Assembly: GCA_020342235.1 (NCBI GenBank)
Contig: CP073216.1
Location: 1,364,001-1,428,000, forward strand
Length of the DNA stretch: 64,000 nucleotides
Source of the DNA: Saccharomycopsis phalli
Lineage: Eukaryota > Ascomycota > Saccharomycetes > Ascoideales > Saccharomycopsidaceae
Direction of reading: 5' to 3'
In this document: piece by piece, positions 1 to 64,000 of the stretch
How positions within the stretch are numbered: position 1 is the stretch's first letter
Layout: every line of letters begins with the position of its first letter
The notes under the pieces: generated by a model
What the model saw: only the letters and a program-made list of their open reading frames with translations
The model's database searches: none
What the model was told of the DNA's origin: nothing
Made by a program: the position numbers and the translations under genes

Positions 1-115
1 TTTGGCAACAGCTGGCCAAAGATCCCTGGTCTTGTCTCCAGTACAGAACAACGTTGTTGTTGCTGCCAACAGAGAAAGCCAGAGCGCATCCGATAAGAAA
101 GATCAAAAAGTTCAT
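1..115 (-). CDS. CTS1: Secreted chitinase (GH18, Cts1-like), N-terminal fragment cut by window edge
   Basis: Only the first 38 codons are present; the gene continues past the left edge. The start ATG is the complement of 113-115. Residues 1 to about 16 form a hydrophobic signal peptide (MNFLIFLIGCALAFSVG). The mature start then reads NNNVVLYWRQD and, shortly after, GSLASCC. This matches the first beta strand of yeast GH18 endochitinases, which begin NTNIAVYWGQN and then have SLATYC. In Saccharomyces such an enzyme (Cts1) is secreted and hydrolyses septal chitin to separate daughter cells. The catalytic DxxDxDxE motif lies outside the window, so activity cannot be judged. A TATA box lies 52 bp upstream of the ATG. 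The family call rests on a short stretch and the symbol is tentative. Confidence 0.6.
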   Translation of the reverse strand, partial: MNFLIFLIGCALAFSVGSNNNVVLYWRQDQGSLASCCQ

Positions 116-166
116 AATAAAAAAGATTGTAATTGTTTTGATGATTATTCTAGAGAAATACGCCGG

Positions 167-174
167 TATATATA
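167..174 (-). promoter_or_regulatory. TATA box of the chitinase gene
   Basis: TATATATA lies 52 bp upstream of the chitinase ATG, a plausible spacing for a strong, regulated core promoter with a short leader. The call rests on position and sequence only. Confidence 0.5.
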
Positions 175-180
175 GTGAAA

Positions 181-2092
181 TATTCTGTTGACTCATGTAC
201 CCAAAGGTATGTCCAGCTCAGACATCCCTGATGCACCTCAAAGACCCTTGGTAACTGTTTAAACAACTATAATTTTACGCAGGATTGCTTGGGAAAATAG
301 TGCACGTTTCAATTGAGTAATAGCTGGTATTTTCCATTTTACTGCGAAATATCAACTTCGAACATTGGCTATTACTCACAAATCTCTGGTCACTGGCTTG
401 TGGGGAGTATATTACGTTTAGAGATATATTATTTTTAGATTTATTTTATGATTTATGGTTAAATGTCTCATTACCCTTCAGATTCTTTGGAATGCCAGCA
501 TTGTACTTCTGTTACAGACCCTGATTGTTTGGTCTCAACGATCAATTTGGGTTACCATCATCTGCATTTTCACCTCTGCATTTATCTGCATTGGTGCAGG
601 TTTTTCCATATCCGTAGCTCTTCATCAATAGTCAAAACGGTAATTTGCTTGAGAGAATAGCTCAGTCTATGGGGTCTATCAAGTGCACTTAATCTACATA
701 ATTTGCTCATCCAATTTTATTAATTTTCCTGGTTCTTCAATTTATCTGATTCTTTAATCCGCTGACTCTGCTGAATTTGCTGAATCTGCCAAATACTTTA
801 GTCTGCTGAATCATTCAATCCATTTAAAATCCATCTCTGGGCTTCTCATCCACTATTCAGCTTAGCAATCTACTAGCGTGTCTCAGCTTAGTACATTGTC
901 TCACCGAGGTCTTGATGGTGACGTTTTCATTCAAAATGTCCATCAGGGTTTATGCATACTAACGCAGGTCGTATGCCTCAATTTCTACCAGTAATTGAGT
1001 GCAAAAGGGGTAAACAAACTGAAAAGAAAAGCCATTTCCATTCCTAATAGTCCAAATTTTAAAATTCGATCCAAGACAGGCTGACTTCCAGGTAACAGGG
1101 CATTGTGTCAACGTAGTAGGAATAGATTTCTTTCTTTTTGAAATAACAGTGGCTACTATCCATAAATCGTTTACTTTCTGTAACACTAGTGTACAACTAG
1201 TCAATACTCGCTATAAGCTTTGCTGCTATTGGCTATAAACTTTACTGGTACATCTCATTTGTACCAGGTTTACTTTAGTGACAAAGAAGTCGTGAAAATC
1301 ACCCAATGGAGAAGTCTTAGATCACTATGTTTGCTACTTTAAATTTACTTTAGCGCACAAGGCAGCGTTGTCTAACATTACATTTCTTGTCTGTTGTATA
1401 GTGGAATTGTTTCTTTTCGGCTAGGGTCACCTTGATTTCCTGTTTAGGGTTTGCTGCTGGTTTTCTACTCACTTTGTTACACTAAAAGGTACTAGTCTCA
1501 TCGTCAGCTGGTTGACGTGAACAGGGCTAAATTTTTTGCTGGAGAGGAAATAAGCTTCCACCAAGTGATACTCGACAGAGAAACAGAATACGCCATGGTT
1601 AACATTTCACTTGCGCAGTATGTCTGAAACTATTCCCATCCACTGAGTTTTTCAATTGGCAATCGTGGTAATTGTTATCAGCAGATTCATCACCAAACAC
1701 CTTCCTTAAGGTTGGATCATGAAACGAACTGTATTGCACTTGCCCAATTAACTGATACGCCAAGAAAGGAGGTAGAATTTACTTTTCTGAAATGCAAATC
1801 ATCATTCGACCAATGTCTGAAACATTAGAAACTTAGACAAAAATTCAGACAAAATTCAGGCAGGGGCATTCTGAACCGTGCTCATCACTCCGGAATTCAA
1901 CACAATGTCTATTGGGATTTTAACAGCATGATGCAGTGATGTCATCTATACAAAGTGCCGAAACCCTTTGACCTTAATCAGGAAACCCAGGGCTGTGTGA
2001 TACAAGCAGCAACTTACCCGGTGAGTGTAAATTTTCTTTTTTTTTTTTCAATTGGGGGTGAAGAACCCTCCAAAAATTTTTCAATCGCTCCG
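181..2092. other. Intergenic, no gene seen
   Basis: AT-rich spacer between the chitinase promoter and tRNA-Lys. Only short, composition-driven reading frames are present (longest about 80 codons, 959-1204 minus, with no recognisable motif). No tandem array longer than a few units was noticed. Confidence 0.6.
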
Positions 2093-2175
2093 TCCTTATT
2101 AGCTCAGTTGGTAGAGCGTTCGGCTTTTAGAAATAAGGAACCGAAATGTCCAGGGTTCGAGCCCCTGATGAGGAG
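2093..2175 (+). tRNA. tK(UUU): tRNA-Lys(UUU) with a 10-nt intron
   Basis: The cloverleaf folds by hand. The acceptor stem pairs TCCTTAT with ATGAGGA (one T-G pair) and the discriminator is G2175. The D arm is the standard AGCTCAGTTGGTAGAGC. The anticodon stem TTCGG/CCGAA encloses the loop CTTTTA, with anticodon TTT at 2126-2128. The T arm is CAGGG-TTCGAGC-CCCTG. Ten extra bases (about 2130-2139) sit directly after the base 3' of the anticodon, the canonical intron position. The intron must be removed by the tRNA splicing endonuclease. A six-T terminator follows at 2179-2184. Confidence 0.92.
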
Positions 2176-2178
2176 TTC

Positions 2179-2184
2179 TTTTTT
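2179..2184 (+). terminator. RNA polymerase III terminator of tRNA-Lys
   Basis: A run of six T residues begins 4 bp after the mature tRNA 3' end, the normal Pol III stop signal. Confidence 0.8.
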
Positions 2185-4216
2185 GCCTTGTGCCGGGCCG
2201 TAAGTTTTTAATCGTGTTAGAGGTACTTTTTTATCATTATAGAGTGACCAAATGAGTCCTTTCTAGAGACCCCTAATCCCCGCGAATGCATCGTGTAATT
2301 TAACTTTTTGCTTCCGTTTCATGCCGTCGTGATGGTTAGACATCCCTGAAACATTAGCTAAGACACACTGTGCAATTGAGATATTTATAGCTTTTCAGGG
2401 AGAGGAACCAAAATGGTCGACAGACTAATTTAGAAATATCCAGCCATCTTAGAAGTACCGAGTCATTGGACAGCCAACTACGCCAGAATCAGCTGTTGGA
2501 CTACTACCTTTCCATCTTAATGATATACTATAAAATGTTCCAAGTAAAATTCATTATCTATATTCTTTTTTAATTTAGACCAATGGGAACCTCTAGTAAA
2601 AGATATTTGCTCTCCCTTTATTCAGGAGTTGTTGTCTTAGTGATGCATGATAACCAGGCTCAAGTGCTACCGTAAGTAATGATGGCTTTCCCTCTTTAGG
2701 TTAAGAGGGTATGATTATGGATATGAGAATATAGGTATTGGTTGCCAATGGTAATTTTTACCCAAGAACAACAATACGCCTATACACTTGATATATTTTG
2801 TAACCTAATCTAACTGCAAATAGTACTAATCTAAGTCCAGATTATAGGTTAAAACAATAGATCTTTCGTAGACTAATATGTTAGGGTTTCACTAAGTAAT
2901 AAGATTACAATAAGATCATTCTTATGCATCTATTGCGATTAAGCCATGATATAGAACATGGCAAAGCCTCGTTGTAATACCAGGGTATCTGATCACACGA
3001 GTAATAATTTAACGTCATGGTTCAAAGAGATACCTGCTACAATACTGGTGCCAGTCCTTACAATCTTGCTACCATACTGGTGCCAGTCCCTACAACCTCG
3101 CCACATCTACTAGTAATGCAGTTATGGTTTACCACAACGCCACAGTTTGTGATACTCATTAGCCATAGTAAGAAAAGAATTAATTGAATTTTCAATAATG
3201 TAGGGAAACATTAAATTATCAAAGAAAATATCTCATGCAGAAATAATTTTATTGATTATTACTAGGGAGAATCTTGCTGATGTTATGGTTTTTAAGTTGA
3301 AGTAGCAAACACCTTTAACCAATGAAATGACTACTATGTCTAAGCAAATATTATTCTTTTCTCTTTCCAATTTTTTAATATTATAATTTATGAATTTTCC
3401 GGTATTTTCGTTGTCAATGGGGCTGCTATTTGCTAAGTTTGCCGTGATGATCCTCAGGCAATGAGCAATTTGATTATAGCAACCTAAATATGTATAGAAT
3501 TGTGGTAAAAATGGACTACTCTGGAATAAGTAAATTGTGCAACAATAGCTAATATAAAATTCCTTTATTTGAATAACCAGTGTTTCGTCGCAAAGTCCTT
3601 TGACTAAGGCAAACACCAAGTGACTCATTAGGAAGATAGCCACGCAGCCATCTAATCAAACATGACTACTAAAAAAATATTAAAGTGAGTAACCCAAATA
3701 AAAAATCATTAATCCTATAGCAATTATATTTCAAAAGTACTACTAGGTTGATACCATATGAAGCTTCATGGCAAAATATTATCGGGAAATGACATGTATA
3801 GCTGTCAAACAGCATTGAAATTCACATCATTTCATAAATAGACACGGAAATTTGTAATGAGAAATACAGAAGCAATACTTATTTACATTGTAGGTTTCTA
3901 AAAACAAATATACTCATGCGGTAAAATAATCTAGAATCCAAAAATTCAGCTTCGACAGCCCAGTTCCGTAGATTGACGCTGATTTCTCCATTGACTGATA
4001 TTTCATTGTAGTCATTTATTCAAACCCTCCCATTCTACTTTGATAATTCTCCATTAATATTCATTATACCTTTATACTTCACATTCATGTTCCTGACAAT
4101 ACCAACACACATTATTTAATCCACAATTGGCGATTGAAGTCATATTTATTAGGGCGAGAAGGGTTCTTACCCATTTTGAAATCCACACCTTCCACTCTTT
4201 AGTTGCTCTTCTTTGC
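2185..4216. other. Intergenic, no gene seen
   Basis: About 2 kb of AT-rich sequence. One imperfect direct duplication of roughly 33 bp lies at 3030-3105, both copies containing ATACTGGTGCCAGTCC. A 136-codon frame at 3233-3643 (minus) has no recognisable domain and an AT-driven composition, so I do not call it a gene. Confidence 0.6.
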
Positions 4217-4549
4217 TCACGCCTCACCTATTCGTCGGGAATTGTTGGCCACAATCTCCACTTTATCGGCATGAACTACATCATTTTCCAACTTTATGGT
4301 GACATCCTTGACCACAAATGTCCAGACATCGTCACAGAATCTATAAATATGCAAATGTCCTTTGAAGGAGAGTTTTGCCTTCAATTCCTCCTTGATATTT
4401 TCTGCAATGATTCTGTCAAAATTGGATAAAATCTTCAACGCCAATTGCGGCTGGATCCGCTGATCCAAAATTAAATTATCCAATGATTCAATAAGTGTGA
4501 TTCCAATCGTGGTCTTTCTGTATAATTCATAGTACCCAGGTCCATTCAT
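4217..4549 (-). CDS. TOA2: TFIIA small (gamma) subunit
   Basis: A 110-residue protein, close to the 122 residues of Saccharomyces Toa2. It starts MNGPGYYELYRKTTIG, the signature N-terminus of TFIIA gamma, followed by the four-helix region (residues about 10-58). The beta-barrel half contains FCDDVWTFVVKD (residues about 72-83), nearly invariant in this family, and ends KVEIVANNS. The protein pairs with the TFIIA large subunit and stabilises TBP on TATA DNA in RNA polymerase II preinitiation complexes. It is transcribed divergently from UBA1, with 193 bp between the start codons, so the two share a promoter. No intron is needed for a full-length product. Confidence 0.93.
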   Translation of the reverse strand: MNGPGYYELYRKTTIGITLIESLDNLILDQRIQPQLALKILSNFDRIIAENIKEELKAKLSFKGHLHIYRFCDDVWTFVVKDVTIKLENDVVHADKVEIVANNSRRIGEA

Positions 4550-4742
4550 GTTATGCTTTTTGCTTAAAACTTGAGCGTTTGAAAATCCCTACAGACGGTG
4601 CTGCTAACCATAACATAATCCCGTGACATTACAAACCGTACGTATCAACATGATTGTCGATTAGCACGTGATAACAATGTATCACGTGTGAGTGGTTCTA
4701 GACGCACCACTCTAGTTTTGAAACTATCATTTTTGCCACTTC
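4550..4742. promoter_or_regulatory. Bidirectional TOA2/UBA1 promoter with paired CACGTG boxes and a PACE-like site
   Basis: The spacer holds two CACGTG E-boxes (4665-4670 and 4683-4688), 18 bp apart, in a near-palindromic block. E-boxes of this type bind Cbf1-class bHLH factors in yeasts. TTTTGCCACT at 4731-4740, just before the UBA1 ATG, differs by one base from the reverse complement of the Rpn4 proteasome element GGTGGCAAA. The Rpn4 reading is suggestive only, because the site is so close to the ATG. No clear TATA box is present. Confidence 0.5.
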
Positions 4743-7700
4743 ATGTCTTCCATTCAAGTGGACGAAAATAGTATTGATGAGGGATTGTATTCCCGACAAT
4801 TATATGTGCTCGGCAAAGAAGCCATGATTCAAATGCAAAATTCCCTGGTTCTTGTTGTTGGACTCAAGGGCTTGGGAATTGAAATTGCAAAGAACATTTG
4901 CTTGGCCGGGGTGAAGCGATTGGGAATTTACGATGAGCAGAATGTCGAAATTGGTGATTTGTCGTCGCAGTTTTTCCTCCAAGAGAAAGACGTGGGGCTG
5001 AACCGTGCCTTGGCATCTCAGGAGCCTCTTTCCCAGCTTAATCAGTATGTTCCAATCAACGTTATAAACACCTTGGAAGAGTCTGTGTTACGTGGGTTCC
5101 AGGTGATTGTGGTCACTTCTGGGCTTTTAAGCTTGGAAAAGCAAGTGTTGATCAACGAATTTGCCCGAGCTAACGGGATCCGGTTCATCTCGGTCGACAC
5201 CAGGGGTTTGTTTGGACAGGCATTTGTGGATTTTGGAGACAAATTCACCATCACCGACGCCACAGGTGAGGAACCTTTACAAGCTATGATCACTGATATT
5301 GAACAAGATGGAACTGTGACCACTTTAGCTGATGAGCGTCATGGATTGGAGGATGGTCAACATGTGAAGTTTAGCGAAGTCAAAGGCAGTCCAGAAGTGG
5401 AGAAATTAAATGAAGGCGAGATCTTTGAAGTTAAGGTCTTGGGTCCATTTGCATTTAAGATCATCACTGATCGGAAATTGACAGGGTACAAGTCTGGTGG
5501 CTTGTTCACCGAAGTTAAAGTACCAAAGACCGCTACTTTTAAGTCATTGAAGGACCAAATTGCCCGCCCTGAATTACTTGTGTCTGATTTTGCCAAATTC
5601 GAACGGCCTGCTCAGCTCCATTTGGGTTTCTTGGCATTATACTCATTCTCTGAAAAGTATGGGAGAGTTCCACAGCCACATAACCAGGCTGATGCAACCG
5701 AATTGCTTCAGTTTGCGAAACAAGCCAAGACGCAATATCCTGACGTTGTTGGTGAGGCTGAGATTGACGAGAAGTTATTGACTGAATTGTCTTTCCAAGC
5801 CACAGGTGACATTCCAGGAGTCAATGCCTTTTTTGGAGGGTTGGTTGCCCAAGAAGCATTAAAAGCCATTTCCGGAAAGTTTACGCCGCTCAACCAATGG
5901 CTTTATTTTGACTCCTTGGAGTCTTTGCCTGATGCCAATGAGTTCCCAAGAACCGAAGAGACCACCCGGGCACAAAACACACGTTATGACGGACAGGTTG
6001 CTGTTTTTGGCTCGAAGTTCCATGAGAAGGTGAAGTCCTTGAACATTTTTCTTGTTGGGTCTGGGGCTATTGGATGTGAGATGTTGAAGAACTTTGCCTT
6101 GCAAGGTTTGGGATCCAAGGGCCGGATCATTGTCACTGACAATGACTCGATTGAAAAGTCCAACTTGAACCGACAATTTTTGTTCAGACCAAAGGATGTG
6201 GGCCATAATAAATCAGAGGTGGCAGCAGCAGCAGCAGTATCTATGAATCCAGATTTACAAGGGAAAATCACTGCCTTGACCGACAAAGTTTGCCCTGAGA
6301 CTGAGCATATTTTCAACGACAAGTTCTGGAACTCACTTGATCTTGTGACAAATGCCTTGGACAATGTTGAGGCACGGGCTTATGTTGATCGGAAATGTGT
6401 CTTTTACCGCAAGCCGTTGCTTGAAAGTGGTACTTTGGGAACCAAGGGTAATACCCAAGTGGTGGTGCCAAACTTGACTGAGAGTTACTCTTCATCCAGA
6501 GACCCACCAGAAAAGGGAATTCCAATGTGCACATTGCGATCCTTCCCATCGAAGATCGACCACACAATTGCCTGGGCCAAGACTCTTGTGTTTCAAGAAG
6601 ATTTTGTGGACATTCCGGAGAATGTCAACTTGTACTTGAGCCAGCCAAACTTTGTCGAGCAGACACTAAAGCAAAACAGCGACGTGAAGGGAATCTTGAC
6701 GAACATCAGCGAATATTTAAAGAACCGACCATTGCTGTTTGAGGACTGTATCAAATGGGCACGTCTTGAGTTTGAGCTCCGATTCAACCATGACATTGCG
6801 CAGTTACTTTACAACTTCCCAATAGACTCCAAGACCACCACCGGTGAACCATTTTGGTCGGGAACGAAGCGGGCTCCTACACCTTTGGTGTTTGATATTT
6901 CGAATCCTGACCATTTCCATTTTGTTGTTGCTGGAGCACATCTCCGGGCATTCAATTATGGACTCAAGGGAGAAGATCTTCCAGTTGAGAAGTACTCGCA
7001 AGTATTAGCTGGGGTCAAGATTGAGCCTTTCCAGCCAAAGACCAATGTGAAAATCGCCGCCAATGACGAGGAATTGGCTTCGATTAGCCAGGATACCGAT
7101 TCAGACGAGTTGAAGAAGTTGCTGGACTCACTTCCACCGTCGTCGAGTCTTGCTGGGTTCCGATTGAGCCCAGTTGACTTTGAGAAGGATGACGATTCGA
7201 ACCATCATATTGAGTTTATCAATGCATGTTCCAACTGCCGGGCGTTGAATTATGGGATCCAGACGGTTGAGGAGTCGAAGACCAAGTTTATTGCTGGTCG
7301 AATTATTCCTGCGATTGCCACCACCACGTCATTGGTTACAGGCTTGGTGCAGCTTGAATTGTACAAAGTCATTGTTGAGAAGAAGTTGGAGGACTTCAAA
7401 AACGGGTTTGTCAACTTGGCGTTGCCATTTGTTGGTTTTTCTGAGCCGATTGAGACGCCAAAGGCCAGTTATAACGGCAAGAAGTTTGATACTATTTGGG
7501 ACAGATTTGATGTTCGAGACAAGAACATTACGTTGCAAGGATTGCTAGACTATTTCAAGACGAAGGAGGGTTTGGAGATTACGATGTTGTCGTATGAGTC
7601 TGCGCTTTTGTACTCGCTCTTTGTTGGTCCAGCAAAGTTGAAAGAGCGCAAGGACTTGACGATCCCAGGGGTGTACAAGTTGATTACTGGTAAGGAGATT

Positions 7701-7799
7701 CCAAAAGACAAGAGTTCTATTGTGTTGGAAATCTGTGCCGATGATCAAGAGGGCGAGGATGCAGAGGAGATTCCGTTTATTGTGTTGCACTTGGAATAG
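4743..7799 (+). CDS. UBA1: Ubiquitin-activating enzyme E1
   Basis: A 1018-residue protein, almost the same length as Saccharomyces Uba1 (1024). It activates ubiquitin with ATP and passes it as a thioester to E2 enzymes, the first step of ubiquitylation. The inactive first adenylation domain contains [14 protein letters not shown] (about 37-51). The active adenylation domain has the nucleotide loop [10 protein letters not shown] (from about residue 439) and [17 protein letters not shown], which binds ATP-magnesium. The catalytic cysteine is Cys596 in [20 protein letters not shown], matching Cys600 of yeast. The C-terminal 100 residues form the ubiquitin-fold E2-binding domain. The gene is divergent from TOA2 and tail to tail with ADC17. 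No intron or disruption is seen. Confidence 0.97.
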
Positions 7800-8301
7800 A
7801 CTGGTGGCTGGTATTCAATGAATGTATGCTTGTATATGTAGCAGGATTGTGGAGAGGGTGTAGTAGTAATGGGAAAGATGGAAAGTTGTTGGGATCAAGG
7901 TATGGAGGTTTGTGAAATTAGGTGTATGAGATGAGGCTGGGTGAGTAAATGTGGTGAATTTCGGCTGGAAATGTGGTGAATTTCGGCTGGAAATGTGTTG
8001 AAATGTCGCAGAGATGATTATATAAGAAATTTAATACATACTAGGAAGTTAATACATAGTAGAATCTAAAATCATAGTGGAATCTCAATACATGGTAGAA
8101 ATTCAATACAAATTCAATACTACACTCAATCTGCCACCATTTCCTTATGTAAATCTACCCATGGCATCATTCCAAGGTACAGCGTCTCCGTAAAAACATC
8201 TACAAGTCCAATGAGACGTGAATTGGCAAATATACACTCCAAGTAGATACAACTGCAAGCAGGTATAATCAACAGCACAACCATAATCGGCAACACAACC
8301 A
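7800..8301. other. Convergent UBA1/ADC17 3' spacer with a 22-bp duplication
   Basis: Tail-to-tail intergenic region. A 22-bp direct duplication (unit AATGTGGTGAATTTCGGCTGG plus one base) lies at about 7948-7995. Below it is a loose repeat of ATACATAGTAGAATCT-like units (8030-8120). No gene is present. Confidence 0.6.
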
Positions 8302-8751
8302 CTAAGCAGTAATCAAAGCTTCAGCCTCATCAAGCACATCGCTCGATATAGTCGTCCCTGTGCCTTGAGCCAACTGCTTCAACGACAAGATCTTGTTCAG
8401 CAGCGACAAGCCTCGGAACGCCAACTCAGAGTTCAAGGCCTCGATTCGCTGCTGGTTGTTTTTAATCACCAAGCGGTTTTCTTGGATGGACTCATTGTAC
8501 AATTTCAAGTCGTTTTTGTAATTTTTCGTGTCCTCATCGTCCTCATTTAGCAATTCTTCTTCTGTGATTGCTGGTGAGCCTTTGAACTGGCTGGTGATGA
8601 GGCGTTTCTCCTTGACCATGAGGAGAATGGACTGGTTTAATTTGTTGATGGACTTGGTGATTTCATCCTTCAAGTCACTGAGCTCATTATCGTTTAAGGA
8701 TTTGATGGTTTGTTCAAATTCCGAAATCTGGACGGGGCGCGAAATTGACAT
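8302..8751 (-). CDS. ADC17: Proteasome assembly chaperone Adc17/Tma17
   Basis: A 149-residue, mostly helical, acidic protein. Near the N-terminus RPVQISEFEQTIKSLND-ELSDLKDEI-SIN-L matches Saccharomyces Tma17 (RPIQIEEFKTAISGMSD-ELAQIKTEI-SINHL). A second matching block is LKLYNESIQENRLVIKNNQQRIEAL (yeast LALYKDSVRENEIVLNNYNERVDAL). In yeast this stress-induced chaperone helps pair Rpt6 and Rpt3 during assembly of the 19S base. The C-terminal tail (about 125-149) differs from yeast. Its tail-to-tail neighbour UBA1 works at the other end of the same pathway. The identification rests on remembered sequence, but two separate blocks agree. Confidence 0.8.
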   Translation of the reverse strand: MSISRPVQISEFEQTIKSLNDNELSDLKDEITKSINKLNQSILLMVKEKRLITSQFKGSPAITEEELLNEDDEDTKNYKNDLKLYNESIQENRLVIKNNQQRIEALNSELAFRGLSLLNKILSLKQLAQGTGTTISSDVLDEAEALITA

Positions 8752-9144
8752 GGAGCAATCTACAATGATTCAATTTTGCGGGGAGCAAAGTAATGCACCA
8801 AGGCATCACGTCAGCCGATAAAAATGCGCCTCGGACACTTGTTTGTAATGTGGAGATTTTATATTTGAAATCAATTGGCTGGCTCTTTTGCTCAAAATGA
8901 TTGTAAGTATACATGTGTGCTATATTCCAATGACAGTACACTAGTTGAAGTGTTTCCAGAGTGTTTAAATGAGCATGGATGACAATGTCAGGCCACTCGG
9001 ATTCAAGCTGACTGAAAATACAATAACCCAATTCAGTATCATCCATGAAATATATTCCAGGCTATTAGAGCTTGATAGAGTTTTATTATAAAGCTACAAT
9101 GGTATATTTCATTTACTATTCCATTTATCGTAGTCACTTGTCCC
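8752..9144. other. ADC17/MSS2 divergent spacer, promoter-proximal half
   Basis: Holds the ADC17 promoter. A GC-rich patch with CATCACGTCAGCCG lies about 60 bp upstream of the ADC17 ATG and could be an upstream element. Nothing else is recognisable. Confidence 0.4.
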
Positions 9145-9320
9145 ATTTACATAATCTCATATCCCTCTTACCAATCACTTGTCCATTTACCAATCTCATA
9201 TCCCTCTTACCAATCACTTGTCCATTTACCAATCACTTATCCATTTACCAATCACTTATCCATTTACCAATTACTTATCCATTTACCAATCGCTTATCCA
9301 TTTACCAGTCACTTATCATT
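9145..9320 (+). repeat. 19-bp minisatellite upstream of MSS2
   Basis: Tandem copies of CCATTTACCAATCACTTAT with small variants (CTTGT, AATTACTT, CAGTCACTT), about seven units, ending 150 bp before the MSS2 start. The array is C/T/A-rich on the top strand, with almost no G. Confidence 0.85.
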
Positions 9321-9470
9321 TACCATATATTCATTTGCCATTGCCATATAGATCCACCAACTCTCTCATGACAATTATCCATATAATCCATCTGAAATAT
9401 TTCGCAAATCACACCACTCATTGCCATTATAATCTACACAATATTCAATTCGTCAACACATTTCATCAGC

Positions 9471-10490
9471 ATGCCCAATCCTAGAGCATTTTTCAACCGT
9501 GGTTTTCGTCCACCCATGAAATCCATCCTAGAAATACTACCGGGAAAAAAGTTCATCAAACGACAATTGTTCGACCTAGATTCTCGCCATAGCTACAAGA
9601 AACTCTTGCCTGTTTACGAAAATGTATTTAAAAACCAGCCACTCCCAGCTTCCATCAATGGAGATGACTTGATTGTCATGAAGAAGGTCTTGGAGAAGTA
9701 CAGAAACTACTCCAGCACCATCGATAAAAACCTCGTCGGATTGGAAAATCAGTTGATTGAAAAGGCCGGCGAGTACGGGAACAACGATGCTATTCTGCTA
9801 CTTGCGTTTGAGACGTTGACACTCAAAGACACTCTGCTGTTGAACAGCGACGATAAGCCATACGCCAAAAGACTCATTAAGCAATTATATAACATGGACC
9901 ATCCCTTGACGGTGAAATTGCTCGGAGACTTGTGCTTAAAACACCAGGACATTGTCTCTGCCGAAAAATACTACCACGAGTTTATAGCCCTTGAACACGA
10001 TACCGTGATAAGCTCAGAGGTATACAAACAGTTGGGGATCATCGAGTTCCAGCGGACAAATCTCAGCAGCTCCAAGATTTGGTTTTTAAAGTCCATCAAG
10101 TATGGTCATTTGGACAAAACCGTCGTATGTCACTACTACCTCGGTGAAATGTTTAGTGCCAGTGATCCCCAGTTGGCACGTTATCACTTTCAATTGGCTG
10201 CCAGCAAATCGTTCAAAGAGTCGTTCAAGAGCCTTGGGTACTTGGAGTTGAACTATTTCAGCAACTTTGTTCAGGCCAGAGAATGGTTCAAGTTGGGGGT
10301 CGAAGTCGGCGATTTCCAGTGCTTGGTCGGGCTATTTGACGTGTTTTATCAATTTGGGAAGGACTCTGAGGCAAAGAGAGTATTGCGCAACATCAAAGAA
10401 GTGTTTAAAGCAGAGGAACACCGTAAGGTTTTGGATGAGTTCTTGAGAAGTCGATCGAGTGCGGTGAAGCATTTGATGAGGAGCGAGTGA
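9471..10490 (+). CDS. MSS2: Mitochondrial Cox2 C-tail export protein Mss2
   Basis: A 339-residue protein (yeast Mss2 is 351). The N-terminus is basic and rich in R, F and P, as expected for mitochondrial import. Conserved blocks match Mss2: EYGNNDAI, HPLTVKLLGDL, AEKYYHEFIALE and LGYLELNYFSNFVQAREWFKLG. The central and C-terminal parts are TPR/Sel1-like helical repeats. In yeast Mss2 sits on the matrix face of the inner membrane and is needed to translocate the Cox2 C-terminus, with Cox18 and Pnt1. The ATG at 9471 gives the best match and has no plausible upstream alternative. A 19-bp minisatellite lies 150 bp upstream. Confidence 0.85.
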   Translation: MPNPRAFFNRGFRPPMKSILEILPGKKFIKRQLFDLDSRHSYKKLLPVYENVFKNQPLPASINGDDLIVMKKVLEKYRNYSSTIDKNLVGLENQLIEKAGEYGNNDAILLLAFETLTLKDTLLLNSDDKPYAKRLIKQLYNMDHPLTVKLLGDLCLKHQDIVSAEKYYHEFIALEHDTVISSEVYKQLGIIEFQRTNLSSSKIWFLKSIKYGHLDKTVVCHYYLGEMFSASDPQLARYHFQLAASKSFKESFKSLGYLELNYFSNFVQAREWFKLGVEVGDFQCLVGLFDVFYQFGKDSEAKRVLRNIKEVFKAEEHRKVLDEFLRSRSSAVKHLMRSE

Positions 10491-11289
10491 AAGAAATGAC
10501 AAATATACAAGGTATGTTACCAGGTGCATCAAGAAACAAGAGGATGGTAATGATAGACGGATTGCTGCAGAAAATCAGAGTGAATAAATGGTAATGTGTT
10601 GTTGAGATGGTGAATGAAATGAGAACGTACAATAGCGAATGGAGGAACAAATGGGTGATACATAGTATGAATTAGGAGGATAGTATTACATATTGAATCA
10701 ATTGATCGTGTATATTGAGTTGGGAGTAGAAAGTAGGTGAATGTGTTTGAGTCAGTGAATGTTTTCAGGTAAGGTTGAACATATAAAGTACAGACTTGAA
10801 CCAATGGAATAATATCATGTATATTGAATTCTGAAAGATCGACTATTGAATCGTGTGTATTACCCAACTTTGAGGAACTATTACATATCTATTACCTTAC
10901 GATAGTAACAAAGCCAGGAAACATTGCTATTATTACATATACTCACTACAATTATTATTTATTTACCTAAACCAACCCTAAATTAATAGGAGCTACTTCA
11001 CAGTCCTTTATATTATACCGTACATGTCAAAAATATACGCCATATATCGTACAAGAGCTTGCAAATTCCAAATAACATGCCACTCCAACAATGTAACGAT
11101 ATAAGGTCAGGTGGACCTTTCACGTGACAACGTGGTCATGTGAACATGGCACGTGTTAATGATCTGGTAATGGATGAATGGTTAAGGAGACATGATGATC
11201 TCACTTGGACGATAAGGTTAGGTTTACCCTACTTAAGAGAATGATAAATAGAAAAGAGAACAACATGAACGGCACTGGTATTCTGAGCT
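10491..11289. other. Intergenic, no gene; holds CACGTG boxes and a short dispersed repeat
   Basis: AT-rich spacer after MSS2. TTTATATTATACCGTACATGTCAAAA (about 11009-11035) recurs at 39753 and, diverged, at 45790, so it is part of an old dispersed repeat. CACGTG occurs twice at about 11130-11160. Confidence 0.5.
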
Positions 11290-11400
11290 CATCTTACAAC
11301 TTATACATTGTAGTCAGCAGGCCTTGGGCTGTTGGATAAGGATTATAAGTGTTATAACGATTAGCCCGGACTAAATTCGTTATAAACAAATAAAAACGCA
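11290..11400 (+). mobile_element. Degenerate solo-LTR-like fragment upstream of tRNA-Arg
   Basis: The segment ending CTGTTGGATA then GGACTAAATTCG resembles 12190-12285, which has CTGTTGGATA then GGGCTAAATTCG. It sits just upstream of a tRNA gene, where Ty1/Ty3-type elements often insert. This looks like an old, broken LTR remnant. The family is uncertain and no internal genes are seen. Confidence 0.35.
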
Positions 11401-11443
11401 AAGCCTATAAGTACTTGTCAGAAAAAAAAACTTACAAGCTTCA

Positions 11444-11526
11444 TTCCTCATGGCCCAATGGTTAAGGCGCTCGACTACGATAGTCGGGGAATCGAGAGAT
11501 TCCAGGTTCGAGTCCTGGTGGGGAAG
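11444..11526 (+). tRNA. tR(ACG): tRNA-Arg(ACG) with a 10-nt intron
   Basis: The acceptor stem pairs TTCCTCA with TGGGGAA and the discriminator is G11526. The D arm is GGCCCAATGGTTAAGGC. The anticodon stem CTCGA/TCGAG holds the loop CTACGA with anticodon ACG at 11477-11479. The T arm is CCAGG-TTCGAGT-CCTGG. Ten bases, 11481-11490, are inserted one base 3' of the anticodon; without them the anticodon loop has exactly seven bases. The intron start TAGTCG can pair with CGACTA of the anticodon arm. A six-T terminator is at 11531-11536. The mature part closely matches the yeast tRNA-Arg(ACG), which lacks an intron. Confidence 0.93.
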
Positions 11527-11530
11527 CTTC

Positions 11531-11536
11531 TTTTTT
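11531..11536 (+). terminator. RNA polymerase III terminator of tRNA-Arg
   Basis: Six T residues start 5 bp after the tRNA 3' end, followed by a second T run. Confidence 0.8.
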
Positions 11537-11944
11537 GTTTTTGTAAATCTTAGCTAATTTTACAAAGTTGTCACAGACTCGACAGAGGATGGTATTATTG
11601 ACTAAATAAATTGGGAAATTCCTACTAGCATGAAATCAAAGTCGTCTACTGATATTTGAAAATGTCATTCACTGGCAATTTACCATTACTGAATTTAAAC
11701 GGTATTTTCAGTGTATTCCAGGTAAATGAGAATACACTGTTGTAAAGGGTTTCACTTCTCCTCTTAGTAGCTACACTAATCCATTAGTTTCTCACATCTC
11801 CTTGACCTCTTATGATTTCCGTATCTTTCTGGTAATTGTGCTTCTTTTTTTATCCATCATGCTTCATTTCTTGCTGAAACAGCCATATTGGAAGATAAGA
11901 ACACCACCAGGTATTAGTTCTCCATCAAAATATTAATTTATTTT

Positions 11945-12015
11945 ATGTTCAAGTGCAAATAGCCAGACTTTCCTTGAATAGCCAAGCAATATAGTTTAGC
12001 TACCAACTCATATCT
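11945..12015 (+). repeat. Dispersed repeat fragment, copy 1 (AAATAGCCAGACT family)
   Basis: Shares an AAATAG(C/T)CA-ACT..GAATAGCCAAG..TAGTTTA..CCAACTCATATC pattern with 45690-45745 and 54315-54390. TATAAATAG in one copy suggests a promoter-bearing element such as an LTR. It is very degenerate, and the element family is not established. Confidence 0.45.
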
Positions 12016-12164
12016 AGGTACAATATTACACTATCTTGTGAAAACCACATTATCCAAATGTAGCCAGTAATGATGGATATGGCAAATATCCGGGCTTTAT
12101 TTCCAGCTCAATTTAAATTTCCCTGGGAATTGGTTTATCGCCCGGCGATCTAATCATCGTTACA

Positions 12165-12300
12165 TCCTATATAAGATGCCGTAAAGTTTGGTTGTCAACT
12201 AACCGTATATACTGATTCAGGTATTGTCTGTTGGATAGCCGAATCCAAATACTGCGACTGGGCTAAATTCGATTGTTGACGTTCCGAGTTTCCTGTAAAA
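12165..12300 (+). mobile_element. Degenerate solo-LTR-like fragment
   Basis: TATATAAGA is followed about 60 bp later by CTGTTGGATA and then GGGCTAAATTCG, the same order as at 11290-11400. Probably two old copies of one LTR family. The fragment is broken and no coding parts remain. Confidence 0.35.
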
Positions 12301-13054
12301 ATATCTTGACAAATACCCCATAGCAGGATTTCGAGGACTGTCATTGACCCAAATCAAAGACTATCAGTTGTCCTCAAATCAAAGCCTTTTAGTCGGCCCC
12401 AAATCAATATAGCTGATTCAGAATGTCGAAATACTGGTAAATCATACCATACATCACATGTAGTATTATCAACACATGACATTGGCAATAGGTGCGAATA
12501 TCCAGACTCAAGGACAATTATTCACCCAATGTCTATTAGGCAGTTAACTATGAAGTATATTCTATTCTGTTGGACTAATTCATTTAATAAAGCAAATGAA
12601 CGTGTCGTAACCAAAGGTAGTTTGATTTGACTGATTGAAATTTGTTAGTTGGATTAGTCACATTATGCATCTCTAGTCGTAGAAGTTGGGCAGAATAATG
12701 TAATTTATACACATGAAATCACCACCACGTAAACATTAGAAATATACTGGAACAAATAACCACACAGAACTGCTAATAGTATCCAATGTATTGTTTGGTC
12801 ACTGAATAGTTAGTGATTGAATTTGGGAGCCAGTCGTCATATCCAATCTCGGTATCCATTCTCACATGATAAAATCATATTAAAATCATTTGCAATTTTT
12901 CAATTATTCCAGCTAATCTAATTTCTTATTCAAATTTCTTTGCTTGAAAGCTCCATGTTTTGTCGAAATCCCCCTTTTCGACTCCTTCCGCTTGACACTC
13001 TTCACTCATCTTTTTCACTCATCCACTCATAAATTTTTTTTCACCCTCCTCGGC

Positions 13055-16000
13055 ATGTCCAACGTGCTCAACAAATACATCAGCCAAGAACAAAAGCAGA
13101 CCATAGTGAAAGACTTGGTTCTGAAATTGGATCATTCTGATACAGACACACAACATATCCATGATATTTGCCAACTTATCAGTCCTGGATTTGATTGGTC
13201 CGAGACCAAGACCCAGCTCCAGAAATACGGCGAAGAATGTATTGAAATGCTGCAAATTGAAAACATAACCCTCCTCACCGAGCCTCTTACCCTGTTACGT
13301 GATCATTTATTGCGCAAAGTGTTGGCTCGGATCGGGCATTATCTTGTTTCGAACCACTTTCTTCCAAGCCAGTATGAAGACGAAGAGTATGACTTCCCGA
13401 AAACTGCCTCCAGACTGGAAATGGCAGTCTATTTGAAGTTGGTGGAGACATTAATCCGGCAGAACTCCGAGGACATTCCAACAAATGTCACCATTCTCTC
13501 TCTTTATTGTATGCTAGTGCCCGATGAAGATATTTCCAATACATGCAGAGACATTCTCCGCTGGATTGTGCCTACAATGGCGAAAAACCGAGACCTTGAC
13601 GCATGTGTGTGGTCTGTGGTGTTTGAGTTGGTGTCTTCGGAGTTTGACTCGCTTAGAAATAATGGGTACGTTCTCTGGATCCGGTACTTGATGGACCACC
13701 CTGGGTCGGAGTATTACGACGAGTTGGTGAAGAAAGAACAGTACTGGACGTTTCTCCAGCAGCTTCTTGTTAACAGAGTGCACCAGTACAGAAAATACGG
13801 CCTTACGATTGTCCAGTTTCTGATTCAACAGCTCAGAGTGTCGTTTTCCAACAAGATCATGTCCTGGGACGTCTCCAAGAAGGACCAGTATACTGACCAG
13901 TGGAAACGGTACTGTACACTATACGAGATTATGGGCATTGACACTGCGTTTCACCAGGTCGAGGCATCATACAGCGACATCCAGAGTATGCTAGACCCTG
14001 CCTCACACATTCCTGTTAGCTGGGGTCTATGCCTTGTCTCTACAGGCATCAAAGCCACCATGGATTCTGTGCGGAAATATGCGCTTGATATTATTTTGAA
14101 CATCAAGAAAGAAAACTTGGTCATCTTTGACGAGTCCTGTGAGTATTTTCTTACCGAAGTATTGCTTCCATTTGCTATTCTGGGTAACCTCTTTATCATT
14201 GACCGTGCCCAAGTAACTGCAGAGGAGACATGTAGCCATGGAAAAAAGTTGGCGAGTTTTATTGAAAACATTTTCGTCGCACTTCGCCGGAACGGGAAAT
14301 ACGAAGCCATGAAGCTGGTTAGTTATCGGATCTTGTCGAAATTGCTCGAGAATGCCTTGTCCTATGACCATGCACGGATGTACGTTCTCATGGGATTATA
14401 CCTGGGATTGGTGGGCTCTCGGGTTTTGGAATCACGCCATTTCAAGATCATCCACCAGTTGATGCAAAATTATAGCGAGTCTGAGTTGCTTGAGCGGTTT
14501 TGCCAAACTATATACCTCCGTTTTCTTCTCTACAGCCAAGTGTCTCTTGATGAGTACTTGGATATCATGGGAAAGTTTGTGAGGGCAAACAACGGAAAGC
14601 AGCACACTGAAAATTACGGGTACTTGTTGTTAGCTGACAGCTTGGAGTTGTTTCTTGATTACAACACCGAGAAATTTTCCCCTGACCAGTTTCTCCTGGT
14701 AGATGTACACAGCCTTAGTTTGGAATCTGCGGTGGTCTACTTGCTGATGATCAGCCACAAGGCAGATATAAAGCCTAGGATATTGGGCTACAAGAATCTC
14801 CAGGTGCTTTTGTTTGAGCTAGTGTTTAGCAAATTGCCTGGATTTGATACTCTTCAACTAGACGAGTTCTATATCCAAGCGGTTGTGGAACTAGGCACTG
14901 ACAACCTGTTGTGGCAAAAGGCAACGGTTTTGGTCGATAGCGAGTTGTTTGAGGATGAAAACGCATGGGAAAGAGTCGAATTAAAGAAACTATGGGTGGT
15001 ATTGAGCGTGGAGTTGCAGAGCTCGGACCCTAGTGTTGTGCAAGTGGGGGTTGAAAAGTTACGGTTCTTTGCCCAATGCTACAAGAAGGTGTGTTATTTT
15101 GAGCAGATTTTGAAACCAGGTGAGTTGGACAAGTTCCGCGGGTACTTGTTCAAAAACATTGGCTCTCAAATCAACCACAAGTGGCGTGACATTGCCTTGG
15201 GTAGCTATTACCTTCTTCTCAAGACATATGTGCAAGTGTCCGATATTCAGAACGTGGACTTGGAAATGTTTGAGAGGGATGTGGGATACATTGGATACAA
15301 TTCTCAGTTGCAAATTGTCGATACTCTTGAGTATTTATTGCATAACCACATTGAATTGTTCGAGGTGGAGAAGGTGGTGGACATTCTAAAAGTATTGTGG
15401 CTCCATTTGATTGACGACAGACTTAAATTCAATGAGAACAAGCTTCATTTGCGGTTCATTGATCTTATTTGTCATCATCTGATTGTCACCAATGAAAAGA
15501 TTTTGCCGATTTTCAAGGACCTTGTGCGCCAGTCTTCTGGGAGACGGACCTTGTTACCTAGAGTCAGTAAAAACTTGTACAAGATGTTCTTGGAGCAGCA
15601 GGAAGCGTTTGAAAACGCCATCGGCCTCTCTGATTTGTTGATTCTGATTTTTTCCGCCAAGAGACAAACCACCAACCTGTACAAGCTCGATCCTATCATT
15701 GCCAAAGAGTATGACCGAGTTATAAACTATGGTGTGGGAAATATCTACCGGGAATTGTACGGACCAGAGGAGGTCACCAGCAGAGTCGAGGTGATTTCGA
15801 TGTTGGCATCTTTGCCTTGTTGTCGACTTAGCGACGAGATTTTCACGAAGCTTATTGAAGAAAAGCAGTACCACTTGTTTGTGCCTTTGAAACAAGTGGA
15901 TCACAAAGAAGAATGGAAAAGAGTACAATTGTTTACCATGGTTCTTGTGCTAACGAAGCTGATTTCGCATGATCTTCTTTTCAGCAAGGTATCTCGGTTT

Positions 16001-17197
16001 ATTGATGCACTTAAAACCGAGTCGTCGCCATGGGCCCGTGTCTACCTTGAATGGCTAATCTGTCTTGGATACAGTGGTGCTGAAGCAAATATTGAGATAT
16101 TTTTCAAGAAATTGGAAACCAGAGACACGAATCCGTCGGTGATTAACTCGTATCTCCGTGTTTGCTATCTCATTTGCGTTGTTGTCGAAGACATGCAGCT
16201 CAAGAAGAAGTTCCTTGAACAGTTGCTCATGCACTTGATCACGTATAATGGATCAACCAAAGTGATGATCCGCCACTTTGCCAGCTCGCTCTTGTGCTGT
16301 GTTAGACAGGAAGTGGTGGAAAAATCCATTCCATTGGCCCCAGAGCTCGTGGAGCTTCTCCAGCACCATCATCAGAATGTGCTTGACTTGGGGAAAATCG
16401 ACGAGTATCGAAATGGAGATGCATTGGTGTGGAACCCAATCGCGGACTTTTCCCTTGTAAGTACCTGTGGTGGGATTCTTGTCAAGCTATCTGACCGGCT
16501 AGACGTGAGATACATCCCAGAGGATAAGTTTGGGGTGCTCACGAAACAGCAACAAATGAAGTTGAATGTTCCAATTGGAAAGAAATTCGACGACATTTTT
16601 GAAAAGAGAAGGGAGCCGCGGCTTTTATCTTTGGACAAGAATACATTTGACAGCGTTGCCCTCCAAAAGAAGTCTGGTGCCTGGCGGACTGTTCTTGAGG
16701 AACAGACTCCCGAATCAGTCAAGAGAAACGACTTGATTGTCATGGGGTCGTTGGTAGACAAGGCTCCAAATCTCGGGGGTATTTGTCGGGTCTGTGACGT
16801 TCTTGGAGCGAAGTTGCTTACGATTGCCGACATTCGGTTGAAGAATAACCTGCATTTTAAAAATGTGGCCATGACAGCAGATATTTGGCAGCCAATTGTA
16901 GAGGTTGATGAGGCGAGTATCATTGACTTTTTAAGAGAGCTGAAGAAGAAGGGGTATACTCTTGTGGGGTTGGAGCAGACCGACAAGAGTGTGGAATTGA
17001 ATGGAGACCTCAAGTTGCCTCGGAAATGTTTGGTTGTTCTTGGGAGGGAAAAGCAGGGGATTCCGGGTGATGTGTTGGCTGAGTTGGATTTCTGTGTAGA
17101 GATACGGCAGATTGGGGTTGTTCGGTCAATGAATATTCAAACTGCGACTGCGGTTTTTGTGCATTCATATTCGGTTCAGCACCATCCTGTGGAGTGA
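13055..17197 (+). CDS. TRM3: tRNA (guanosine-18) 2'-O-methyltransferase
   Basis: A 1380-residue protein from the ATG at 13055 (yeast Trm3 has 1436). The frame stays open upstream to 12944 but begins there with TTG, so the ATG in the context GGCATGTCC is the start. The first 1200 or so residues are helical repeat sequence with few recognisable motifs. The last 160 residues are a SpoU/SPOUT methyltransferase domain: motif 1 around NDLIVMGSLVD..NLGGICR, motif 2 CLVVLGREKQGIP, and motif 3 IRQIGVVRSMNIQTATAV, which forms the trefoil knot and binds S-adenosylmethionine. In yeast Trm3 makes Gm18 in the D loop of several tRNAs in the cytoplasm. Confidence 0.93.
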   Translation: MSNVLNKYISQEQKQTIVKDLVLKLDHSDTDTQHIHDICQLISPGFDWSETKTQLQKYGEECIEMLQIENITLLTEPLTLLRDHLLRKVLARIGHYLVSNHFLPSQYEDEEYDFPKTASRLEMAVYLKLVETLIRQNSEDIPTNVTILSLYCMLVPDEDISNTCRDILRWIVPTMAKNRDLDACVWSVVFELVSSEFDSLRNNGYVLWIRYLMDHPGSEYYDELVKKEQYWTFLQQLLVNRVHQYRKYGLTIVQFLIQQLRVSFSNKIMSWDVSKKDQYTDQWKRYCTLYEIMGIDTAFHQVEASYSDIQSMLDPASHIPVSWGLCLVSTGIKATMDSVRKYALDIILNIKKENLVIFDESCEYFLTEVLLPFAILGNLFIIDRAQVTAEETCSHGKKLASFIENIFVALRRNGKYEAMKLVSYRILSKLLENALSYDHARMYVLMGLYLGLVGSRVLESRHFKIIHQLMQNYSESELLERFCQTIYLRFLLYSQVSLDEYLDIMGKFVRANNGKQHTENYGYLLLADSLELFLDYNTEKFSPDQFLLVDVHSLSLESAVVYLLMISHKADIKPRILGYKNLQVLLFELVFSKLPGFDTLQLDEFYIQAVVELGTDNLLWQKATVLVDSELFEDENAWERVELKKLWVVLSVELQSSDPSVVQVGVEKLRFFAQCYKKVCYFEQILKPGELDKFRGYLFKNIGSQINHKWRDIALGSYYLLLKTYVQVSDIQNVDLEMFERDVGYIGYNSQLQIVDTLEYLLHNHIELFEVEKVVDILKVLWLHLIDDRLKFNENKLHLRFIDLICHHLIVTNEKILPIFKDLVRQSSGRRTLLPRVSKNLYKMFLEQQEAFENAIGLSDLLILIFSAKRQTTNLYKLDPIIAKEYDRVINYGVGNIYRELYGPEEVTSRVEVISMLASLPCCRLSDEIFTKLIEEKQYHLFVPLKQVDHKEEWKRVQLFTMVLVLTKLISHDLLFSKVSRFIDALKTESSPWARVYLEWLICLGYSGAEANIEIFFKKLETRDTNPSVINSYLRVCYLICVVVEDMQLKKKFLEQLLMHLITYNGSTKVMIRHFASSLLCCVRQEVVEKSIPLAPELVELLQHHHQNVLDLGKIDEYRNGDALVWNPIADFSLVSTCGGILVKLSDRLDVRYIPEDKFGVLTKQQQMKLNVPIGKKFDDIFEKRREPRLLSLDKNTFDSVALQKKSGAWRTVLEEQTPESVKRNDLIVMGSLVDKAPNLGGICRVCDVLGAKLLTIADIRLKNNLHFKNVAMTADIWQPIVEVDEASIIDFLRELKKKGYTLVGLEQTDKSVELNGDLKLPRKCLVVLGREKQGIPGDVLAELDFCVEIRQIGVVRSMNIQTATAVFVHSYSVQHHPVE

Positions 17198-17950
17198 TTT
17201 GGTTGTGGGGACAATGTATGTGGATTATGTGGATTTTGGATGTGTCCATGTAGAGTGAAGCTTGTGGTGATTACCAGGTAAAGAACCATACTGTAAAGAT
17301 TACCAGGGTGATGGTAATATTACCACTGTTATCTTATAGTAAAAACATTCCAGGCGAATTACTACCATCGATTTTACATGAACATTAAATTTAAGCAAAG
17401 CTCTTTGCATCAGACTCATGTTCAGTCTATCAAAAAATGGTTTCAGTTTATTCAGTACCCCGCGTTGGTATGAATAAAATACACGGCTCGATGTAATTTC
17501 AATTTTCGTTGTAATCTCATACTATTAATATCGCCTCACCCATTAGTATTTTACACCGATAATAAGATTTCTGTCAATGTTGATTTCTTGGTCCATAGAG
17601 TGCGACATCGTTACAAGCTTATGCTCAGATATTTGCTAAATTATAGATGCGTTTTGTTCCTTTGTAATTGAATAATCGGAACGGTAGTGATGATTGAATT
17701 AAATTTTCTTCTTCTAACTACGGTGATATCTTCCTTTGTAGGAGAGATAATCCATTATAAGTTCTTATGGTCATGGGTTTCACATTACGTTACAACTGTA
17801 TGTTCTGAATGTTGTGCCGTACGGTTTGTGCATTCCAATATGTCCCAAAGAATTACACCCGCCGCTTTCTACGCTAAAAAAAGCCAATTGCTCTGGTTGA
17901 TACTATTTAATGCAACATAAAGCTGTATTTAATCCCGCTAAATTCAAGCC
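17198..17950. other. Intergenic, no gene seen
   Basis: Convergent spacer between TRM3 and the secreted-protein gene. It holds loose repeats of GATTACCAGG/GGTAATATTACCA at 17270-17335 and otherwise unique AT-rich sequence. Confidence 0.55.
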
Positions 17951-18949
17951 TCATTTGCATTTGTCAGAACTGTTTGGGAAACAGTAATCCATGTCTTCCA
18001 ACGAGTTAATATTGGCTTCACATGCTTCATTATATTTTTGCTCTTTGCCCAGAGGCCTTCGGGGAACAAAAGAAAAGTCACCATCCATGATTGTACCAGA
18101 ACCTTCGAGGGTGTAGTGAACCATTACTGTATCAATCTTACAAAGACGCTTACCGTTTTTGCCTTCGGTGGCTCTTCCATAGAGTTGAGCATTCTCAAAG
18201 GCTTTCAAGCGATTCTTCAAGTCTTCCTTGGTGTAAACCCGGCCAATTTTAAGCGACTTTTTTAACTGAATGTTGTCATGAAGTACACCTTCAACAATAA
18301 ATAGATTTTTAGCGGCATTCATGTAGTCAATGGCCTGTTGTCTTTTGATCCCTTCATTTTGCCCTTCGGCAACTAATTTGTTGAATTTCTCCTTCTGGTT
18401 CGTGGTCATTGTTCTCCTTAATTCGAACAACTGCTTATACGTGTCATTGTCCTTCCATATGTTATCTGTGTTGTAACAATCCTTTTTCAATGATGTGAAA
18501 TCGCGAATATGGCGGATCGTCTCCTCCTCTGGAATCCTACTATAATCATTCCAAAATTTCTTGATCCAGTCAGCTTTCCATATTGATGATGTTTCCGTGA
18601 ACAATACCTTTAAGTTTAGAGTATGAAAAATATACTTAATTAAAGGATTGGTCTCGTATGGATACTTTCCTAATCCATGAATGAAGAGGCGTTCATTTTT
18701 AGGCACATATCCGTAAGTAAGAACCATGTCTTTGGTTTGCTCATTTTTACAATGCTCATAGCCATTCTCTTTCCGAGTGATTATTGGGGCATTTTGGCCA
18801 GTCATTTCCCCGGAATTAAGTAATTTGTCGATTTGCTCTCTTTGAGCGGCAAGAGCAGCATTGGTTGAGGCAGGATCGACTGGAGACGCAATGCCAAGCT
18901 CCATGAAGAGCAAGGCTAAAAGGACATGAAAGATGGACAATGTGTTCAT
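17951..18949 (-). CDS. Secreted RNase T2-like protein, paralog A (probable pseudoenzyme)
   Basis: A 332-residue protein with a signal peptide (about 1-22, cleavage near IAS-PV). Its paralog is at 37836-38831, and both begin MNTLSIF. Mature cysteines are 67, 158, 270, 310, 323 and 331; all six are conserved in the paralog. The order of motifs recalls secreted RNase T2. MVLTYGYVP then LFIHGLG (89-94) resembles the first active-site box (LVLxxQW..FTLHGLWP). IWKADWIKK (123-131) resembles the second box (FWxHEWxKHG) but lacks its histidines. RVYTKEDLKNRLKAF (237-251) and C270..VMVHYTLEGSG resemble the C-terminal sheet (YT..EM..AIE.., C..L.EV.YHFNVRG). I infer an RNase T2 fold with altered chemistry; function unknown. 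N168 and N326 are possible N-glycosylation sites. The fold call is by eye and tentative; the secreted-paralog call is firm. Confidence 0.6.
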   Translation of the reverse strand: MNTLSIFHVLLALLFMELGIASPVDPASTNAALAAQREQIDKLLNSGEMTGQNAPIITRKENGYEHCKNEQTKDMVLTYGYVPKNERLFIHGLGKYPYETNPLIKYIFHTLNLKVLFTETSSIWKADWIKKFWNDYSRIPEEETIRHIRDFTSLKKDCYNTDNIWKDNDTYKQLFELRRTMTTNQKEKFNKLVAEGQNEGIKRQQAIDYMNAAKNLFIVEGVLHDNIQLKKSLKIGRVYTKEDLKNRLKAFENAQLYGRATEGKNGKRLCKIDTVMVHYTLEGSGTIMDGDFSFVPRRPLGKEQKYNEACEANINSLEDMDYCFPNSSDKCK

Positions 18950-18974
18950 TGATGAATAAAGTGGGCGAGTAGGT

Positions 18975-19028
18975 TAAAGTGAGTGGATATGGTAAAGTGA
19001 GTGGATATGGTAAAGTGAGTGGATATGA
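18975..19028 (+). repeat. 18-bp tandem repeat in the promoter of secreted paralog A
   Basis: Three perfect copies of TAAAGTGAGTGGATATGG start 26 bp upstream of the ATG, so they lie within the likely leader or core promoter. TATTTATAG (19033-19041) just upstream could act as a TATA element. Confidence 0.85.
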
Positions 19029-19041
19029 TTCTATTTATAGT

Positions 19042-19418
19042 ATTCTAGAGATATACTTGAGATCTATGCCTTGTGGTATAATTGCTATCCATGCCTTGTG
19101 GTATACTTGATATTCATGCCCTGTGCCGTTACTGCAAGGCTGTCGGTTTCAAATTGCCGCGGCATCAAATGATTTGTGTCAAGTATCTTGGATGGATATT
19201 TCATATTTGTAAATAGACTGAATTGATTTAATTCTGACTATCATTGGCATGCAATCAGAAAATGGATATAGCCAAGCATTGTATCATGTGGTTTGATGGC
19301 TCAAGGCCAACATTACACCGAGGTGGACTGCATCATGGCTAATTGTTTTCTGACAACAGTACGGTGATATACGTTTCTACGCCGTCAAATGTCAAAGATA
19401 TAGGGTCAGGAGGTTCAC
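19042..19418. other. Intergenic, upstream of secreted paralog A
   Basis: Contains a short duplication around ATGCCTTGTGGTATA (19066-19106). No gene is seen. Confidence 0.5.
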
Positions 19419-19604
<186 letters not shown>

Positions 19605-19608
<4 letters not shown>

Positions 19609-19900
19609 TAAGGCTATAGCTATACTAGGCTCCCAGAGAAGATTTATACTTCGCCGTCTACGACTAAGGACGGTGCTGCTATATAGTCGTCGAAAGAAAA
19701 CTCTGCAACAGAGATGAAAAACTTTCGACCAGAGCATGTAAATATGTGAGGTAATGAGCATTGGAGGGGCAGTAAGTTTTCGCCTAAATCTTTAGAGATG
19801 ACTTTAACCACTCCCTCCCCAAGGTAGTAACTCGGTAGCCCTCCTAACGTGCTGTAACAAAAAAAGGGAAAACTACCGGTCCAGCACCGACGAGTAGAAT
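19605..19900 (+). mobile_element. Miniature inverted-repeat element, A end
   Basis: Starts AAGGCTATAGCTATACTAGG directly beside TAA/TTA repeats and continues GAAGATTTATACTTCGCCGTCTACGA. The same order is found at 53621-53720, inverted at 53985-54075, and more diverged at 42210-42420. No protein is encoded. I read it as one end of a non-autonomous DNA transposon (MITE-like); the right boundary is uncertain. Confidence 0.6.
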
Positions 19901-20029
19901 CCTATAAGAGTTTTAAGCTTTGCCTTATCTGAGAAAAGGACGCGAGCTTGAGTAGCATTGGTAATTCCTTCAGGTATCTGTGCCTGGGCTCGAGAGCCGG
20001 TTCACTAAGTCAGGAGCAAAATTTTATAA

Positions 20030-20210
20030 TAATAATAATAATAATAATATTTATTTTTGTATTTAGCTATATATTTTCTCCGGCAATACGGTTATTCGAC
20101 AGATATATTTTCACTCAGGAGCATCAGGCACCATTGCTATTGCTGAAAACCCACAACTTTCAAATAGTTGCCTGGGATTAAAAACTTCAATGGGGGCAGA
20201 AAATTTTATA
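20030..20210 (+). mobile_element. Miniature inverted-repeat element, B end
   Basis: A (TAA)n run, then ATTTATTTTTGTATTTAGC, CTCCGGCAATACGGTTATTCGACAGATATATTTTCACTCAGGA, ending near CTTCAATGGGGGCAG. Closely similar copies lie at 44075-44250 and 41885-42045, with an inverted copy at 42525-42650. This is the opposite terminus of the same miniature element family. Confidence 0.65.
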
Positions 20211-21204
20211 TATTATACATATGGCGAGCCTCAACATCAGCATTCCCTACCAACGACTATTTAAAGACGTCTCCTCATCAATAAGAGTGGAATGGTTAAT
20301 TCAAGATCAGACTGAACCAGATACTGGCACGCTACGCCAAGGCTCAATTCAAGCGACTACTAAACAGTCAAAATTACTCTCAGAAGCCCTAGTTGGACCT
20401 AAGCGAACACTCGGCAAGATCAGATATTAAGCGGCCAAAGCTTAGTTTCACATTAAACAATGACTTTATTCAACGTAGAGGTTAGCCCATGAAATGGAGG
20501 ATTTTATGCCATTGACGTTCCACAATTTTACCTACCTAGCACGTTAGGAGGGATGGCACAAGTCACCAATGACCTAGGAAGACTTGCTTCCCCCCATTAC
20601 ATATGCACTAGGTATAGTCAAACGTTCTCTGCACCAGAGTGTCTTCCGACTAGATATTGTCATTTGTCGGCAAAGTATACATTTCTGGAGTCTATTATGC
20701 TATAGTCTTGGAAGATATTATGTATATATTATATATAATATTATGTGTATATTACGCTGTAAATTGTGAATTGTGCCGATGGTTTTTCAAAAGCACCATC
20801 AGCTAAAGAGGTGCTAAAATCGAGGTCCTCGGAAGTTTTCAATTGAAACTCATTTAGTTTGGTACAGCTGATTATTGACAAGCCATGTGTAGAGGACAGT
20901 CAATTGGGCTGGCTACGGTGTTGAGTTACCACAGTTATGGTTCGGGTGAGGTCTCACAATTGAGACATGCACTTGGGATGATTACAGATGGGATATATTG
21001 GAGTGGATACTACCAAATGTCATTTTTGAATTAAAGGAAAGCCTCTGGCGTGAATATGCCTCGCAGAAACAGATTGCACATTGGGCAACCAGAATTGAAT
21101 ATATATATCAAGATGCTTGACAAGTCTTGAGGCTAGTTCTAGAAGAACTTGCTAGTCTTTCTCCTTTCTCTGCACTCCTTCCTTTTCTTTTGTCTCCTCA
21201 CCAG
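20211..21204. other. Intergenic, no gene seen
   Basis: Unique sequence between the element fragments and the CHS4 3' minisatellite. Reading frames of up to 69 codons occur but none has recognisable features. Confidence 0.5.
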
Positions 21205-21375
21205 TTTTTCAGTTTTTCAGTTTTCCAGTTTTCCAGTCTACTTTTCCAGTCTATTTTTCCAGTCTACTTTTCCAGTCCACTTTTCCAGTCCACTTTTCCA
21301 GTCCACTTTTCCAGTCCACTTTTCCAGTCCACTTTTCCAGTCCACTTTTCCAGTCCACTTTTCCAGTCCACTTTC
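21205..21375 (+). repeat. 13-bp minisatellite at the CHS4 3' end
   Basis: About a dozen copies of TTTTCCAGTCCAC (early units TTTTCCAGTCTAT or TTTTTCAG), ending about 50 bp from the CHS4 stop codon. Long frames across it on the plus strand are repeat artefacts. Confidence 0.9.
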
Positions 21376-21426
21376 ACCTTCACCTTCACTTTCCAATCAG
21401 TCCCTCAATTTCGTCCCTCAATTTCG

Positions 21427-22722
21427 TCACACAATAACACAATCCTTCCCAGCCTCCTTCTCCGTCTCCACATTATTACCTATCTTCTGCTTGGCCCGCA
21501 TATCTCCGTTCCGCGCCGCCCGCTGGATCCACCGCTGCGCCGCCTCCTCATCCACCTCACAGCCAATTCCCTTCTCCAAAAAATGCGCCACTGCAAACTG
21601 GGCCTTGCCAAACTCCAAATTCGCCGCCCGCAACGCCCAGGCATACGCCTCGCCCTCGTTCTTGGGCAAAAACGGCTCCGCACCGACAAGGTACCAGGCA
21701 CACATGGCTAGCATGGCCTCTGGATTGTTGGCTAGTGCCGCCTGTGTGTAGTAGTGGATCGACAAGTTTGCGTCCTGGGGAATGATCTCGCCTGTTTCGT
21801 AAGCCTTGCCGAGAACAAGTGCCGACGGCACGTGTCCGAGCGACGCGGCTTGCACATACAACTCCAACGCATACTTGCGGTCGGAGATGAGGATATCCTT
21901 GAACCCCGAGTCGTAGATCCGGGCCAACTCGTAAGGAGCTGCGCAGATCAACTCGTTGGCCTTGGTCACGGCAATGGTCAACCACTTGATGCCGGCCTTT
22001 TTCGTGTTGTCGTCGGTGCCAAGTCCCATCCGCCCATAGAACGAGTACACCCCGAGCTTGTACATTGCCGCTGGGTGGTTTCTGGAGGCGGCCGACTTGA
22101 GGTACTTGATGGCCTTTTTCGCGTCCGGCTGGGTGCCAATGCCCTCCTCAAAGCAGTGTGCCGTCCGGTAGCACGACTCAATGTGGTTGTGTTTGGCCGC
22201 CGCCTGGAAGAGACTAAAGGCCTGTTTCTGGTCGACTTTGCCAAAACACCCCGAGGCATAGCCGTCGGCTAGCAAGTACTGGGCATCGACATAGCTCTTG
22301 TCGGCCAACTTCTTCAAGTAGTGCTGCGCCTCCTTCAAGAGCTCGCTGCGAAGCTCGCTCGGCTGGTCCATCATGAGCGCGGTCTGCAACACATACTGGG
22401 TGAACTGGAACAACACATATGGGTCGTGGCTCTTCTTGGCGTTTATCCGATACAAGTCAATCGCCTGCATCTTCGGAACAAGCCCGCCCTTGTTGTCGCC
22501 CAAGTACTGGCTCAACAACTCGTGCGAGTTTTGTGATCCCGGCTGGTAAAAGTTGAAGCTCTCAAACGTCTCCGCCGACTGATGCGCCTCCTGCTGGGTC
22601 TCCAACACAGTCTCGTTGGGGTGGATTGCGTTCGGGTATTCCGTCACGAGCCGCACCGTCGTCTGGTCATGTGGGATGTCGCTGAAGCTCGCATCTAGTA
22701 CGTTGGAAGACTGGGAAGACAT
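21427..22722 (-). CDS. SKT5: Chitin synthase activator, Sel1-repeat protein with CaaX tail
   Basis: A 431-residue protein from the ATG complementing 22720-22722. An open frame extends upstream but only through repeats. After a disordered N-terminus (about 1-85) come six to seven Sel1-like repeats (about 130-410), with motifs such as DAQYLLADGYASG, ESCYRTAHCFEEGIG, AAMYKLGVYSFYG, PSALVLGKAYETG and FAVAHFLEKGIG. The protein ends CVIV, a CaaX box like the CVIM of yeast Skt5/Chs4, so farnesylation or geranylgeranylation and membrane attachment are likely. In yeast it activates chitin synthase III (Chs3) and links it to Bni4 and septins at the bud neck. Yeast Skt5 is longer (about 696) because of its N-terminal region. 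Shc1 is a paralogous alternative name. Confidence 0.88.
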   Translation of the reverse strand: MSSQSSNVLDASFSDIPHDQTTVRLVTEYPNAIHPNETVLETQQEAHQSAETFESFNFYQPGSQNSHELLSQYLGDNKGGLVPKMQAIDLYRINAKKSHDPYVLFQFTQYVLQTALMMDQPSELRSELLKEAQHYLKKLADKSYVDAQYLLADGYASGCFGKVDQKQAFSLFQAAAKHNHIESCYRTAHCFEEGIGTQPDAKKAIKYLKSAASRNHPAAMYKLGVYSFYGRMGLGTDDNTKKAGIKWLTIAVTKANELICAAPYELARIYDSGFKDILISDRKYALELYVQAASLGHVPSALVLGKAYETGEIIPQDANLSIHYYTQAALANNPEAMLAMCAWYLVGAEPFLPKNEGEAYAWALRAANLEFGKAQFAVAHFLEKGIGCEVDEEAAQRWIQRAARNGDMRAKQKIGNNVETEKEAGKDCVIV

Positions 22723-22761
22723 TGGACGATTATTTGGTAAGGCGCTTTTTATGGTAGGTTT

Positions 22762-22767
22762 CACGTG
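22762..22767. promoter_or_regulatory. CACGTG box upstream of CHS4/SKT5
   Basis: A palindromic E-box (TTTCACGTGCGG context) 40 bp upstream of the ATG, the same distance as in HEM2 and the FAA2-like gene. Confidence 0.45.
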
Positions 22768-22869
22768 CGGTCGGGTAAGACCATGCAGCGTGGTATAACA
22801 TGAGGTCCGGTCAAGAGTCGGGTTACAATGGCAGGGATTGGATCTGCAAGGATTGGCAAAATTTGGAGG

Positions 22870-22925
22870 AGGTGAAAGAGGTGGGAGGAGGGGGAGGAGG
22901 AGGAGGGCCGGAGGAGGACCGGAGG
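22870..22925 (+). other. G-rich purine tract, possible G-quadruplex
   Basis: Consists of repeated GGAGG/GGGGGAGG blocks with more than four G runs in about 50 bp, inside the CHS4 upstream region. On the gene's own strand this is a C-rich pyrimidine tract. A quadruplex is inferred only from composition. Confidence 0.4.
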
Positions 22926-23034
22926 AGTTGGCGGGTTGACAAGGAAAACAAGGTGACAAGAAAAGGTAATGAGGCAAAGAAGAGTAGGTGAGGTAAGGAA
23001 AAGCAAAGGAAAGCAAAGGAAGGTAAAGGAAGGT

Positions 23035-23140
23035 AAAAGGGTAAATAAGTAAATTGGTAAATAGGTAAATAGGTAAATTGGTAAATTGATAAATAGGTAA
23101 ATTGGTAAATTGATAAATAGGTAAATTGGCAAATTGGTAA
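23035..23140 (+). repeat. 9-bp minisatellite upstream of CHS4
   Basis: Alternating GTAAATTG and GTAAATAG(G) units, about a dozen, with GATAAATAG variants, about 310 bp upstream of the CHS4 start. Confidence 0.9.
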
Positions 23141-24624
23141 AAGGAAGAAAAGAGATGATGAAATGATGAAATGATAAGATAAGAAACCAAGGAAAAAAAG
23201 AAACCAAGACCAAGGAATGAAAAAAGACTAGCCAGAATGGCGTCACTGGTAGAATCGTATTATAATTAAAATCACCAAATGGCTACATTTGATGATTCCA
23301 TTGCACTACACATTCAAGAATGCCAACTGCTGTAGTACCATGTGTGGAAGTAGCGTAGATCATGCTGGTATCTTTACGTGCAATAACACTACCCATTCAA
23401 GTATACTAGGTTGAAATACGTCAGTGTATCCAATGGTGAATTTTCTCTTGAGTGTGGTTTATACACCAAAAACGGCCAATGCCGTTTCCAAGTAGCAATT
23501 ACACTACTTCTACCTTACGCCTTACTTCCACTTCCAATCATTTCATCTACTTTTCAATCCTTTCATCTACTTTTCAATTCTTTTATATACTTTTCAATCG
23601 TTTTCACACTCTTCCATTGCAAGTTAATCGGTTCCTGAATGTCTTATTACCGATGCTGCAGCCTGTCACGCACATCAACATCAGGTGATACCATTGTAGT
23701 ACCTCAGACATCATACCTCCATTGATCTCCATTCCACTACGCTTGCCATTGTCTTGGAAATGCCTTTTAATTGTTTAAACCAGGATATTGACTAGCTGTA
23801 TTTAGTTGTAGCCCTCTAGCTCTATATATTGACTAGCTGTATAAAGTTGTAGCCAACCAGCTCTAGAGGTCGATGTCTTGTGTCCTAGATCAATGTGGCC
23901 ATGTTTCAGTCAATATTCCAAGTACTCTCTAGCCATAGTTTTGGCTACATTTCCTTGTATGATTGCTCAACATGGTTGATTTGAAATGAGTGAAAAAGGC
24001 CATGTGGATTTAATTTAATACAAATGGCAATGATACGGCGATGATATAGATGGTGCGGTAAAAAGCAGTAGTAGATGGTAGTGGGTAGAATAGTAAATGG
24101 TCATAGATATAAAGTAGGTAGCATAGTAATAGGAAGGTAGTAGATCGAGTATTAAGTACTAATGGATGATAGCAAATACTGGAAATACCAATACTAAATA
24201 ACAAACAGCAATACCATTACTAAATATCGGCAATACCAATACTAAATATCAAATGGAAATACCAATATTAAATATTAAAGTTGAAAATAATCAAATCACC
24301 TATAACAGAGAAGCTATTCTACGTTGGAATGTACTCACGCACGGCACAACATACAGCTGTAACGTAAAGTGAAACTCATGGCCATAGGAACTCACGAAGG
24401 ACATCTTTCCTATAAAGGGGATTATTTCCGTAGTTGAATGAGAAATGAACATTCAACTCAATCATCACTGCCATTCCGATTATTCAATTACAAAGGAACA
24501 AAACTCATCTATAATTAAGTATCTGAGCATAAGCTTGCAACGATGTCACACTAAAAAAATGGAAATACCAAATGAAAATGCCAATACCAAATAGCAAATG
24601 AAAATACCAAAACTATGCAAATCC
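23141..24624. other. Intergenic, no gene seen
   Basis: CHS4/CYK3 spacer. It holds an imperfect direct duplication of about 47 bp at 23785-23870 (ATATTGACTAGCTGTAT..AGTTGTAGCC) and a C/T-rich run of TTTTCAATC-like units at 23540-23605. No coding signal. Confidence 0.55.
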
Positions 24625-24700
24625 AAATTGCAATCACATTGCAATCACATTGCAATCACATTACAATCACATTGCAATCACATTGCAATCCACATACAAT
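24625..24700 (+). repeat. 11-bp minisatellite at the CYK3 3' end
   Basis: Copies of TGCAATCACAT with minor variants, about six units, 75 bp past the CYK3 stop codon. Confidence 0.85.
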
Positions 24701-24773
24701 CCACATGCAACCCACATACAACCAACCCATCTACAACATAAACAAACCATTAATACCATAAATTCAAAACTAT

Positions 24774-27700
24774 TCACTTACACACCCACTCAGCAAAAAC
24801 ACACCACGCCACACCGCCATCAGTCACCACCAAACCCTTCCACACACCCACCTCGTCACACGTCACTGCAACCTCCCAGCTTCCAAACGGCGTACTCAAG
24901 TCGGCCTTGCGGAGCTTGATAATCTTCCCCGTTGGACTCTGGAGCGCGAGCTTTGTGCGGATAAACCCCGACCCCGAGTTCAAGCCCGTGGACGGATGCT
25001 GCAGCACCTTGAAGATGTAGGTCCCGTCGATTGTAAGCAAGCGGATTTGCGGCTCCTTGACGTACAAGTCGTGAGACTGGCAGTGGACTGTTGGGAAGCG
25101 GGTGACAAACAGAAGGTCTTTGTATGAGCCCTTGTGGTAAATGGGGATCGAGAGGGCAAGCGGGTGGATGTTGGTGAGGCTCTTTTGCAGGCCCTTTTCG
25201 CCGCTGTAGATCTCCAAGATGCCCTTTTCGCCGTCCCTAGGCAAGAGGGCCTTGATGCGGGCGAACTTTGCATTGTTTTTCCAAAACACCTGGCAGAGGG
25301 TGAGGTCCTTGAAGCGGTCGTCACTGAGGGTCTTGTTTGGCGGCAATTCAATGTCGTCAGACTTGATAGAAGCAAACACCTCGACGTCCTGGGGAAGCTC
25401 AACCACGATCTCAAAGATCTCGGTGTCCTGGAGCCTGCTGAGGGCGTTGTTGAACTTGCGGATCTTGAGGCCGCTGGCGAAAAACTGCGGGTAGCAGCAG
25501 GGCAAAGCCAAGGCAATCATGGAATCCAACGGCGGAGAGATGTGCTGCTGCTCGATGAGCGTTGGGATGTGGGTGTGGATGATCTGGAGCGGCTTCAGAA
25601 GGAAGTAGAGCGAGTCTGCGCCGGTCAACATTGGGTGGAGCACCGAGTGCTTGTTAGCCAAGCAGCAGTCGATGAAGCGCCATTCGTGGTTGACCAACAC
25701 GCTGTTCCAGATGTGATTTGTGGTGAGCGTGAAGTTGTGGTCACCAGGCTTCTTCAAGTACCCAATTATGAGCTCATTTTCGATACCGAGACAGTCCATG
25801 AACAACTTGAAGAGCCAGGCTAGCTGGGTGGGAGTTGCCAGCTTCGACTGGAAGATCTGGTTCATGTGCTTCATCGGACTGTTTCTGATATCGATGATCT
25901 CGCTCGACTCGTGGAGGTGCATCTTCTCCAGACAGAAGACGTAGCATGCGCGAATGCGGTCGAGATCGTTGTCGTACTTGATGAGAATCTCGTTCTGGAT
26001 AAACGTCTTGGGCGAGATGTACGGGAGGTGCTTGGTCTTGCCAATGAACTCGTCAATCTGCCGGAAGTCCTTGTCAAAGTCTAGAGGCTGTGGTGCCGGT
26101 CCGGACTTGGATATCGGCACAATCTCATTGTCGTTGGCCTCGGTGAGCAACTTTTGCGGCTCCAAAATCAAGTACTTTTCCGTCTCAAGGGCCCGTTTCT
26201 GCCGCGCCTTGTAGTCCTTGGCCGTGATGGTCCGGCACCGGTTCAAATCGACCTTGGCTTCGATCCACGACGCCTCGGCGTCCGAGTTGTCGAAGCTCAA
26301 GTCGGAGAAGTTGTTGTTCTTGAGTGTGGCCACAGTGCTGCTGCCGAGGGGATTGCTCTTGGACGTTTCCTTGAGAAAGAGCTTCTTGAGGAACTTGGAC
26401 GTGGACTTTTTGCTCTTTTTCTCCTCCAAGAAGACCACATCCAACGGATTGCTGTCGGTGGGGATCACGTTGTTGAGTGGTTCTGGAGATGGCGGCGATA
26501 TGAGCTCCTTGGAAATGCGCCGGTAGTATTTGCTTTCCAGCGCAGACTTTTCTGGCTTCTCGGCCTCCATTTGGCAGTCCGTCTGGCTGCCCTTTTGACT
26601 CTCGTACGTCTGCTTGTGCCGATAATAACTCCCTGCCGACGTAGCACTCAAATCCGTAAGAGCAGTGCTCATTGACTGGACGCTCTCGTTACTATTAAAC
26701 TGGCTGTGGCTGTTTGTCACGCTCGACAAGTCGTCTGGCTGCTTAAAGTCCACACTCAGCTTCGACTGGTTCAACGTATCCGGGTCGTATGGCACCACAA
26801 ACGAGGTGTTGTTGGACACGCCGTAAAACGGCCGGAGGGGAACTCGATGTGGAGGCGGAGGCGGAGGCGAATCGCCGTTTTCAGCATCAGATCCAGACAC
26901 ATTTTCATCGGCCCGTGTCGGCACCACTGTCGATGAGTTGGAAAACTCACGGGTTCCAAACTCGTGCGAGGCAAATTTGGGCATGCTCATGCTGTGGTTC
27001 AACTTGTACATGTCGTTGATTCGGTCGACCAACAGGTTGAGATTGTGTGGGGTCGAGAGCGAGTGGGGAATCTGGCTCTGGAGCTGTTGGATCTGGCGAA
27101 GGTTCTGGATCTGCTGCTCGATTTCGTCGGGCGAGAGGTGAAGAGAAGCAGAGAGGTCGGACGAGCCAGACGAGCGGATTGAGTGTCTGTGGGAGATGCT
27201 ATTGATACTATTGATGGATTGGTTAATGCCATGGGTCGATTGATTAATGCCAATGGCCGATTGATTAATGCCAATGGCCGATTGATTAATGCCAATGGCC
27301 GATTGATTACCATTGACTGATTGATTACCATTGACTGATTGATTACCATTGACTGATTGATTAGTACCATTGAAGGATTGATTAGTACCATTGACGGATT
27401 GATTAGTACCATTAATGTGAAGTCCATTGACGGATTGATTAATTCCATGAATCCCATTAATACTACCACTGATATTTCCACTGACATTTCCACTGAAATT
27501 TCCACTAACATAACTTCCACCAAAATTGTTTCCACCAGTACTATTTCCACCAGCACAATCAACTCCCCCTTTGGATTGACTGCCCTTCAAAACTCCCTTG
27601 GAAACTCCCTTGCAATTACTCGAAACACTCCCACTCTGACTAACATGACCCACATTCACATAATTCATCGCACTCTTCTCACATTTACCCTCATCCTTCT

Positions 27701-27920
27701 TGCCGTCCTCCTTCGTCTCCAACGGCTTTACAAAATTACTCGGGAAATTCCCCGTCATCTTGTTCCGACGCAGTCTTCCATGCCACCAGTTTCCGTCACC
27801 AAAGCTATCAACGTCAATCAAATCGCCCTCGATAAACCCCAAATCCTCATCCTGTTCGCCTCCCCACGAATATATCGCGCGGACTCGACAGGGAAGATCT
27901 ATATTTGATACCAGGGCCAT
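24774..27920 (-). CDS. CYK3: Cytokinesis protein 3, SH3 plus transglutaminase-like domain
   Basis: A 1048-residue protein (yeast Cyk3 has 885). Residues about 7-66 are an SH3 domain: VRAIYSW, DLGFIEGDLIDV, GNWWHGRL, GNFPSNFVK. Residues about 160-247 are a low-complexity repeat of NQSVNG and GINQSAI units. A polyproline patch (PPPPPPHRVPLRP) follows. The C-terminal half holds a transglutaminase-like domain with His736 in NHIWNSV and Asp751 in WRFIDCC. The position where active enzymes have cysteine (before LAWLFKLF) does not, as in other Cyk3 proteins, which are regarded as catalytically inactive. In yeast Cyk3 acts at the bud neck in primary septum formation, with Inn1, Hof1 and Chs2. Neighbouring CHS4 on the same strand also serves the septum. 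Confidence 0.92.
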   Translation of the reverse strand: MALVSNIDLPCRVRAIYSWGGEQDEDLGFIEGDLIDVDSFGDGNWWHGRLRRNKMTGNFPSNFVKPLETKEDGKKDEGKCEKSAMNYVNVGHVSQSGSVSSNCKGVSKGVLKGSQSKGGVDCAGGNSTGGNNFGGSYVSGNFSGNVSGNISGSINGIHGINQSVNGLHINGTNQSVNGTNQSFNGTNQSVNGNQSVNGNQSVNGNQSAIGINQSAIGINQSAIGINQSTHGINQSINSINSISHRHSIRSSGSSDLSASLHLSPDEIEQQIQNLRQIQQLQSQIPHSLSTPHNLNLLVDRINDMYKLNHSMSMPKFASHEFGTREFSNSSTVVPTRADENVSGSDAENGDSPPPPPPHRVPLRPFYGVSNNTSFVVPYDPDTLNQSKLSVDFKQPDDLSSVTNSHSQFNSNESVQSMSTALTDLSATSAGSYYRHKQTYESQKGSQTDCQMEAEKPEKSALESKYYRRISKELISPPSPEPLNNVIPTDSNPLDVVFLEEKKSKKSTSKFLKKLFLKETSKSNPLGSSTVATLKNNNFSDLSFDNSDAEASWIEAKVDLNRCRTITAKDYKARQKRALETEKYLILEPQKLLTEANDNEIVPISKSGPAPQPLDFDKDFRQIDEFIGKTKHLPYISPKTFIQNEILIKYDNDLDRIRACYVFCLEKMHLHESSEIIDIRNSPMKHMNQIFQSKLATPTQLAWLFKLFMDCLGIENELIIGYLKKPGDHNFTLTTNHIWNSVLVNHEWRFIDCCLANKHSVLHPMLTGADSLYFLLKPLQIIHTHIPTLIEQQHISPPLDSMIALALPCCYPQFFASGLKIRKFNNALSRLQDTEIFEIVVELPQDVEVFASIKSDDIELPPNKTLSDDRFKDLTLCQVFWKNNAKFARIKALLPRDGEKGILEIYSGEKGLQKSLTNIHPLALSIPIYHKGSYKDLLFVTRFPTVHCQSHDLYVKEPQIRLLTIDGTYIFKVLQHPSTGLNSGSGFIRTKLALQSPTGKIIKLRKADLSTPFGSWEVAVTCDEVGVWKGLVVTDGGVAWCVFAEWVCK
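27180..27440 (-). repeat. In-frame coding repeat inside CYK3
   Basis: Imperfect 15- to 21-bp units encoding NQSVNG and GINQSAI, in frame throughout. Expansion or contraction would keep the reading frame, so length variation between strains is likely. Confidence 0.85.
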
Positions 27921-30128
27921 TGCTGAAAACAGCAGACGACTTTGGATATATATGGCTGAAGATTAGACCGCCTGCCTAATTGGGAAATATGTAAACACCG
28001 ACAACGCCTTAAAACACCCTGCCCATCCGGCTAAATCTGAGTTATACATCCACATACTGGTTGCAAAACAGCATTTAAACCTCACAATGACCTCTTTTAT
28101 ACCGTCAGCCTCTTTCCTCACTCTCTTGTTGCCGTTGCCGTTTCTCGGCCGAGTAGACGGTAGGGTAATGTAAACAGCATCGTGCATGCTCTGGCAGCAT
28201 CGATGAGATACCTGCTTCTTCGTCTCTGCGTGCTTTGTATTTATTCAAAAACTTTATTACAAGTAATGTTTTCTTGGAACCTTTATTCCTTGGTGAGTGT
28301 TCTTTTCTATACATTTCTGCATCTCATGCTTGCCTTTATTTGTCTTGTCCATCTTTTTTCATCTGTATTTACCTTCTATTCCGCCTCCTATTTCGCCCCC
28401 TGTTCCGCCACATGTTCCGCCTCCTTTTGTTTCTCTTGGGACTGGCTCATTTTTTCACAATCTATCCTCACATTTCCCTGTTCATTCCCTCGTATCTCCA
28501 TTCTCTTATCCTCCTCCCATCTTATACCCTTTTTATCTTATACCCTTTTCATCTTATTTCCTTTTCATCTTATTTCCTTCCATCTTATGCCCTTTCCATT
28601 TCTTATTCACATTCCATGATCGGCGTCTACGTCATAAGCGAGACACTGATGGATTCTCGTTCCAATTCGGGCTATTTTTGCTTGGTTTCCGTGCTTCCCA
28701 CCCGGCTTCCTGCTGCATATTCCATGCCTAGACTTGACAACTAGTGGTCAGGTACACTTGGCTGACGAAATTAACCTGTACCAAGTCGTAAGCTTACTGG
28801 TTGGCACCATATGAAATTAACTATTACAATAAGTTGGAAGCTTGTTGGTTAGAACTAGATGCAATCCTGTTAGAAAACAATCAAGTTGCAAGCTCCTGAT
28901 TAGTACTAAATGCAATACGCTGTTGTATCAAGCTGTAAGCTGACTAAGTAGAACTACATGCAATACACTGTTGTATCAAATTGCAAGCTCACTGCTTAGT
29001 CTCAGCTTGAATCAGAATAAATCCTCCGGGCTAGCTACTTCAACCGTCATTGGCCAGACTATTTCCATCAATACCATCTGGTGCGTTACCGTCGCCCATT
29101 GATCATTTCAGGTCTTTTTCTATAATAAATACAAGCCCACATCTGATCACTCATACACTCTATTCATACCTCATTGCCTTTACTACAATAAAATTCCCTG
29201 CAAAGTCCGTCAACCGTGCCATCCACACTAATTCTCAGGTGTATACCTTACTGAGACAGCATGTCATGTGGCATTCTAGTCCGTGACGCATTCAAAAAAT
29301 AGGTATCGAGTACTCCATCGTATAGGGAATTTTATAAACATGGCAATTTGTCATCAAAGGACTATAAGCAACTGGTATAATGTGCATTTCCTCAATATGA
29401 TGAGACGACATTTGCAAGCTCCTATAGAGTCTGAATAGCCAAGTCTAGTCTTGTCATTGTTGTCAGTATAATAATAATATTAGACTGTTGGACTATTTGC
29501 CGACTCTTTAAACTGTCAGACTCTTTTCAGTTTGATTCCAACTGCTCAACATGTTTTTCCATAGTACTCAACCATGGCAGTTCCACAAGCAAATTAAGCA
29601 TCCATTAAACAACAGAAACTTTTGATAAGCAGTCGTCAGATAACACATCCAGAGATATGGTCTTGTCCTGTAGATCGTCATATCCTAGAATGGTGTCTGG
29701 ACGGAAATTCATCTTTGGAACCAGATTGTCCCGCCAACTGATTTCATGCACCATCTACAGAACAATCTTGTCTTGTGTGGTAACAGTCCTAGACACAAAT
29801 TAAATCCAAAACCAGCTTCTCCATTGAATTAAAATTGCAACTTTATTTCCATCATTTGGTCCTATGACGTAACTACGATAATGCATGTGAAGTTGAAGTC
29901 TCGACAGATTATACATTGGACTCATGGTGAAAACCCACCAGACTCAATCAATTATCAAGTCCAATCCAATTATCAAGACCAATTCAATTATCACGTCCCA
30001 TTCAACTAAAAATCACCACACTAATAATATCCCTCCACACTTTACAAGACGGCACTGGTCCCACTCTCTTGGTACCACCGAACTTACCCTACCGTGATCT
30101 CATCACCCTCACTCAGCATCCCATTTCC
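27921..30128. other. CYK3/ATG2 divergent spacer with a long pyrimidine tract
   Basis: No gene is recognised in 2.2 kb. A C/T-rich stretch at about 28240-28620, with CTTATACCC(T)TTT/CATCTTATTTCC subrepeats, opens all three plus-strand frames without any coding signature. Loosely repeated units around CAAGCT-ACTG-TTAG occur at 28790-29000. Confidence 0.55.
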
Positions 30129-33100
30129 ATGCCTCCTTGGATCCCCAATATTCAAAAAAGACTACTCAGATATATCCTCCAGCAGGTTTCTGTGTTCTCT
30201 GAGATTGATCTCAGCGATTTAGACGTCTCGTTGGGCCATCTTAACCTCAAAAATGTGCTCCTCAACCCAGAAACTTTCAAAGTCCCAGGCGTATTTCTTA
30301 GAAGCGGCCAGGTGGGAAATTTGGAGTTGAATTTGACAGTGAGCGACGGAATACAGATCACAGGGTCCAATATGGAGGCGATTCTCGTGCTCAAGCACAC
30401 AAACCAGCACGATTTCTCGTTGGAAAAGTCACGGGTCGACTTGGCCAGCAGCATCATGACACCAAAAGAGTTTGGTGACGAGATTTCCAGCGATGACGAT
30501 ACGTCGAGCAGCTCGGAGGACGACAAGCAGAACAACAACACATTCTACACTAACTATGTCAACAAGGCTGTGGAATTGGCTCTTAGCAAACTCCAGGTGA
30601 CAATCACAGACACCAGGCTAAAGCTCATTGTGGACGACAACCAGCCAGACATTATCATCACAATTGACGAATTATCGTGGAAATACTCGTCAGAAAACAA
30701 GAAAACCGTCGCCTTGAACGGAATACGAGTGGGAGGCGTGTTCACACTGTCTACACCACCCACGCAGGATGAGGAGTTTGATTCGGACGACGAGAATTAC
30801 AACCAAATGATGACTTCGTCCTATCTACCACAGGAGTCGTCCTCGATGTTTCAAAGCGCAAACTCACACATTTCACCCACCATGCTTCTTACTTTGCTGC
30901 GAATCAAACAGCCAGCCAACACAGAACGTCTGAAATTGATTGAATCAATCTGCGACGCCGCTACTGGAACTGGTACCTTACCACTCAGCCACGTGACCTC
31001 GCATGAGGTCGAGCCGATGGTTTTGAGCAATGGCAAGGAGGTTTTGCTTGCTGGTATTGATTGGATTGAGGTGAATTTTCAAGGGGTGTTGAAGTTTGAA
31101 GATCTCAACATCCAGATTGGCACCATCAGCTTGTCTCTAAGAAACCATCCAACCTGCTCGATTTTCGACCTCGTCTTGACGTTTTTAAAACAACTTGAAA
31201 AGGTAAAGAGCCTGGCTGCAAGTAACCGCAGAAGAACTAAAACTGGCATCCTTAAATTGTCACGTGCATCAGGTAACCACGTGACATTGGGCGGGGTGGA
31301 GGAGCGTGAATCTGACAATGTGACCTTCAAGTGGTTTTCTGAGATTTCAGTGGAAAATGTTTTAATCAGTACGAGTCTGTTTCTTGATCGGACTGGTAAG
31401 TTTGACAACGAGTCTCTGTTGTTGCAGTTTAGCTGCATAAAAGTCAACAAAAAGCACCAGGGTATGATTTTTGGTGGAGTGAAATCCATCAAATCAGATG
31501 GGTTTTTCTCATTTACAAATGAAAAGTCTCTGTCGAATGACGATTTGCAGTTTCAGTATTCTCTAGAGGAAAACGGACTTACAATCTTGTGTTCAAAAGT
31601 CGCAGAAATTAACGTCTCGATTGACTTCATACAGACAATCTCCGGGCTATTCGACACTAAGGTCCGGCCTATTATTGAGATCATGCAAAAAATCGATAGC
31701 TCAAGCCATGTTGAGCCAGGGTCCTTGGCTTCTTCGTTGGTTTTTCTGGGAAGAGGAACGCGCAGTAGCTTTCATCACAAGACAAGGGGATCAATTATTA
31801 CCCAAACCAACACAATCCGTGTTTGTGTGCCTGAAATCGGCCTTTTTCTTCTGATTTCGCCAATCTCCTATTCTGAAAACTGTCTAGATTGCCCCAAGGT
31901 GGATATATACTTCCAAGCCGATAACGAGAAACTGCTAATTTGCAGTCTTGTGGAGTTGCAATTTGTCCAGTACCAAAAAGCTCTTCCTATCAAGACTTTT
32001 GATCTTAATAGCAAGGAGGTTGTGTACTCCAGTAGTCTGAAAGCTCTGGTGAAAAGTATAAACTTTCACGCAAATTACCTCGATATATTACTGCTTGTTG
32101 ACAAAGTGCAGCAAATTTTACCGGATTCAGCGGGCAAAACTGTAAAGGAACGTCGTGTAAGAATTGCCAATGATATCATATTGTTTATTGATATTGGCGA
32201 AGTCAATGCCTCAATAGACGCATTCATCAACCCGGAGTTTGGTATTCTCAAAGGTCAATTAGCAGGAGTCACATTGTGTTTGTTTGACTCTGAATTTCAA
32301 ATTGTGGTTTCAAAATTATGGCTCTTTCGCTTGGAAGATCAGTCCGTGACTCACTTGATTGACGAGTGTCTAAATGACGGAAGGAATGTATCTGGAATTG
32401 AGCAAGTGCTTGGAATTTCCAATCCTCAAGATAACTTACTACCTTTGGCTGCAATTAAATTGGGCTCTTCTGGTGGAAGAGGTTTTTTGAGAAACGTCAA
32501 GGTAGAATATTATGGTGAATGGCTAGCAAAGTTACAAGTTGATAGCACTTCTTCTCCTCTTTCCCCCCCTTCCATCTCTTCCCCGTCACATACTTCCCCA
32601 TCAGACTCCATCTTGTCAATTAAATTTCGGTTGGTGGATTGTGTCATTGGCTTGAATCCCAGCAGATTACACTGTAAATCTTTGCTTCTTATTGACAAGG
32701 GCGACACTGAACTTCTAAAGACCCAGAATGAACTTGTTGCCAAGTTCCAACTTCGAAATGTGAGTCTATTCTTGGTTGACGATGTAAAGAATATTTTAGG
32801 GTACCAGGAGATCAAAAAGAAGCGACAATGGACAAATTTGAACAAGGTTATTCCTTCATGGCTGCAAGTCTCATGGTATTTGAGCAGCGGATTCATCAAT
32901 GTGGTGAATATCAACTGTTTGAACCTGCAGATTGTCAAGAATGACGAAGTGAAGTTGCAGGAAAATATAAGATTGCTGAATAGCGTACTAGACATAAAGA
33001 GTGACGTCGACTTATTAAAGGTTGAATTATGTGCTGATAGTTGCCAGACGTTGACCCAGTTGTTTAATGATTTGAAACGGCCTATTGTGCTAAGCAACAA

Positions 33101-35627
33101 GGAGAAGTACAAGGTGGAAAATCAACAGGATTTGGATGTATTTGGCGATGTTGATATTGACATGTTCCATAGTGGGAAGTCTCCTGATACAGATGGAAGT
33201 ACCAAAGAACTACTGGATACCAACGGAGGGAGGCATTTTGCAAATGGTGGTTCCACTGTGACTGTTAATCATGGGAAGGAAAATGCCATTGAAAGCAATT
33301 TGGGCCATGACTCTGTTGAGAATGATTCTCTGCAGTTTGGCTCCATGCAAATTGGTTCCGTTGATATTGGCTCTATGGAGATTGGTTCTATAGTAATTGG
33401 TTCAATGGAAATTGATTCCTTTGGCAAGAATTCTGTCAAGGACAATTCTCTTGAAAAGTCAATTGAAAACAGTGCTATTGAAAAACCAATTGAAAGCAGT
33501 ACTATTGAAAAATCAATTGAAAGCAATTCTATTCAACAAGACTCTGTTGACAGCCCCATTGAAAATTCCAACGGTAATATTCCTTCCACGTCAAATTTGC
33601 CTCTTGGAGAATCGATCAATATTGTCGATGACTACTATAACTCAAATATCGAGTCAGATTCTGGAAGTGGTATTGGAAGCAGTATCAGCAAGCACGAAGA
33701 GGAACATGCATCTGTTTTGACGTTTGAAGAAAGCCACTTTAACCAGGACTTGAATGACGACAAGACTATTCTTCCTGTTAAGGTTTATACGTCAATCAGT
33801 CGGTGTCAGATTTATTTGCACGACGGGTTTGATTGGAAAGACACGCGAGTTGCGATCCGAAGAGCGGTTCAGGAAGTAGAAGAAACTGGATATGCGTGGC
33901 AGAAGGAAGAGCAGAAAAAGGAGCAGAAAAAGGAGCCGCCGCAAGTAAAGAGACGAGACAGTTTGGGGGATTTTGGGTTCAAGAGCTTTGAAGAAGAAGA
34001 GGAAGTTCAGGTGATAAACCAGGAGATCTTTGATTCGATATACATCAACCTACCGTATGGAAGCGATCCGCAGAATCTCATTACAGGGATCAACAAGATG
34101 ATAAACGATGACGATGACGAGGAAAGAGAGCCTTCTATATTGAAAGACAAGAAGATCAACTACAAGAAGCTAAAGTTGCGAAGATCAAAAAAGCACAAGG
34201 TGCTTGTGAACTTGAAGGAAGTAGAGTTGGATGTCAGTGTTTTCAACACCGACGAGCCTGAATATGACGCGTTGGTGGATGAAAATGAGGATAGTGATGA
34301 CTCCAGCACGTTGATGAAACTATTGGTGAAGGTCCAGGACTTTGAGATCATTGACAACGTTCCGACATCGACATGGAACAAGTTTGTCACGTACCTTCGG
34401 GAGTCTGGAGAGAGAGAAGTTGGGGTTGATATGCTTAATTTCAGCGCAACGATTGTCCGTCCAAATAAGCGGCTAGCATCACAGGATGTGATGCTCAAGG
34501 TGAAGGTGCTTCCATTGAAGTTACACGTGGACCAGGATACGTTGGAGTTTCTTGTGCGATTTGGCGGGTTCAAGGATCTGCGTTTTTTGTTTGACAAGAT
34601 TTACGACGAGATCTTGTACATTAGTCGATTTGAAGTGAACAGTGTGCGGCTCAAGCTCGACTACAAGCCAAAGAAAGTGGATTATGTGGGGATCAAGAGC
34701 GGAAACAGCTCGGAGTTGATGAATTTTTTCATTCTAGACGGCGCTGAAATTGTGTTAAAGCTGGTTATCTTGTACGGTGTCAGTGGCTTGGATAGGTTGA
34801 ATTATCTCTTGAACTCCTTATGGATGCCTGACATTCGCACCACGCAGTTGAAGGGAATAATCAGCGGGCTTGCTCCAAGTGTGAGCAAGTTGAGTGGAGG
34901 AATCAAGGACTTGGTCATTATCCCCGTGAACGAATACAAGAAAGATGGACGGTTGATCAACAGTATCCAGAAAGGAGCATATGCGTTTGTGCGGACCACG
35001 ACCAACGAGTTGTTGAAGTTTGGAGTGAAATTGGCGGCAGGCACACAAGCGATTTTGGAAAACACCGAGGAGGCTCTTGGAGGAGAAGGTAGCATGGGGA
35101 GAGAGCCGAGAGTGGAGAAGAAAAAGGAGCCGAAACGGGGGTTGGATGTGGGCGAAAGTATGATTATTGGTGGATATGAGGTGGAGAACATTGGGGAGGA
35201 GCGGAGTATTTATGGAAGAAGAAAAGCCCGGAGTGGTGGAGGGAGGTATTATAGTGAGGCATACAGTGATTCAGATGAGGATGAGTTGGAGATTATTTCA
35301 GATACCGAGGAGGAAGACGTTGACCGGCGAGTGGTGAGTTTGTACTCAAGACAGCCGGAGAACGCTGCACAAGGCATCAGTTTGGCATACAGCAGTTTTG
35401 GAAGGAATCTTGGATTGGCGAAAAACGTCTTGGTCAAGGCAGGAAACAATGTGGCGGAAAGTGGCAGTGCGCGAAAAGCAGGATACGTTATTGCAAAAGC
35501 GACGCCAATTGCGATTATTCGGCCGATGATAGGAGCCACAGAGGCGATTTCCAAGACGTTGTTGGGAGTTACTAACCAGATTGATCCGAAGCAGATGCAA
35601 GATGCCAAGGAGAAGTATAAGAATTAG
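30129..35627 (+). CDS. ATG2: Autophagy lipid-transfer protein Atg2
   Basis: An 1832-residue protein from the ATG at 30129. The open frame extends 20 codons further up, but only to a TTG, and the protein starting MPPWIPNIQKRLLRYILQQ aligns with yeast Atg2 (MAFWLPQNIQKRLLLYVLQQ). The N-terminus is the chorein-type domain that takes up lipid. The long middle forms the bridge-like beta groove. The C-terminal region has the Atg2 C-terminal signature with NSIQKGAYAFVRTTTNELLKFGVKLAAGTQ (about 1616-1645). Atg2 works with Atg9 and Atg18 and moves phospholipid from ER to the growing phagophore. It is longer than yeast Atg2 (1592), partly because of a low-complexity insert of IGSM/IEKSIES units encoded at 33330-33590. 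No intron or break is seen. Confidence 0.93.
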   Translation: MPPWIPNIQKRLLRYILQQVSVFSEIDLSDLDVSLGHLNLKNVLLNPETFKVPGVFLRSGQVGNLELNLTVSDGIQITGSNMEAILVLKHTNQHDFSLEKSRVDLASSIMTPKEFGDEISSDDDTSSSSEDDKQNNNTFYTNYVNKAVELALSKLQVTITDTRLKLIVDDNQPDIIITIDELSWKYSSENKKTVALNGIRVGGVFTLSTPPTQDEEFDSDDENYNQMMTSSYLPQESSSMFQSANSHISPTMLLTLLRIKQPANTERLKLIESICDAATGTGTLPLSHVTSHEVEPMVLSNGKEVLLAGIDWIEVNFQGVLKFEDLNIQIGTISLSLRNHPTCSIFDLVLTFLKQLEKVKSLAASNRRRTKTGILKLSRASGNHVTLGGVEERESDNVTFKWFSEISVENVLISTSLFLDRTGKFDNESLLLQFSCIKVNKKHQGMIFGGVKSIKSDGFFSFTNEKSLSNDDLQFQYSLEENGLTILCSKVAEINVSIDFIQTISGLFDTKVRPIIEIMQKIDSSSHVEPGSLASSLVFLGRGTRSSFHHKTRGSIITQTNTIRVCVPEIGLFLLISPISYSENCLDCPKVDIYFQADNEKLLICSLVELQFVQYQKALPIKTFDLNSKEVVYSSSLKALVKSINFHANYLDILLLVDKVQQILPDSAGKTVKERRVRIANDIILFIDIGEVNASIDAFINPEFGILKGQLAGVTLCLFDSEFQIVVSKLWLFRLEDQSVTHLIDECLNDGRNVSGIEQVLGISNPQDNLLPLAAIKLGSSGGRGFLRNVKVEYYGEWLAKLQVDSTSSPLSPPSISSPSHTSPSDSILSIKFRLVDCVIGLNPSRLHCKSLLLIDKGDTELLKTQNELVAKFQLRNVSLFLVDDVKNILGYQEIKKKRQWTNLNKVIPSWLQVSWYLSSGFINVVNINCLNLQIVKNDEVKLQENIRLLNSVLDIKSDVDLLKVELCADSCQTLTQLFNDLKRPIVLSNKEKYKVENQQDLDVFGDVDIDMFHSGKSPDTDGSTKELLDTNGGRHFANGGSTVTVNHGKENAIESNLGHDSVENDSLQFGSMQIGSVDIGSMEIGSIVIGSMEIDSFGKNSVKDNSLEKSIENSAIEKPIESSTIEKSIESNSIQQDSVDSPIENSNGNIPSTSNLPLGESINIVDDYYNSNIESDSGSGIGSSISKHEEEHASVLTFEESHFNQDLNDDKTILPVKVYTSISRCQIYLHDGFDWKDTRVAIRRAVQEVEETGYAWQKEEQKKEQKKEPPQVKRRDSLGDFGFKSFEEEEEVQVINQEIFDSIYINLPYGSDPQNLITGINKMINDDDDEEREPSILKDKKINYKKLKLRRSKKHKVLVNLKEVELDVSVFNTDEPEYDALVDENEDSDDSSTLMKLLVKVQDFEIIDNVPTSTWNKFVTYLRESGEREVGVDMLNFSATIVRPNKRLASQDVMLKVKVLPLKLHVDQDTLEFLVRFGGFKDLRFLFDKIYDEILYISRFEVNSVRLKLDYKPKKVDYVGIKSGNSSELMNFFILDGAEIVLKLVILYGVSGLDRLNYLLNSLWMPDIRTTQLKGIISGLAPSVSKLSGGIKDLVIIPVNEYKKDGRLINSIQKGAYAFVRTTTNELLKFGVKLAAGTQAILENTEEALGGEGSMGREPRVEKKKEPKRGLDVGESMIIGGYEVENIGEERSIYGRRKARSGGGRYYSEAYSDSDEDELEIISDTEEEDVDRRVVSLYSRQPENAAQGISLAYSSFGRNLGLAKNVLVKAGNNVAESGSARKAGYVIAKATPIAIIRPMIGATEAISKTLLGVTNQIDPKQMQDAKEKYKN
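33330..33590 (+). repeat. In-frame coding repeat inside ATG2
   Basis: Imperfect short units encode a run of SM-IGS, SIEN and IEKPIESS peptides. The segment is acidic, Ser/Ile-rich and probably a disordered loop within the Atg2 middle region. Frame is preserved across it. Confidence 0.75.
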
Positions 35628-36104
35628 TGGATGGAGGAAGTTGGTATGGAGGAAGTTGGTGGATGAGTAATGGTGAATGAAAAATGGTGAATGAGAAATA
35701 TGCTGTGGAAAGTAAAGTGTTGATAAAGGAATTGATAAACGGCAGAGTTGGGTGGCTTATGGCAGGAATGGTTAGGAATATGTTAGGCTTTAGAAAATTT
35801 ATGAAGACCATATGGCAGTGATATTTCACATAATTTTAATGTTAATGCAAATAATAGTTTGGCCAAGTGTAGACTATTTTCATGATTCAAATTTCCCTTG
35901 GAAAATATTTATTCGCCTTGGACTGACTGTATCATCAAACAGATGAGTTCAATGGCATCACATGTTTACAACTTTGCTGGTTTCTTCTACATTGTAGCTC
36001 ATTTTCCGTAGCTTTCTCTCTCTGATGGATGTAATTGAGTCGAAGCGTATATAGTCAAACAGGCATTTAATATGATTTGATTGGTAATTTCTAGTTTATG
36101 GTAA
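35628..36104. other. Intergenic, no gene seen
   Basis: ATG2/POP6 spacer. The first 80 bp carry GGAGGAAGTTGGT and GGTGAATGA duplications. Otherwise unique AT-rich DNA. Confidence 0.55.
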
Positions 36105-36300
36105 TTTCTATTTATTGGCTATTCTATTTATTAGCTATTCTATTTATTGGCTATTCTATTTATTGGCTATTCTATTTATTGGCTATTCTATTTATTGGCT
36201 ATTCTATTTATTGGCTATTCTATTTATTGGCTATTCTATTTATTGGCTATTCTATTTATTGGCTATTCTATTTATTGGCTATTCTATTTATTGGCTATTT
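36105..36300 (+). repeat. 16-bp minisatellite upstream of POP6
   Basis: About 12 nearly perfect copies of GGCTATTCTATTTATT, ending about 105 bp before the POP6 ATG. The 16-bp unit opens repeating frames of FIGYSIYWLFYLLAI, which are artefacts. Confidence 0.95.
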
Positions 36301-36405
36301 TTGCTTAATTGGTTATTTCTATTAATTGATTACTTTCTTGATTTTTGCCTTGGTTTCTGCCATGTTGGTAAGCATAATTGTCCTGCAGAAAAAATCTTTT
36401 AGTCC

Positions 36406-36846
36406 ATGTCGGAACAAATCCAAGAGACCATTTCCTTTGTCAAAAAGCACACCACAAGACCAATTGAATCATTTTCAATCACCAACCATAGTAATGTTGG
36501 CCAGATTACGTTTCAGAGCATAAAATATCTAAACCAAGATAAGGCGATTGTGTTCTCTAGTATTGGCTTGGACACCCAGAAGTTGATTAGTGTGATTGAG
36601 ATTCTTAAACAAAAAGTGGCTAAAAAAGAAACGGTAGCTGACAAATCTGGCGAGAAACAGGTGGCATTGGACTACTCGATTATTCAGTATAATAAATTGA
36701 GTTATAGAAAGAAGGAATTGGAGGTTGAGTCGATGTTTGACGTGAAGAAAGTCCAATTGGAGCCAATTATGTATGTATTGATTCAGCAAACGGAAGAGGA
36801 TAATTTAAAGTTGATTAACGAGGGTTGGACTATTCAGAAAATGTGA
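36406..36846 (+). CDS. POP6: RNase P/MRP subunit Pop6 (Alba-type)
   Basis: A 146-residue protein (yeast Pop6 has 158). An Alba/Rpp25-like core includes AIVFSSIGLDTQKLISVIEILKQK (about 47-70), corresponding to VCIFSYGPHIQKMLSILEIFKK in yeast. IIQYNKLSYRKKELEVESMFDVKKVQLEPIMYVLIQ then matches yeast YQWNKLTSFDIKREGRNELQEERLKVPILVTLV. Pop6 pairs with Pop7 and binds the P3 arm of RNase P and RNase MRP RNA, and is shared with yeast telomerase RNP. The match was made from memory, so the symbol is likely rather than certain. A 16-bp minisatellite lies directly upstream. Confidence 0.75.
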   Translation: MSEQIQETISFVKKHTTRPIESFSITNHSNVGQITFQSIKYLNQDKAIVFSSIGLDTQKLISVIEILKQKVAKKETVADKSGEKQVALDYSIIQYNKLSYRKKELEVESMFDVKKVQLEPIMYVLIQQTEEDNLKLINEGWTIQKM

Positions 36847-37835
36847 ATTAGGAGATGATTATCAGAAATGACCATCAGACGAAATATGTATTGGCCATCA
36901 GATATGTACTTGCACAAATGAATATCCATTTGGAAATTCAAACAGATCTACGTCACTAAAGGTCAATGGCATGACTTAACCTGAGTCAATGCCAACAAGG
37001 TTAACCAGAACTTATCTGAACATGTATTGAACATTTTACAGCCATTTACAGAAATATCAGAATGCTGGCTAATTCACAAGTTAAGTTTAAAAGACAAGTG
37101 CTTCTACAAGCAAACCAGTTGCTGACATTGATTCCAGTACACAGGCCCATTTCTAAAAAGCATTGAGTCAATTTTGATGATAATAGTTTCTAAAAGCCTT
37201 GAGAGATGAAAACAGCCACTATGAGGCTGTGCATTATATGGACAAAGATCTAGTCTAGCTTCTATATCTATTAAACTGTTTCCAGGCAAATAAAGTGTTA
37301 CCGAGCCCACTTTATTCATTTGCTGATGACACAGCGTATATAGGCAATTACATTGCCAATGGTATGAGTTGTATTTCAAGGAATTTGGCGTACATTGGTG
37401 AAATGTACTTATCCTATCAGAGCTGTCGGTCTTATAGCCACGATTGATGTTGTGGTTATACCCGGATGGAGATGTATTACCCTGCCCATGATGCTATATA
37501 GATAGGATTCACAGCCTCCTGACTATCTAGTTTAGAATTTTATATACAAAATGTATATTATGGTATCGATTAGAACCTTGTACTATGGTTATAGTAGCTA
37601 CTGATGGTTCTGTGCTCCGCACCTATTGTTTATTTAATATTGGAGGCCGTGTTTAAGTATGAACATTTTCCTTATGATTGGTCACAGGTTCTTTGTTAGT
37701 ACATCATGGCGTGACAACTTCTCATAATACAGGTTCAAGTTTGGGATTACAAATAAGTACTCAAAACATCCATTTTAGATGTACTCTTCTTATTATATAT
37801 TCTTAACCTCTTTAGACCAGCTAATTTGATTATTC
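36847..37835. other. Intergenic, no gene seen
   Basis: Convergent spacer between POP6 and secreted paralog B. A stretch around 37380-37600 with TATATAGATAGGATTC and TATATACAAAATGTATATTATGG could be an old element promoter, but no second copy was found in the window. Confidence 0.45.
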
Positions 37836-38831
37836 TTATTGACATCCATTCGGTCCTGGCAAACAGAACATCATGTCCTCAGACTTTAGAGAGTTTGAAG
37901 CACATGCGTTACCAGTTGGTTGACCCTCAGTAATTGCACGTGGCTTGAGAGTAAGGTCATCATTCAGAATGATTCCTGTGCCACACACCGAATAGAAAGT
38001 CTTGACTCTATCAATGATACAAACTGACTTTCCGTTTTTGTCAATGACTTTTCCAGTGAGAAGAGCGTTTGGAAATTTCTGCAACTCTTGATTGAATTCC
38101 GCATTAGTATACGATTTTCCAGCTTCAAATATATTCATAAGCCTGGTAGAATCGATAAAAATACCATTTAGATCGGTTGTCAAGTTTTCAACGGCCACAA
38201 GATAATTTCTGATGACGCTTCTCAGAGTGGACCTCAGCTTCGTCTCCTCCTTCAACTTTTCGAATAGCTCCAGTTGATGTCTATCAAGCCTATTCTGATC
38301 TCTTAATAATTCCAACTTCTTATAAGTATTACTATTCGTCCAACGGGCCATTGGAAATGTGTAACAGTCTCTTCCCAATGATGAAAATTCACCAACATGG
38401 TTTGAAATCTCATTCTGTACTAAGGACATATCCTTCACCCAATATTCTTTCATCCATTTCGATGTCAAAATACTAACAGGTTCTGGACGTTTGAATATAG
38501 CTTTGACGTCCAGAGAATATTCGTAACTGTCAGTCTTCCATGAGCTTCCTCGTATGTTAGGATCTTTCAAAAGCGCACGAATTAAGAGCTTTTTGTCACT
38601 TTTCAGGTAGTCGTAGTCGAGAATCACGTTTCTGACGACTTCATTATCACAGCCTTCTGCCGCATCATTGTCTCTATCCAGAAAGTTTATACTGCTATTC
38701 AGCTCTTTAAAGTATTTAAGCAATTTATTGGCATCAATATTCTGACTGTTGTCGGATGAGACCGGCTTTGCAAGACCAAACTCCAAGTAGAGTAAGGCAA
38801 TGAGAACGTTAAAAATGGATAAAGTGTTCAT
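37836..38831 (-). CDS. Secreted RNase T2-like protein, paralog B (probable pseudoenzyme)
   Basis: A 331-residue protein with signal peptide MNTLSIFNVLIALLYLEFGLAKP. It is clearly paralogous to 17951-18949: the same six cysteines (61, 156, 271, 310, 323, 330) plus Cys283, the shared EFSSLGRDCYT block (A has DFTSLKKDCYN), KSYTNAEFNQELQKF (A has RVYTKEDLKNRLKAF), and a C-terminal DM-FC..GC. The RNase T2-like boxes are even more altered than in A: the HGL stretch reads IRALLKDP (84-91) and the second box reads SKWMKEYW (124-131). If the fold is RNase T2, this copy should be inactive as a nuclease. Possible N-glycosylation sites are N45 and N216. An 18-bp minisatellite starts about 155 bp upstream, as also seen closer in for paralog A but with a different unit. 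Confidence 0.6.
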   Translation of the reverse strand: MNTLSIFNVLIALLYLEFGLAKPVSSDNSQNIDANKLLKYFKELNSSINFLDRDNDAAEGCDNEVVRNVILDYDYLKSDKKLLIRALLKDPNIRGSSWKTDSYEYSLDVKAIFKRPEPVSILTSKWMKEYWVKDMSLVQNEISNHVGEFSSLGRDCYTFPMARWTNSNTYKKLELLRDQNRLDRHQLELFEKLKEETKLRSTLRSVIRNYLVAVENLTTDLNGIFIDSTRLMNIFEAGKSYTNAEFNQELQKFPNALLTGKVIDKNGKSVCIIDRVKTFYSVCGTGIILNDDLTLKPRAITEGQPTGNACASNSLKSEDMMFCLPGPNGCQ

Positions 38832-38984
38832 TGATAATTGATAATTGATAATTCAGAGAGGGAACAGGATGATTTAAATAGGCGACTTTTAACCTAATCC
38901 ATACGGCTATACAGTTGTGCCTCATTTTTTGTATCCGTTTGACAAGTCGCAACTTGTATTTTGCAGTCAATCTCGTCACTTTAT

Positions 38985-39102
38985 ATCAAGCTATTTTGAA
39001 TCATCAAGCTATTTTGAATCATCAAGCTATTTTGAATCATCAAGCTATTTTGAATCATCAAGCTATTTTGAATCATCAAGCTATTTTGAATCATCAAGCC
39101 CA
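38985..39102 (+). repeat. 18-bp minisatellite upstream of secreted paralog B
   Basis: Six to seven copies of CATCAAGCTATTTTGAAT, perfect except at the edges. Confidence 0.92.
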
Positions 39103-39439
39103 TATTAATCTTCTTATGTTTACTACGTTTCTATTTTTGTATTTCATTATTTTCGAGGCATCGAGGGAGATTCCGCATAGTAACGAATTTCTCAACGGCG
39201 CATTTTGATTCACGCGGCAAATATCCTTGGATGCAGAAAATAATAAATTGACACCCTTGAAAGACATTTTACATTCCCACACGCCTAAACATGCTGCTAA
39301 GCCAGCCATACTCAGAGTGAAACATGTACTATACTTTACTATTGGTGCATTTTTCAAAGGCCACAGTCGCCTTAACAAACCTGTCACTTGAATCACGACA
39401 ATTGATTTATATTCCAAATTATTTATTACTCATCACCTG

Positions 39440-39580
39440 GAATTTCAAAGGTGACATACTGAGTGTAGTTTCTTGTTTGTTAGGTACTTTGCACTGGTAC
39501 AAATAAATAATGAGTAGTAGAGCAGTGAGCTCAATAAGATAGGCGGGAAATAGTGGTAGTACGAGGCTATCTTACAGACA
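39440..39580 (+). repeat. Dispersed repeat D, copy 1
   Basis: GTGACATACTGAGTGTAGTTTCTTGTTTGTTAG..CTTT..AATAA-GAGTAGTAG..GTGAGCTCAAT matches 45315-45440 in order and spacing. Probably an old LTR-like remnant; the family is unknown. No coding parts. Confidence 0.5.
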
Positions 39581-39704
39581 GAAGCCATATATATTTTGAA
39601 CTAAAGATCAACATATTCAGATTACTATCTTTTTTTAATCCGTATCTTTCACATGTACGTGACCATAAGGTAGAGGCGGAGCTATGCTATGCGTAGACAT
39701 GGAT

Positions 39705-39800
39705 CGACATTCATGCTTCTTGTGTTGCCTGGTCCGCAAAACACGTGACCAACTTTTTATATTATACCGTATATGATGTCAAAAGACATAATAGAGAGAT
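39705..39800 (+). repeat. Dispersed repeat E, copy 1
   Basis: GCTTCTTGTGTTGCCTGGTCC..CACGTGACC..TATTATACCGTATATG matches 45750-45810, and its last part matches 11009-11035. It lies downstream of repeat D at both loci, suggesting D and E belong to one old element. Confidence 0.5.
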
Positions 39801-39984
39801 GTAATATATTCATTTGCTCTTTGGCATTGCTCTCGTGTCTGGTTAATGTTTGTTGTGTTATTCTTTTATCGCTACACTGATGAAGCTAGAATGTGGGCGC
39901 AAAGTTTAAGATTCTACCGCTTTGCCCCATCACAAGTACTGAGAATTGACAAAACTGCTCAAAGTTGGATACTTATGGCTACTC

Positions 39985-40065
39985 GAGAGGTTATTCGGGT
40001 TTTCTTTGTCAATGCTGCCTCAAGATGTTCCTGGTGAGAAACAATAATAATCATGTAGTATAGTA
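39985..40065 (-). mobile_element. Degenerate B end of the miniature inverted-repeat element
   Basis: GGGTTTTCTTTGTCAATGCTGCCTCAAGATGTTCCTGGTGAG corresponds, on the minus strand, to the B-end interior seen at 44140-44200 and 42525-42575, and is followed by an AATAATAAT run. Confidence 0.5.
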
Positions 40066-40462
40066 ACTAGTAATTCTGTTCTTCTAATAAATAATAAAAG
40101 TCTCACATATTCTAGGAATTCTGCTCTTTTTTCATGAATACGAAAGTCTTACATTCTCTAGAAAGTCTACACCTAAAATCAACACAAGGACTCCTTCCAG
40201 GGCGCCGGAGGACCCCAATATCCAGTCAAACCGACCAAGTACATTGATTACCACATTCGCTAGTGTGCTGCAAAAGCCAATTGACAGCCCCAAAGTCTTG
40301 TATAATGCGGTTTATGGTGAACCGCAGGCGCCCAATATTACCAGGATGGTACCACCGCAAGAGCTCAGCCACATATCTTCGCTATGATCACTCTACGCTG
40401 CGCCAGAAAATATTTTACTACAAAGGCGCTCATCCGGCATTTAAAACTCAAAAAACCCAAGA

Positions 40463-41689
40463 ATGACTCCATTATTAGGTAGACGTGCTTCGGTGTTACA
40501 GACTCATGGCCGAACGCATGCCAAACACATTCAAGGATTGCCCATCAAAGGAGCCAACCCCCTTTCTGATTATGGTAAAAAGTACAAGCTACTTATCTTT
40601 CGGAAGAGAAGCGAGACAGATTCCTTGTCAAAACCAGCGTACGAGTCCCGTGAGCAGCTTTACCGTCAGATGAGCATCATCATGCGCCAGCCGTCCATCC
40701 AGCAGGATATTTTGCCTCCCTCGGTTTTGAAGTTTGGGTATACCGGTAAGCAGGATTCCTTGCGTCAATACTACGGGCTTGCTCCAGTACATGGCAGCGC
40801 CTGTGCCAAGAGCCGCAAGGTAAAGAGCAAAACGAGAGCCCGGTCCAGGTTTTGGCGGCTTAGAAGTTCCAAGAACAAGGCAAAATGGCACCTCGAACGA
40901 AAACAGGTATTCAAGGACAAAATCCGCAAGCTGAGTGCCGGTTATGTCTCCATAGATAGCCGATACAAGAACTTTATCGATTTGAAGCCAAAGACATCTC
41001 AAAAGAAAGACACCGCATTATCTCATAAAAAGACCCAATTTGCAGAGCTCCGACAGTCTCAAGGTCTCGATGACGCTGCGAGTAACTATTCCGTGCAGTT
41101 GGTGACAAACTCCAAGGTGGCCAGAATGTTGAAACGCTCTCGCGATCGGAGAGAGTTCTTCCAGATATTGAAGCCTAGACCGCAGCTCAGGTCTCAAGTA
41201 TGTGCTACGAGTCTTAGTCGTAGTAACAAATTGACTTTGAGGTCCCCAGACAGGGAGTACCATGGTAAAAACGGCTTGGATTACGAGTACAATGTGGAAC
41301 AAGCCTCTCAACCTGGATCTACGCGAAATCTGCTTCATGGCTCTCCAACAGCCAGCACCACTCAAGTCCATGAAGAAGTGGTTGAGCTCCCAGAAATACG
41401 GCTTGAACCACCAATGGCAACATCTACTGTGCTACGGCTGCTTCCTAAACAGGGAGCTATTGACTCCCCAATAACGTACAATTTCCCACGAAACATTGCA
41501 GGAGGTTCGGTGGTGAGAATTGAAAATGACCAAGATAATGCTTCCTTTATAAAGGATTTTGTGCGGCACTCAGTTATTTCCATTGCTACCAGCGTTGACG
41601 AAATATTTGAAGCTTCGCCAGAGCAGCCATTTTCCCCATTGAGCAAAGTGTCGGACAAGTCTGGTGATTTGATTTCCCAAGGATTATAA
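40463..41689 (+). CDS. Unrecognised 408-residue basic protein between transposon fragments
   Basis: A single open frame of 408 codons from ATG to TAA, with mixed codon use and no low-complexity sequence, so it looks genuinely coding. I do not recognise the family. The first 240 residues are strongly basic (KSRKVKSKTRARSRFWRLRSSKNKAKW around 115-141). The last 120 are acidic and Ser/Thr-rich (EVVELPEIRLEP, ASPEQPFSPLSKV). No signal peptide, transmembrane segment, zinc finger or enzyme motif is visible. Coding-looking sequence also occurs for about 300 bp upstream of the ATG, so the gene may once have been longer. It is flanked by miniature-element fragments at 39985-40065 and 41885-42050. It could be a lineage-specific gene, a decaying host gene or part of an old element; I cannot tell which. 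Confidence 0.45.
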   Translation: MTPLLGRRASVLQTHGRTHAKHIQGLPIKGANPLSDYGKKYKLLIFRKRSETDSLSKPAYESREQLYRQMSIIMRQPSIQQDILPPSVLKFGYTGKQDSLRQYYGLAPVHGSACAKSRKVKSKTRARSRFWRLRSSKNKAKWHLERKQVFKDKIRKLSAGYVSIDSRYKNFIDLKPKTSQKKDTALSHKKTQFAELRQSQGLDDAASNYSVQLVTNSKVARMLKRSRDRREFFQILKPRPQLRSQVCATSLSRSNKLTLRSPDREYHGKNGLDYEYNVEQASQPGSTRNLLHGSPTASTTQVHEEVVELPEIRLEPPMATSTVLRLLPKQGAIDSPITYNFPRNIAGGSVVRIENDQDNASFIKDFVRHSVISIATSVDEIFEASPEQPFSPLSKVSDKSGDLISQGL

Positions 41690-41884
41690 TATTAGGATGG
41701 GTAAACGACAAGGATGAGGTAAAATGACAAAGAGACCAGTGGATTAAACGGCCAAGACTCGATGTATTTGTTGGAGCAACTGCACTTACGGAGGAGTGAG
41801 AGCCAGGAAATGGTAAACAGCAAAGTCCTGATCCGAGTTTCAAATTAAGAGTGACCTTCTTTATTACAAATTGTTTTTCTTTAG

Positions 41885-42050
41885 CCATATAATAATAATG
41901 TTTGTTTTTGCTTTTAGCTATATATTGTCTCCGGCATTGCGTTTATTTACTAATATATTTTTACACAGGAACGTCTTGGGCAGCGTTCGGCTGAAACCCT
42001 TTGACAGCCCTCATTCGGCTGCTTGGATTAAAAAAATTAATATGAGTAGT
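41885..42050 (+). mobile_element. Miniature inverted-repeat element, B end
   Basis: ATAATAATG then TTTTAGCTATATATTGTCTCCGGCATTGCG..ATATATTTTTACACAGGAACGTC..AGCGTTCGGCTGAAACCCTTTGACAGCCCTCA, about 75-80% like the copy at 44075-44250 by eye. It starts about 190 bp after the 408-codon ORF. Confidence 0.6.
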
Positions 42051-42194
42051 CGATGCATTGAAATAAATATAAATATTATATATTGTTGGTCTTGTCATTG
42101 GTTGATGTACTTGATTAAGGTGTATTTTCGAGTCCAGGGAGGTGAGAACGAGGTTGAGGATATGTGGAATATAGTGAAGTATGGCAAAATAGAG

Positions 42195-42650
42195 AAATAG
42201 TATGTTTATTTACTTCTATAGCTATACTAGGTTCCCCCGGAGGGTGGGATTGATATTTCACCGTCTAAAAAACTAAAAACGGTGCCGTTAATCTGAGTCG
42301 AGAGAAAACCCTTGTAATGGATAAACTTTGGACTTGATTTTTAACTTTAAAGAGATGGCTCAGAAGGAGCTATGGAGTGTCGCCCTTCTTGTGGTGCTGT
42401 AAAGAGAGACGAATCTACTCATTCATCACTAATGTGTAGAATTTTGCAAGGGAATGAGATGATTTTGGGTTGGTAAAGAGGCGGCGAAATTGCGTTCTGG
42501 TATGATGTCTTTGCCTATTGTTTTCTTCAACAGCAATGCTGCCTCAGGATGTTCCTGAGTGAAAATATATCTGTCGAATAACCGTAATGCCGGAGACAAT
42601 GTATAGCTAAATACAAAAATAAATATTATTATTATTATTATCAGATTAAA
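42195..42650 (+). mobile_element. Near-complete miniature inverted-repeat element (A end to inverted B end)
   Basis: Begins TATTTACTTCTATAGCTATACTAGG and ends with the inverted B terminus (TAGCTAAATACAAAAATAAATATT then ATT repeats). The two tips are inverted copies of each other over about 25 bp. It is about 450 bp long and encodes no protein. It is the best guide to the intact structure: A end, short middle, inverted B end, with TAA/ATT triplets outside. Confidence 0.6.
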
Positions 42651-42789
42651 CTGCTTATTAGCGTTTGATACCAGCCTTGCGCTTGGAAGTTGACTGAGGC
42701 TACAATTTTCATTGGGCCTCGGCTGGAAGAGTAATCTTGCCAGTGTCCACTAAAAAATAGGGATAGACAATCAAATGTATATTGTAATG

Positions 42790-42872
42790 TAGTAGATGAA
42801 CATGAACATGAACATATGAACATGAACATATGAACATGAACATATGAACATGAACATATGAACATATGAATT
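42790..42872 (+). repeat. Minisatellite at the HEM2 3' end
   Basis: Repeated ATGAACATGAACAT and ATATGAAC units, about ten hexamer-like copies, ending about 90 bp from the HEM2 stop codon. Confidence 0.88.
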
Positions 42873-42958
42873 TATAATTATATATACACATCTAAACATA
42901 AACATCCAATACATACATCCAATACATCCACAGAGATGCCACTATTCACACTACACAC

Positions 42959-44017
<1,059 letters not shown>

Positions 44018-44018
44018 T

Positions 44019-44024
44019 CACGTG
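44019..44024. promoter_or_regulatory. CACGTG box upstream of HEM2
   Basis: Palindromic E-box (TGTCACGTGAAA context) 44 bp upstream of the HEM2 ATG. It could bind a Cbf1- or other bHLH-type factor. Confidence 0.45.
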
Positions 44025-44069
44025 AAAGGCGTGCCATGTAGTATTCAGCCGATAGTAGACTGACGTGAC

Positions 44070-44255
44070 TGTAGTATTAATAATAATAATATTTATTTTT
44101 GTATTTAGCTATATATTGTCTCCGGCATTATGGTTATTCGACAGATATATTTTCACTCAGCAACATCCTGTGGCAGCATTGCTGTTGAAGAAAACCCTTT
44201 GTCAACCCTCACTTGGTTGCTTGGGATTAAAAGCTTTAATGGGGGCAGTCATATT
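44070..44255 (+). mobile_element. Miniature inverted-repeat element, B end
   Basis: TAATAATAATAATATTTATTTTTGTATTTAGC then GTCTCCGGCATTATGGTTATTCGACAGATATATTTTCACTCAGCAACATCCTG..GCAGCATTGC, ending near TTTAATGGGGGCAG. Best-preserved B end in the window. It is inserted about 100 bp upstream of the HEM2 start codon, so it may now form part of the HEM2 promoter. Confidence 0.65.
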
Positions 44256-44384
44256 GTTGGTACTTAGTGCTTGTATTGGTTGTGTAAAAAGCCTGGTCAC
44301 TCTTGTTGTCGAATGTGACCGCTGAATCTCATCATGTGTTGGAGGAATCATATTCCAACGCGTTTCGGTAGACTGTAGTATTAG

Positions 44385-44460
44385 ACTGACGTGACTGTAG
44401 TATTAGACTGAAAAGAATGTAGTATTAGAGTGACATGAATGTAGTATTAGACCAACAAGA
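44385..44460 (+). repeat. Short tandem repeat (GTAGTATTAGACTGACGTGACT)
   Basis: Three to four imperfect units of about 20 bp. A related unit occurs at 44030-44075, just before the miniature element, so the array may have been split by that insertion. Confidence 0.7.
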
Positions 44461-45310
44461 AATGACAATCCATCAGTCTTGGTATCGTAACCAAACTGTT
44501 TTCTATGGCTACTCCCGATGCACCAGTATTATCCCGCCTAGAATGTCCTACAATGGATTCATCCTCTAGACTTTACACAGGATTTATATACAATTGCACT
44601 TCCCATATATGAACATGTCAGTTGTATATTCAGTTCCCTAATAAAATAATGTACTCGGTTTTGCTCCAGAAAGTGCACTGGAAACTGTCATTTATCCTCG
44701 ACGTATTGACTTGCCACAACTTCCTGATCCACACTCCTGGCACATTGGAAATCGCTTATCCATTCCCTTTCACAACACCATGGTCTTTCCGTGACCTTTT
44801 TTCATCCTTTAAAGCTCTTCTTTCTTTTAGAACTTGCCATAAAACAATAGCTTACCACTTCCACGTGTAGATTCATAAAAGCGACCAACTGCTTCTACAT
44901 CTACAACAGGTGACTTGCACTCAGGTTGTAAACCTTTTGTCGTAGTAAATCTCCTTCGTCAGACATAGTATCACTGTAAACTACAAAATACCCAATATTT
45001 CACTGATGCCGTTGCATAAACAAACTATTTTGCAGTGATTTTCAAACCACAATTCCTTTGCATATTATTTCTCAAATTACCCCAAAGTGTGGCTATAGAA
45101 CGTGGAGATTATTGGAAATGAATCCGCGCAAAAGGCACCTGGAATCGCAATATGAGTTCATCTGTTACAGTGCTTGGTACCAAGAGCTTTCTACCAAGTA
45201 GTTGACTAATCAGACTTGAAATGTCTTTGGCCAGTCAAGGCCTTGTGATTGATTACAGGCGCGGGTTTTTGTTGGTACATCCAACTCTAGTATGTACCTA
45301 CTTATATGTC
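44461..45310. other. Intergenic, no gene seen
   Basis: Unique AT-rich DNA. The 82-codon frame at 44622-44870 shows no recognisable features. Confidence 0.5.
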
Positions 45311-45314
45311 AATG

Positions 45315-45440
45315 TGACGTACCTAGTGTAGTCTCGTCTCTGTTGGGGACTTTATACTAGTTCAAGAAAATAAGTAGTAGTGAGCTCAATTATATACATA
45401 TATAATAGTAGCAATACCAGGCGGTATGCAAACGCAATGA
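45315..45440 (+). repeat. Dispersed repeat D, copy 2
   Basis: GTGACGTACCTAGTGTAGTCTCGTCTCTGTTGG..ACTTTATACTAG..AATAAGTAGTAGTGAGCTCAAT, parallel to 39440-39580. Old LTR-like remnant, broken. Confidence 0.5.
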
Positions 45441-45479
45441 AATAAAGAAGAAGGTTTAACCTAATATTCTGTACCTTGA

Positions 45480-45745
45480 TTTATCCTTCTAATCCTTTTA
45501 GAGAACCAGGGCTGTACTTTTTCATTGTTATTTCCTGTCTGGATCATAGGAAATGGCCTAGCCAAGTCTATCTCCTTCCCACAACAGCATAGTCTTTTCC
45601 TAACTTGTTTTCTGATCCAATCTCTTGTACAAATATATGGTCTAGCCAATTCCATTCCCTTGCTACAAAGAGAAAAAGTCTCCGTTTCCCAAGTATAAAT
45701 AGTCACACTTTTCTTTGAATAGTCAAGCGAGTATATTTTACTCAC
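45480..45745 (+). repeat. Dispersed repeat C, copy 2
   Basis: Shares GGAAATGGCCTAGCCAAGTCTATC and the TATAAATAGTCACAC..GAATAGTCAAG block with 54150-54400, and the second block with 11945-12015. It lies between repeats D and E, suggesting a nested insertion. LTR-like fossil, family unknown. Confidence 0.5.
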
Positions 45746-45749
45746 TCAT

Positions 45750-45815
45750 ATCCTTGCTTCCTGTGTTGCCTAGTCCAATATCACGTGACCTTTCATACCG
45801 TGTATGTCAATGCCT
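45750..45815 (+). repeat. Dispersed repeat E, copy 2
   Basis: GCTTCCTGTGTTGCCTAGTCC..TCACGTGACC..CATACCGTGTATGTCAA, parallel to 39705-39800. CACGTG also recurs at about 45973 and 46025 in the same tract. Confidence 0.5.
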
Positions 45816-46084
45816 AGTCCAATGCTCAATCTAGTTTACATCACCATATCTTTGAGTTGGTTTCTACAGGTCCAAGGGCTTTTTACAATCCAACCGAGGC
45901 TCAAGCACCGCTTTTGGATGTTGTTTGTCCATGTCAGTTTTAGCTTTTTCCAAATCATAAACACACTTGAGCACGTGACTTTCTAAACCAATCTCTTTTT
46001 CCAATACATGGGCACTATTTCAGTCACGTGTCTTTTCAAATAATCTCGGTGTCAAATAAACGACATTCAAGCTGTTCAAATGGC

Positions 46085-46091
46085 AAAAAAA
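46085..46091 (-). terminator. RNA polymerase III terminator of tRNA-His
   Basis: Seven T residues on the minus strand, 3 bp past the tRNA 3' end. Confidence 0.8.
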
Positions 46092-46094
46092 CAT

Positions 46095-46166
46095 TGCCGG
46101 CCCCAGGAATCGAACCTGGGTCTAGTCGGCCACAACGACTCGTACTGACCACTATACTAGGCCGGC
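46095..46166 (-). tRNA. tH(GUG): tRNA-His(GUG), no intron
   Basis: Read on the minus strand, the acceptor stem is GCCGGCC/GGCCGGC with discriminator A. The D arm is TAGTATAGTGGTCAGTAC. The anticodon arm is AGTCG-TTGTGGC-CGACT, anticodon GTG. The T arm is CCAGG-TTCGATT-CCTGG. It matches yeast tRNA-His apart from a GC-rich acceptor stem. The extra 5' G(-1) is added after transcription by Thg1 in eukaryotes. Confidence 0.94.
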
Positions 46167-48045
46167 GGATATTACGTTTGTAATAATCAATATCCCAAAT
46201 CGTCAGGATATTCAGTATTACCTCAATAAAAGTACTATTCCGAGGGGATAGAAGAAGCTTACAATAATGTTTGTTGTAATAAGCTAAGATGGAATTTCTC
46301 CCAGAGTGAGTTAGCTTCATAGCAGGTTTCCCAGCGATTTATATTATTCTATATGGTGGCGGTGTGCCATTGACTTGCGTCTGGTAAAGGCGTCAGAATC
46401 CCTTTTAGGACGGCCTAGACCTTCTTTATCCTTAATAGGAAAGAGTATACCGGTATCTTGATGTACGTGACCTAAAGGCGTATCTTCACAAGGGTTATAC
46501 CTTGTTCACCCACAAGCCCGGTCCTCTTCCTGTTGTTCATTGCATGTTGTATGCATTCACGTGCCATTCACGTGTAACTTCTATACTCCAGAGGAGAGGT
46601 ACCGAGGATTGCCCGTTACAACGTTGGAAAGTGTGTGGCCTAGATTAGCAAAGGTGCGAAATTACTTTGTGCTCACTGGAGTTGAATGCAGTATTGACGT
46701 GATATATGGTATTATAGAAATAGTAGATGATATTGTCACTGTTTTATTTAGTCAGAGAGCCGTATGGGACAATCTATACCCTCGTAAACATGGACAATTT
46801 TCGGTAACTGACATGAGACTGCTGACTGGATAGACCCAAATTAGTATGTTTTGTTAGCAAATTTCCCTGGCATACGATCTTAGTTTGTATATTACTTATG
46901 ATCGCAACAAATTTCGAAAATATCATGAGTACATCTACTTTTAAGGTCACATTAGCTGACGAAACCAATCCTACTTTGATAGGAAATGCTCGAGGTCCAC
47001 CATTAATCGGCCAATGTGATCCGTTTTACAGCAATTTCGCTCATTTGCGATCCAGACGTCACAGAAATTGGTGGTTCAAAACACTCGTGGTATATAAATC
47101 CTGTCCTAAAACCCGCTAGTCGGTGCACCATAGTTTGATTTCGTCTAGCCACATGGTTGAGTATGTATAAATTATACTTTGTCGATTCCATTAACTGACA
47201 TTGAGGGCTGGAACATGATGTGAACTTTTGTAAAACTGGGTTTCAAGTGTATGGTCTTGCCATGGAATATCATTTATTTTGTTCCGTCACTCTTGAAGAG
47301 CATATTGTGGTACTAAAGATATTGTAATTATCCAATGATATTGTAATTATCCAATTATACTGTAGTCTATCCAATTATACTGTAATATGCTCAATAGTAC
47401 TGTAGTCTATCCAATTATACTGTTGGCTGAACTTGCCCGTTATCTTGACTCGTCGCATTTACACAAGTAACTTGCACATGGCACTTTTCTAGAGATTGAC
47501 CCATGGCCATTTTAGAAATCTCTTGGCATTTTGGAGTGACTGATTCTGGCCAAACGAAATTAATAAAGTTTGAGAGGATAAAACTTGAAAGATAAACCTA
47601 GTAGACAAAGCTTGATTGATAAAACCTAGTAGATACAAATTGGTTGATTACTTGGTAAAGCTATGGAGCCGACCAATCTGAAACAGTACAATTCCAGAAC
47701 AAATGTCTACAACACAAACGTATAGTCTATTCATTGTCATCATAGCCACTGGCACAGCCCGTTGGCAGGGTATATAACCAGGCACTAATGTTGAAATTGA
47801 ACTACCAAAATGGCCCTGATCGACCCTAGTAATTTGCGGTATTCAATAACAAATTGTGCCAATCAGCGGAATAAATTGGCAGCTGGTCAGCGCCTTTGTC
47901 GGCTGAGGTTCTGGTTCTGATTTCCCTAATATGGTCCCGCCTGAAATGAATATCTGGTGATCCATGTTATTCCACTGGTAATTCATGTATTCCACTGGTA
48001 ATCCACATGGCAATCGCCTATAATCCACACCCACTCGTCATTTCA
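46167..48045. other. Intergenic, no gene seen
   Basis: A 1.9-kb spacer. It has repeated CCAATTATACTGTA(G/A)TCTAT units at 47330-47420 and a short run of GATAAA(A)CCTAGTAGA units at 47580-47640. A 97-codon frame at 46540-46833 has no features I trust. Confidence 0.5.
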
Positions 48046-49338
48046 CTAACCCCCCGAGTCCTTGTTCCAGTCCGAAAACTGAAAGTCAGGCAAGTTATCC
48101 ACCGGACTCGCTCCAGGAGTGTATATATCAGACCCGCTCATCATGCCACTGGAAACCACTGGGGAACTGCCCTTAATGGGCGGCGATACCGACAACTTGG
48201 GCACGTTGTTCAACTGCTGCTGCTGCTGCTGGAGCAACTTGTGGTAAAAGTCGCCTTGCTGCTTCTCGGCCTCGGCCTCCTCAAACAAGAGCCGAATACA
48301 TTCCTTGCCTGCCTCGGTGCGGAAATGACGTCCCAAGGCGTCGATCCGCGCGAATTTCTTGCCGCACCCCCACGGCGTGGTTCCGTCGCTCAAAAGTCCA
48401 CGGCACTGGAACCGCTTTTCGCCCGTGTGCAAGTCCTCATGCCGCTTCTTGTCATGCTGCCGAGCAAACGCCTTGCCACAGGTGGCACATACAAACGGCC
48501 GCTCGTCGGTATGTGTGCGCTTGTGTGACTTCAAGTTGTAAGGACGGGTGAACTTCTTATCGCACAAGTCACATGCGAAGATCGACGGATGCTTCTGCTG
48601 GCGCTTGTTCAGATGATTTGGCGACGCCAACTCAAGGATCTTCTCACGGTCCTCCGCAATGGACGTGTCACGTGACCGCGAGCGGCTGGGGGATTTCAGA
48701 CTGAGAGATTTCAGGCCAATGGACTTGCCGCGTGGCCGGCCGACTCGTCCCCGGGGCTCATAATGCGGCTGGAGGTGAGTTTCGTTGGAGAACTGGGGCG
48801 AGTTTGAGCGGCCGGGGCTGTTGAGCGGCGACGATTTGTTGCTGCTTCCAAAGAGCGACGGGGTCTTAGCCGCCTGTTGTTCCACCGAGTCGTATGTGAT
48901 CACCGGCGTCGGCGCTAATGTGTCGTGGAGCTGCTGGAGGTTTTCGATCGTGAGCTTGTCATGCTCCAAGAAGTTGGAGTACATGTCGAGGCTCTGGTCC
49001 AAGTCCGAGTGGTCGAATGTCTCGTTGTTCTGGGAGAAGGGCGACGCAGGAGACAAGAACGGCGACGCGATGCCGTTGGAGCTGACGTCGGAAAAGTTGG
49101 ACGGGCTCGACTGTCGCTGGGCAAAAGGGATGCTGAGCAAGTTCTCCTGTTGCGGCTCATCGTCCTGGAACGGGTTCACGAAGTTGACCTGCGGGTTCAT
49201 TTGGTAGGTGTGGAAGGACGGAATAGGCGCCGGCTCGTAGAACGGCTGATGGCGGTACTCGTTTTTGGAGTCGTCAAAGTCGAACATGGCGTTGCTGGTG
49301 AGAGATTCGTCCATTTCTGGTTTATCAGAAAAGTCCAT
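48046..49338 (-). CDS. CRZ1: Calcineurin-responsive zinc-finger transcription factor
   Basis: A 430-residue protein (yeast Crz1 has 678, Candida about 506-590). The C-terminal DNA-binding domain is diagnostic. C2H2 finger 1 begins at Phe254 ([19 protein letters not shown]), and finger 2 is [24 protein letters not shown] third atypical finger has the insert [20 protein letters not shown], all as in Crz1. The N-terminal 240 residues are Ser/Asn/Gln-rich with a serine-rich region like the calcineurin-regulated SRR. PVITYD at 145-150 resembles the calcineurin-docking PxIxIT motif. Crz1 enters the nucleus when calcineurin dephosphorylates it and activates ion and cell-wall stress genes. A CAG/CAA tract near residue 375 encodes polyglutamine. 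An overlapping upstream ORF may control translation. Confidence 0.92.
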
Positions 49339-49500
49339 GGTCCCTGGTGATATATATATATATTTAGGGATGCTGCAATTTTCAAGAAAAGTACAAAGTT
49401 TAATTTATAGAGGCAGTGCAGGATTCTTAACCCTTGTGGATGCCCCATTACCCCCAGACCAGGGCTCGCATGCCAGCTTGGCAGCCTGACCATTATAACT
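49339..49500 (-). promoter_or_regulatory. CRZ1 leader/promoter region with overlapping upstream ORF
   Basis: On the minus strand an ATG at 49493 opens a 98-codon frame that runs past the CRZ1 ATG (49338) into the gene in another frame. If transcription begins above 49493, this would be an inhibitory upstream ORF. The segment 49430-49500 is GC-rich, unlike its surroundings, and can form an imperfect hairpin (CAGGCT..AGCCCTG). Confidence 0.35.
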
Positions 49501-52500
49501 GGCTGGATTATATTATATTCCCATGATATCTATTGTACAATTTCGTTGTATTTCCATTGATTCTTCTGTTTGGATTCCCCACTTTTTTTTTTTTTTTTTT
49601 TGGTCTGATGCTAGTCTATACACTCTGCACATGCATTCATCTCAGGATTGGACATGCTAAACCACACGAAAACAACTCAAGAAACTTTGGCATGCACTCG
49701 TAAATTGGGATTGTACGTATACCCATGGTATATTGTGATGGAGCTTACAATTGTGTTGCTATGGTAGTCCTATCCCTTTTCCTTTCCTCCTCTCTCCATC
49801 GTCTCTCCCTCCTCCATTCAATCTGCTTCTTCTCCTGATCGGCCTTCTCCTGCATGGTATTCTGTAAACGGTTTGGTGGTACCTGTCAGGTGGGTGTGTA
49901 CACCCCCTGTATTGACTTGCCATTACTAACGTGCCAAGATCTAGCCGGACAATACCCCAAAAGGGGATGCATGTTTCCAAGGGATATGTCGTATAGACTA
50001 ATGTCTACTGGAATGAGATAATGCATGATGGTAGACTAAGAAGCGAGGTGACAAACGAAATGGAACGAGATGGAATGATGAAATGAAGATGTGATACGAA
50101 ATAAATGAATAAATAAATAATTGGCATAAATGCCAGGGTACAGTAATATTGATACGTGTAATGTGAAATACAATAATCGAAATGAGGCATTTGTAGTTTA
50201 ATCCCCTATCCAACCACCCATCTTTGGTGACATGGACATTGTGTCTCGCTTAGTAACTAGCTTCCAGATGCCTGGCCCCAAATATACGAATCTCTGATAA
50301 TCGCTCACGCAAAATCATGGGTCATCTGGTAATAGGTTTAAGTAACCTCATCCTGGGTGGAAAGTCTCATGATCCATGATCTCACCATGATCTCATTGTG
50401 ATCTCACCAATGTGACAACTCACAATACGACATCACACAATACGACATCACACAATACACAGTCTCACCATACGACTGCCCATTGATACGACAACTCTAT
50501 CTTTTTAAGGTTCTCCAGATTACTTCCCCGTATATTCCTTTAGTATATGCAAGTCTCACCTGGAGTCCAACCTATTGTTGATTTGCTGCAGATGAGATCG
50601 CCCAAAAACCGTTGGCTCTTGGCAAATGTGCTAAAGCAATTATATCCCATATTTAACAGTGGCCCTTTGGCCTTGCCTTGGTTTTCCCATCAGTTTATCT
50701 TGTCCAGTTATTTGCTTTCGCATGTCGGAAATCATCGCTCCTTCTCCGCTTTTGCCTGAAAATTGTCGCGCAAACTTTATAATGTACATCCAATGACGCA
50801 ACAAATTTCACTAGATCAAGAAAAGTCGCCAAATTAGTCTAGACGATACAAACTTTATTTCAGTCTTACATGGCGATTTTCATACAGGTGTCTTCGTATT
50901 ACTGAGTTACTTACTATATACACTACACTCTACACTCTTTCTATACTATACACTCTTTCTATACTATACACTCTTTCTACACTCTACTCTTTTTACTAAT
51001 CCTACTACTCCTACTCTATACAGACTTCCACTTGACCATCTACAAATCTTTACAAAGCAAGTCGCTCTTCCGTCTCGTGGTCTATTTTTATAATCCCCAT
51101 GCTCGTTTAGTCCCTATAAGCCGCATCAAATTAGTCTTGTCATATCGTTAGCTTACATATTAACGATTCGCCAAGTCGTTTCTGTAAACCCCATACTTGG
51201 CTTATTGTGTGTCTAATATTCAGCCAATTATATCGGTGGATTTCAAGTGTATCTAACATTCAGTCATACAAGCCTGTCTAATATTGGCCAGCCAATTTAC
51301 ATTAGTAATTTACATCACCTAATTCATTTCGGCCATTTACACCAGTAAATTTATAACTAATTCATACCAGCCATGTACACCAGTAAATTTACAACTAATT
51401 CATACCAGCCATTTCCACCAGTAAACTCACATCAACCAATCCATACTAACCAATTCATATCACTCCCCTATCTCTCACCCCTCATCTGTCAACAGAATTT
51501 CCAAGAAACCGTTGCTGCACTTTGCTCAGCCCTCCTGTTGGCGTGGCTTTGAGGTACCAGTTGAAATGCACCTTGATTGGCTAGAAAACATCACAGAAAA
51601 CGTCCAGACAAACTCAATAGTCCCTCCAATATTCTGGAATCAGAACCCGGCCCAAGAATCCAAGTCTTGGCACTGCTCAACGTGCCTGGCATGGTATGCA
51701 ATTACAAATAATATAAACACCTACATCTCGCATTGTGGCCAAACTTGACCCATTCGATTCTCTTATAAATAGATTAGCTTTATTCAAGGATCGGCTATTA
51801 ATATATAAGCAAGTCTGAGACAAGCTGGTGTCAGAACACTCGTATGTTTTTCTAAAAGGAATTTCAAGTAGTCACATGTCAGTGACTCCGCCACACAAGA
51901 TTAAATAATATGGAATGTCATTCGGAAACGGAGTCTGACAAAACGGGTATAATTATGAAACTTTGTATCGGTTCCTTTTGTTTTGAGACGAATCTCACTC
52001 GCCCCGAGGCCAGTGCATTATCCTTGTTTAGAAGGAACCGGTTGATCTGGTTTAATTTACGACTGCTTCATTTAGAATTGGCGTATTAAGATTTATCATT
52101 TGCAATTTACGTTTGCAAATGGCCCAGTTAGTTTTCCCATGTTTGGTAACCTCGTCAAGGTACTTGTGTTGAACATGTAATCTGCCAAATGATCCATTAA
52201 TTTACTAATGCAATAGGCAAGGCTAATACAATGACTAGTATAGTGGCTAATTAAAATGAATAGTACAATGATTAGTAAAATGGCTAATACAATGACTAGT
52301 GATTTCCGGTGGTGCTAAAAGTGCTGAGAACATCTAGGCTGCTTAGTCATCCATATAGCATGGCCTACAAGTGTAGATCTATCTAAAAATGCTAAAGTAC
52401 AATTCTAAAATACAATTCTAAAAATATCAGTTCTAAAAATATCAAATCTAAAAACCCAATTCCAAAATCCAATTCCAAAAATATCAACTCTAAAATACAA

Positions 52501-53600
52501 TTGCAAATTAATGGCTAAAATATCAACGCCGAAAATGCAACTAGATAAATAGCAAGGCTATCTTCTCGTGACTCCTTAAAACTCTAATCATTTATACTTG
52601 AAAAAGACTCGTGCTCGTGGTAAAATGAAAGTGCATTTGGCTAGGTCATGTTCTTGCGAGAAGAGACATGCTGAAAGTAATGTCTGAAGAATAAAGTCAA
52701 GGAGAGTCAAGGTATCATTTTATTACATCTAGAATATTCGCCTAGACAATCTGTCAGAATAAATTCTGCATTGTCAATGCACATTGGTGTCGGCCATTTC
52801 CATCATCACCATTTCAACGTATAGTATTACAATCATTGGCCTATTTAGCTCTGCTGAAATTGCTTGGCCGCTTAGCTTCCATCTTGATTAAATTTACAGT
52901 CCCACTCCAGTTGCAACAGGATCCGACTCAAAAATGTCGCAAGAAAGAAACATCCAGAAAAATCAATTAGGTCCAGAATCACACTATTTGTTTAAACTCA
53001 TGGGTACTCTAAAAAGGTCCAATGGTACAATTTCAAGCCATAGTTGGCAACTCTTTCAAAGCTGCATAGCACCGGCAGTTGACTTGTGAATGACCAAACC
53101 GAGTCTGGTTTACAGCGTTGTACCAAGGGACATTTCACTTGCTCGTAAATCTTTTTAATTAGTTTGACTTCTTTCTGTGTGTATACAATATATTACCAGG
53201 ATAATCAAGGTTAGAAACCACAGGTACTTGATAGCAAGGAAGGTACTTGATAGCAAGGAAGGTACTTGATAACAAGGTTATAAGATATAATAATCCTTGG
53301 AAATGAAATAGAAATTCATCAAGTGGTATTATCTCTGAGGATTGGGTGTTTCTAGAGGTATATTGAGGGGAACAGGGTGTTGTATATGCTGGAAGACTAT
53401 CGTGAGGGTTGATTATTTCTGGGTATAATCTTGGAAATGGGTAATCTTGGAAATGGGTAATCTAGGAAATTGGGTCATTTTGACAATCTTTTGACAATCT
53501 TGGCTATATTTTCTCGTTTCTCTGACTGTAGTGCTAAATAGCATCGTCCTAATCATTTCATTAAGCAACTCAATAGTACAGTTTATTATCCATTGACCAT
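49501..53600. other. Long gene-free interval with scattered short tandem repeats
   Basis: No gene is recognisable in 4.1 kb. It contains a run of about 19 T (49583-49601), an AATACGACATCACAC repeat (50420-50460), CTATACTATACACTCTTT repeats (50935-50985), CATACCAGCCATTTACACCAGTAAATTTACAACTAATT repeats (51330-51470), TCTAAAAATATCAA-like units (52385-52520) and a 19-bp AGGTACTTGATAGCAAGGA triplication (53221-53280). The tract could hold an origin, a centromere or regulatory RNA, but no diagnostic motif was found. Confidence 0.5.
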
Positions 53601-53604
53601 CTCA

Positions 53605-54085
53605 ATATTAATAATATTTATACAAGGCTATAGTTGTACTAGGCACCAGAGAAGATTTATACTTTGCCGCCTATGTCTCAGAACGGCTAAGTGGTCGGAA
53701 GAAAACTCTGCAACATACATGAAACTTCCACTAATGATGGTGTAAATGTAGAGAATTTGGCACCGGAGGAGCATTGAGCTTTTGCTAGGCCATTGGTGAC
53801 TTGAGACAATCCTCAGTTTGGCATCACAACTACTCAGTGGAAAAAGCCACACAGACGGCTCGTTGCTCAAACTATTTGGCAATGATCTGAATACATCTAA
53901 AGATCTAGGCAAAAGCCCATTGCTCTCCAATGTCCATTACTCTACTATTCACCAGCACTAGTCAAAAGTTTTTCCTTCTACAGAGCTTTTTCGACAACTA
54001 CATAGCGACACCGTCCTTAGTCAAACGGCAAAGTATAAATCTTCTCTGGAGCCTAGTATAGCTATTGCCTTACATATTATTATAT
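53605..54085. mobile_element. Fold-back copy of the miniature inverted-repeat element
   Basis: The left arm (53621-53715) and right arm (53985-54075) are inverted copies of the A end over about 90 bp, both starting (A)AGGC-ATAG-T-TACTAGG and continuing AGAGAAGATTTATACTTTGCCG. Both tips are bordered by AATAATAT/ATATTATT. The middle 270 bp is unique and noncoding. Total about 480 bp. Confidence 0.7.
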
Positions 54086-54149
54086 ATTATACTATATCAA
54101 CCATGGTTTACTGAAGAAGAAAGGGTTGCTTTGAAATTCTTTTACCGTC

Positions 54150-54400
54150 TGTTTGGCTCCCAGGAAATGGCCTAGCCAAGTCTATCATCTCCTCAAAATA
54201 ACACGTTATGACCTGTGATTATTGTAAGGACCTTTATTGGTCTCCCTGAACTTTGTTTCTTTTAGACTTGACTAGGCATGTCCCTTGACCAAATGTGTTG
54301 TATCTTTTCCAGATGTAAATAGCCAGACTATTCAAATGGTCAAGGAATATATTTAGCTGTATTTACCAACTTGTATCCTGGTTACTATATCAATTAGGAA
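54150..54400 (+). repeat. Dispersed repeat C, copy 3
   Basis: GGAAATGGCCTAGCCAAGTCTATC..TAAATAGCCAGACTATTCAAATGGTCAAG..TTTAGCTG..ACCAACTTGTATCC matches 45480-45745. Longest of the three copies. LTR-like fossil, family unknown, no coding parts. Confidence 0.5.
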
Positions 54401-54546
54401 TTGATTTACTCTACATAGAATAACAGCAACGAATTGTAAGCACAATTACATATTAATACTATATCATGGCATTGATTCAACCTCATTGAATTCACTAGTC
54501 AACAATCCAATACTATATCACGACACAACCTCCACTCTCCACACAC

Positions 54547-56652
54547 TCAGATCATCCCCTCAGTATACATCTCCTCAATACTATCATGGTGAACCTTTTT
54601 GGCAATCTGCCGCTTCAACTTCATCGTAGGCGTAATACAGTCGTTCTCAAGCGTCAATGGGTCCACCAAAAAGTACACGTTCTTGATTCGCTCGTACCCC
54701 GCAAGGCCAAACGGCTTCACAAGCATGTTCGATTCGGCCAACAAAAATTGGCGCAACGCCAAATCCTTGTTGGCAAGCGCACGAGCAACTTCGTCCACAG
54801 ATCCAAGTCGTAACGACGGCTCGTCCTTCAAATCGGCACGGCCTCGCGACCGCTCAATGTACTTGAAAACCGCATCTGGAGTCACGGCAGCAATTGCCAC
54901 CAAAAAGTCCTTGAACGAGTTCCCGTACACAAACAACTGGTCCATGAACTCACTGGTGCTAAGATAGTCGTTCTCGATCTTCTCTGCGGCAATATACTCG
55001 CCCTGGGAAAGCTTGAAGATGTTTTTCACTCGGTCGACGATCATGAGCTTGAAATCGCAGTCAAACTGGCCAATGTCGCCGGTATTAAACCAGCCGTCTT
55101 CAAATGCCTCCTGAGTCTTTTCTGGGCTCTTGTAGTACCCTTTGAAGATCTGCGGACCGCGAAACTGGATCTCGCCAGATCGGTTCTCAAACCACGAATA
55201 TCCCAACTCAGGAACGTCACGAAGTCGGACCTCGGTGGAAACACACACAGGGCCCACTGACTTGACGTTTGTCTCGTACTTGTTGCTCAAAAACACCGTG
55301 GCAAACGTCTCGGTGAGTCCGTAGCCGACATAGAAACTGCACCCAAACGCGCTCCGAAGAAATTTCACTGACGACGCATTCAATGGCGCACCCCCGCTGA
55401 TGAAAAAGTCCAAGCTACCAAACCCCACTTGCTCTCTGACCTTCTGGAGCACGACTTGCTTGAGAATCCCGTTGACGGCTCCCTTGCCATTAAATCCCAA
55501 CGAAAAGTCCCAGAACTCCTTGAACGCCACCACACTTCGCACAAGCACTCCCTTCAACCCGGGAAGTGCCTTGAACTTGCCCCGAAGCCCTTGTTCGATC
55601 TTCGAGTACACTCTTGGGACTCCACAAAGATGTGACGAGTCACCCAACGCCTTGATATCATCAAGATACGTGCGGGTATCTGTTGGGTCGTGAGCCAACG
55701 CCACCCGGGCGCCAAACGCGTACTCAAACGCAAACTTGTGCCGCTCAAGCACATGTGCCAACGGAAGGAAGCAGAACGACGTGGGATTATCAACTCCAGC
55801 CAAATCAACATGGCTAAAACACACAGTAATGCCACACACAAACATTCGATGCGTCAACTCAACTCCCTTGGGCGTACCAACTGTTCCCGACGTGAACGAG
55901 ATCGTGACCAAGTCGTCCGGCTTGGGCGGCACGTGAGCCGCCGGATGCGCCCGGCCCCGGGCGGCAAGGTCGCCGAAACTAATCATTTCGACCCCAAGCT
56001 CAGGCGGGGGTTGTGAGCCCGGGCCGTCCATGACCACGATGACCTTCAAGTGGGGAAGCTGGGGTTTCACTTGGAGGATTTTCGGGATGTTTGCGGCCGA
56101 CAACACGATAATCGGGCTCTGTGTGAGTCCAAGAATGTACTGCGATGACTCAGGGCCGAGTGAGTCGTATAATGTTGTGTCGACAATCGAGTATGCGTGG
56201 CATGCCAAATCAGTGACAATCCACTCAAACGTGTTTCCCAGATAAAGCGTGAGAATGAGATTCTTGGTATCAATACCATGCTGCTGGGCTGTCGCCAAGA
56301 TCCCCGATCCAATCTGGTCCCGAAGCTCGGCCACCTCGTCATATGTCTTCCACTTGTACTCGCCCCATCCGCTCACAAGCTTCTCTCTCTGGCCAAGAAA
56401 CTCGTTGGACCCGTGGAACTTGCGCCCCTCTTCAAACACCTCATACACTGTGTTGATTCCCGGGAAAGGACTGGTAATGAGTCCGTCTCTTGCCGCGTGG
56501 TTGCGGATCACGGGCGAATGGCCTGGTTCCTTGGATCCAGGCATCTCGTATCCCTTGCTAATTTCCTCCTGGTCCAACGGGAAGCTGGCCATGGCTTCTT
56601 GGAAGTTTTGGGCGTTTTTTGCCGCCTTGGGGACGTTTTCAGGGAAGAGCAT
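54547..56652 (-). CDS. FAA2: Long/medium-chain acyl-CoA synthetase, Faa2-like
   Basis: A 701-residue member of the acyl-adenylate (ANL) superfamily; activates free fatty acids to acyl-CoA with ATP. The P-loop-like motif TISFTSGTVGTPKG is at about 249-262, then FLPLAHVLERH, YGLTETFA, GWFNTGDIG and the FACS/hinge block DRVKNIFKLSQGEYIAAEKIEN (about 537-559). The catalytic C-terminal lysine is in TPTMKLKRQ. Similarity is highest to yeast Faa2 (744 residues), as in WIVTDLACHAYSIVDTTLYDSLGP. Faa2 is peroxisomal, but this protein ends TEGMI, not a PTS1 signal, so location is uncertain. The start could also be Met21 (MASFPLDQ). CACGTG lies 38 bp upstream of the ATG. Confidence 0.88.
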   Translation of the reverse strand: MLFPENVPKAAKNAQNFQEAMASFPLDQEEISKGYEMPGSKEPGHSPVIRNHAARDGLITSPFPGINTVYEVFEEGRKFHGSNEFLGQREKLVSGWGEYKWKTYDEVAELRDQIGSGILATAQQHGIDTKNLILTLYLGNTFEWIVTDLACHAYSIVDTTLYDSLGPESSQYILGLTQSPIIVLSAANIPKILQVKPQLPHLKVIVVMDGPGSQPPPELGVEMISFGDLAARGRAHPAAHVPPKPDDLVTISFTSGTVGTPKGVELTHRMFVCGITVCFSHVDLAGVDNPTSFCFLPLAHVLERHKFAFEYAFGARVALAHDPTDTRTYLDDIKALGDSSHLCGVPRVYSKIEQGLRGKFKALPGLKGVLVRSVVAFKEFWDFSLGFNGKGAVNGILKQVVLQKVREQVGFGSLDFFISGGAPLNASSVKFLRSAFGCSFYVGYGLTETFATVFLSNKYETNVKSVGPVCVSTEVRLRDVPELGYSWFENRSGEIQFRGPQIFKGYYKSPEKTQEAFEDGWFNTGDIGQFDCDFKLMIVDRVKNIFKLSQGEYIAAEKIENDYLSTSEFMDQLFVYGNSFKDFLVAIAAVTPDAVFKYIERSRGRADLKDEPSLRLGSVDEVARALANKDLALRQFLLAESNMLVKPFGLAGYERIKNVYFLVDPLTLENDCITPTMKLKRQIAKKVHHDSIEEMYTEGMI

Positions 56653-56689
56653 GGAGGCAAAAACGCGGACTGCGGTTTTAACTTGGGGT

Positions 56690-56695
56690 CACGTG
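56690..56695. promoter_or_regulatory. CACGTG box upstream of the FAA2-like gene
   Basis: Palindromic E-box 38 bp upstream of the annotated ATG, GGTCACGTGGAT context. Confidence 0.45.
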
Positions 56696-57054
56696 GATAC
56701 AGGGATCGAGGTGGGGTGTAAGGGGGTGGAAGGGGGTGTAGATCCATGAGTTGATCAGGGAATAAAATAGAGGAGGAGGAAACAGGAGAAGGAGAAGACA
56801 GAATAAGCAAGAAGTAGCATGTAAAAGTTTTAGAAATGCCTAGAAATTAGACCTAAAAGTTGTAGAAATGTCTAGAAGTTAGACCTAAAAGTTCTAGTTG
56901 TCCTAGAATTGTACCCTGAAGTTGTGCCTAGAAACCCTAAAGTGCGCTAAATTGTCAAGGTCAAATGGCTGCAGTTTAAATTTATAAACCTGGCTAGTCT
57001 CTTTTAGCACATTTCCAGCTTCCAGAGTAAATTATATTTCCAGTGGAATCTCCA

Positions 57055-57190
57055 TCGTTGCAACTCCAGTGTAAACTATTGCAACTCCAGTGTAAACTAT
57101 TGCAACTATCAGTATAAAATATTGCAACTCTCAGTATAAACTATTGCAACTATCAGTATAAACTATTGCAACTCTCAGTATAAACTATTC
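57055..57190 (+). repeat. 22-bp minisatellite upstream of FAA2
   Basis: Six units of TATTGCAACT(C/A)(T/C)CAGT(A/G)TAAAC with variants; the last unit degrades into TCTTGCAACTCCAGTACAATC. Confidence 0.85.
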
Positions 57191-57374
57191 TTGCAACTCC
57201 AGTACAATCTCCATTCTTGCCAATTATCCTTGCCAACTATTCTTTGGTACTGGAAATCAAATCCTAGCCACTTGATTTACACCTCCTTTGCTGGATTCAC
57301 ATTCCATTACTTGTATTCATCCACCAACACTTTTCATCCCATTACTTGTTCTCATATCACACCTATTTCATTAC

Positions 57375-57500
57375 TCGCTCGCCTATCACTTTCCAATCCA
57401 TTAATCCCTCTCCTATCACTTTCCAATCCATTAATCCCTCTCCTATCACTTTCCAATCAATTAATCCCTCTCCTATCACTGTCCAATCAATTACTTGTTC
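57375..57500 (+). repeat. 30-bp minisatellite
   Basis: Four copies of TATCACTTTCCAATCCATTA followed by ATCCCTCTCC, with T-to-A and TT-to-GT changes. Noncoding on both strands. Confidence 0.88.
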
Positions 57501-57984
57501 GCCCATCTCTTGTTCTCATATCTCTTGGTTCAACCTCAGCTAAATATCATGAACCCACCGCATTGATTAGACTGAGATATTTCTCCAATGCTGTTGGAGA
57601 ATCTCGTGTCATCTGTGGCCGTGGGATATGATACAAACGGCTCCTCACCGTAAACCATCCCAGTGGATCATGACAAAGCATCTAGACGGCAAATGCAATG
57701 ACTATAAATAGGGTTCACTCTACCGTATAGAAACAACAACTTTCCTAAACAATTCAGCTAGACATTTATCTAGAGCCCAATCCGGTTATTCAGATCCCAA
57801 AGGAACAAGACAAATAATTGTGTAATTTAGCTTATTATAATCCCATGTCTAATCAAGACTGAAATATAAACTACGTCAGTTTTCTCATCACTTTTTAGTC
57901 CCATTACTTCTCACATCACTTTCCAATCCACACTTGTTCTCACATCACTTTTCAATCCATTACTTCTCGTAACACTTGTTGCAA

Positions 57985-58125
57985 CTCCCATTACTTGTTT
58001 TCTCATCTCTTGTTTTCTCATCTCTTGCTTTCTCATTTCTTGTTTTCTCATCTCTTGTTTTCTCATCTCTTGCTTTCCCATCTCTTGCTTTCCCATCTCT
58101 TGCTTTCTCATCTCTTGTTTCAATT
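57985..58125 (+). repeat. 15-bp minisatellite
   Basis: About nine copies of CTCATCTCTTG(T/C)TTT with CCCATC variants, strongly C/T-rich on the plus strand. Frames reading KQEMR or SLVFS through it are artefacts. Confidence 0.9.
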
Positions 58126-59560
58126 CCGTTACGTCTCACCACTTTCCAATCCCATCACTCCTTCTCACACCACTTCCACAGTCTCATCACTTCTCACCAG
58201 TCACTCAGCACACAAAACCAAAACATCTGAAATACTGCCGTCCTCTCATTACACCCATATTACCTAATCTCAGTCCTAAATGTCTCACCGTAATCCCACC
58301 TGAACAATGCCACTTGGTCCCAATTGGTATCTCAAATTAAAAAATGTCTACAAACCCTTGCAATTACATACACTGTGTGTACAGTGTGTTTTACCTCGAT
58401 TGCCAATGGTATTTTCTCGTCACCAATGACATTTTCATTACATTTTGTTGCATTGTTGACTTTTCCCTCAAATAGCCTCCCAATTACTCCTCACTCCTTC
58501 ACCCACTCCTTCACCTAGTCCCAACCTCCATCCAGTTTTACTCACCCTCACTCAAATATGCATTGGCACAAATTGCTGTCAAAACCCAGAAAACTTTATC
58601 AAGTCACCAATGAGGCTTTGCCGTTACAGATAACCGAGCATTCCTTGGAATGCACCTAAACACAGACATCTAACGAGCCAATGTCACATTCAATGACCTG
58701 ATACCACATTTGATGACCTTACGCTACATTGCTTACCAATCCTTAGTCACTCATTGTTCCTTAAAACCCCTTTGAATTTGTAACACTACTTTGGTTCTTT
58801 TGCTAAGACGTTTTGTATCAGTATCTTCAGGCACCGTCCGGCACCAGTACTGTCAGGTACACTCCAGCAAGTGTTCACTTGACATCCCAGCACTCTCCAG
58901 TACTTATCAGCAACAATCAGCCTTTCCTCACAATCCTGCCTGATTTGTTTGGCGAGTTTCCTAAAGAAAAATCGCAAACCTAAATCACCAATGCATGTGC
59001 GAAACAGACTAATTCTAAACATACCTTCTAACGTATCACCAAATGTAAATTTAGACTTCTGCTCAAATGTGCGGTGATTGAATATTCCTGATTATTATCC
59101 CAACTAGATATTCATTCCTCTTGGCCAATGTGTATCTTCTGCTTCTTGTCCCCTCAATCAAAGCCTCATTGTCAAGCTGTGCAATGCAACTCTAGTTGGG
59201 TCTTTTGATTTGTCACAATGTTGTTGCTTTGCTGGCATTGATCTTTAGGGCTTGTTGGAAGAATGACGGTAGGTGGATTCTAGTCTTTTGTGATGTTAGT
59301 CTCGCCATATGGTTATGACAGTTTCCAAGGTGCAAATTATAAACTACACTGTGGAGTTGTCTAGTCTTTCTATAGACGTATTGGCCGTTGGTTGAGTGAT
59401 TTCAAATTGATTTGGGAGGTGGATTTGACTGATGTAGGATACGATGTGTGGAGGTTAAGGTGTAATGATAGAGAGAGATATATGGGGAGATATATGGGGA
59501 GATCGGTGGAGATGAAAATGATACAGTGGAAGATTTAGAGTGAAAGTGAAAAACCACACC
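58126..59560. other. Intergenic, no gene seen
   Basis: Unique C/T-rich to AT-rich DNA. A 78-codon frame at 58786-59022 (minus) is not convincing. A small GGCACCGTCCGGCACC-like repeat is at 58828-58850. Confidence 0.5.
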
Positions 59561-59561
59561 A

Positions 59562-59640
59562 ATTTATCATGGTTGGCCAATTCATCATGGTTGGCCAATT
59601 CATCATGGTTGGCCAATTCATCATGGTTGACCAACTACAA
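59562..59640 (+). repeat. 18-bp tandem repeat
   Basis: Four copies of TCATGGTTGGCCAATTCA, the last one diverged (GGTTGACCAAC). Confidence 0.9.
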
Positions 59641-59964
59641 AACTTACCAAGCTTCTTGCCATGACCTTGTCAATTTCCAGATGTGCAATTTGACTCTATT
59701 TTGCCATTTGCCTTGACGGCGTATTCAACCTGTTCAAGCGAGGTATACAATAGGAGGGAGATATGAATCAGTACAATTGTCCATGGCCATGGAAAAAGCA
59801 CATTTCAAACTTGTACATCAGTTTTAAAAATGCCAAATCCTCAATGGTAATTTATGCTTCTGTACTATTAGTCCGACATTGCTGAGGTATATAATCATGT
59901 ACTAGTGGCCACCACAAGACTGATGGAATTCCACCAGCTTAGGACAACGATTGATGACAACTGA

Positions 59965-60210
59965 TCATTGAGTTATTGAGATTGAGTTATTGAGATTGAG
60001 TTATTGAGATTAAGTTATTGAGATTAAGTTATTGAGACAAGCTATTGAGACAAGCTATTGAGAGCAAACTATCGAGAGCAAACTATTGAGACAAACTATT
60101 GAGACCAAACAATTATTGACCAAGAGACTATTCAAGGCAGAACAGTTGTTCAGACCAAACTATTCAGACCAAAACAATTATTCAGACCAAAACAATTATT
60201 GAGACCACTG
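59965..60210 (+). repeat. Degenerate 13-bp repeat tract
   Basis: GTTATTGAGATTGA units grade into AGACAAGCTATT, then GAGCAAACTATT, then GACCAAAACAATTATT units, an apparent repeat-by-repeat drift over 240 bp. Confidence 0.8.
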
Positions 60211-60261
60211 GCTGACCAATCGACCAAGTACATCCATCAGAATCAATAGCAGTCAAGTATA

Positions 60262-60345
60262 TCAAAACCAACCACCAACCAGTATATACAACAAACCAGT
60301 ATATACAACCAACTACCAACCAGTATATACAACCACCCACAACCA
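60262..60345 (+). repeat. 20-bp minisatellite abutting the SAM50 stop codon
   Basis: Four units of AACCA(A/C)CCAGTATATACAA; the array ends within a few bases of the stop codon, so it would lie in the SAM50 3' UTR. Confidence 0.85.
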
Positions 60346-60347
60346 CC

Positions 60348-61792
60348 TCACATAAACTCCAACCCAATACCCCACTGGAACCCCTTTCTAACACTATCCG
60401 AATATCCGCACACCAACGGGACCCCAAAGTTTGCCTCAAACCGCGCAGCATCATGATTATACATTAACCCAAGCCCCGTGGTTATCGTAGGAAGGCCCCG
60501 TAAGTCACTACAACTGTTGGCCAATTTCCCAGCATTGATATAGTGATGCACTCGGAGGTTTGTGTCGAGCCGAGGCAACTTGAAAAAACTGCTGAGCCCC
60601 AAACTGTAGTATAAAACCCCGCCCAACCGGTCGCCGCCCGTCTGGAAGTTGGAATTGTCTCTAGAAGTGACGGCCCGAGGTCCAAGGCCGTTGAAATTCA
60701 TGCCCCGAACACTCGTCGGACCTCCAAGGTAAAACTTGTCGGCCAACGCGACATATCCCGAGCCAAAACTGTGCAAAATCCCGGCTCCTCCGGATAGAGA
60801 CACGGAAAAACGTGGCAACTGGGCAGCAAACATGGTCTTCAAGTCGGCCTTGAGGTAATGCGACGTCCCGGGAAGACAGTACTCCAAATCGAGCTTGGCA
60901 AAACGCCCCGACGTTGGGAATTTCGTGTCGTCACGAGAGTCATACAGCCCCGAGTAGCCGACGGTGTTTTTCAAGCGGTCTCCCGCGTGGAGAAGCACGA
61001 CATCAGAGGCACCGTCCGTCACTTGAAGAGTGGACCACACGGTTTGGAGGTGGAACGACTGCAAATACCGGAGATTGCCGGCCAATCCGCGCTTCTCGAC
61101 CCGCAGAACCGCCCCTCGGAGCGTCTCTGTGTTTGAGTTCCACAGATTTGCCCTGCTGTTGTAGTAAACCATGTTTTCGCTCCGGAGGTACGCCTGGTTG
61201 AACAACGGGAAGTTCACGTTCACTAGGTAGCTTGAGCGGGTCCGGGTGCCCATTGTCGCGTCAAAGACGACGTTCTCGCCGCCTCCAAGCAAATTCCGCA
61301 CCTGGGCCGTGACATATCCGCTTCCTTCGCCGTTGCCGACATTGGTGCCAGTCTTGGCGAAAAACCGTTTTCGCGGCAACAAATGCACCACTGGCACGAC
61401 ACCACGACCCGATTGTTCCACCGAGACCGCCACATTCTCCACCGCAGTTGTGTGGGCAAAGTTACGGCTCACACAGTCAATTCGGTCCACGAGCTGGGCA
61501 ACCGTGCAACAAACGTCGGTTAGCGGGCGGATCTGCGCGGAAATAAACGCGTCGCGGAAGCTCGCGGTGTTGCTGACCCAGACCTGGTCGATATACACTG
61601 GTTTGGAGCGGCTCGACGACAAGATTCCCGAGATGTTGGCGACCTTTTGGTCCTGGAGAATCTCAAGCTGTCGGGTCTCCAACGCTTCCACGCTGGACAT
61701 ACGCACTGGAGGTGCAATTTTCTCGTGGATCTGTATTAGTAGGCCCCGAAATCGCGTGGATTACTCACTGAGTCGCCTTCTTCCAAGGACAT
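60348..61792 (-). CDS. SAM50: Mitochondrial outer-membrane beta-barrel insertase Sam50 (two exons)
   Basis: Omp85-family core of the SAM complex, which folds beta-barrel proteins into the mitochondrial outer membrane. Exon 1 is 61769-61792 (MSLEEGDS) and exon 2 is 60348-61730, separated by a 38-nt intron in phase 0, giving 468 residues (yeast Sam50: 484). Residues about 30-110 form the single POTRA domain. AKTGTNVGN (yeast AKTGTNFGN) starts the barrel. The family hallmark GGPTSVRGMNFNGLGPRA (about 343-360) is the L6 loop motif (V/I)RG. The C-terminus RKGFQWGIGLEFM matches the yeast end RKGFQFGLGLAFL and forms the last beta strand. Without the intron the frame would lack an ATG before Met19, so the spliced start is preferred. 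Confidence 0.9.
61731..61768 (-). other. Predicted 38-nt spliceosomal intron in SAM50
   Basis: The donor is GTGAGT. The branch site TACTAAT is followed at once by ACAG, so the acceptor is only a few bases beyond the branch adenosine. Splicing joins codon 8 to the long exon in frame. Donor type and fused branch/acceptor resemble Yarrowia-type introns. Very short for a yeast. Confidence 0.75.
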
Positions 61793-62095
61793 GATGCTAC
61801 TGGGGGAGATTTTTCACTTGGTGAATATCGCGCATGACGGTGCAGGACGAGCCACTACAGAATGATATCAAGGAAGGAATAAATATTGGAGTGTGTTGAT
61901 GGAGTGGATTTGGAGATTGAAACTGTTTATGGGACTGTTTATGGATGAGACTGTTTATATATGGGACTGTGTATGTTGTAAAGTGTATGAGTCCATCAGT
62001 TGAATGTCGTGGGTTGTGCTGTTTGATATATTTGAGTGATTTATTGATAAAGTGTTCTGACTGTTGACTAGAAAGTCGTGGTAAGCTGAAGTCAC
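61793..62095. other. SAM50 upstream region
   Basis: Promoter side of SAM50. It has short GACTGTTTATGGA duplications (61920-61965) and no E-box. Confidence 0.4.
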
Positions 62096-62670
62096 AGTTT
62101 GATTCAAGTCAGTTGGGTATCTCGTCAGAGGTTAGTAGATATCTAGTTAGAAGTTGGTAGATATCAAATCAGACATCCTGTCAGATATCTAGTTAGAAGT
62201 CAGTTTGATATCTAGTTAGAAGTCAGTTTGATATCTAGTTAGAAGTCAGTTTGATATTTAGTTAGAAGTCAGTTTGATATCTAGTCAGACTTCCTGTCAG
62301 GTATCTAGTCAGATATCCAGTCAGACATCCAATCAGAAGTCAGTTAGATATCTAATCAGATATCCAATCAGAAGCCAGTCAGAAGACAGTTAGATATCCA
62401 ATTAGTTATCAAATCAAAAGACAGTTAGATATCCAATCAGATATTAAATCAGACATCAATCAGAAGTAAATCAGATCTCCAGTCAGACTCAGTCAGAAGT
62501 AAATCAGATATTCAATCAGAAATCATCAGAAATCATCAGAAATCAATCAGATATCCAGTCAGATTCAGTCAGAAGTCAATCAGATATCCAATCAAAGTCA
62601 CTCAGATATCCAATCAAAGTCACCAGGAATCATCAGAAATCATCAGAAATCACTAGAAATCATATCCAAT
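62096..62670 (+). repeat. Degenerate GATATC-rich minisatellite upstream of SAM50
   Basis: More than 20 units built on AGATATC(C/T)A(G/A)TCAGA and, at 62200-62285, nearly perfect 23-bp TTTGATATCTAGTTAGAAGTCAG copies. The right end decays into CATCAGAAAT units. Noncoding. Confidence 0.88.
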
Positions 62671-63290
62671 CTCACACATCGAACCACATGTCCAACACAT
62701 GTCCAACACACCCAAATACCCATCCATCACAATTCCACCAGTCAATACAACTTCACATTCTCATCTGGTCGCCTATAGTCCGACCATAATGATTCAAATG
62801 TGTAGCAGTTAATCCGCAAATTGTGTATTTGTGTAGTACAAAACAATGAAATTCACAAGCCATGCCATAATAATATCATGGCCAATATTCAGACAAATCT
62901 CATTCTGCCCAGTCCATTTGTTAATCGATACGCAAATTTCACGAGAAATGTCAGTGCACAAGAGAAATTTCAGTGTGCAAGAGAAATTTCAGTCACAATC
63001 TTCGATCCTAATCCACAACCTCTGCAGCCTCACGTACTTTATCTTCCCACGGGTTAGCAGTATTATGTTTGGATTAAATGTTTACTTCTAGCTGCATTAC
63101 TTGACTCCTGGTAAATTCAATATTGGTAAACCAGGGACACATGGGAAGTGCAAATGCCCAGTGTCTATCTTGTATGTCAGCAAAGGAACTGAAATTTCCT
63201 GGTTATGACATTTGGGTTGGTGAGTGTTGTGCTTGTGTTGATTACTGTTGAAGAATATCAGAGAGTTTACCTGGAGTCTAGATATTAATT
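62671..63290. other. Intergenic, no gene seen
   Basis: Contains a short duplication of AGAGAAATTTCAGTG at 62960-62993. No gene. Confidence 0.5.
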
Positions 63291-63480
63291 AGAGTATTGC
63301 GTATTATTCAACGTGTTCTAGGTGTTATTTAGAATGTTCTAGGTGTTATTTAGAGTGTTTTAGGTGTTATTTAGAGTGTTTTAGGTGTTATTTAGAGTGT
63401 TTTAGGTGTTATTTAGAGTGTTCTAGGTGTTATTTAGAGTATTCTAGGTATTATTTCAAGCTGTTCTGGTACTATTTCTG
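63291..63480 (+). repeat. 21-bp minisatellite
   Basis: Seven or eight copies of GTTCTAGGTGTTATTTAGAGT with TTTTAGG and ATTCTAGG variants. Confidence 0.9.
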
Positions 63481-63755
63481 GTACTGTTTTGATACTGTTT
63501 TGGTACAGTCTCCGACACTATTTTCCGGAAAATTCATCGTCCATTTTCACTTCCTTGACATCCCCAGCGTCTTGATCTTGATAAACTCCAGACAGACTTT
63601 TGGATTGGATAAATCCAGTTGCTACAAGTCGTGAGCCCATCACGTAACGCGCATCAGGTGAAATGTCACAACTATCCTTTTCTAGAAGTATGCAACTGAA
63701 ATTATTCTTCCAGTATGGTTTCATCATAGTGGGGACGAAACTTTATGTTGCTGCA
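63481..63755. other. Unresolved segment with a 69-codon frame
   Basis: A minus-strand frame (63518-63727) of 69 codons has balanced composition but no recognisable motif, and no neighbours support it. Left unassigned. Confidence 0.3.
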
Positions 63756-63950
63756 TTGTGATAAGAAGTTGTGCTGAAAGTGATAAGAAGTCGTGCAGAC
63801 AGCTGATAAGAAGTCGTGCAGAAAAGTGTCATTAGAAATGTGGTTCAAAGTTTAATCAATGAGCACTTGACGAGCACTTGACGAGCACTTGACGAGCACT
63901 TGACGAGCACTTCAAGAGTTTTCAAAGAGCCTCAAAGAGCCTCAAAGAGT
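63756..63950 (+). repeat. Cluster of three short tandem repeats
   Basis: GTGATAAGAAGTCGTGCAGA-type units (63760-63825, three copies), then five perfect 11-bp ACTTGACGAGC units (63864-63912), then GAGCCTCAAA units (63923-63947). Confidence 0.88.
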
Positions 63951-64000
63951 CAAAACTGCTCAAAACTGCGATACCATGACGTGCAAACCCACTTCCAACC

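What the first reader, a model, noticed from the sequence alone, without database searches (positions are those of the whole stretch)
17951..38831. A secreted paralog pair that looks like a decayed RNase T2 fold
Two intact genes 19 kb apart encode proteins of 332 and 331 residues with signal peptides and six shared cysteines. They are too diverged to be a recent duplication. The order of short motifs (an LxL..W/Y-P strand, a box like FTLHGLWP, a box like FWxHEWxKHG, then YTxxEFxxxLxxF, then Cys-x(5-6)-V-x-Y-x(2)-x-G) follows secreted RNase T2 enzymes. The active-site histidines are mostly absent. Such a family would parallel RNase-fold pseudoenzyme effectors known in plant-pathogenic fungi. 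Family membership is my inference from motif order, not from a search.
Basis: partly seen in the sequence, partly recalled or inferred. Interest (0 to 1): 0.75.

Follow-up and report, generated by a model that had tools for sequence, protein, structure and literature searches.

The report
Large secreted RNase-like yeast protein family
Two genes in this yeast window belong to a family of about sixty secreted proteins built on the RNase T2 fold, most of which have lost part of the RNA-cutting site and some of which are changing unusually fast, which hints at weapons or recognition molecules rather than digestive enzymes.

The parts
17951..18949 (-). Gene A, 332 aa secreted T2-fold family member
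18887..18949 (-). A: signal peptide, residues 1-21 (conserved through the family)
   Evidence: by eye; conservation
18659..18694 (-). A: CAS I-like strand ERLFIHGLGKYP, residues 86-97; His91 equals T2 His46
18473..18568 (-). A: CAS II-like segment, residues 128-159 (Glu143, His147, Cys158-Tyr159); His147 equals T2 His109
18950..19449 (-). A: upstream 500 bp with seven GGCA/TGCC cores shared in kind with its clade
37836..38831 (-). Gene B, 331 aa secreted T2-fold family member; its clade shows omega about 2
38769..38831 (-). B: signal peptide, residues 1-21
   Evidence: by eye
38559..38594 (-). B: CAS I-like strand KKLLIRALLKDP, residues 80-91; Arg85 at the place of T2 His46
38361..38456 (-). 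B: CAS II-like segment, residues 126-157; His145 equals T2 His109

Best explanation
A and B belong to a family of about 60 loci for secreted, cysteine-bonded proteins derived from a fungal RNase T2. SHOWN by computation: the T2 fold (profiles and predicted structures); graded loss of the catalytic set, in which members keeping the His46 equivalent always keep the His109 equivalent; a conserved signal peptide and cysteine frame; a fast-changing mature part, with omega well above 1 in some sister pairs including B's. INFERRED: the proteins are exported and act on other cells (prey or competing fungi) by binding RNA, ribosomes or surface targets, the T2 fold serving as a stable scaffold whose surface diversifies in an arms race. 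In most members (34 of 49 lack the His46 equivalent) this would be done without RNA cleavage; the 14-member clade in which 13 keep both main catalytic His may still cleave RNA. Confidence by step: T2 fold and descent 0.95; family mostly non-catalytic 0.8; diversifying selection in part of the family 0.75; antagonistic effector role 0.45. The figure given below is for the whole statement.
For: Fold. Family size. Catalytic states. Selection: (three of 15 pairs above 1 after Bonferroni; signal peptide omega 0.24, p 1.9e-10). Lifestyle hints: sulfate assimilation gene missing, about 40 aspartic protease loci, nearest named relatives of an ordinary T2 gene in Saccharomycopsis, traits reported for predatory Saccharomycopsis.
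Against: Pooled mature omega over 15 pairs is 0.97, not above 1, and three pairs are significantly below 1; A's own pair is 0.73. The published predation promoter motif is not clearly enriched upstream. Foldseek TM-scores are low (query-normalised at most 0.31 for A and 0.41 for L052). No single member reaches a Pfam T2 match. No expression, secretion or activity data exist here, and predation by this species is inferred.
Confidence: 0.45

Rival explanations
1. They are divergent but active secreted RNases (nutrient scavenging or RNA-cleaving toxins) that work with a reduced catalytic set.
For: 15 of 49 keep both His46 and His109 equivalents and 9 of these also the Glu105 equivalent, A included; in the 14-member clade both His are among the 36 of 309 best-kept columns and were lost together in the one exception.
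Against: 34 of 49 lack the His46 equivalent, replaced mostly by Arg, Lys or Gln, and 48 of 49 lack the His104 equivalent; three ordinary T2 genes already exist in the genome.
Confidence: 0.2
2. Self or non-self recognition: diversified secreted proteins used in mating, kin recognition or avoidance of killing kin, as plant S-RNases use the same fold.
For: Many diverged paralogs with some pairs at high omega; the S-RNase structures are among the fold matches.
Against: No link to mating genes was looked for or seen; S-RNases are active enzymes (recalled); copies are spread over 7 of 8 contigs.
Confidence: 0.15
3. A family spread by duplication near repeats and drifting under weak constraint, with little present function.
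For: Pooled mature omega near 1; 11 of 60 loci are broken or partial; dispersed repeats lie next to several copies.
Against: 49 intact frames at a median identity of 28%, six Cys kept, none of 42 Cys comparisons changed in 7 close pairs, pairs with omega above 2, conserved signal peptides.
Confidence: 0.12
4. The resemblance to RNase T2 is convergent or spurious and the family has another origin.
For: No Pfam T2 match for single members; low Foldseek TM-scores.
Against: L052 keeps IHGIW and HExxKH in register and scores best with a T2 model, 24.2 bits against 10.2 for the best shuffled protein; permuted and reversed controls fail; two structure models agree.
Confidence: 0.03

Closest known systems
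Fungal RNase T2 enzymes (RNase Rh 1bol, Actibind 3tbj/3d3z; Pfam PF00445)
   Same: Core fold, order of CAS I and CAS II, secretion, C-terminal Cys pair in the core.
   Different: Catalytic set mostly incomplete, HGTC cysteine lost, N-terminal helical extension, insert of about 40 residues, an extra C-terminal Cys pair, about 60 loci, no Pfam match.
RALPH effectors of powdery mildew, such as CSEP0064/BEC1054 (PMC6464244, abstract and passages)
   Same: Large secreted family on an RNase fold without the catalytic residues, placed near transposable elements, proposed pseudoenzymes.
   Different: RALPHs are RNase-like effectors of a plant pathogen and, as I recall, of the smaller T1/N1 fold class; here the fold is T2 and the host a budding yeast.
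Plant S-RNases
   Same: T2 fold and diversification; structures among the matches (1iqq, 1ioo).
   Different: S-RNases are active enzymes at one polymorphic locus (recalled); here many dispersed loci, mostly with incomplete active sites.
Secreted T2 virulence RNases FoRnt2, FocRnt2, VmRnt2 (search listings only)
   Same: Secreted fungal T2 proteins described as effectors.
   Different: Reported as individual T2 proteins, not as a large family with decayed active sites; papers not read beyond the listing.
Expanded aspartic proteases of Saccharomycopsis (PMC6508603, PMC13148404; abstracts and passages)
   Same: Large secreted family in the same kind of yeast; about 40 loci here too.
   Different: Ordinary enzymes; some are reported as induced in predation, which is not known for this family.

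Membership tests
RNase T2 superfamily | T2 alpha+beta fold | tested here: met
RNase T2 superfamily | Sequence relatedness to T2 profiles | tested here: met
   Profile against PDB E 0.004; profile-profile 97.2%, score 86 against at most 20.3 in 40 permuted controls.
RNase T2 superfamily | Pfam PF00445 match of single members | tested here: not met
   No PF00445 match for A or B at E<=10, 48 members at E<=1, or 30 members at E<=10, HMMER filters on.
Catalytic RNase T2 enzyme | Full catalytic set (His46, His104, Glu105, Lys108, His109 in RNase Rh numbering, recalled) | tested here: not met
   Complete in 1 of 49 (L052); His46 in 15, Glu105 in 25, His109 in 37, His104 in 1. A lacks His104 and has Arg for Lys108; B lacks His46, His104 and Lys108.
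Catalytic RNase T2 enzyme | Cys of the HGTC motif | tested here: not met
   Invariant in the 25 T2s of A2; no Cys at the aligned family positions near 148-150 among the residues listed.
Catalytic RNase T2 enzyme | RNA cleavage | not testable with these tools
   Needs protein.
RNase-fold pseudoenzyme effector (RALPH type) | Secreted, multi-copy, RNase fold with incomplete active site | tested here: met
   Signal peptide by eye, 49 intact copies, T2 fold, catalytic losses.
RNase-fold pseudoenzyme effector (RALPH type) | Same RNase fold class as RALPHs (T1/N1, recalled) | tested here: not met
   The fold matches are T2; so like a RALPH in logic, not a member.
RNase-fold pseudoenzyme effector (RALPH type) | Acts in or on another organism | not testable with these tools
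   No expression or interaction data.
RNase-fold pseudoenzyme effector (RALPH type) | Diversifying selection | tested here: inconclusive
   3 of 15 pairs above 1 after Bonferroni, pooled 0.97, 3 of 15 below 1.

The most novel reading that the evidence does not exclude
A mixed arsenal in a predatory yeast: the 13 to 15 members that keep the His46-His109 pair are secreted RNA-cleaving toxins against other fungi, while the catalytically dead paralogs are diversified binders that act as decoys, antidotes or kin tags protecting the producer. It would be a budding-yeast T2-fold counterpart of both RALPH effectors and S-RNases, kept diverse by recombination that makes promoter and signal peptide uniform while the mature coding body differs.
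Probability: 0.1. Interest if true: 0.9.

Novelty: new variant of a known kind. Interest (0 to 1): 0.72.

Why it matters
RNase folds recruited as catalytically dead, fast-evolving secreted effectors are known mainly from plant pathogens. A large T2-fold family of this kind in a budding yeast with the genome traits of predatory yeasts, holding a series from complete to dead active sites in one genome, would make it directly testable how an enzyme fold turns into an effector scaffold. It would also supply candidates for how such yeasts attack or tell apart other yeasts, so far discussed mainly in terms of proteases, chitinases and glucanases. Pfam-based annotation does not see it.

Tried and rejected
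Pfam scans of A and B, of 48 members and of 30 members gave only chance-level matches. Protein-universe searches with the 48-member profile (7,997 candidates scored, those sharing most words) and with L052 residues 55-341 (316 candidates) gave no hit at E<=0.01. The database holds S. crataegensis proteins, but the search needs shared 5-residue words, so fast-evolving orthologs could be missed.

Predation motif: S. schoenii predation genes carry TTTCAACATGCA (PMC11392346, passages). Upstream of 46 of the 49 intact members it is not clearly enriched: A's clade (19) mean best mismatch 3.11 against 3.29 in shuffles, 14-member clade 3.14 against 3.32, a 3-member clade 2.33 against 3.27, a 6-member clade 3.50 against 3.30; 13 control upstreams 3.62 against 3.38. 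Ste12-like TGAAAC half sites occur in 11 of 19 of A's clade, 3 of 3 of B's and 4 of 14 of the large clade, against about 0.27 in shuffles and 3 of 13 controls; related promoters are not independent. Treated as inconclusive.

Selection: a first pool of 7 hand-picked close pairs gave mature omega 1.45 (p 1.7e-4) and 3 pairs picked for high values 2.71. That choice had left out L012/L013, which is low. The set of 15 pairs (12 resolved sister pairs of the tree plus B/L040, L029/L030 and L012/L013 from unresolved forks) gives 0.97, and the claim was cut back to that. The code was checked by simulation at omega 1: 2 of 60 runs at p<0.05.

Rows dropped: L060 (no recognisable signal peptide, long branch) is among the 49 but not in alignment A1 (48); A3 holds 30 of 49; the 11 broken or partial loci are in no alignment or tree. 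Control upstreams were 13 genes only.

An invertible-cassette reading of the C7 copies was considered: the shared upstream block is mostly a dispersed repeat with at least ten other long copies plus about 880 bp of promoter, so a switch is not supported.

In-print check: searches found no report of such a family in Saccharomycopsis; of three Saccharomycopsis papers I saw abstracts and passages only, and no supplements.
Full report
WHAT IS THERE. Two intact minus-strand genes, A (17951-18949, 332 aa) and B (37836-38831, 331 aa), encode secreted-looking proteins that align end to end at 32% identity. They sit singly among ordinary genes: A lies between a SpoU methylase-domain gene and a Sel1-repeat gene, and B downstream of a small Alba-domain gene. 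The window lies in an unnamed 14.1 Mb genome of 8 contigs.

FAMILY SIZE. Searching this genome with A gives 69 matched stretches at E<=1 and with B 65. Merging split rows by hand gives 60 distinct places: 12, 7, 4, 3, 10, 19 and 5 on contigs C1 to C7, none seen on C8. 49 have an intact full-length frame; 48 of these have a recognisable signal peptide and one, L060, does not. The other 11 are broken or partial. Two divergent members used as queries returned only places already in this set; the search tool calls its counts lower bounds. Four Cys columns are filled in 49 of 49 and two in 48 of 49; the exception, L061, lacks both of the last two, which suggests that these two pair with each other. 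Median pairwise identity is 28%.

ORGANISM. One of its three ordinary RNase T2 genes is nearest to an unnamed record (70%); the best named records are Saccharomycopsis crataegensis (61 and 60%), and the next named genus is at 48%. CTG codons: the two in HEM2 fall on Ser in yeast HEM2, while the four in UBA1 fall on Asn, Gln, Asn and Val in yeast UBA1, so 2 of 6 on Ser and none on Leu. No ATP sulfurylase match was found; the only PAPS-reductase-family match is one 305-residue frame, taken by its length for FAD synthetase (recalled). 45 matched stretches, about 40 loci, of aspartic protease are present. Reading CTG as serine, lost sulfate assimilation and many aspartic proteases are reported for predatory Saccharomycopsis (PMC6508603, PMC13148404; abstracts and passages). 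The window averages about 42% G+C against 33.84% for S. schoenii, so it is probably another species. That this species is a predator is inference. From then on, family proteins were translated with code 12.

ACTIVE SITE. With RNase Rh numbering (recalled), A positions 91, 142, 143, 146 and 147 correspond to His46, His104, Glu105, Lys108 and His109. L052 confirms the register, for it still reads IHGIW and HEAMKH. Of 49 members His46 is kept in 15, His104 in 1, Glu105 in 25 and His109 in 37; His46, Glu105 and His109 together in 9, A among them. All 15 with His46 also have His109, 22 have His109 alone and 12 neither, so the loss looks nested. In a well-supported clade of 14, 13 keep His46 and 13 His109, and the exception (L061) lacks both; among the other 35 only A and L060 keep His46, and 24 keep His109. 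A's sister L005 has Gln at His46, so A's His may be kept or regained. B has only His109.

EVOLUTION. Signal peptides are more alike than mature parts in 1139 of 1176 pairs (median identity 57% against 26%). Pairwise codon likelihood on 15 pairs (12 resolved sister pairs, 3 from unresolved forks) gives pooled mature omega 0.97, not different from 1, and signal-peptide omega 0.24 (p 1.9e-10). Single pairs range from 0.39 to 2.64. Four exceed 1 at p<0.05: L044/L047 2.64 (9e-5), L049/L050 2.50 (3.5e-4), B/L040 2.14 (2.8e-4), L009/L010 1.65 (0.015); the first three survive Bonferroni. Three are significantly below 1 (L012/L013, L031/L038, L039/L042). An earlier hand-picked pool gave 1.45 and is not relied on. 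In 7 close pairs none of 42 Cys comparisons differs. The mature part thus seems to mix firm constraint with episodes of diversifying selection, in B's clade too; A's pair is at 0.73, not different from 1.

FLANKS. L047 and L059 are 95-100% identical in every 60-base bin of 1.5 kb upstream, while their coding bins from +60 on range from 48 to 90% (the last one, at the stop, 33%); L044 shares the nearest 0.9 kb with them at 88-100% (for 500 bp). Part of that block is a dispersed repeat with at least ten other copies over 1.2 kb, the rest an 880 bp promoter region also found at L044; a reverse transcriptase-domain frame lies on the other side of L059. Upstream regions of 46 members hold 5.98 GGCA/TGCC cores per 500 bp against 3.31 in 13 control upstreams and 1.84 in shuffles, mostly through A's clade; the 14-member clade is near the controls. 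The reported predation motif is not clearly enriched.

INTERPRETATION. Fold and descent are well supported and a mostly non-catalytic family is likely. The effector role is inference from export, copy number, diversification and the lifestyle that the genome suggests. The closest parallel in logic is the RALPH effectors of powdery mildew, proposed to be pseudoenzymes that bind host ribosomes (PMC6464244, abstract and passages), but the fold class differs. Two word-limited searches of 5.8 billion proteins found no relative, so the family is either confined to this lineage or too fast-changing to be seen that way.

Noticed in passing
L086 (contig C7 943000-949500) and L084 (C7 983000-988500): Copies L047 and L059 lie in opposite orientation behind an almost identical block of at least 2.9 kb, mostly a dispersed repeat; identity falls off sharply soon after the signal-peptide codons, as if by ectopic recombination or gene conversion.
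   Followed up: partly
L086:5810-6448: Reverse transcriptase-domain frame (Pfam RVT_1, E 8.7e-21) next to family member L059; dispersed repeat fragments also lie near L005, L006, L022, L024 and L062.
   Followed up: partly
L052:131-1153: One member keeps the whole RNase T2 catalytic set (IHGIW, HEAMKH) and scores best with a T2 profile: the likeliest active member.
   Followed up: partly
L060:252-1472: Very long-branch member (406-residue frame) without the family signal peptide that keeps His46, Glu105, Lys108 and His109 equivalents; its place in the family is unsure.
   Followed up: no
upstream of family genes, e.g. window 18950-19449: Repeated GGCA/TGCC cores and a run such as CATGAGGCATGAATAATATCCAAGGCACAATGCC recur upstream of A's clade; possible shared regulator.
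   Followed up: partly
window 42959-43975: Both CTG codons of HEM2 fall on serine positions of yeast HEM2, in line with CTG read as Ser.
   Followed up: yes
whole genome G000: No ATP sulfurylase match and about 40 aspartic protease loci, as reported for predatory Saccharomycopsis.
   Followed up: partly
window 19339-19761 and 36098-36325: Low-complexity frames (runs of Tyr/Ile/Leu; tandem IGYSIYWLFYLLAILF repeats) near the two genes, probably simple repeats rather than genes.
   Followed up: no
upstream of B, from about window 38990 on: Short tandem repeat (AAAATAGCTTGATGATTC units) 150-260 bases upstream of B.
   Followed up: no
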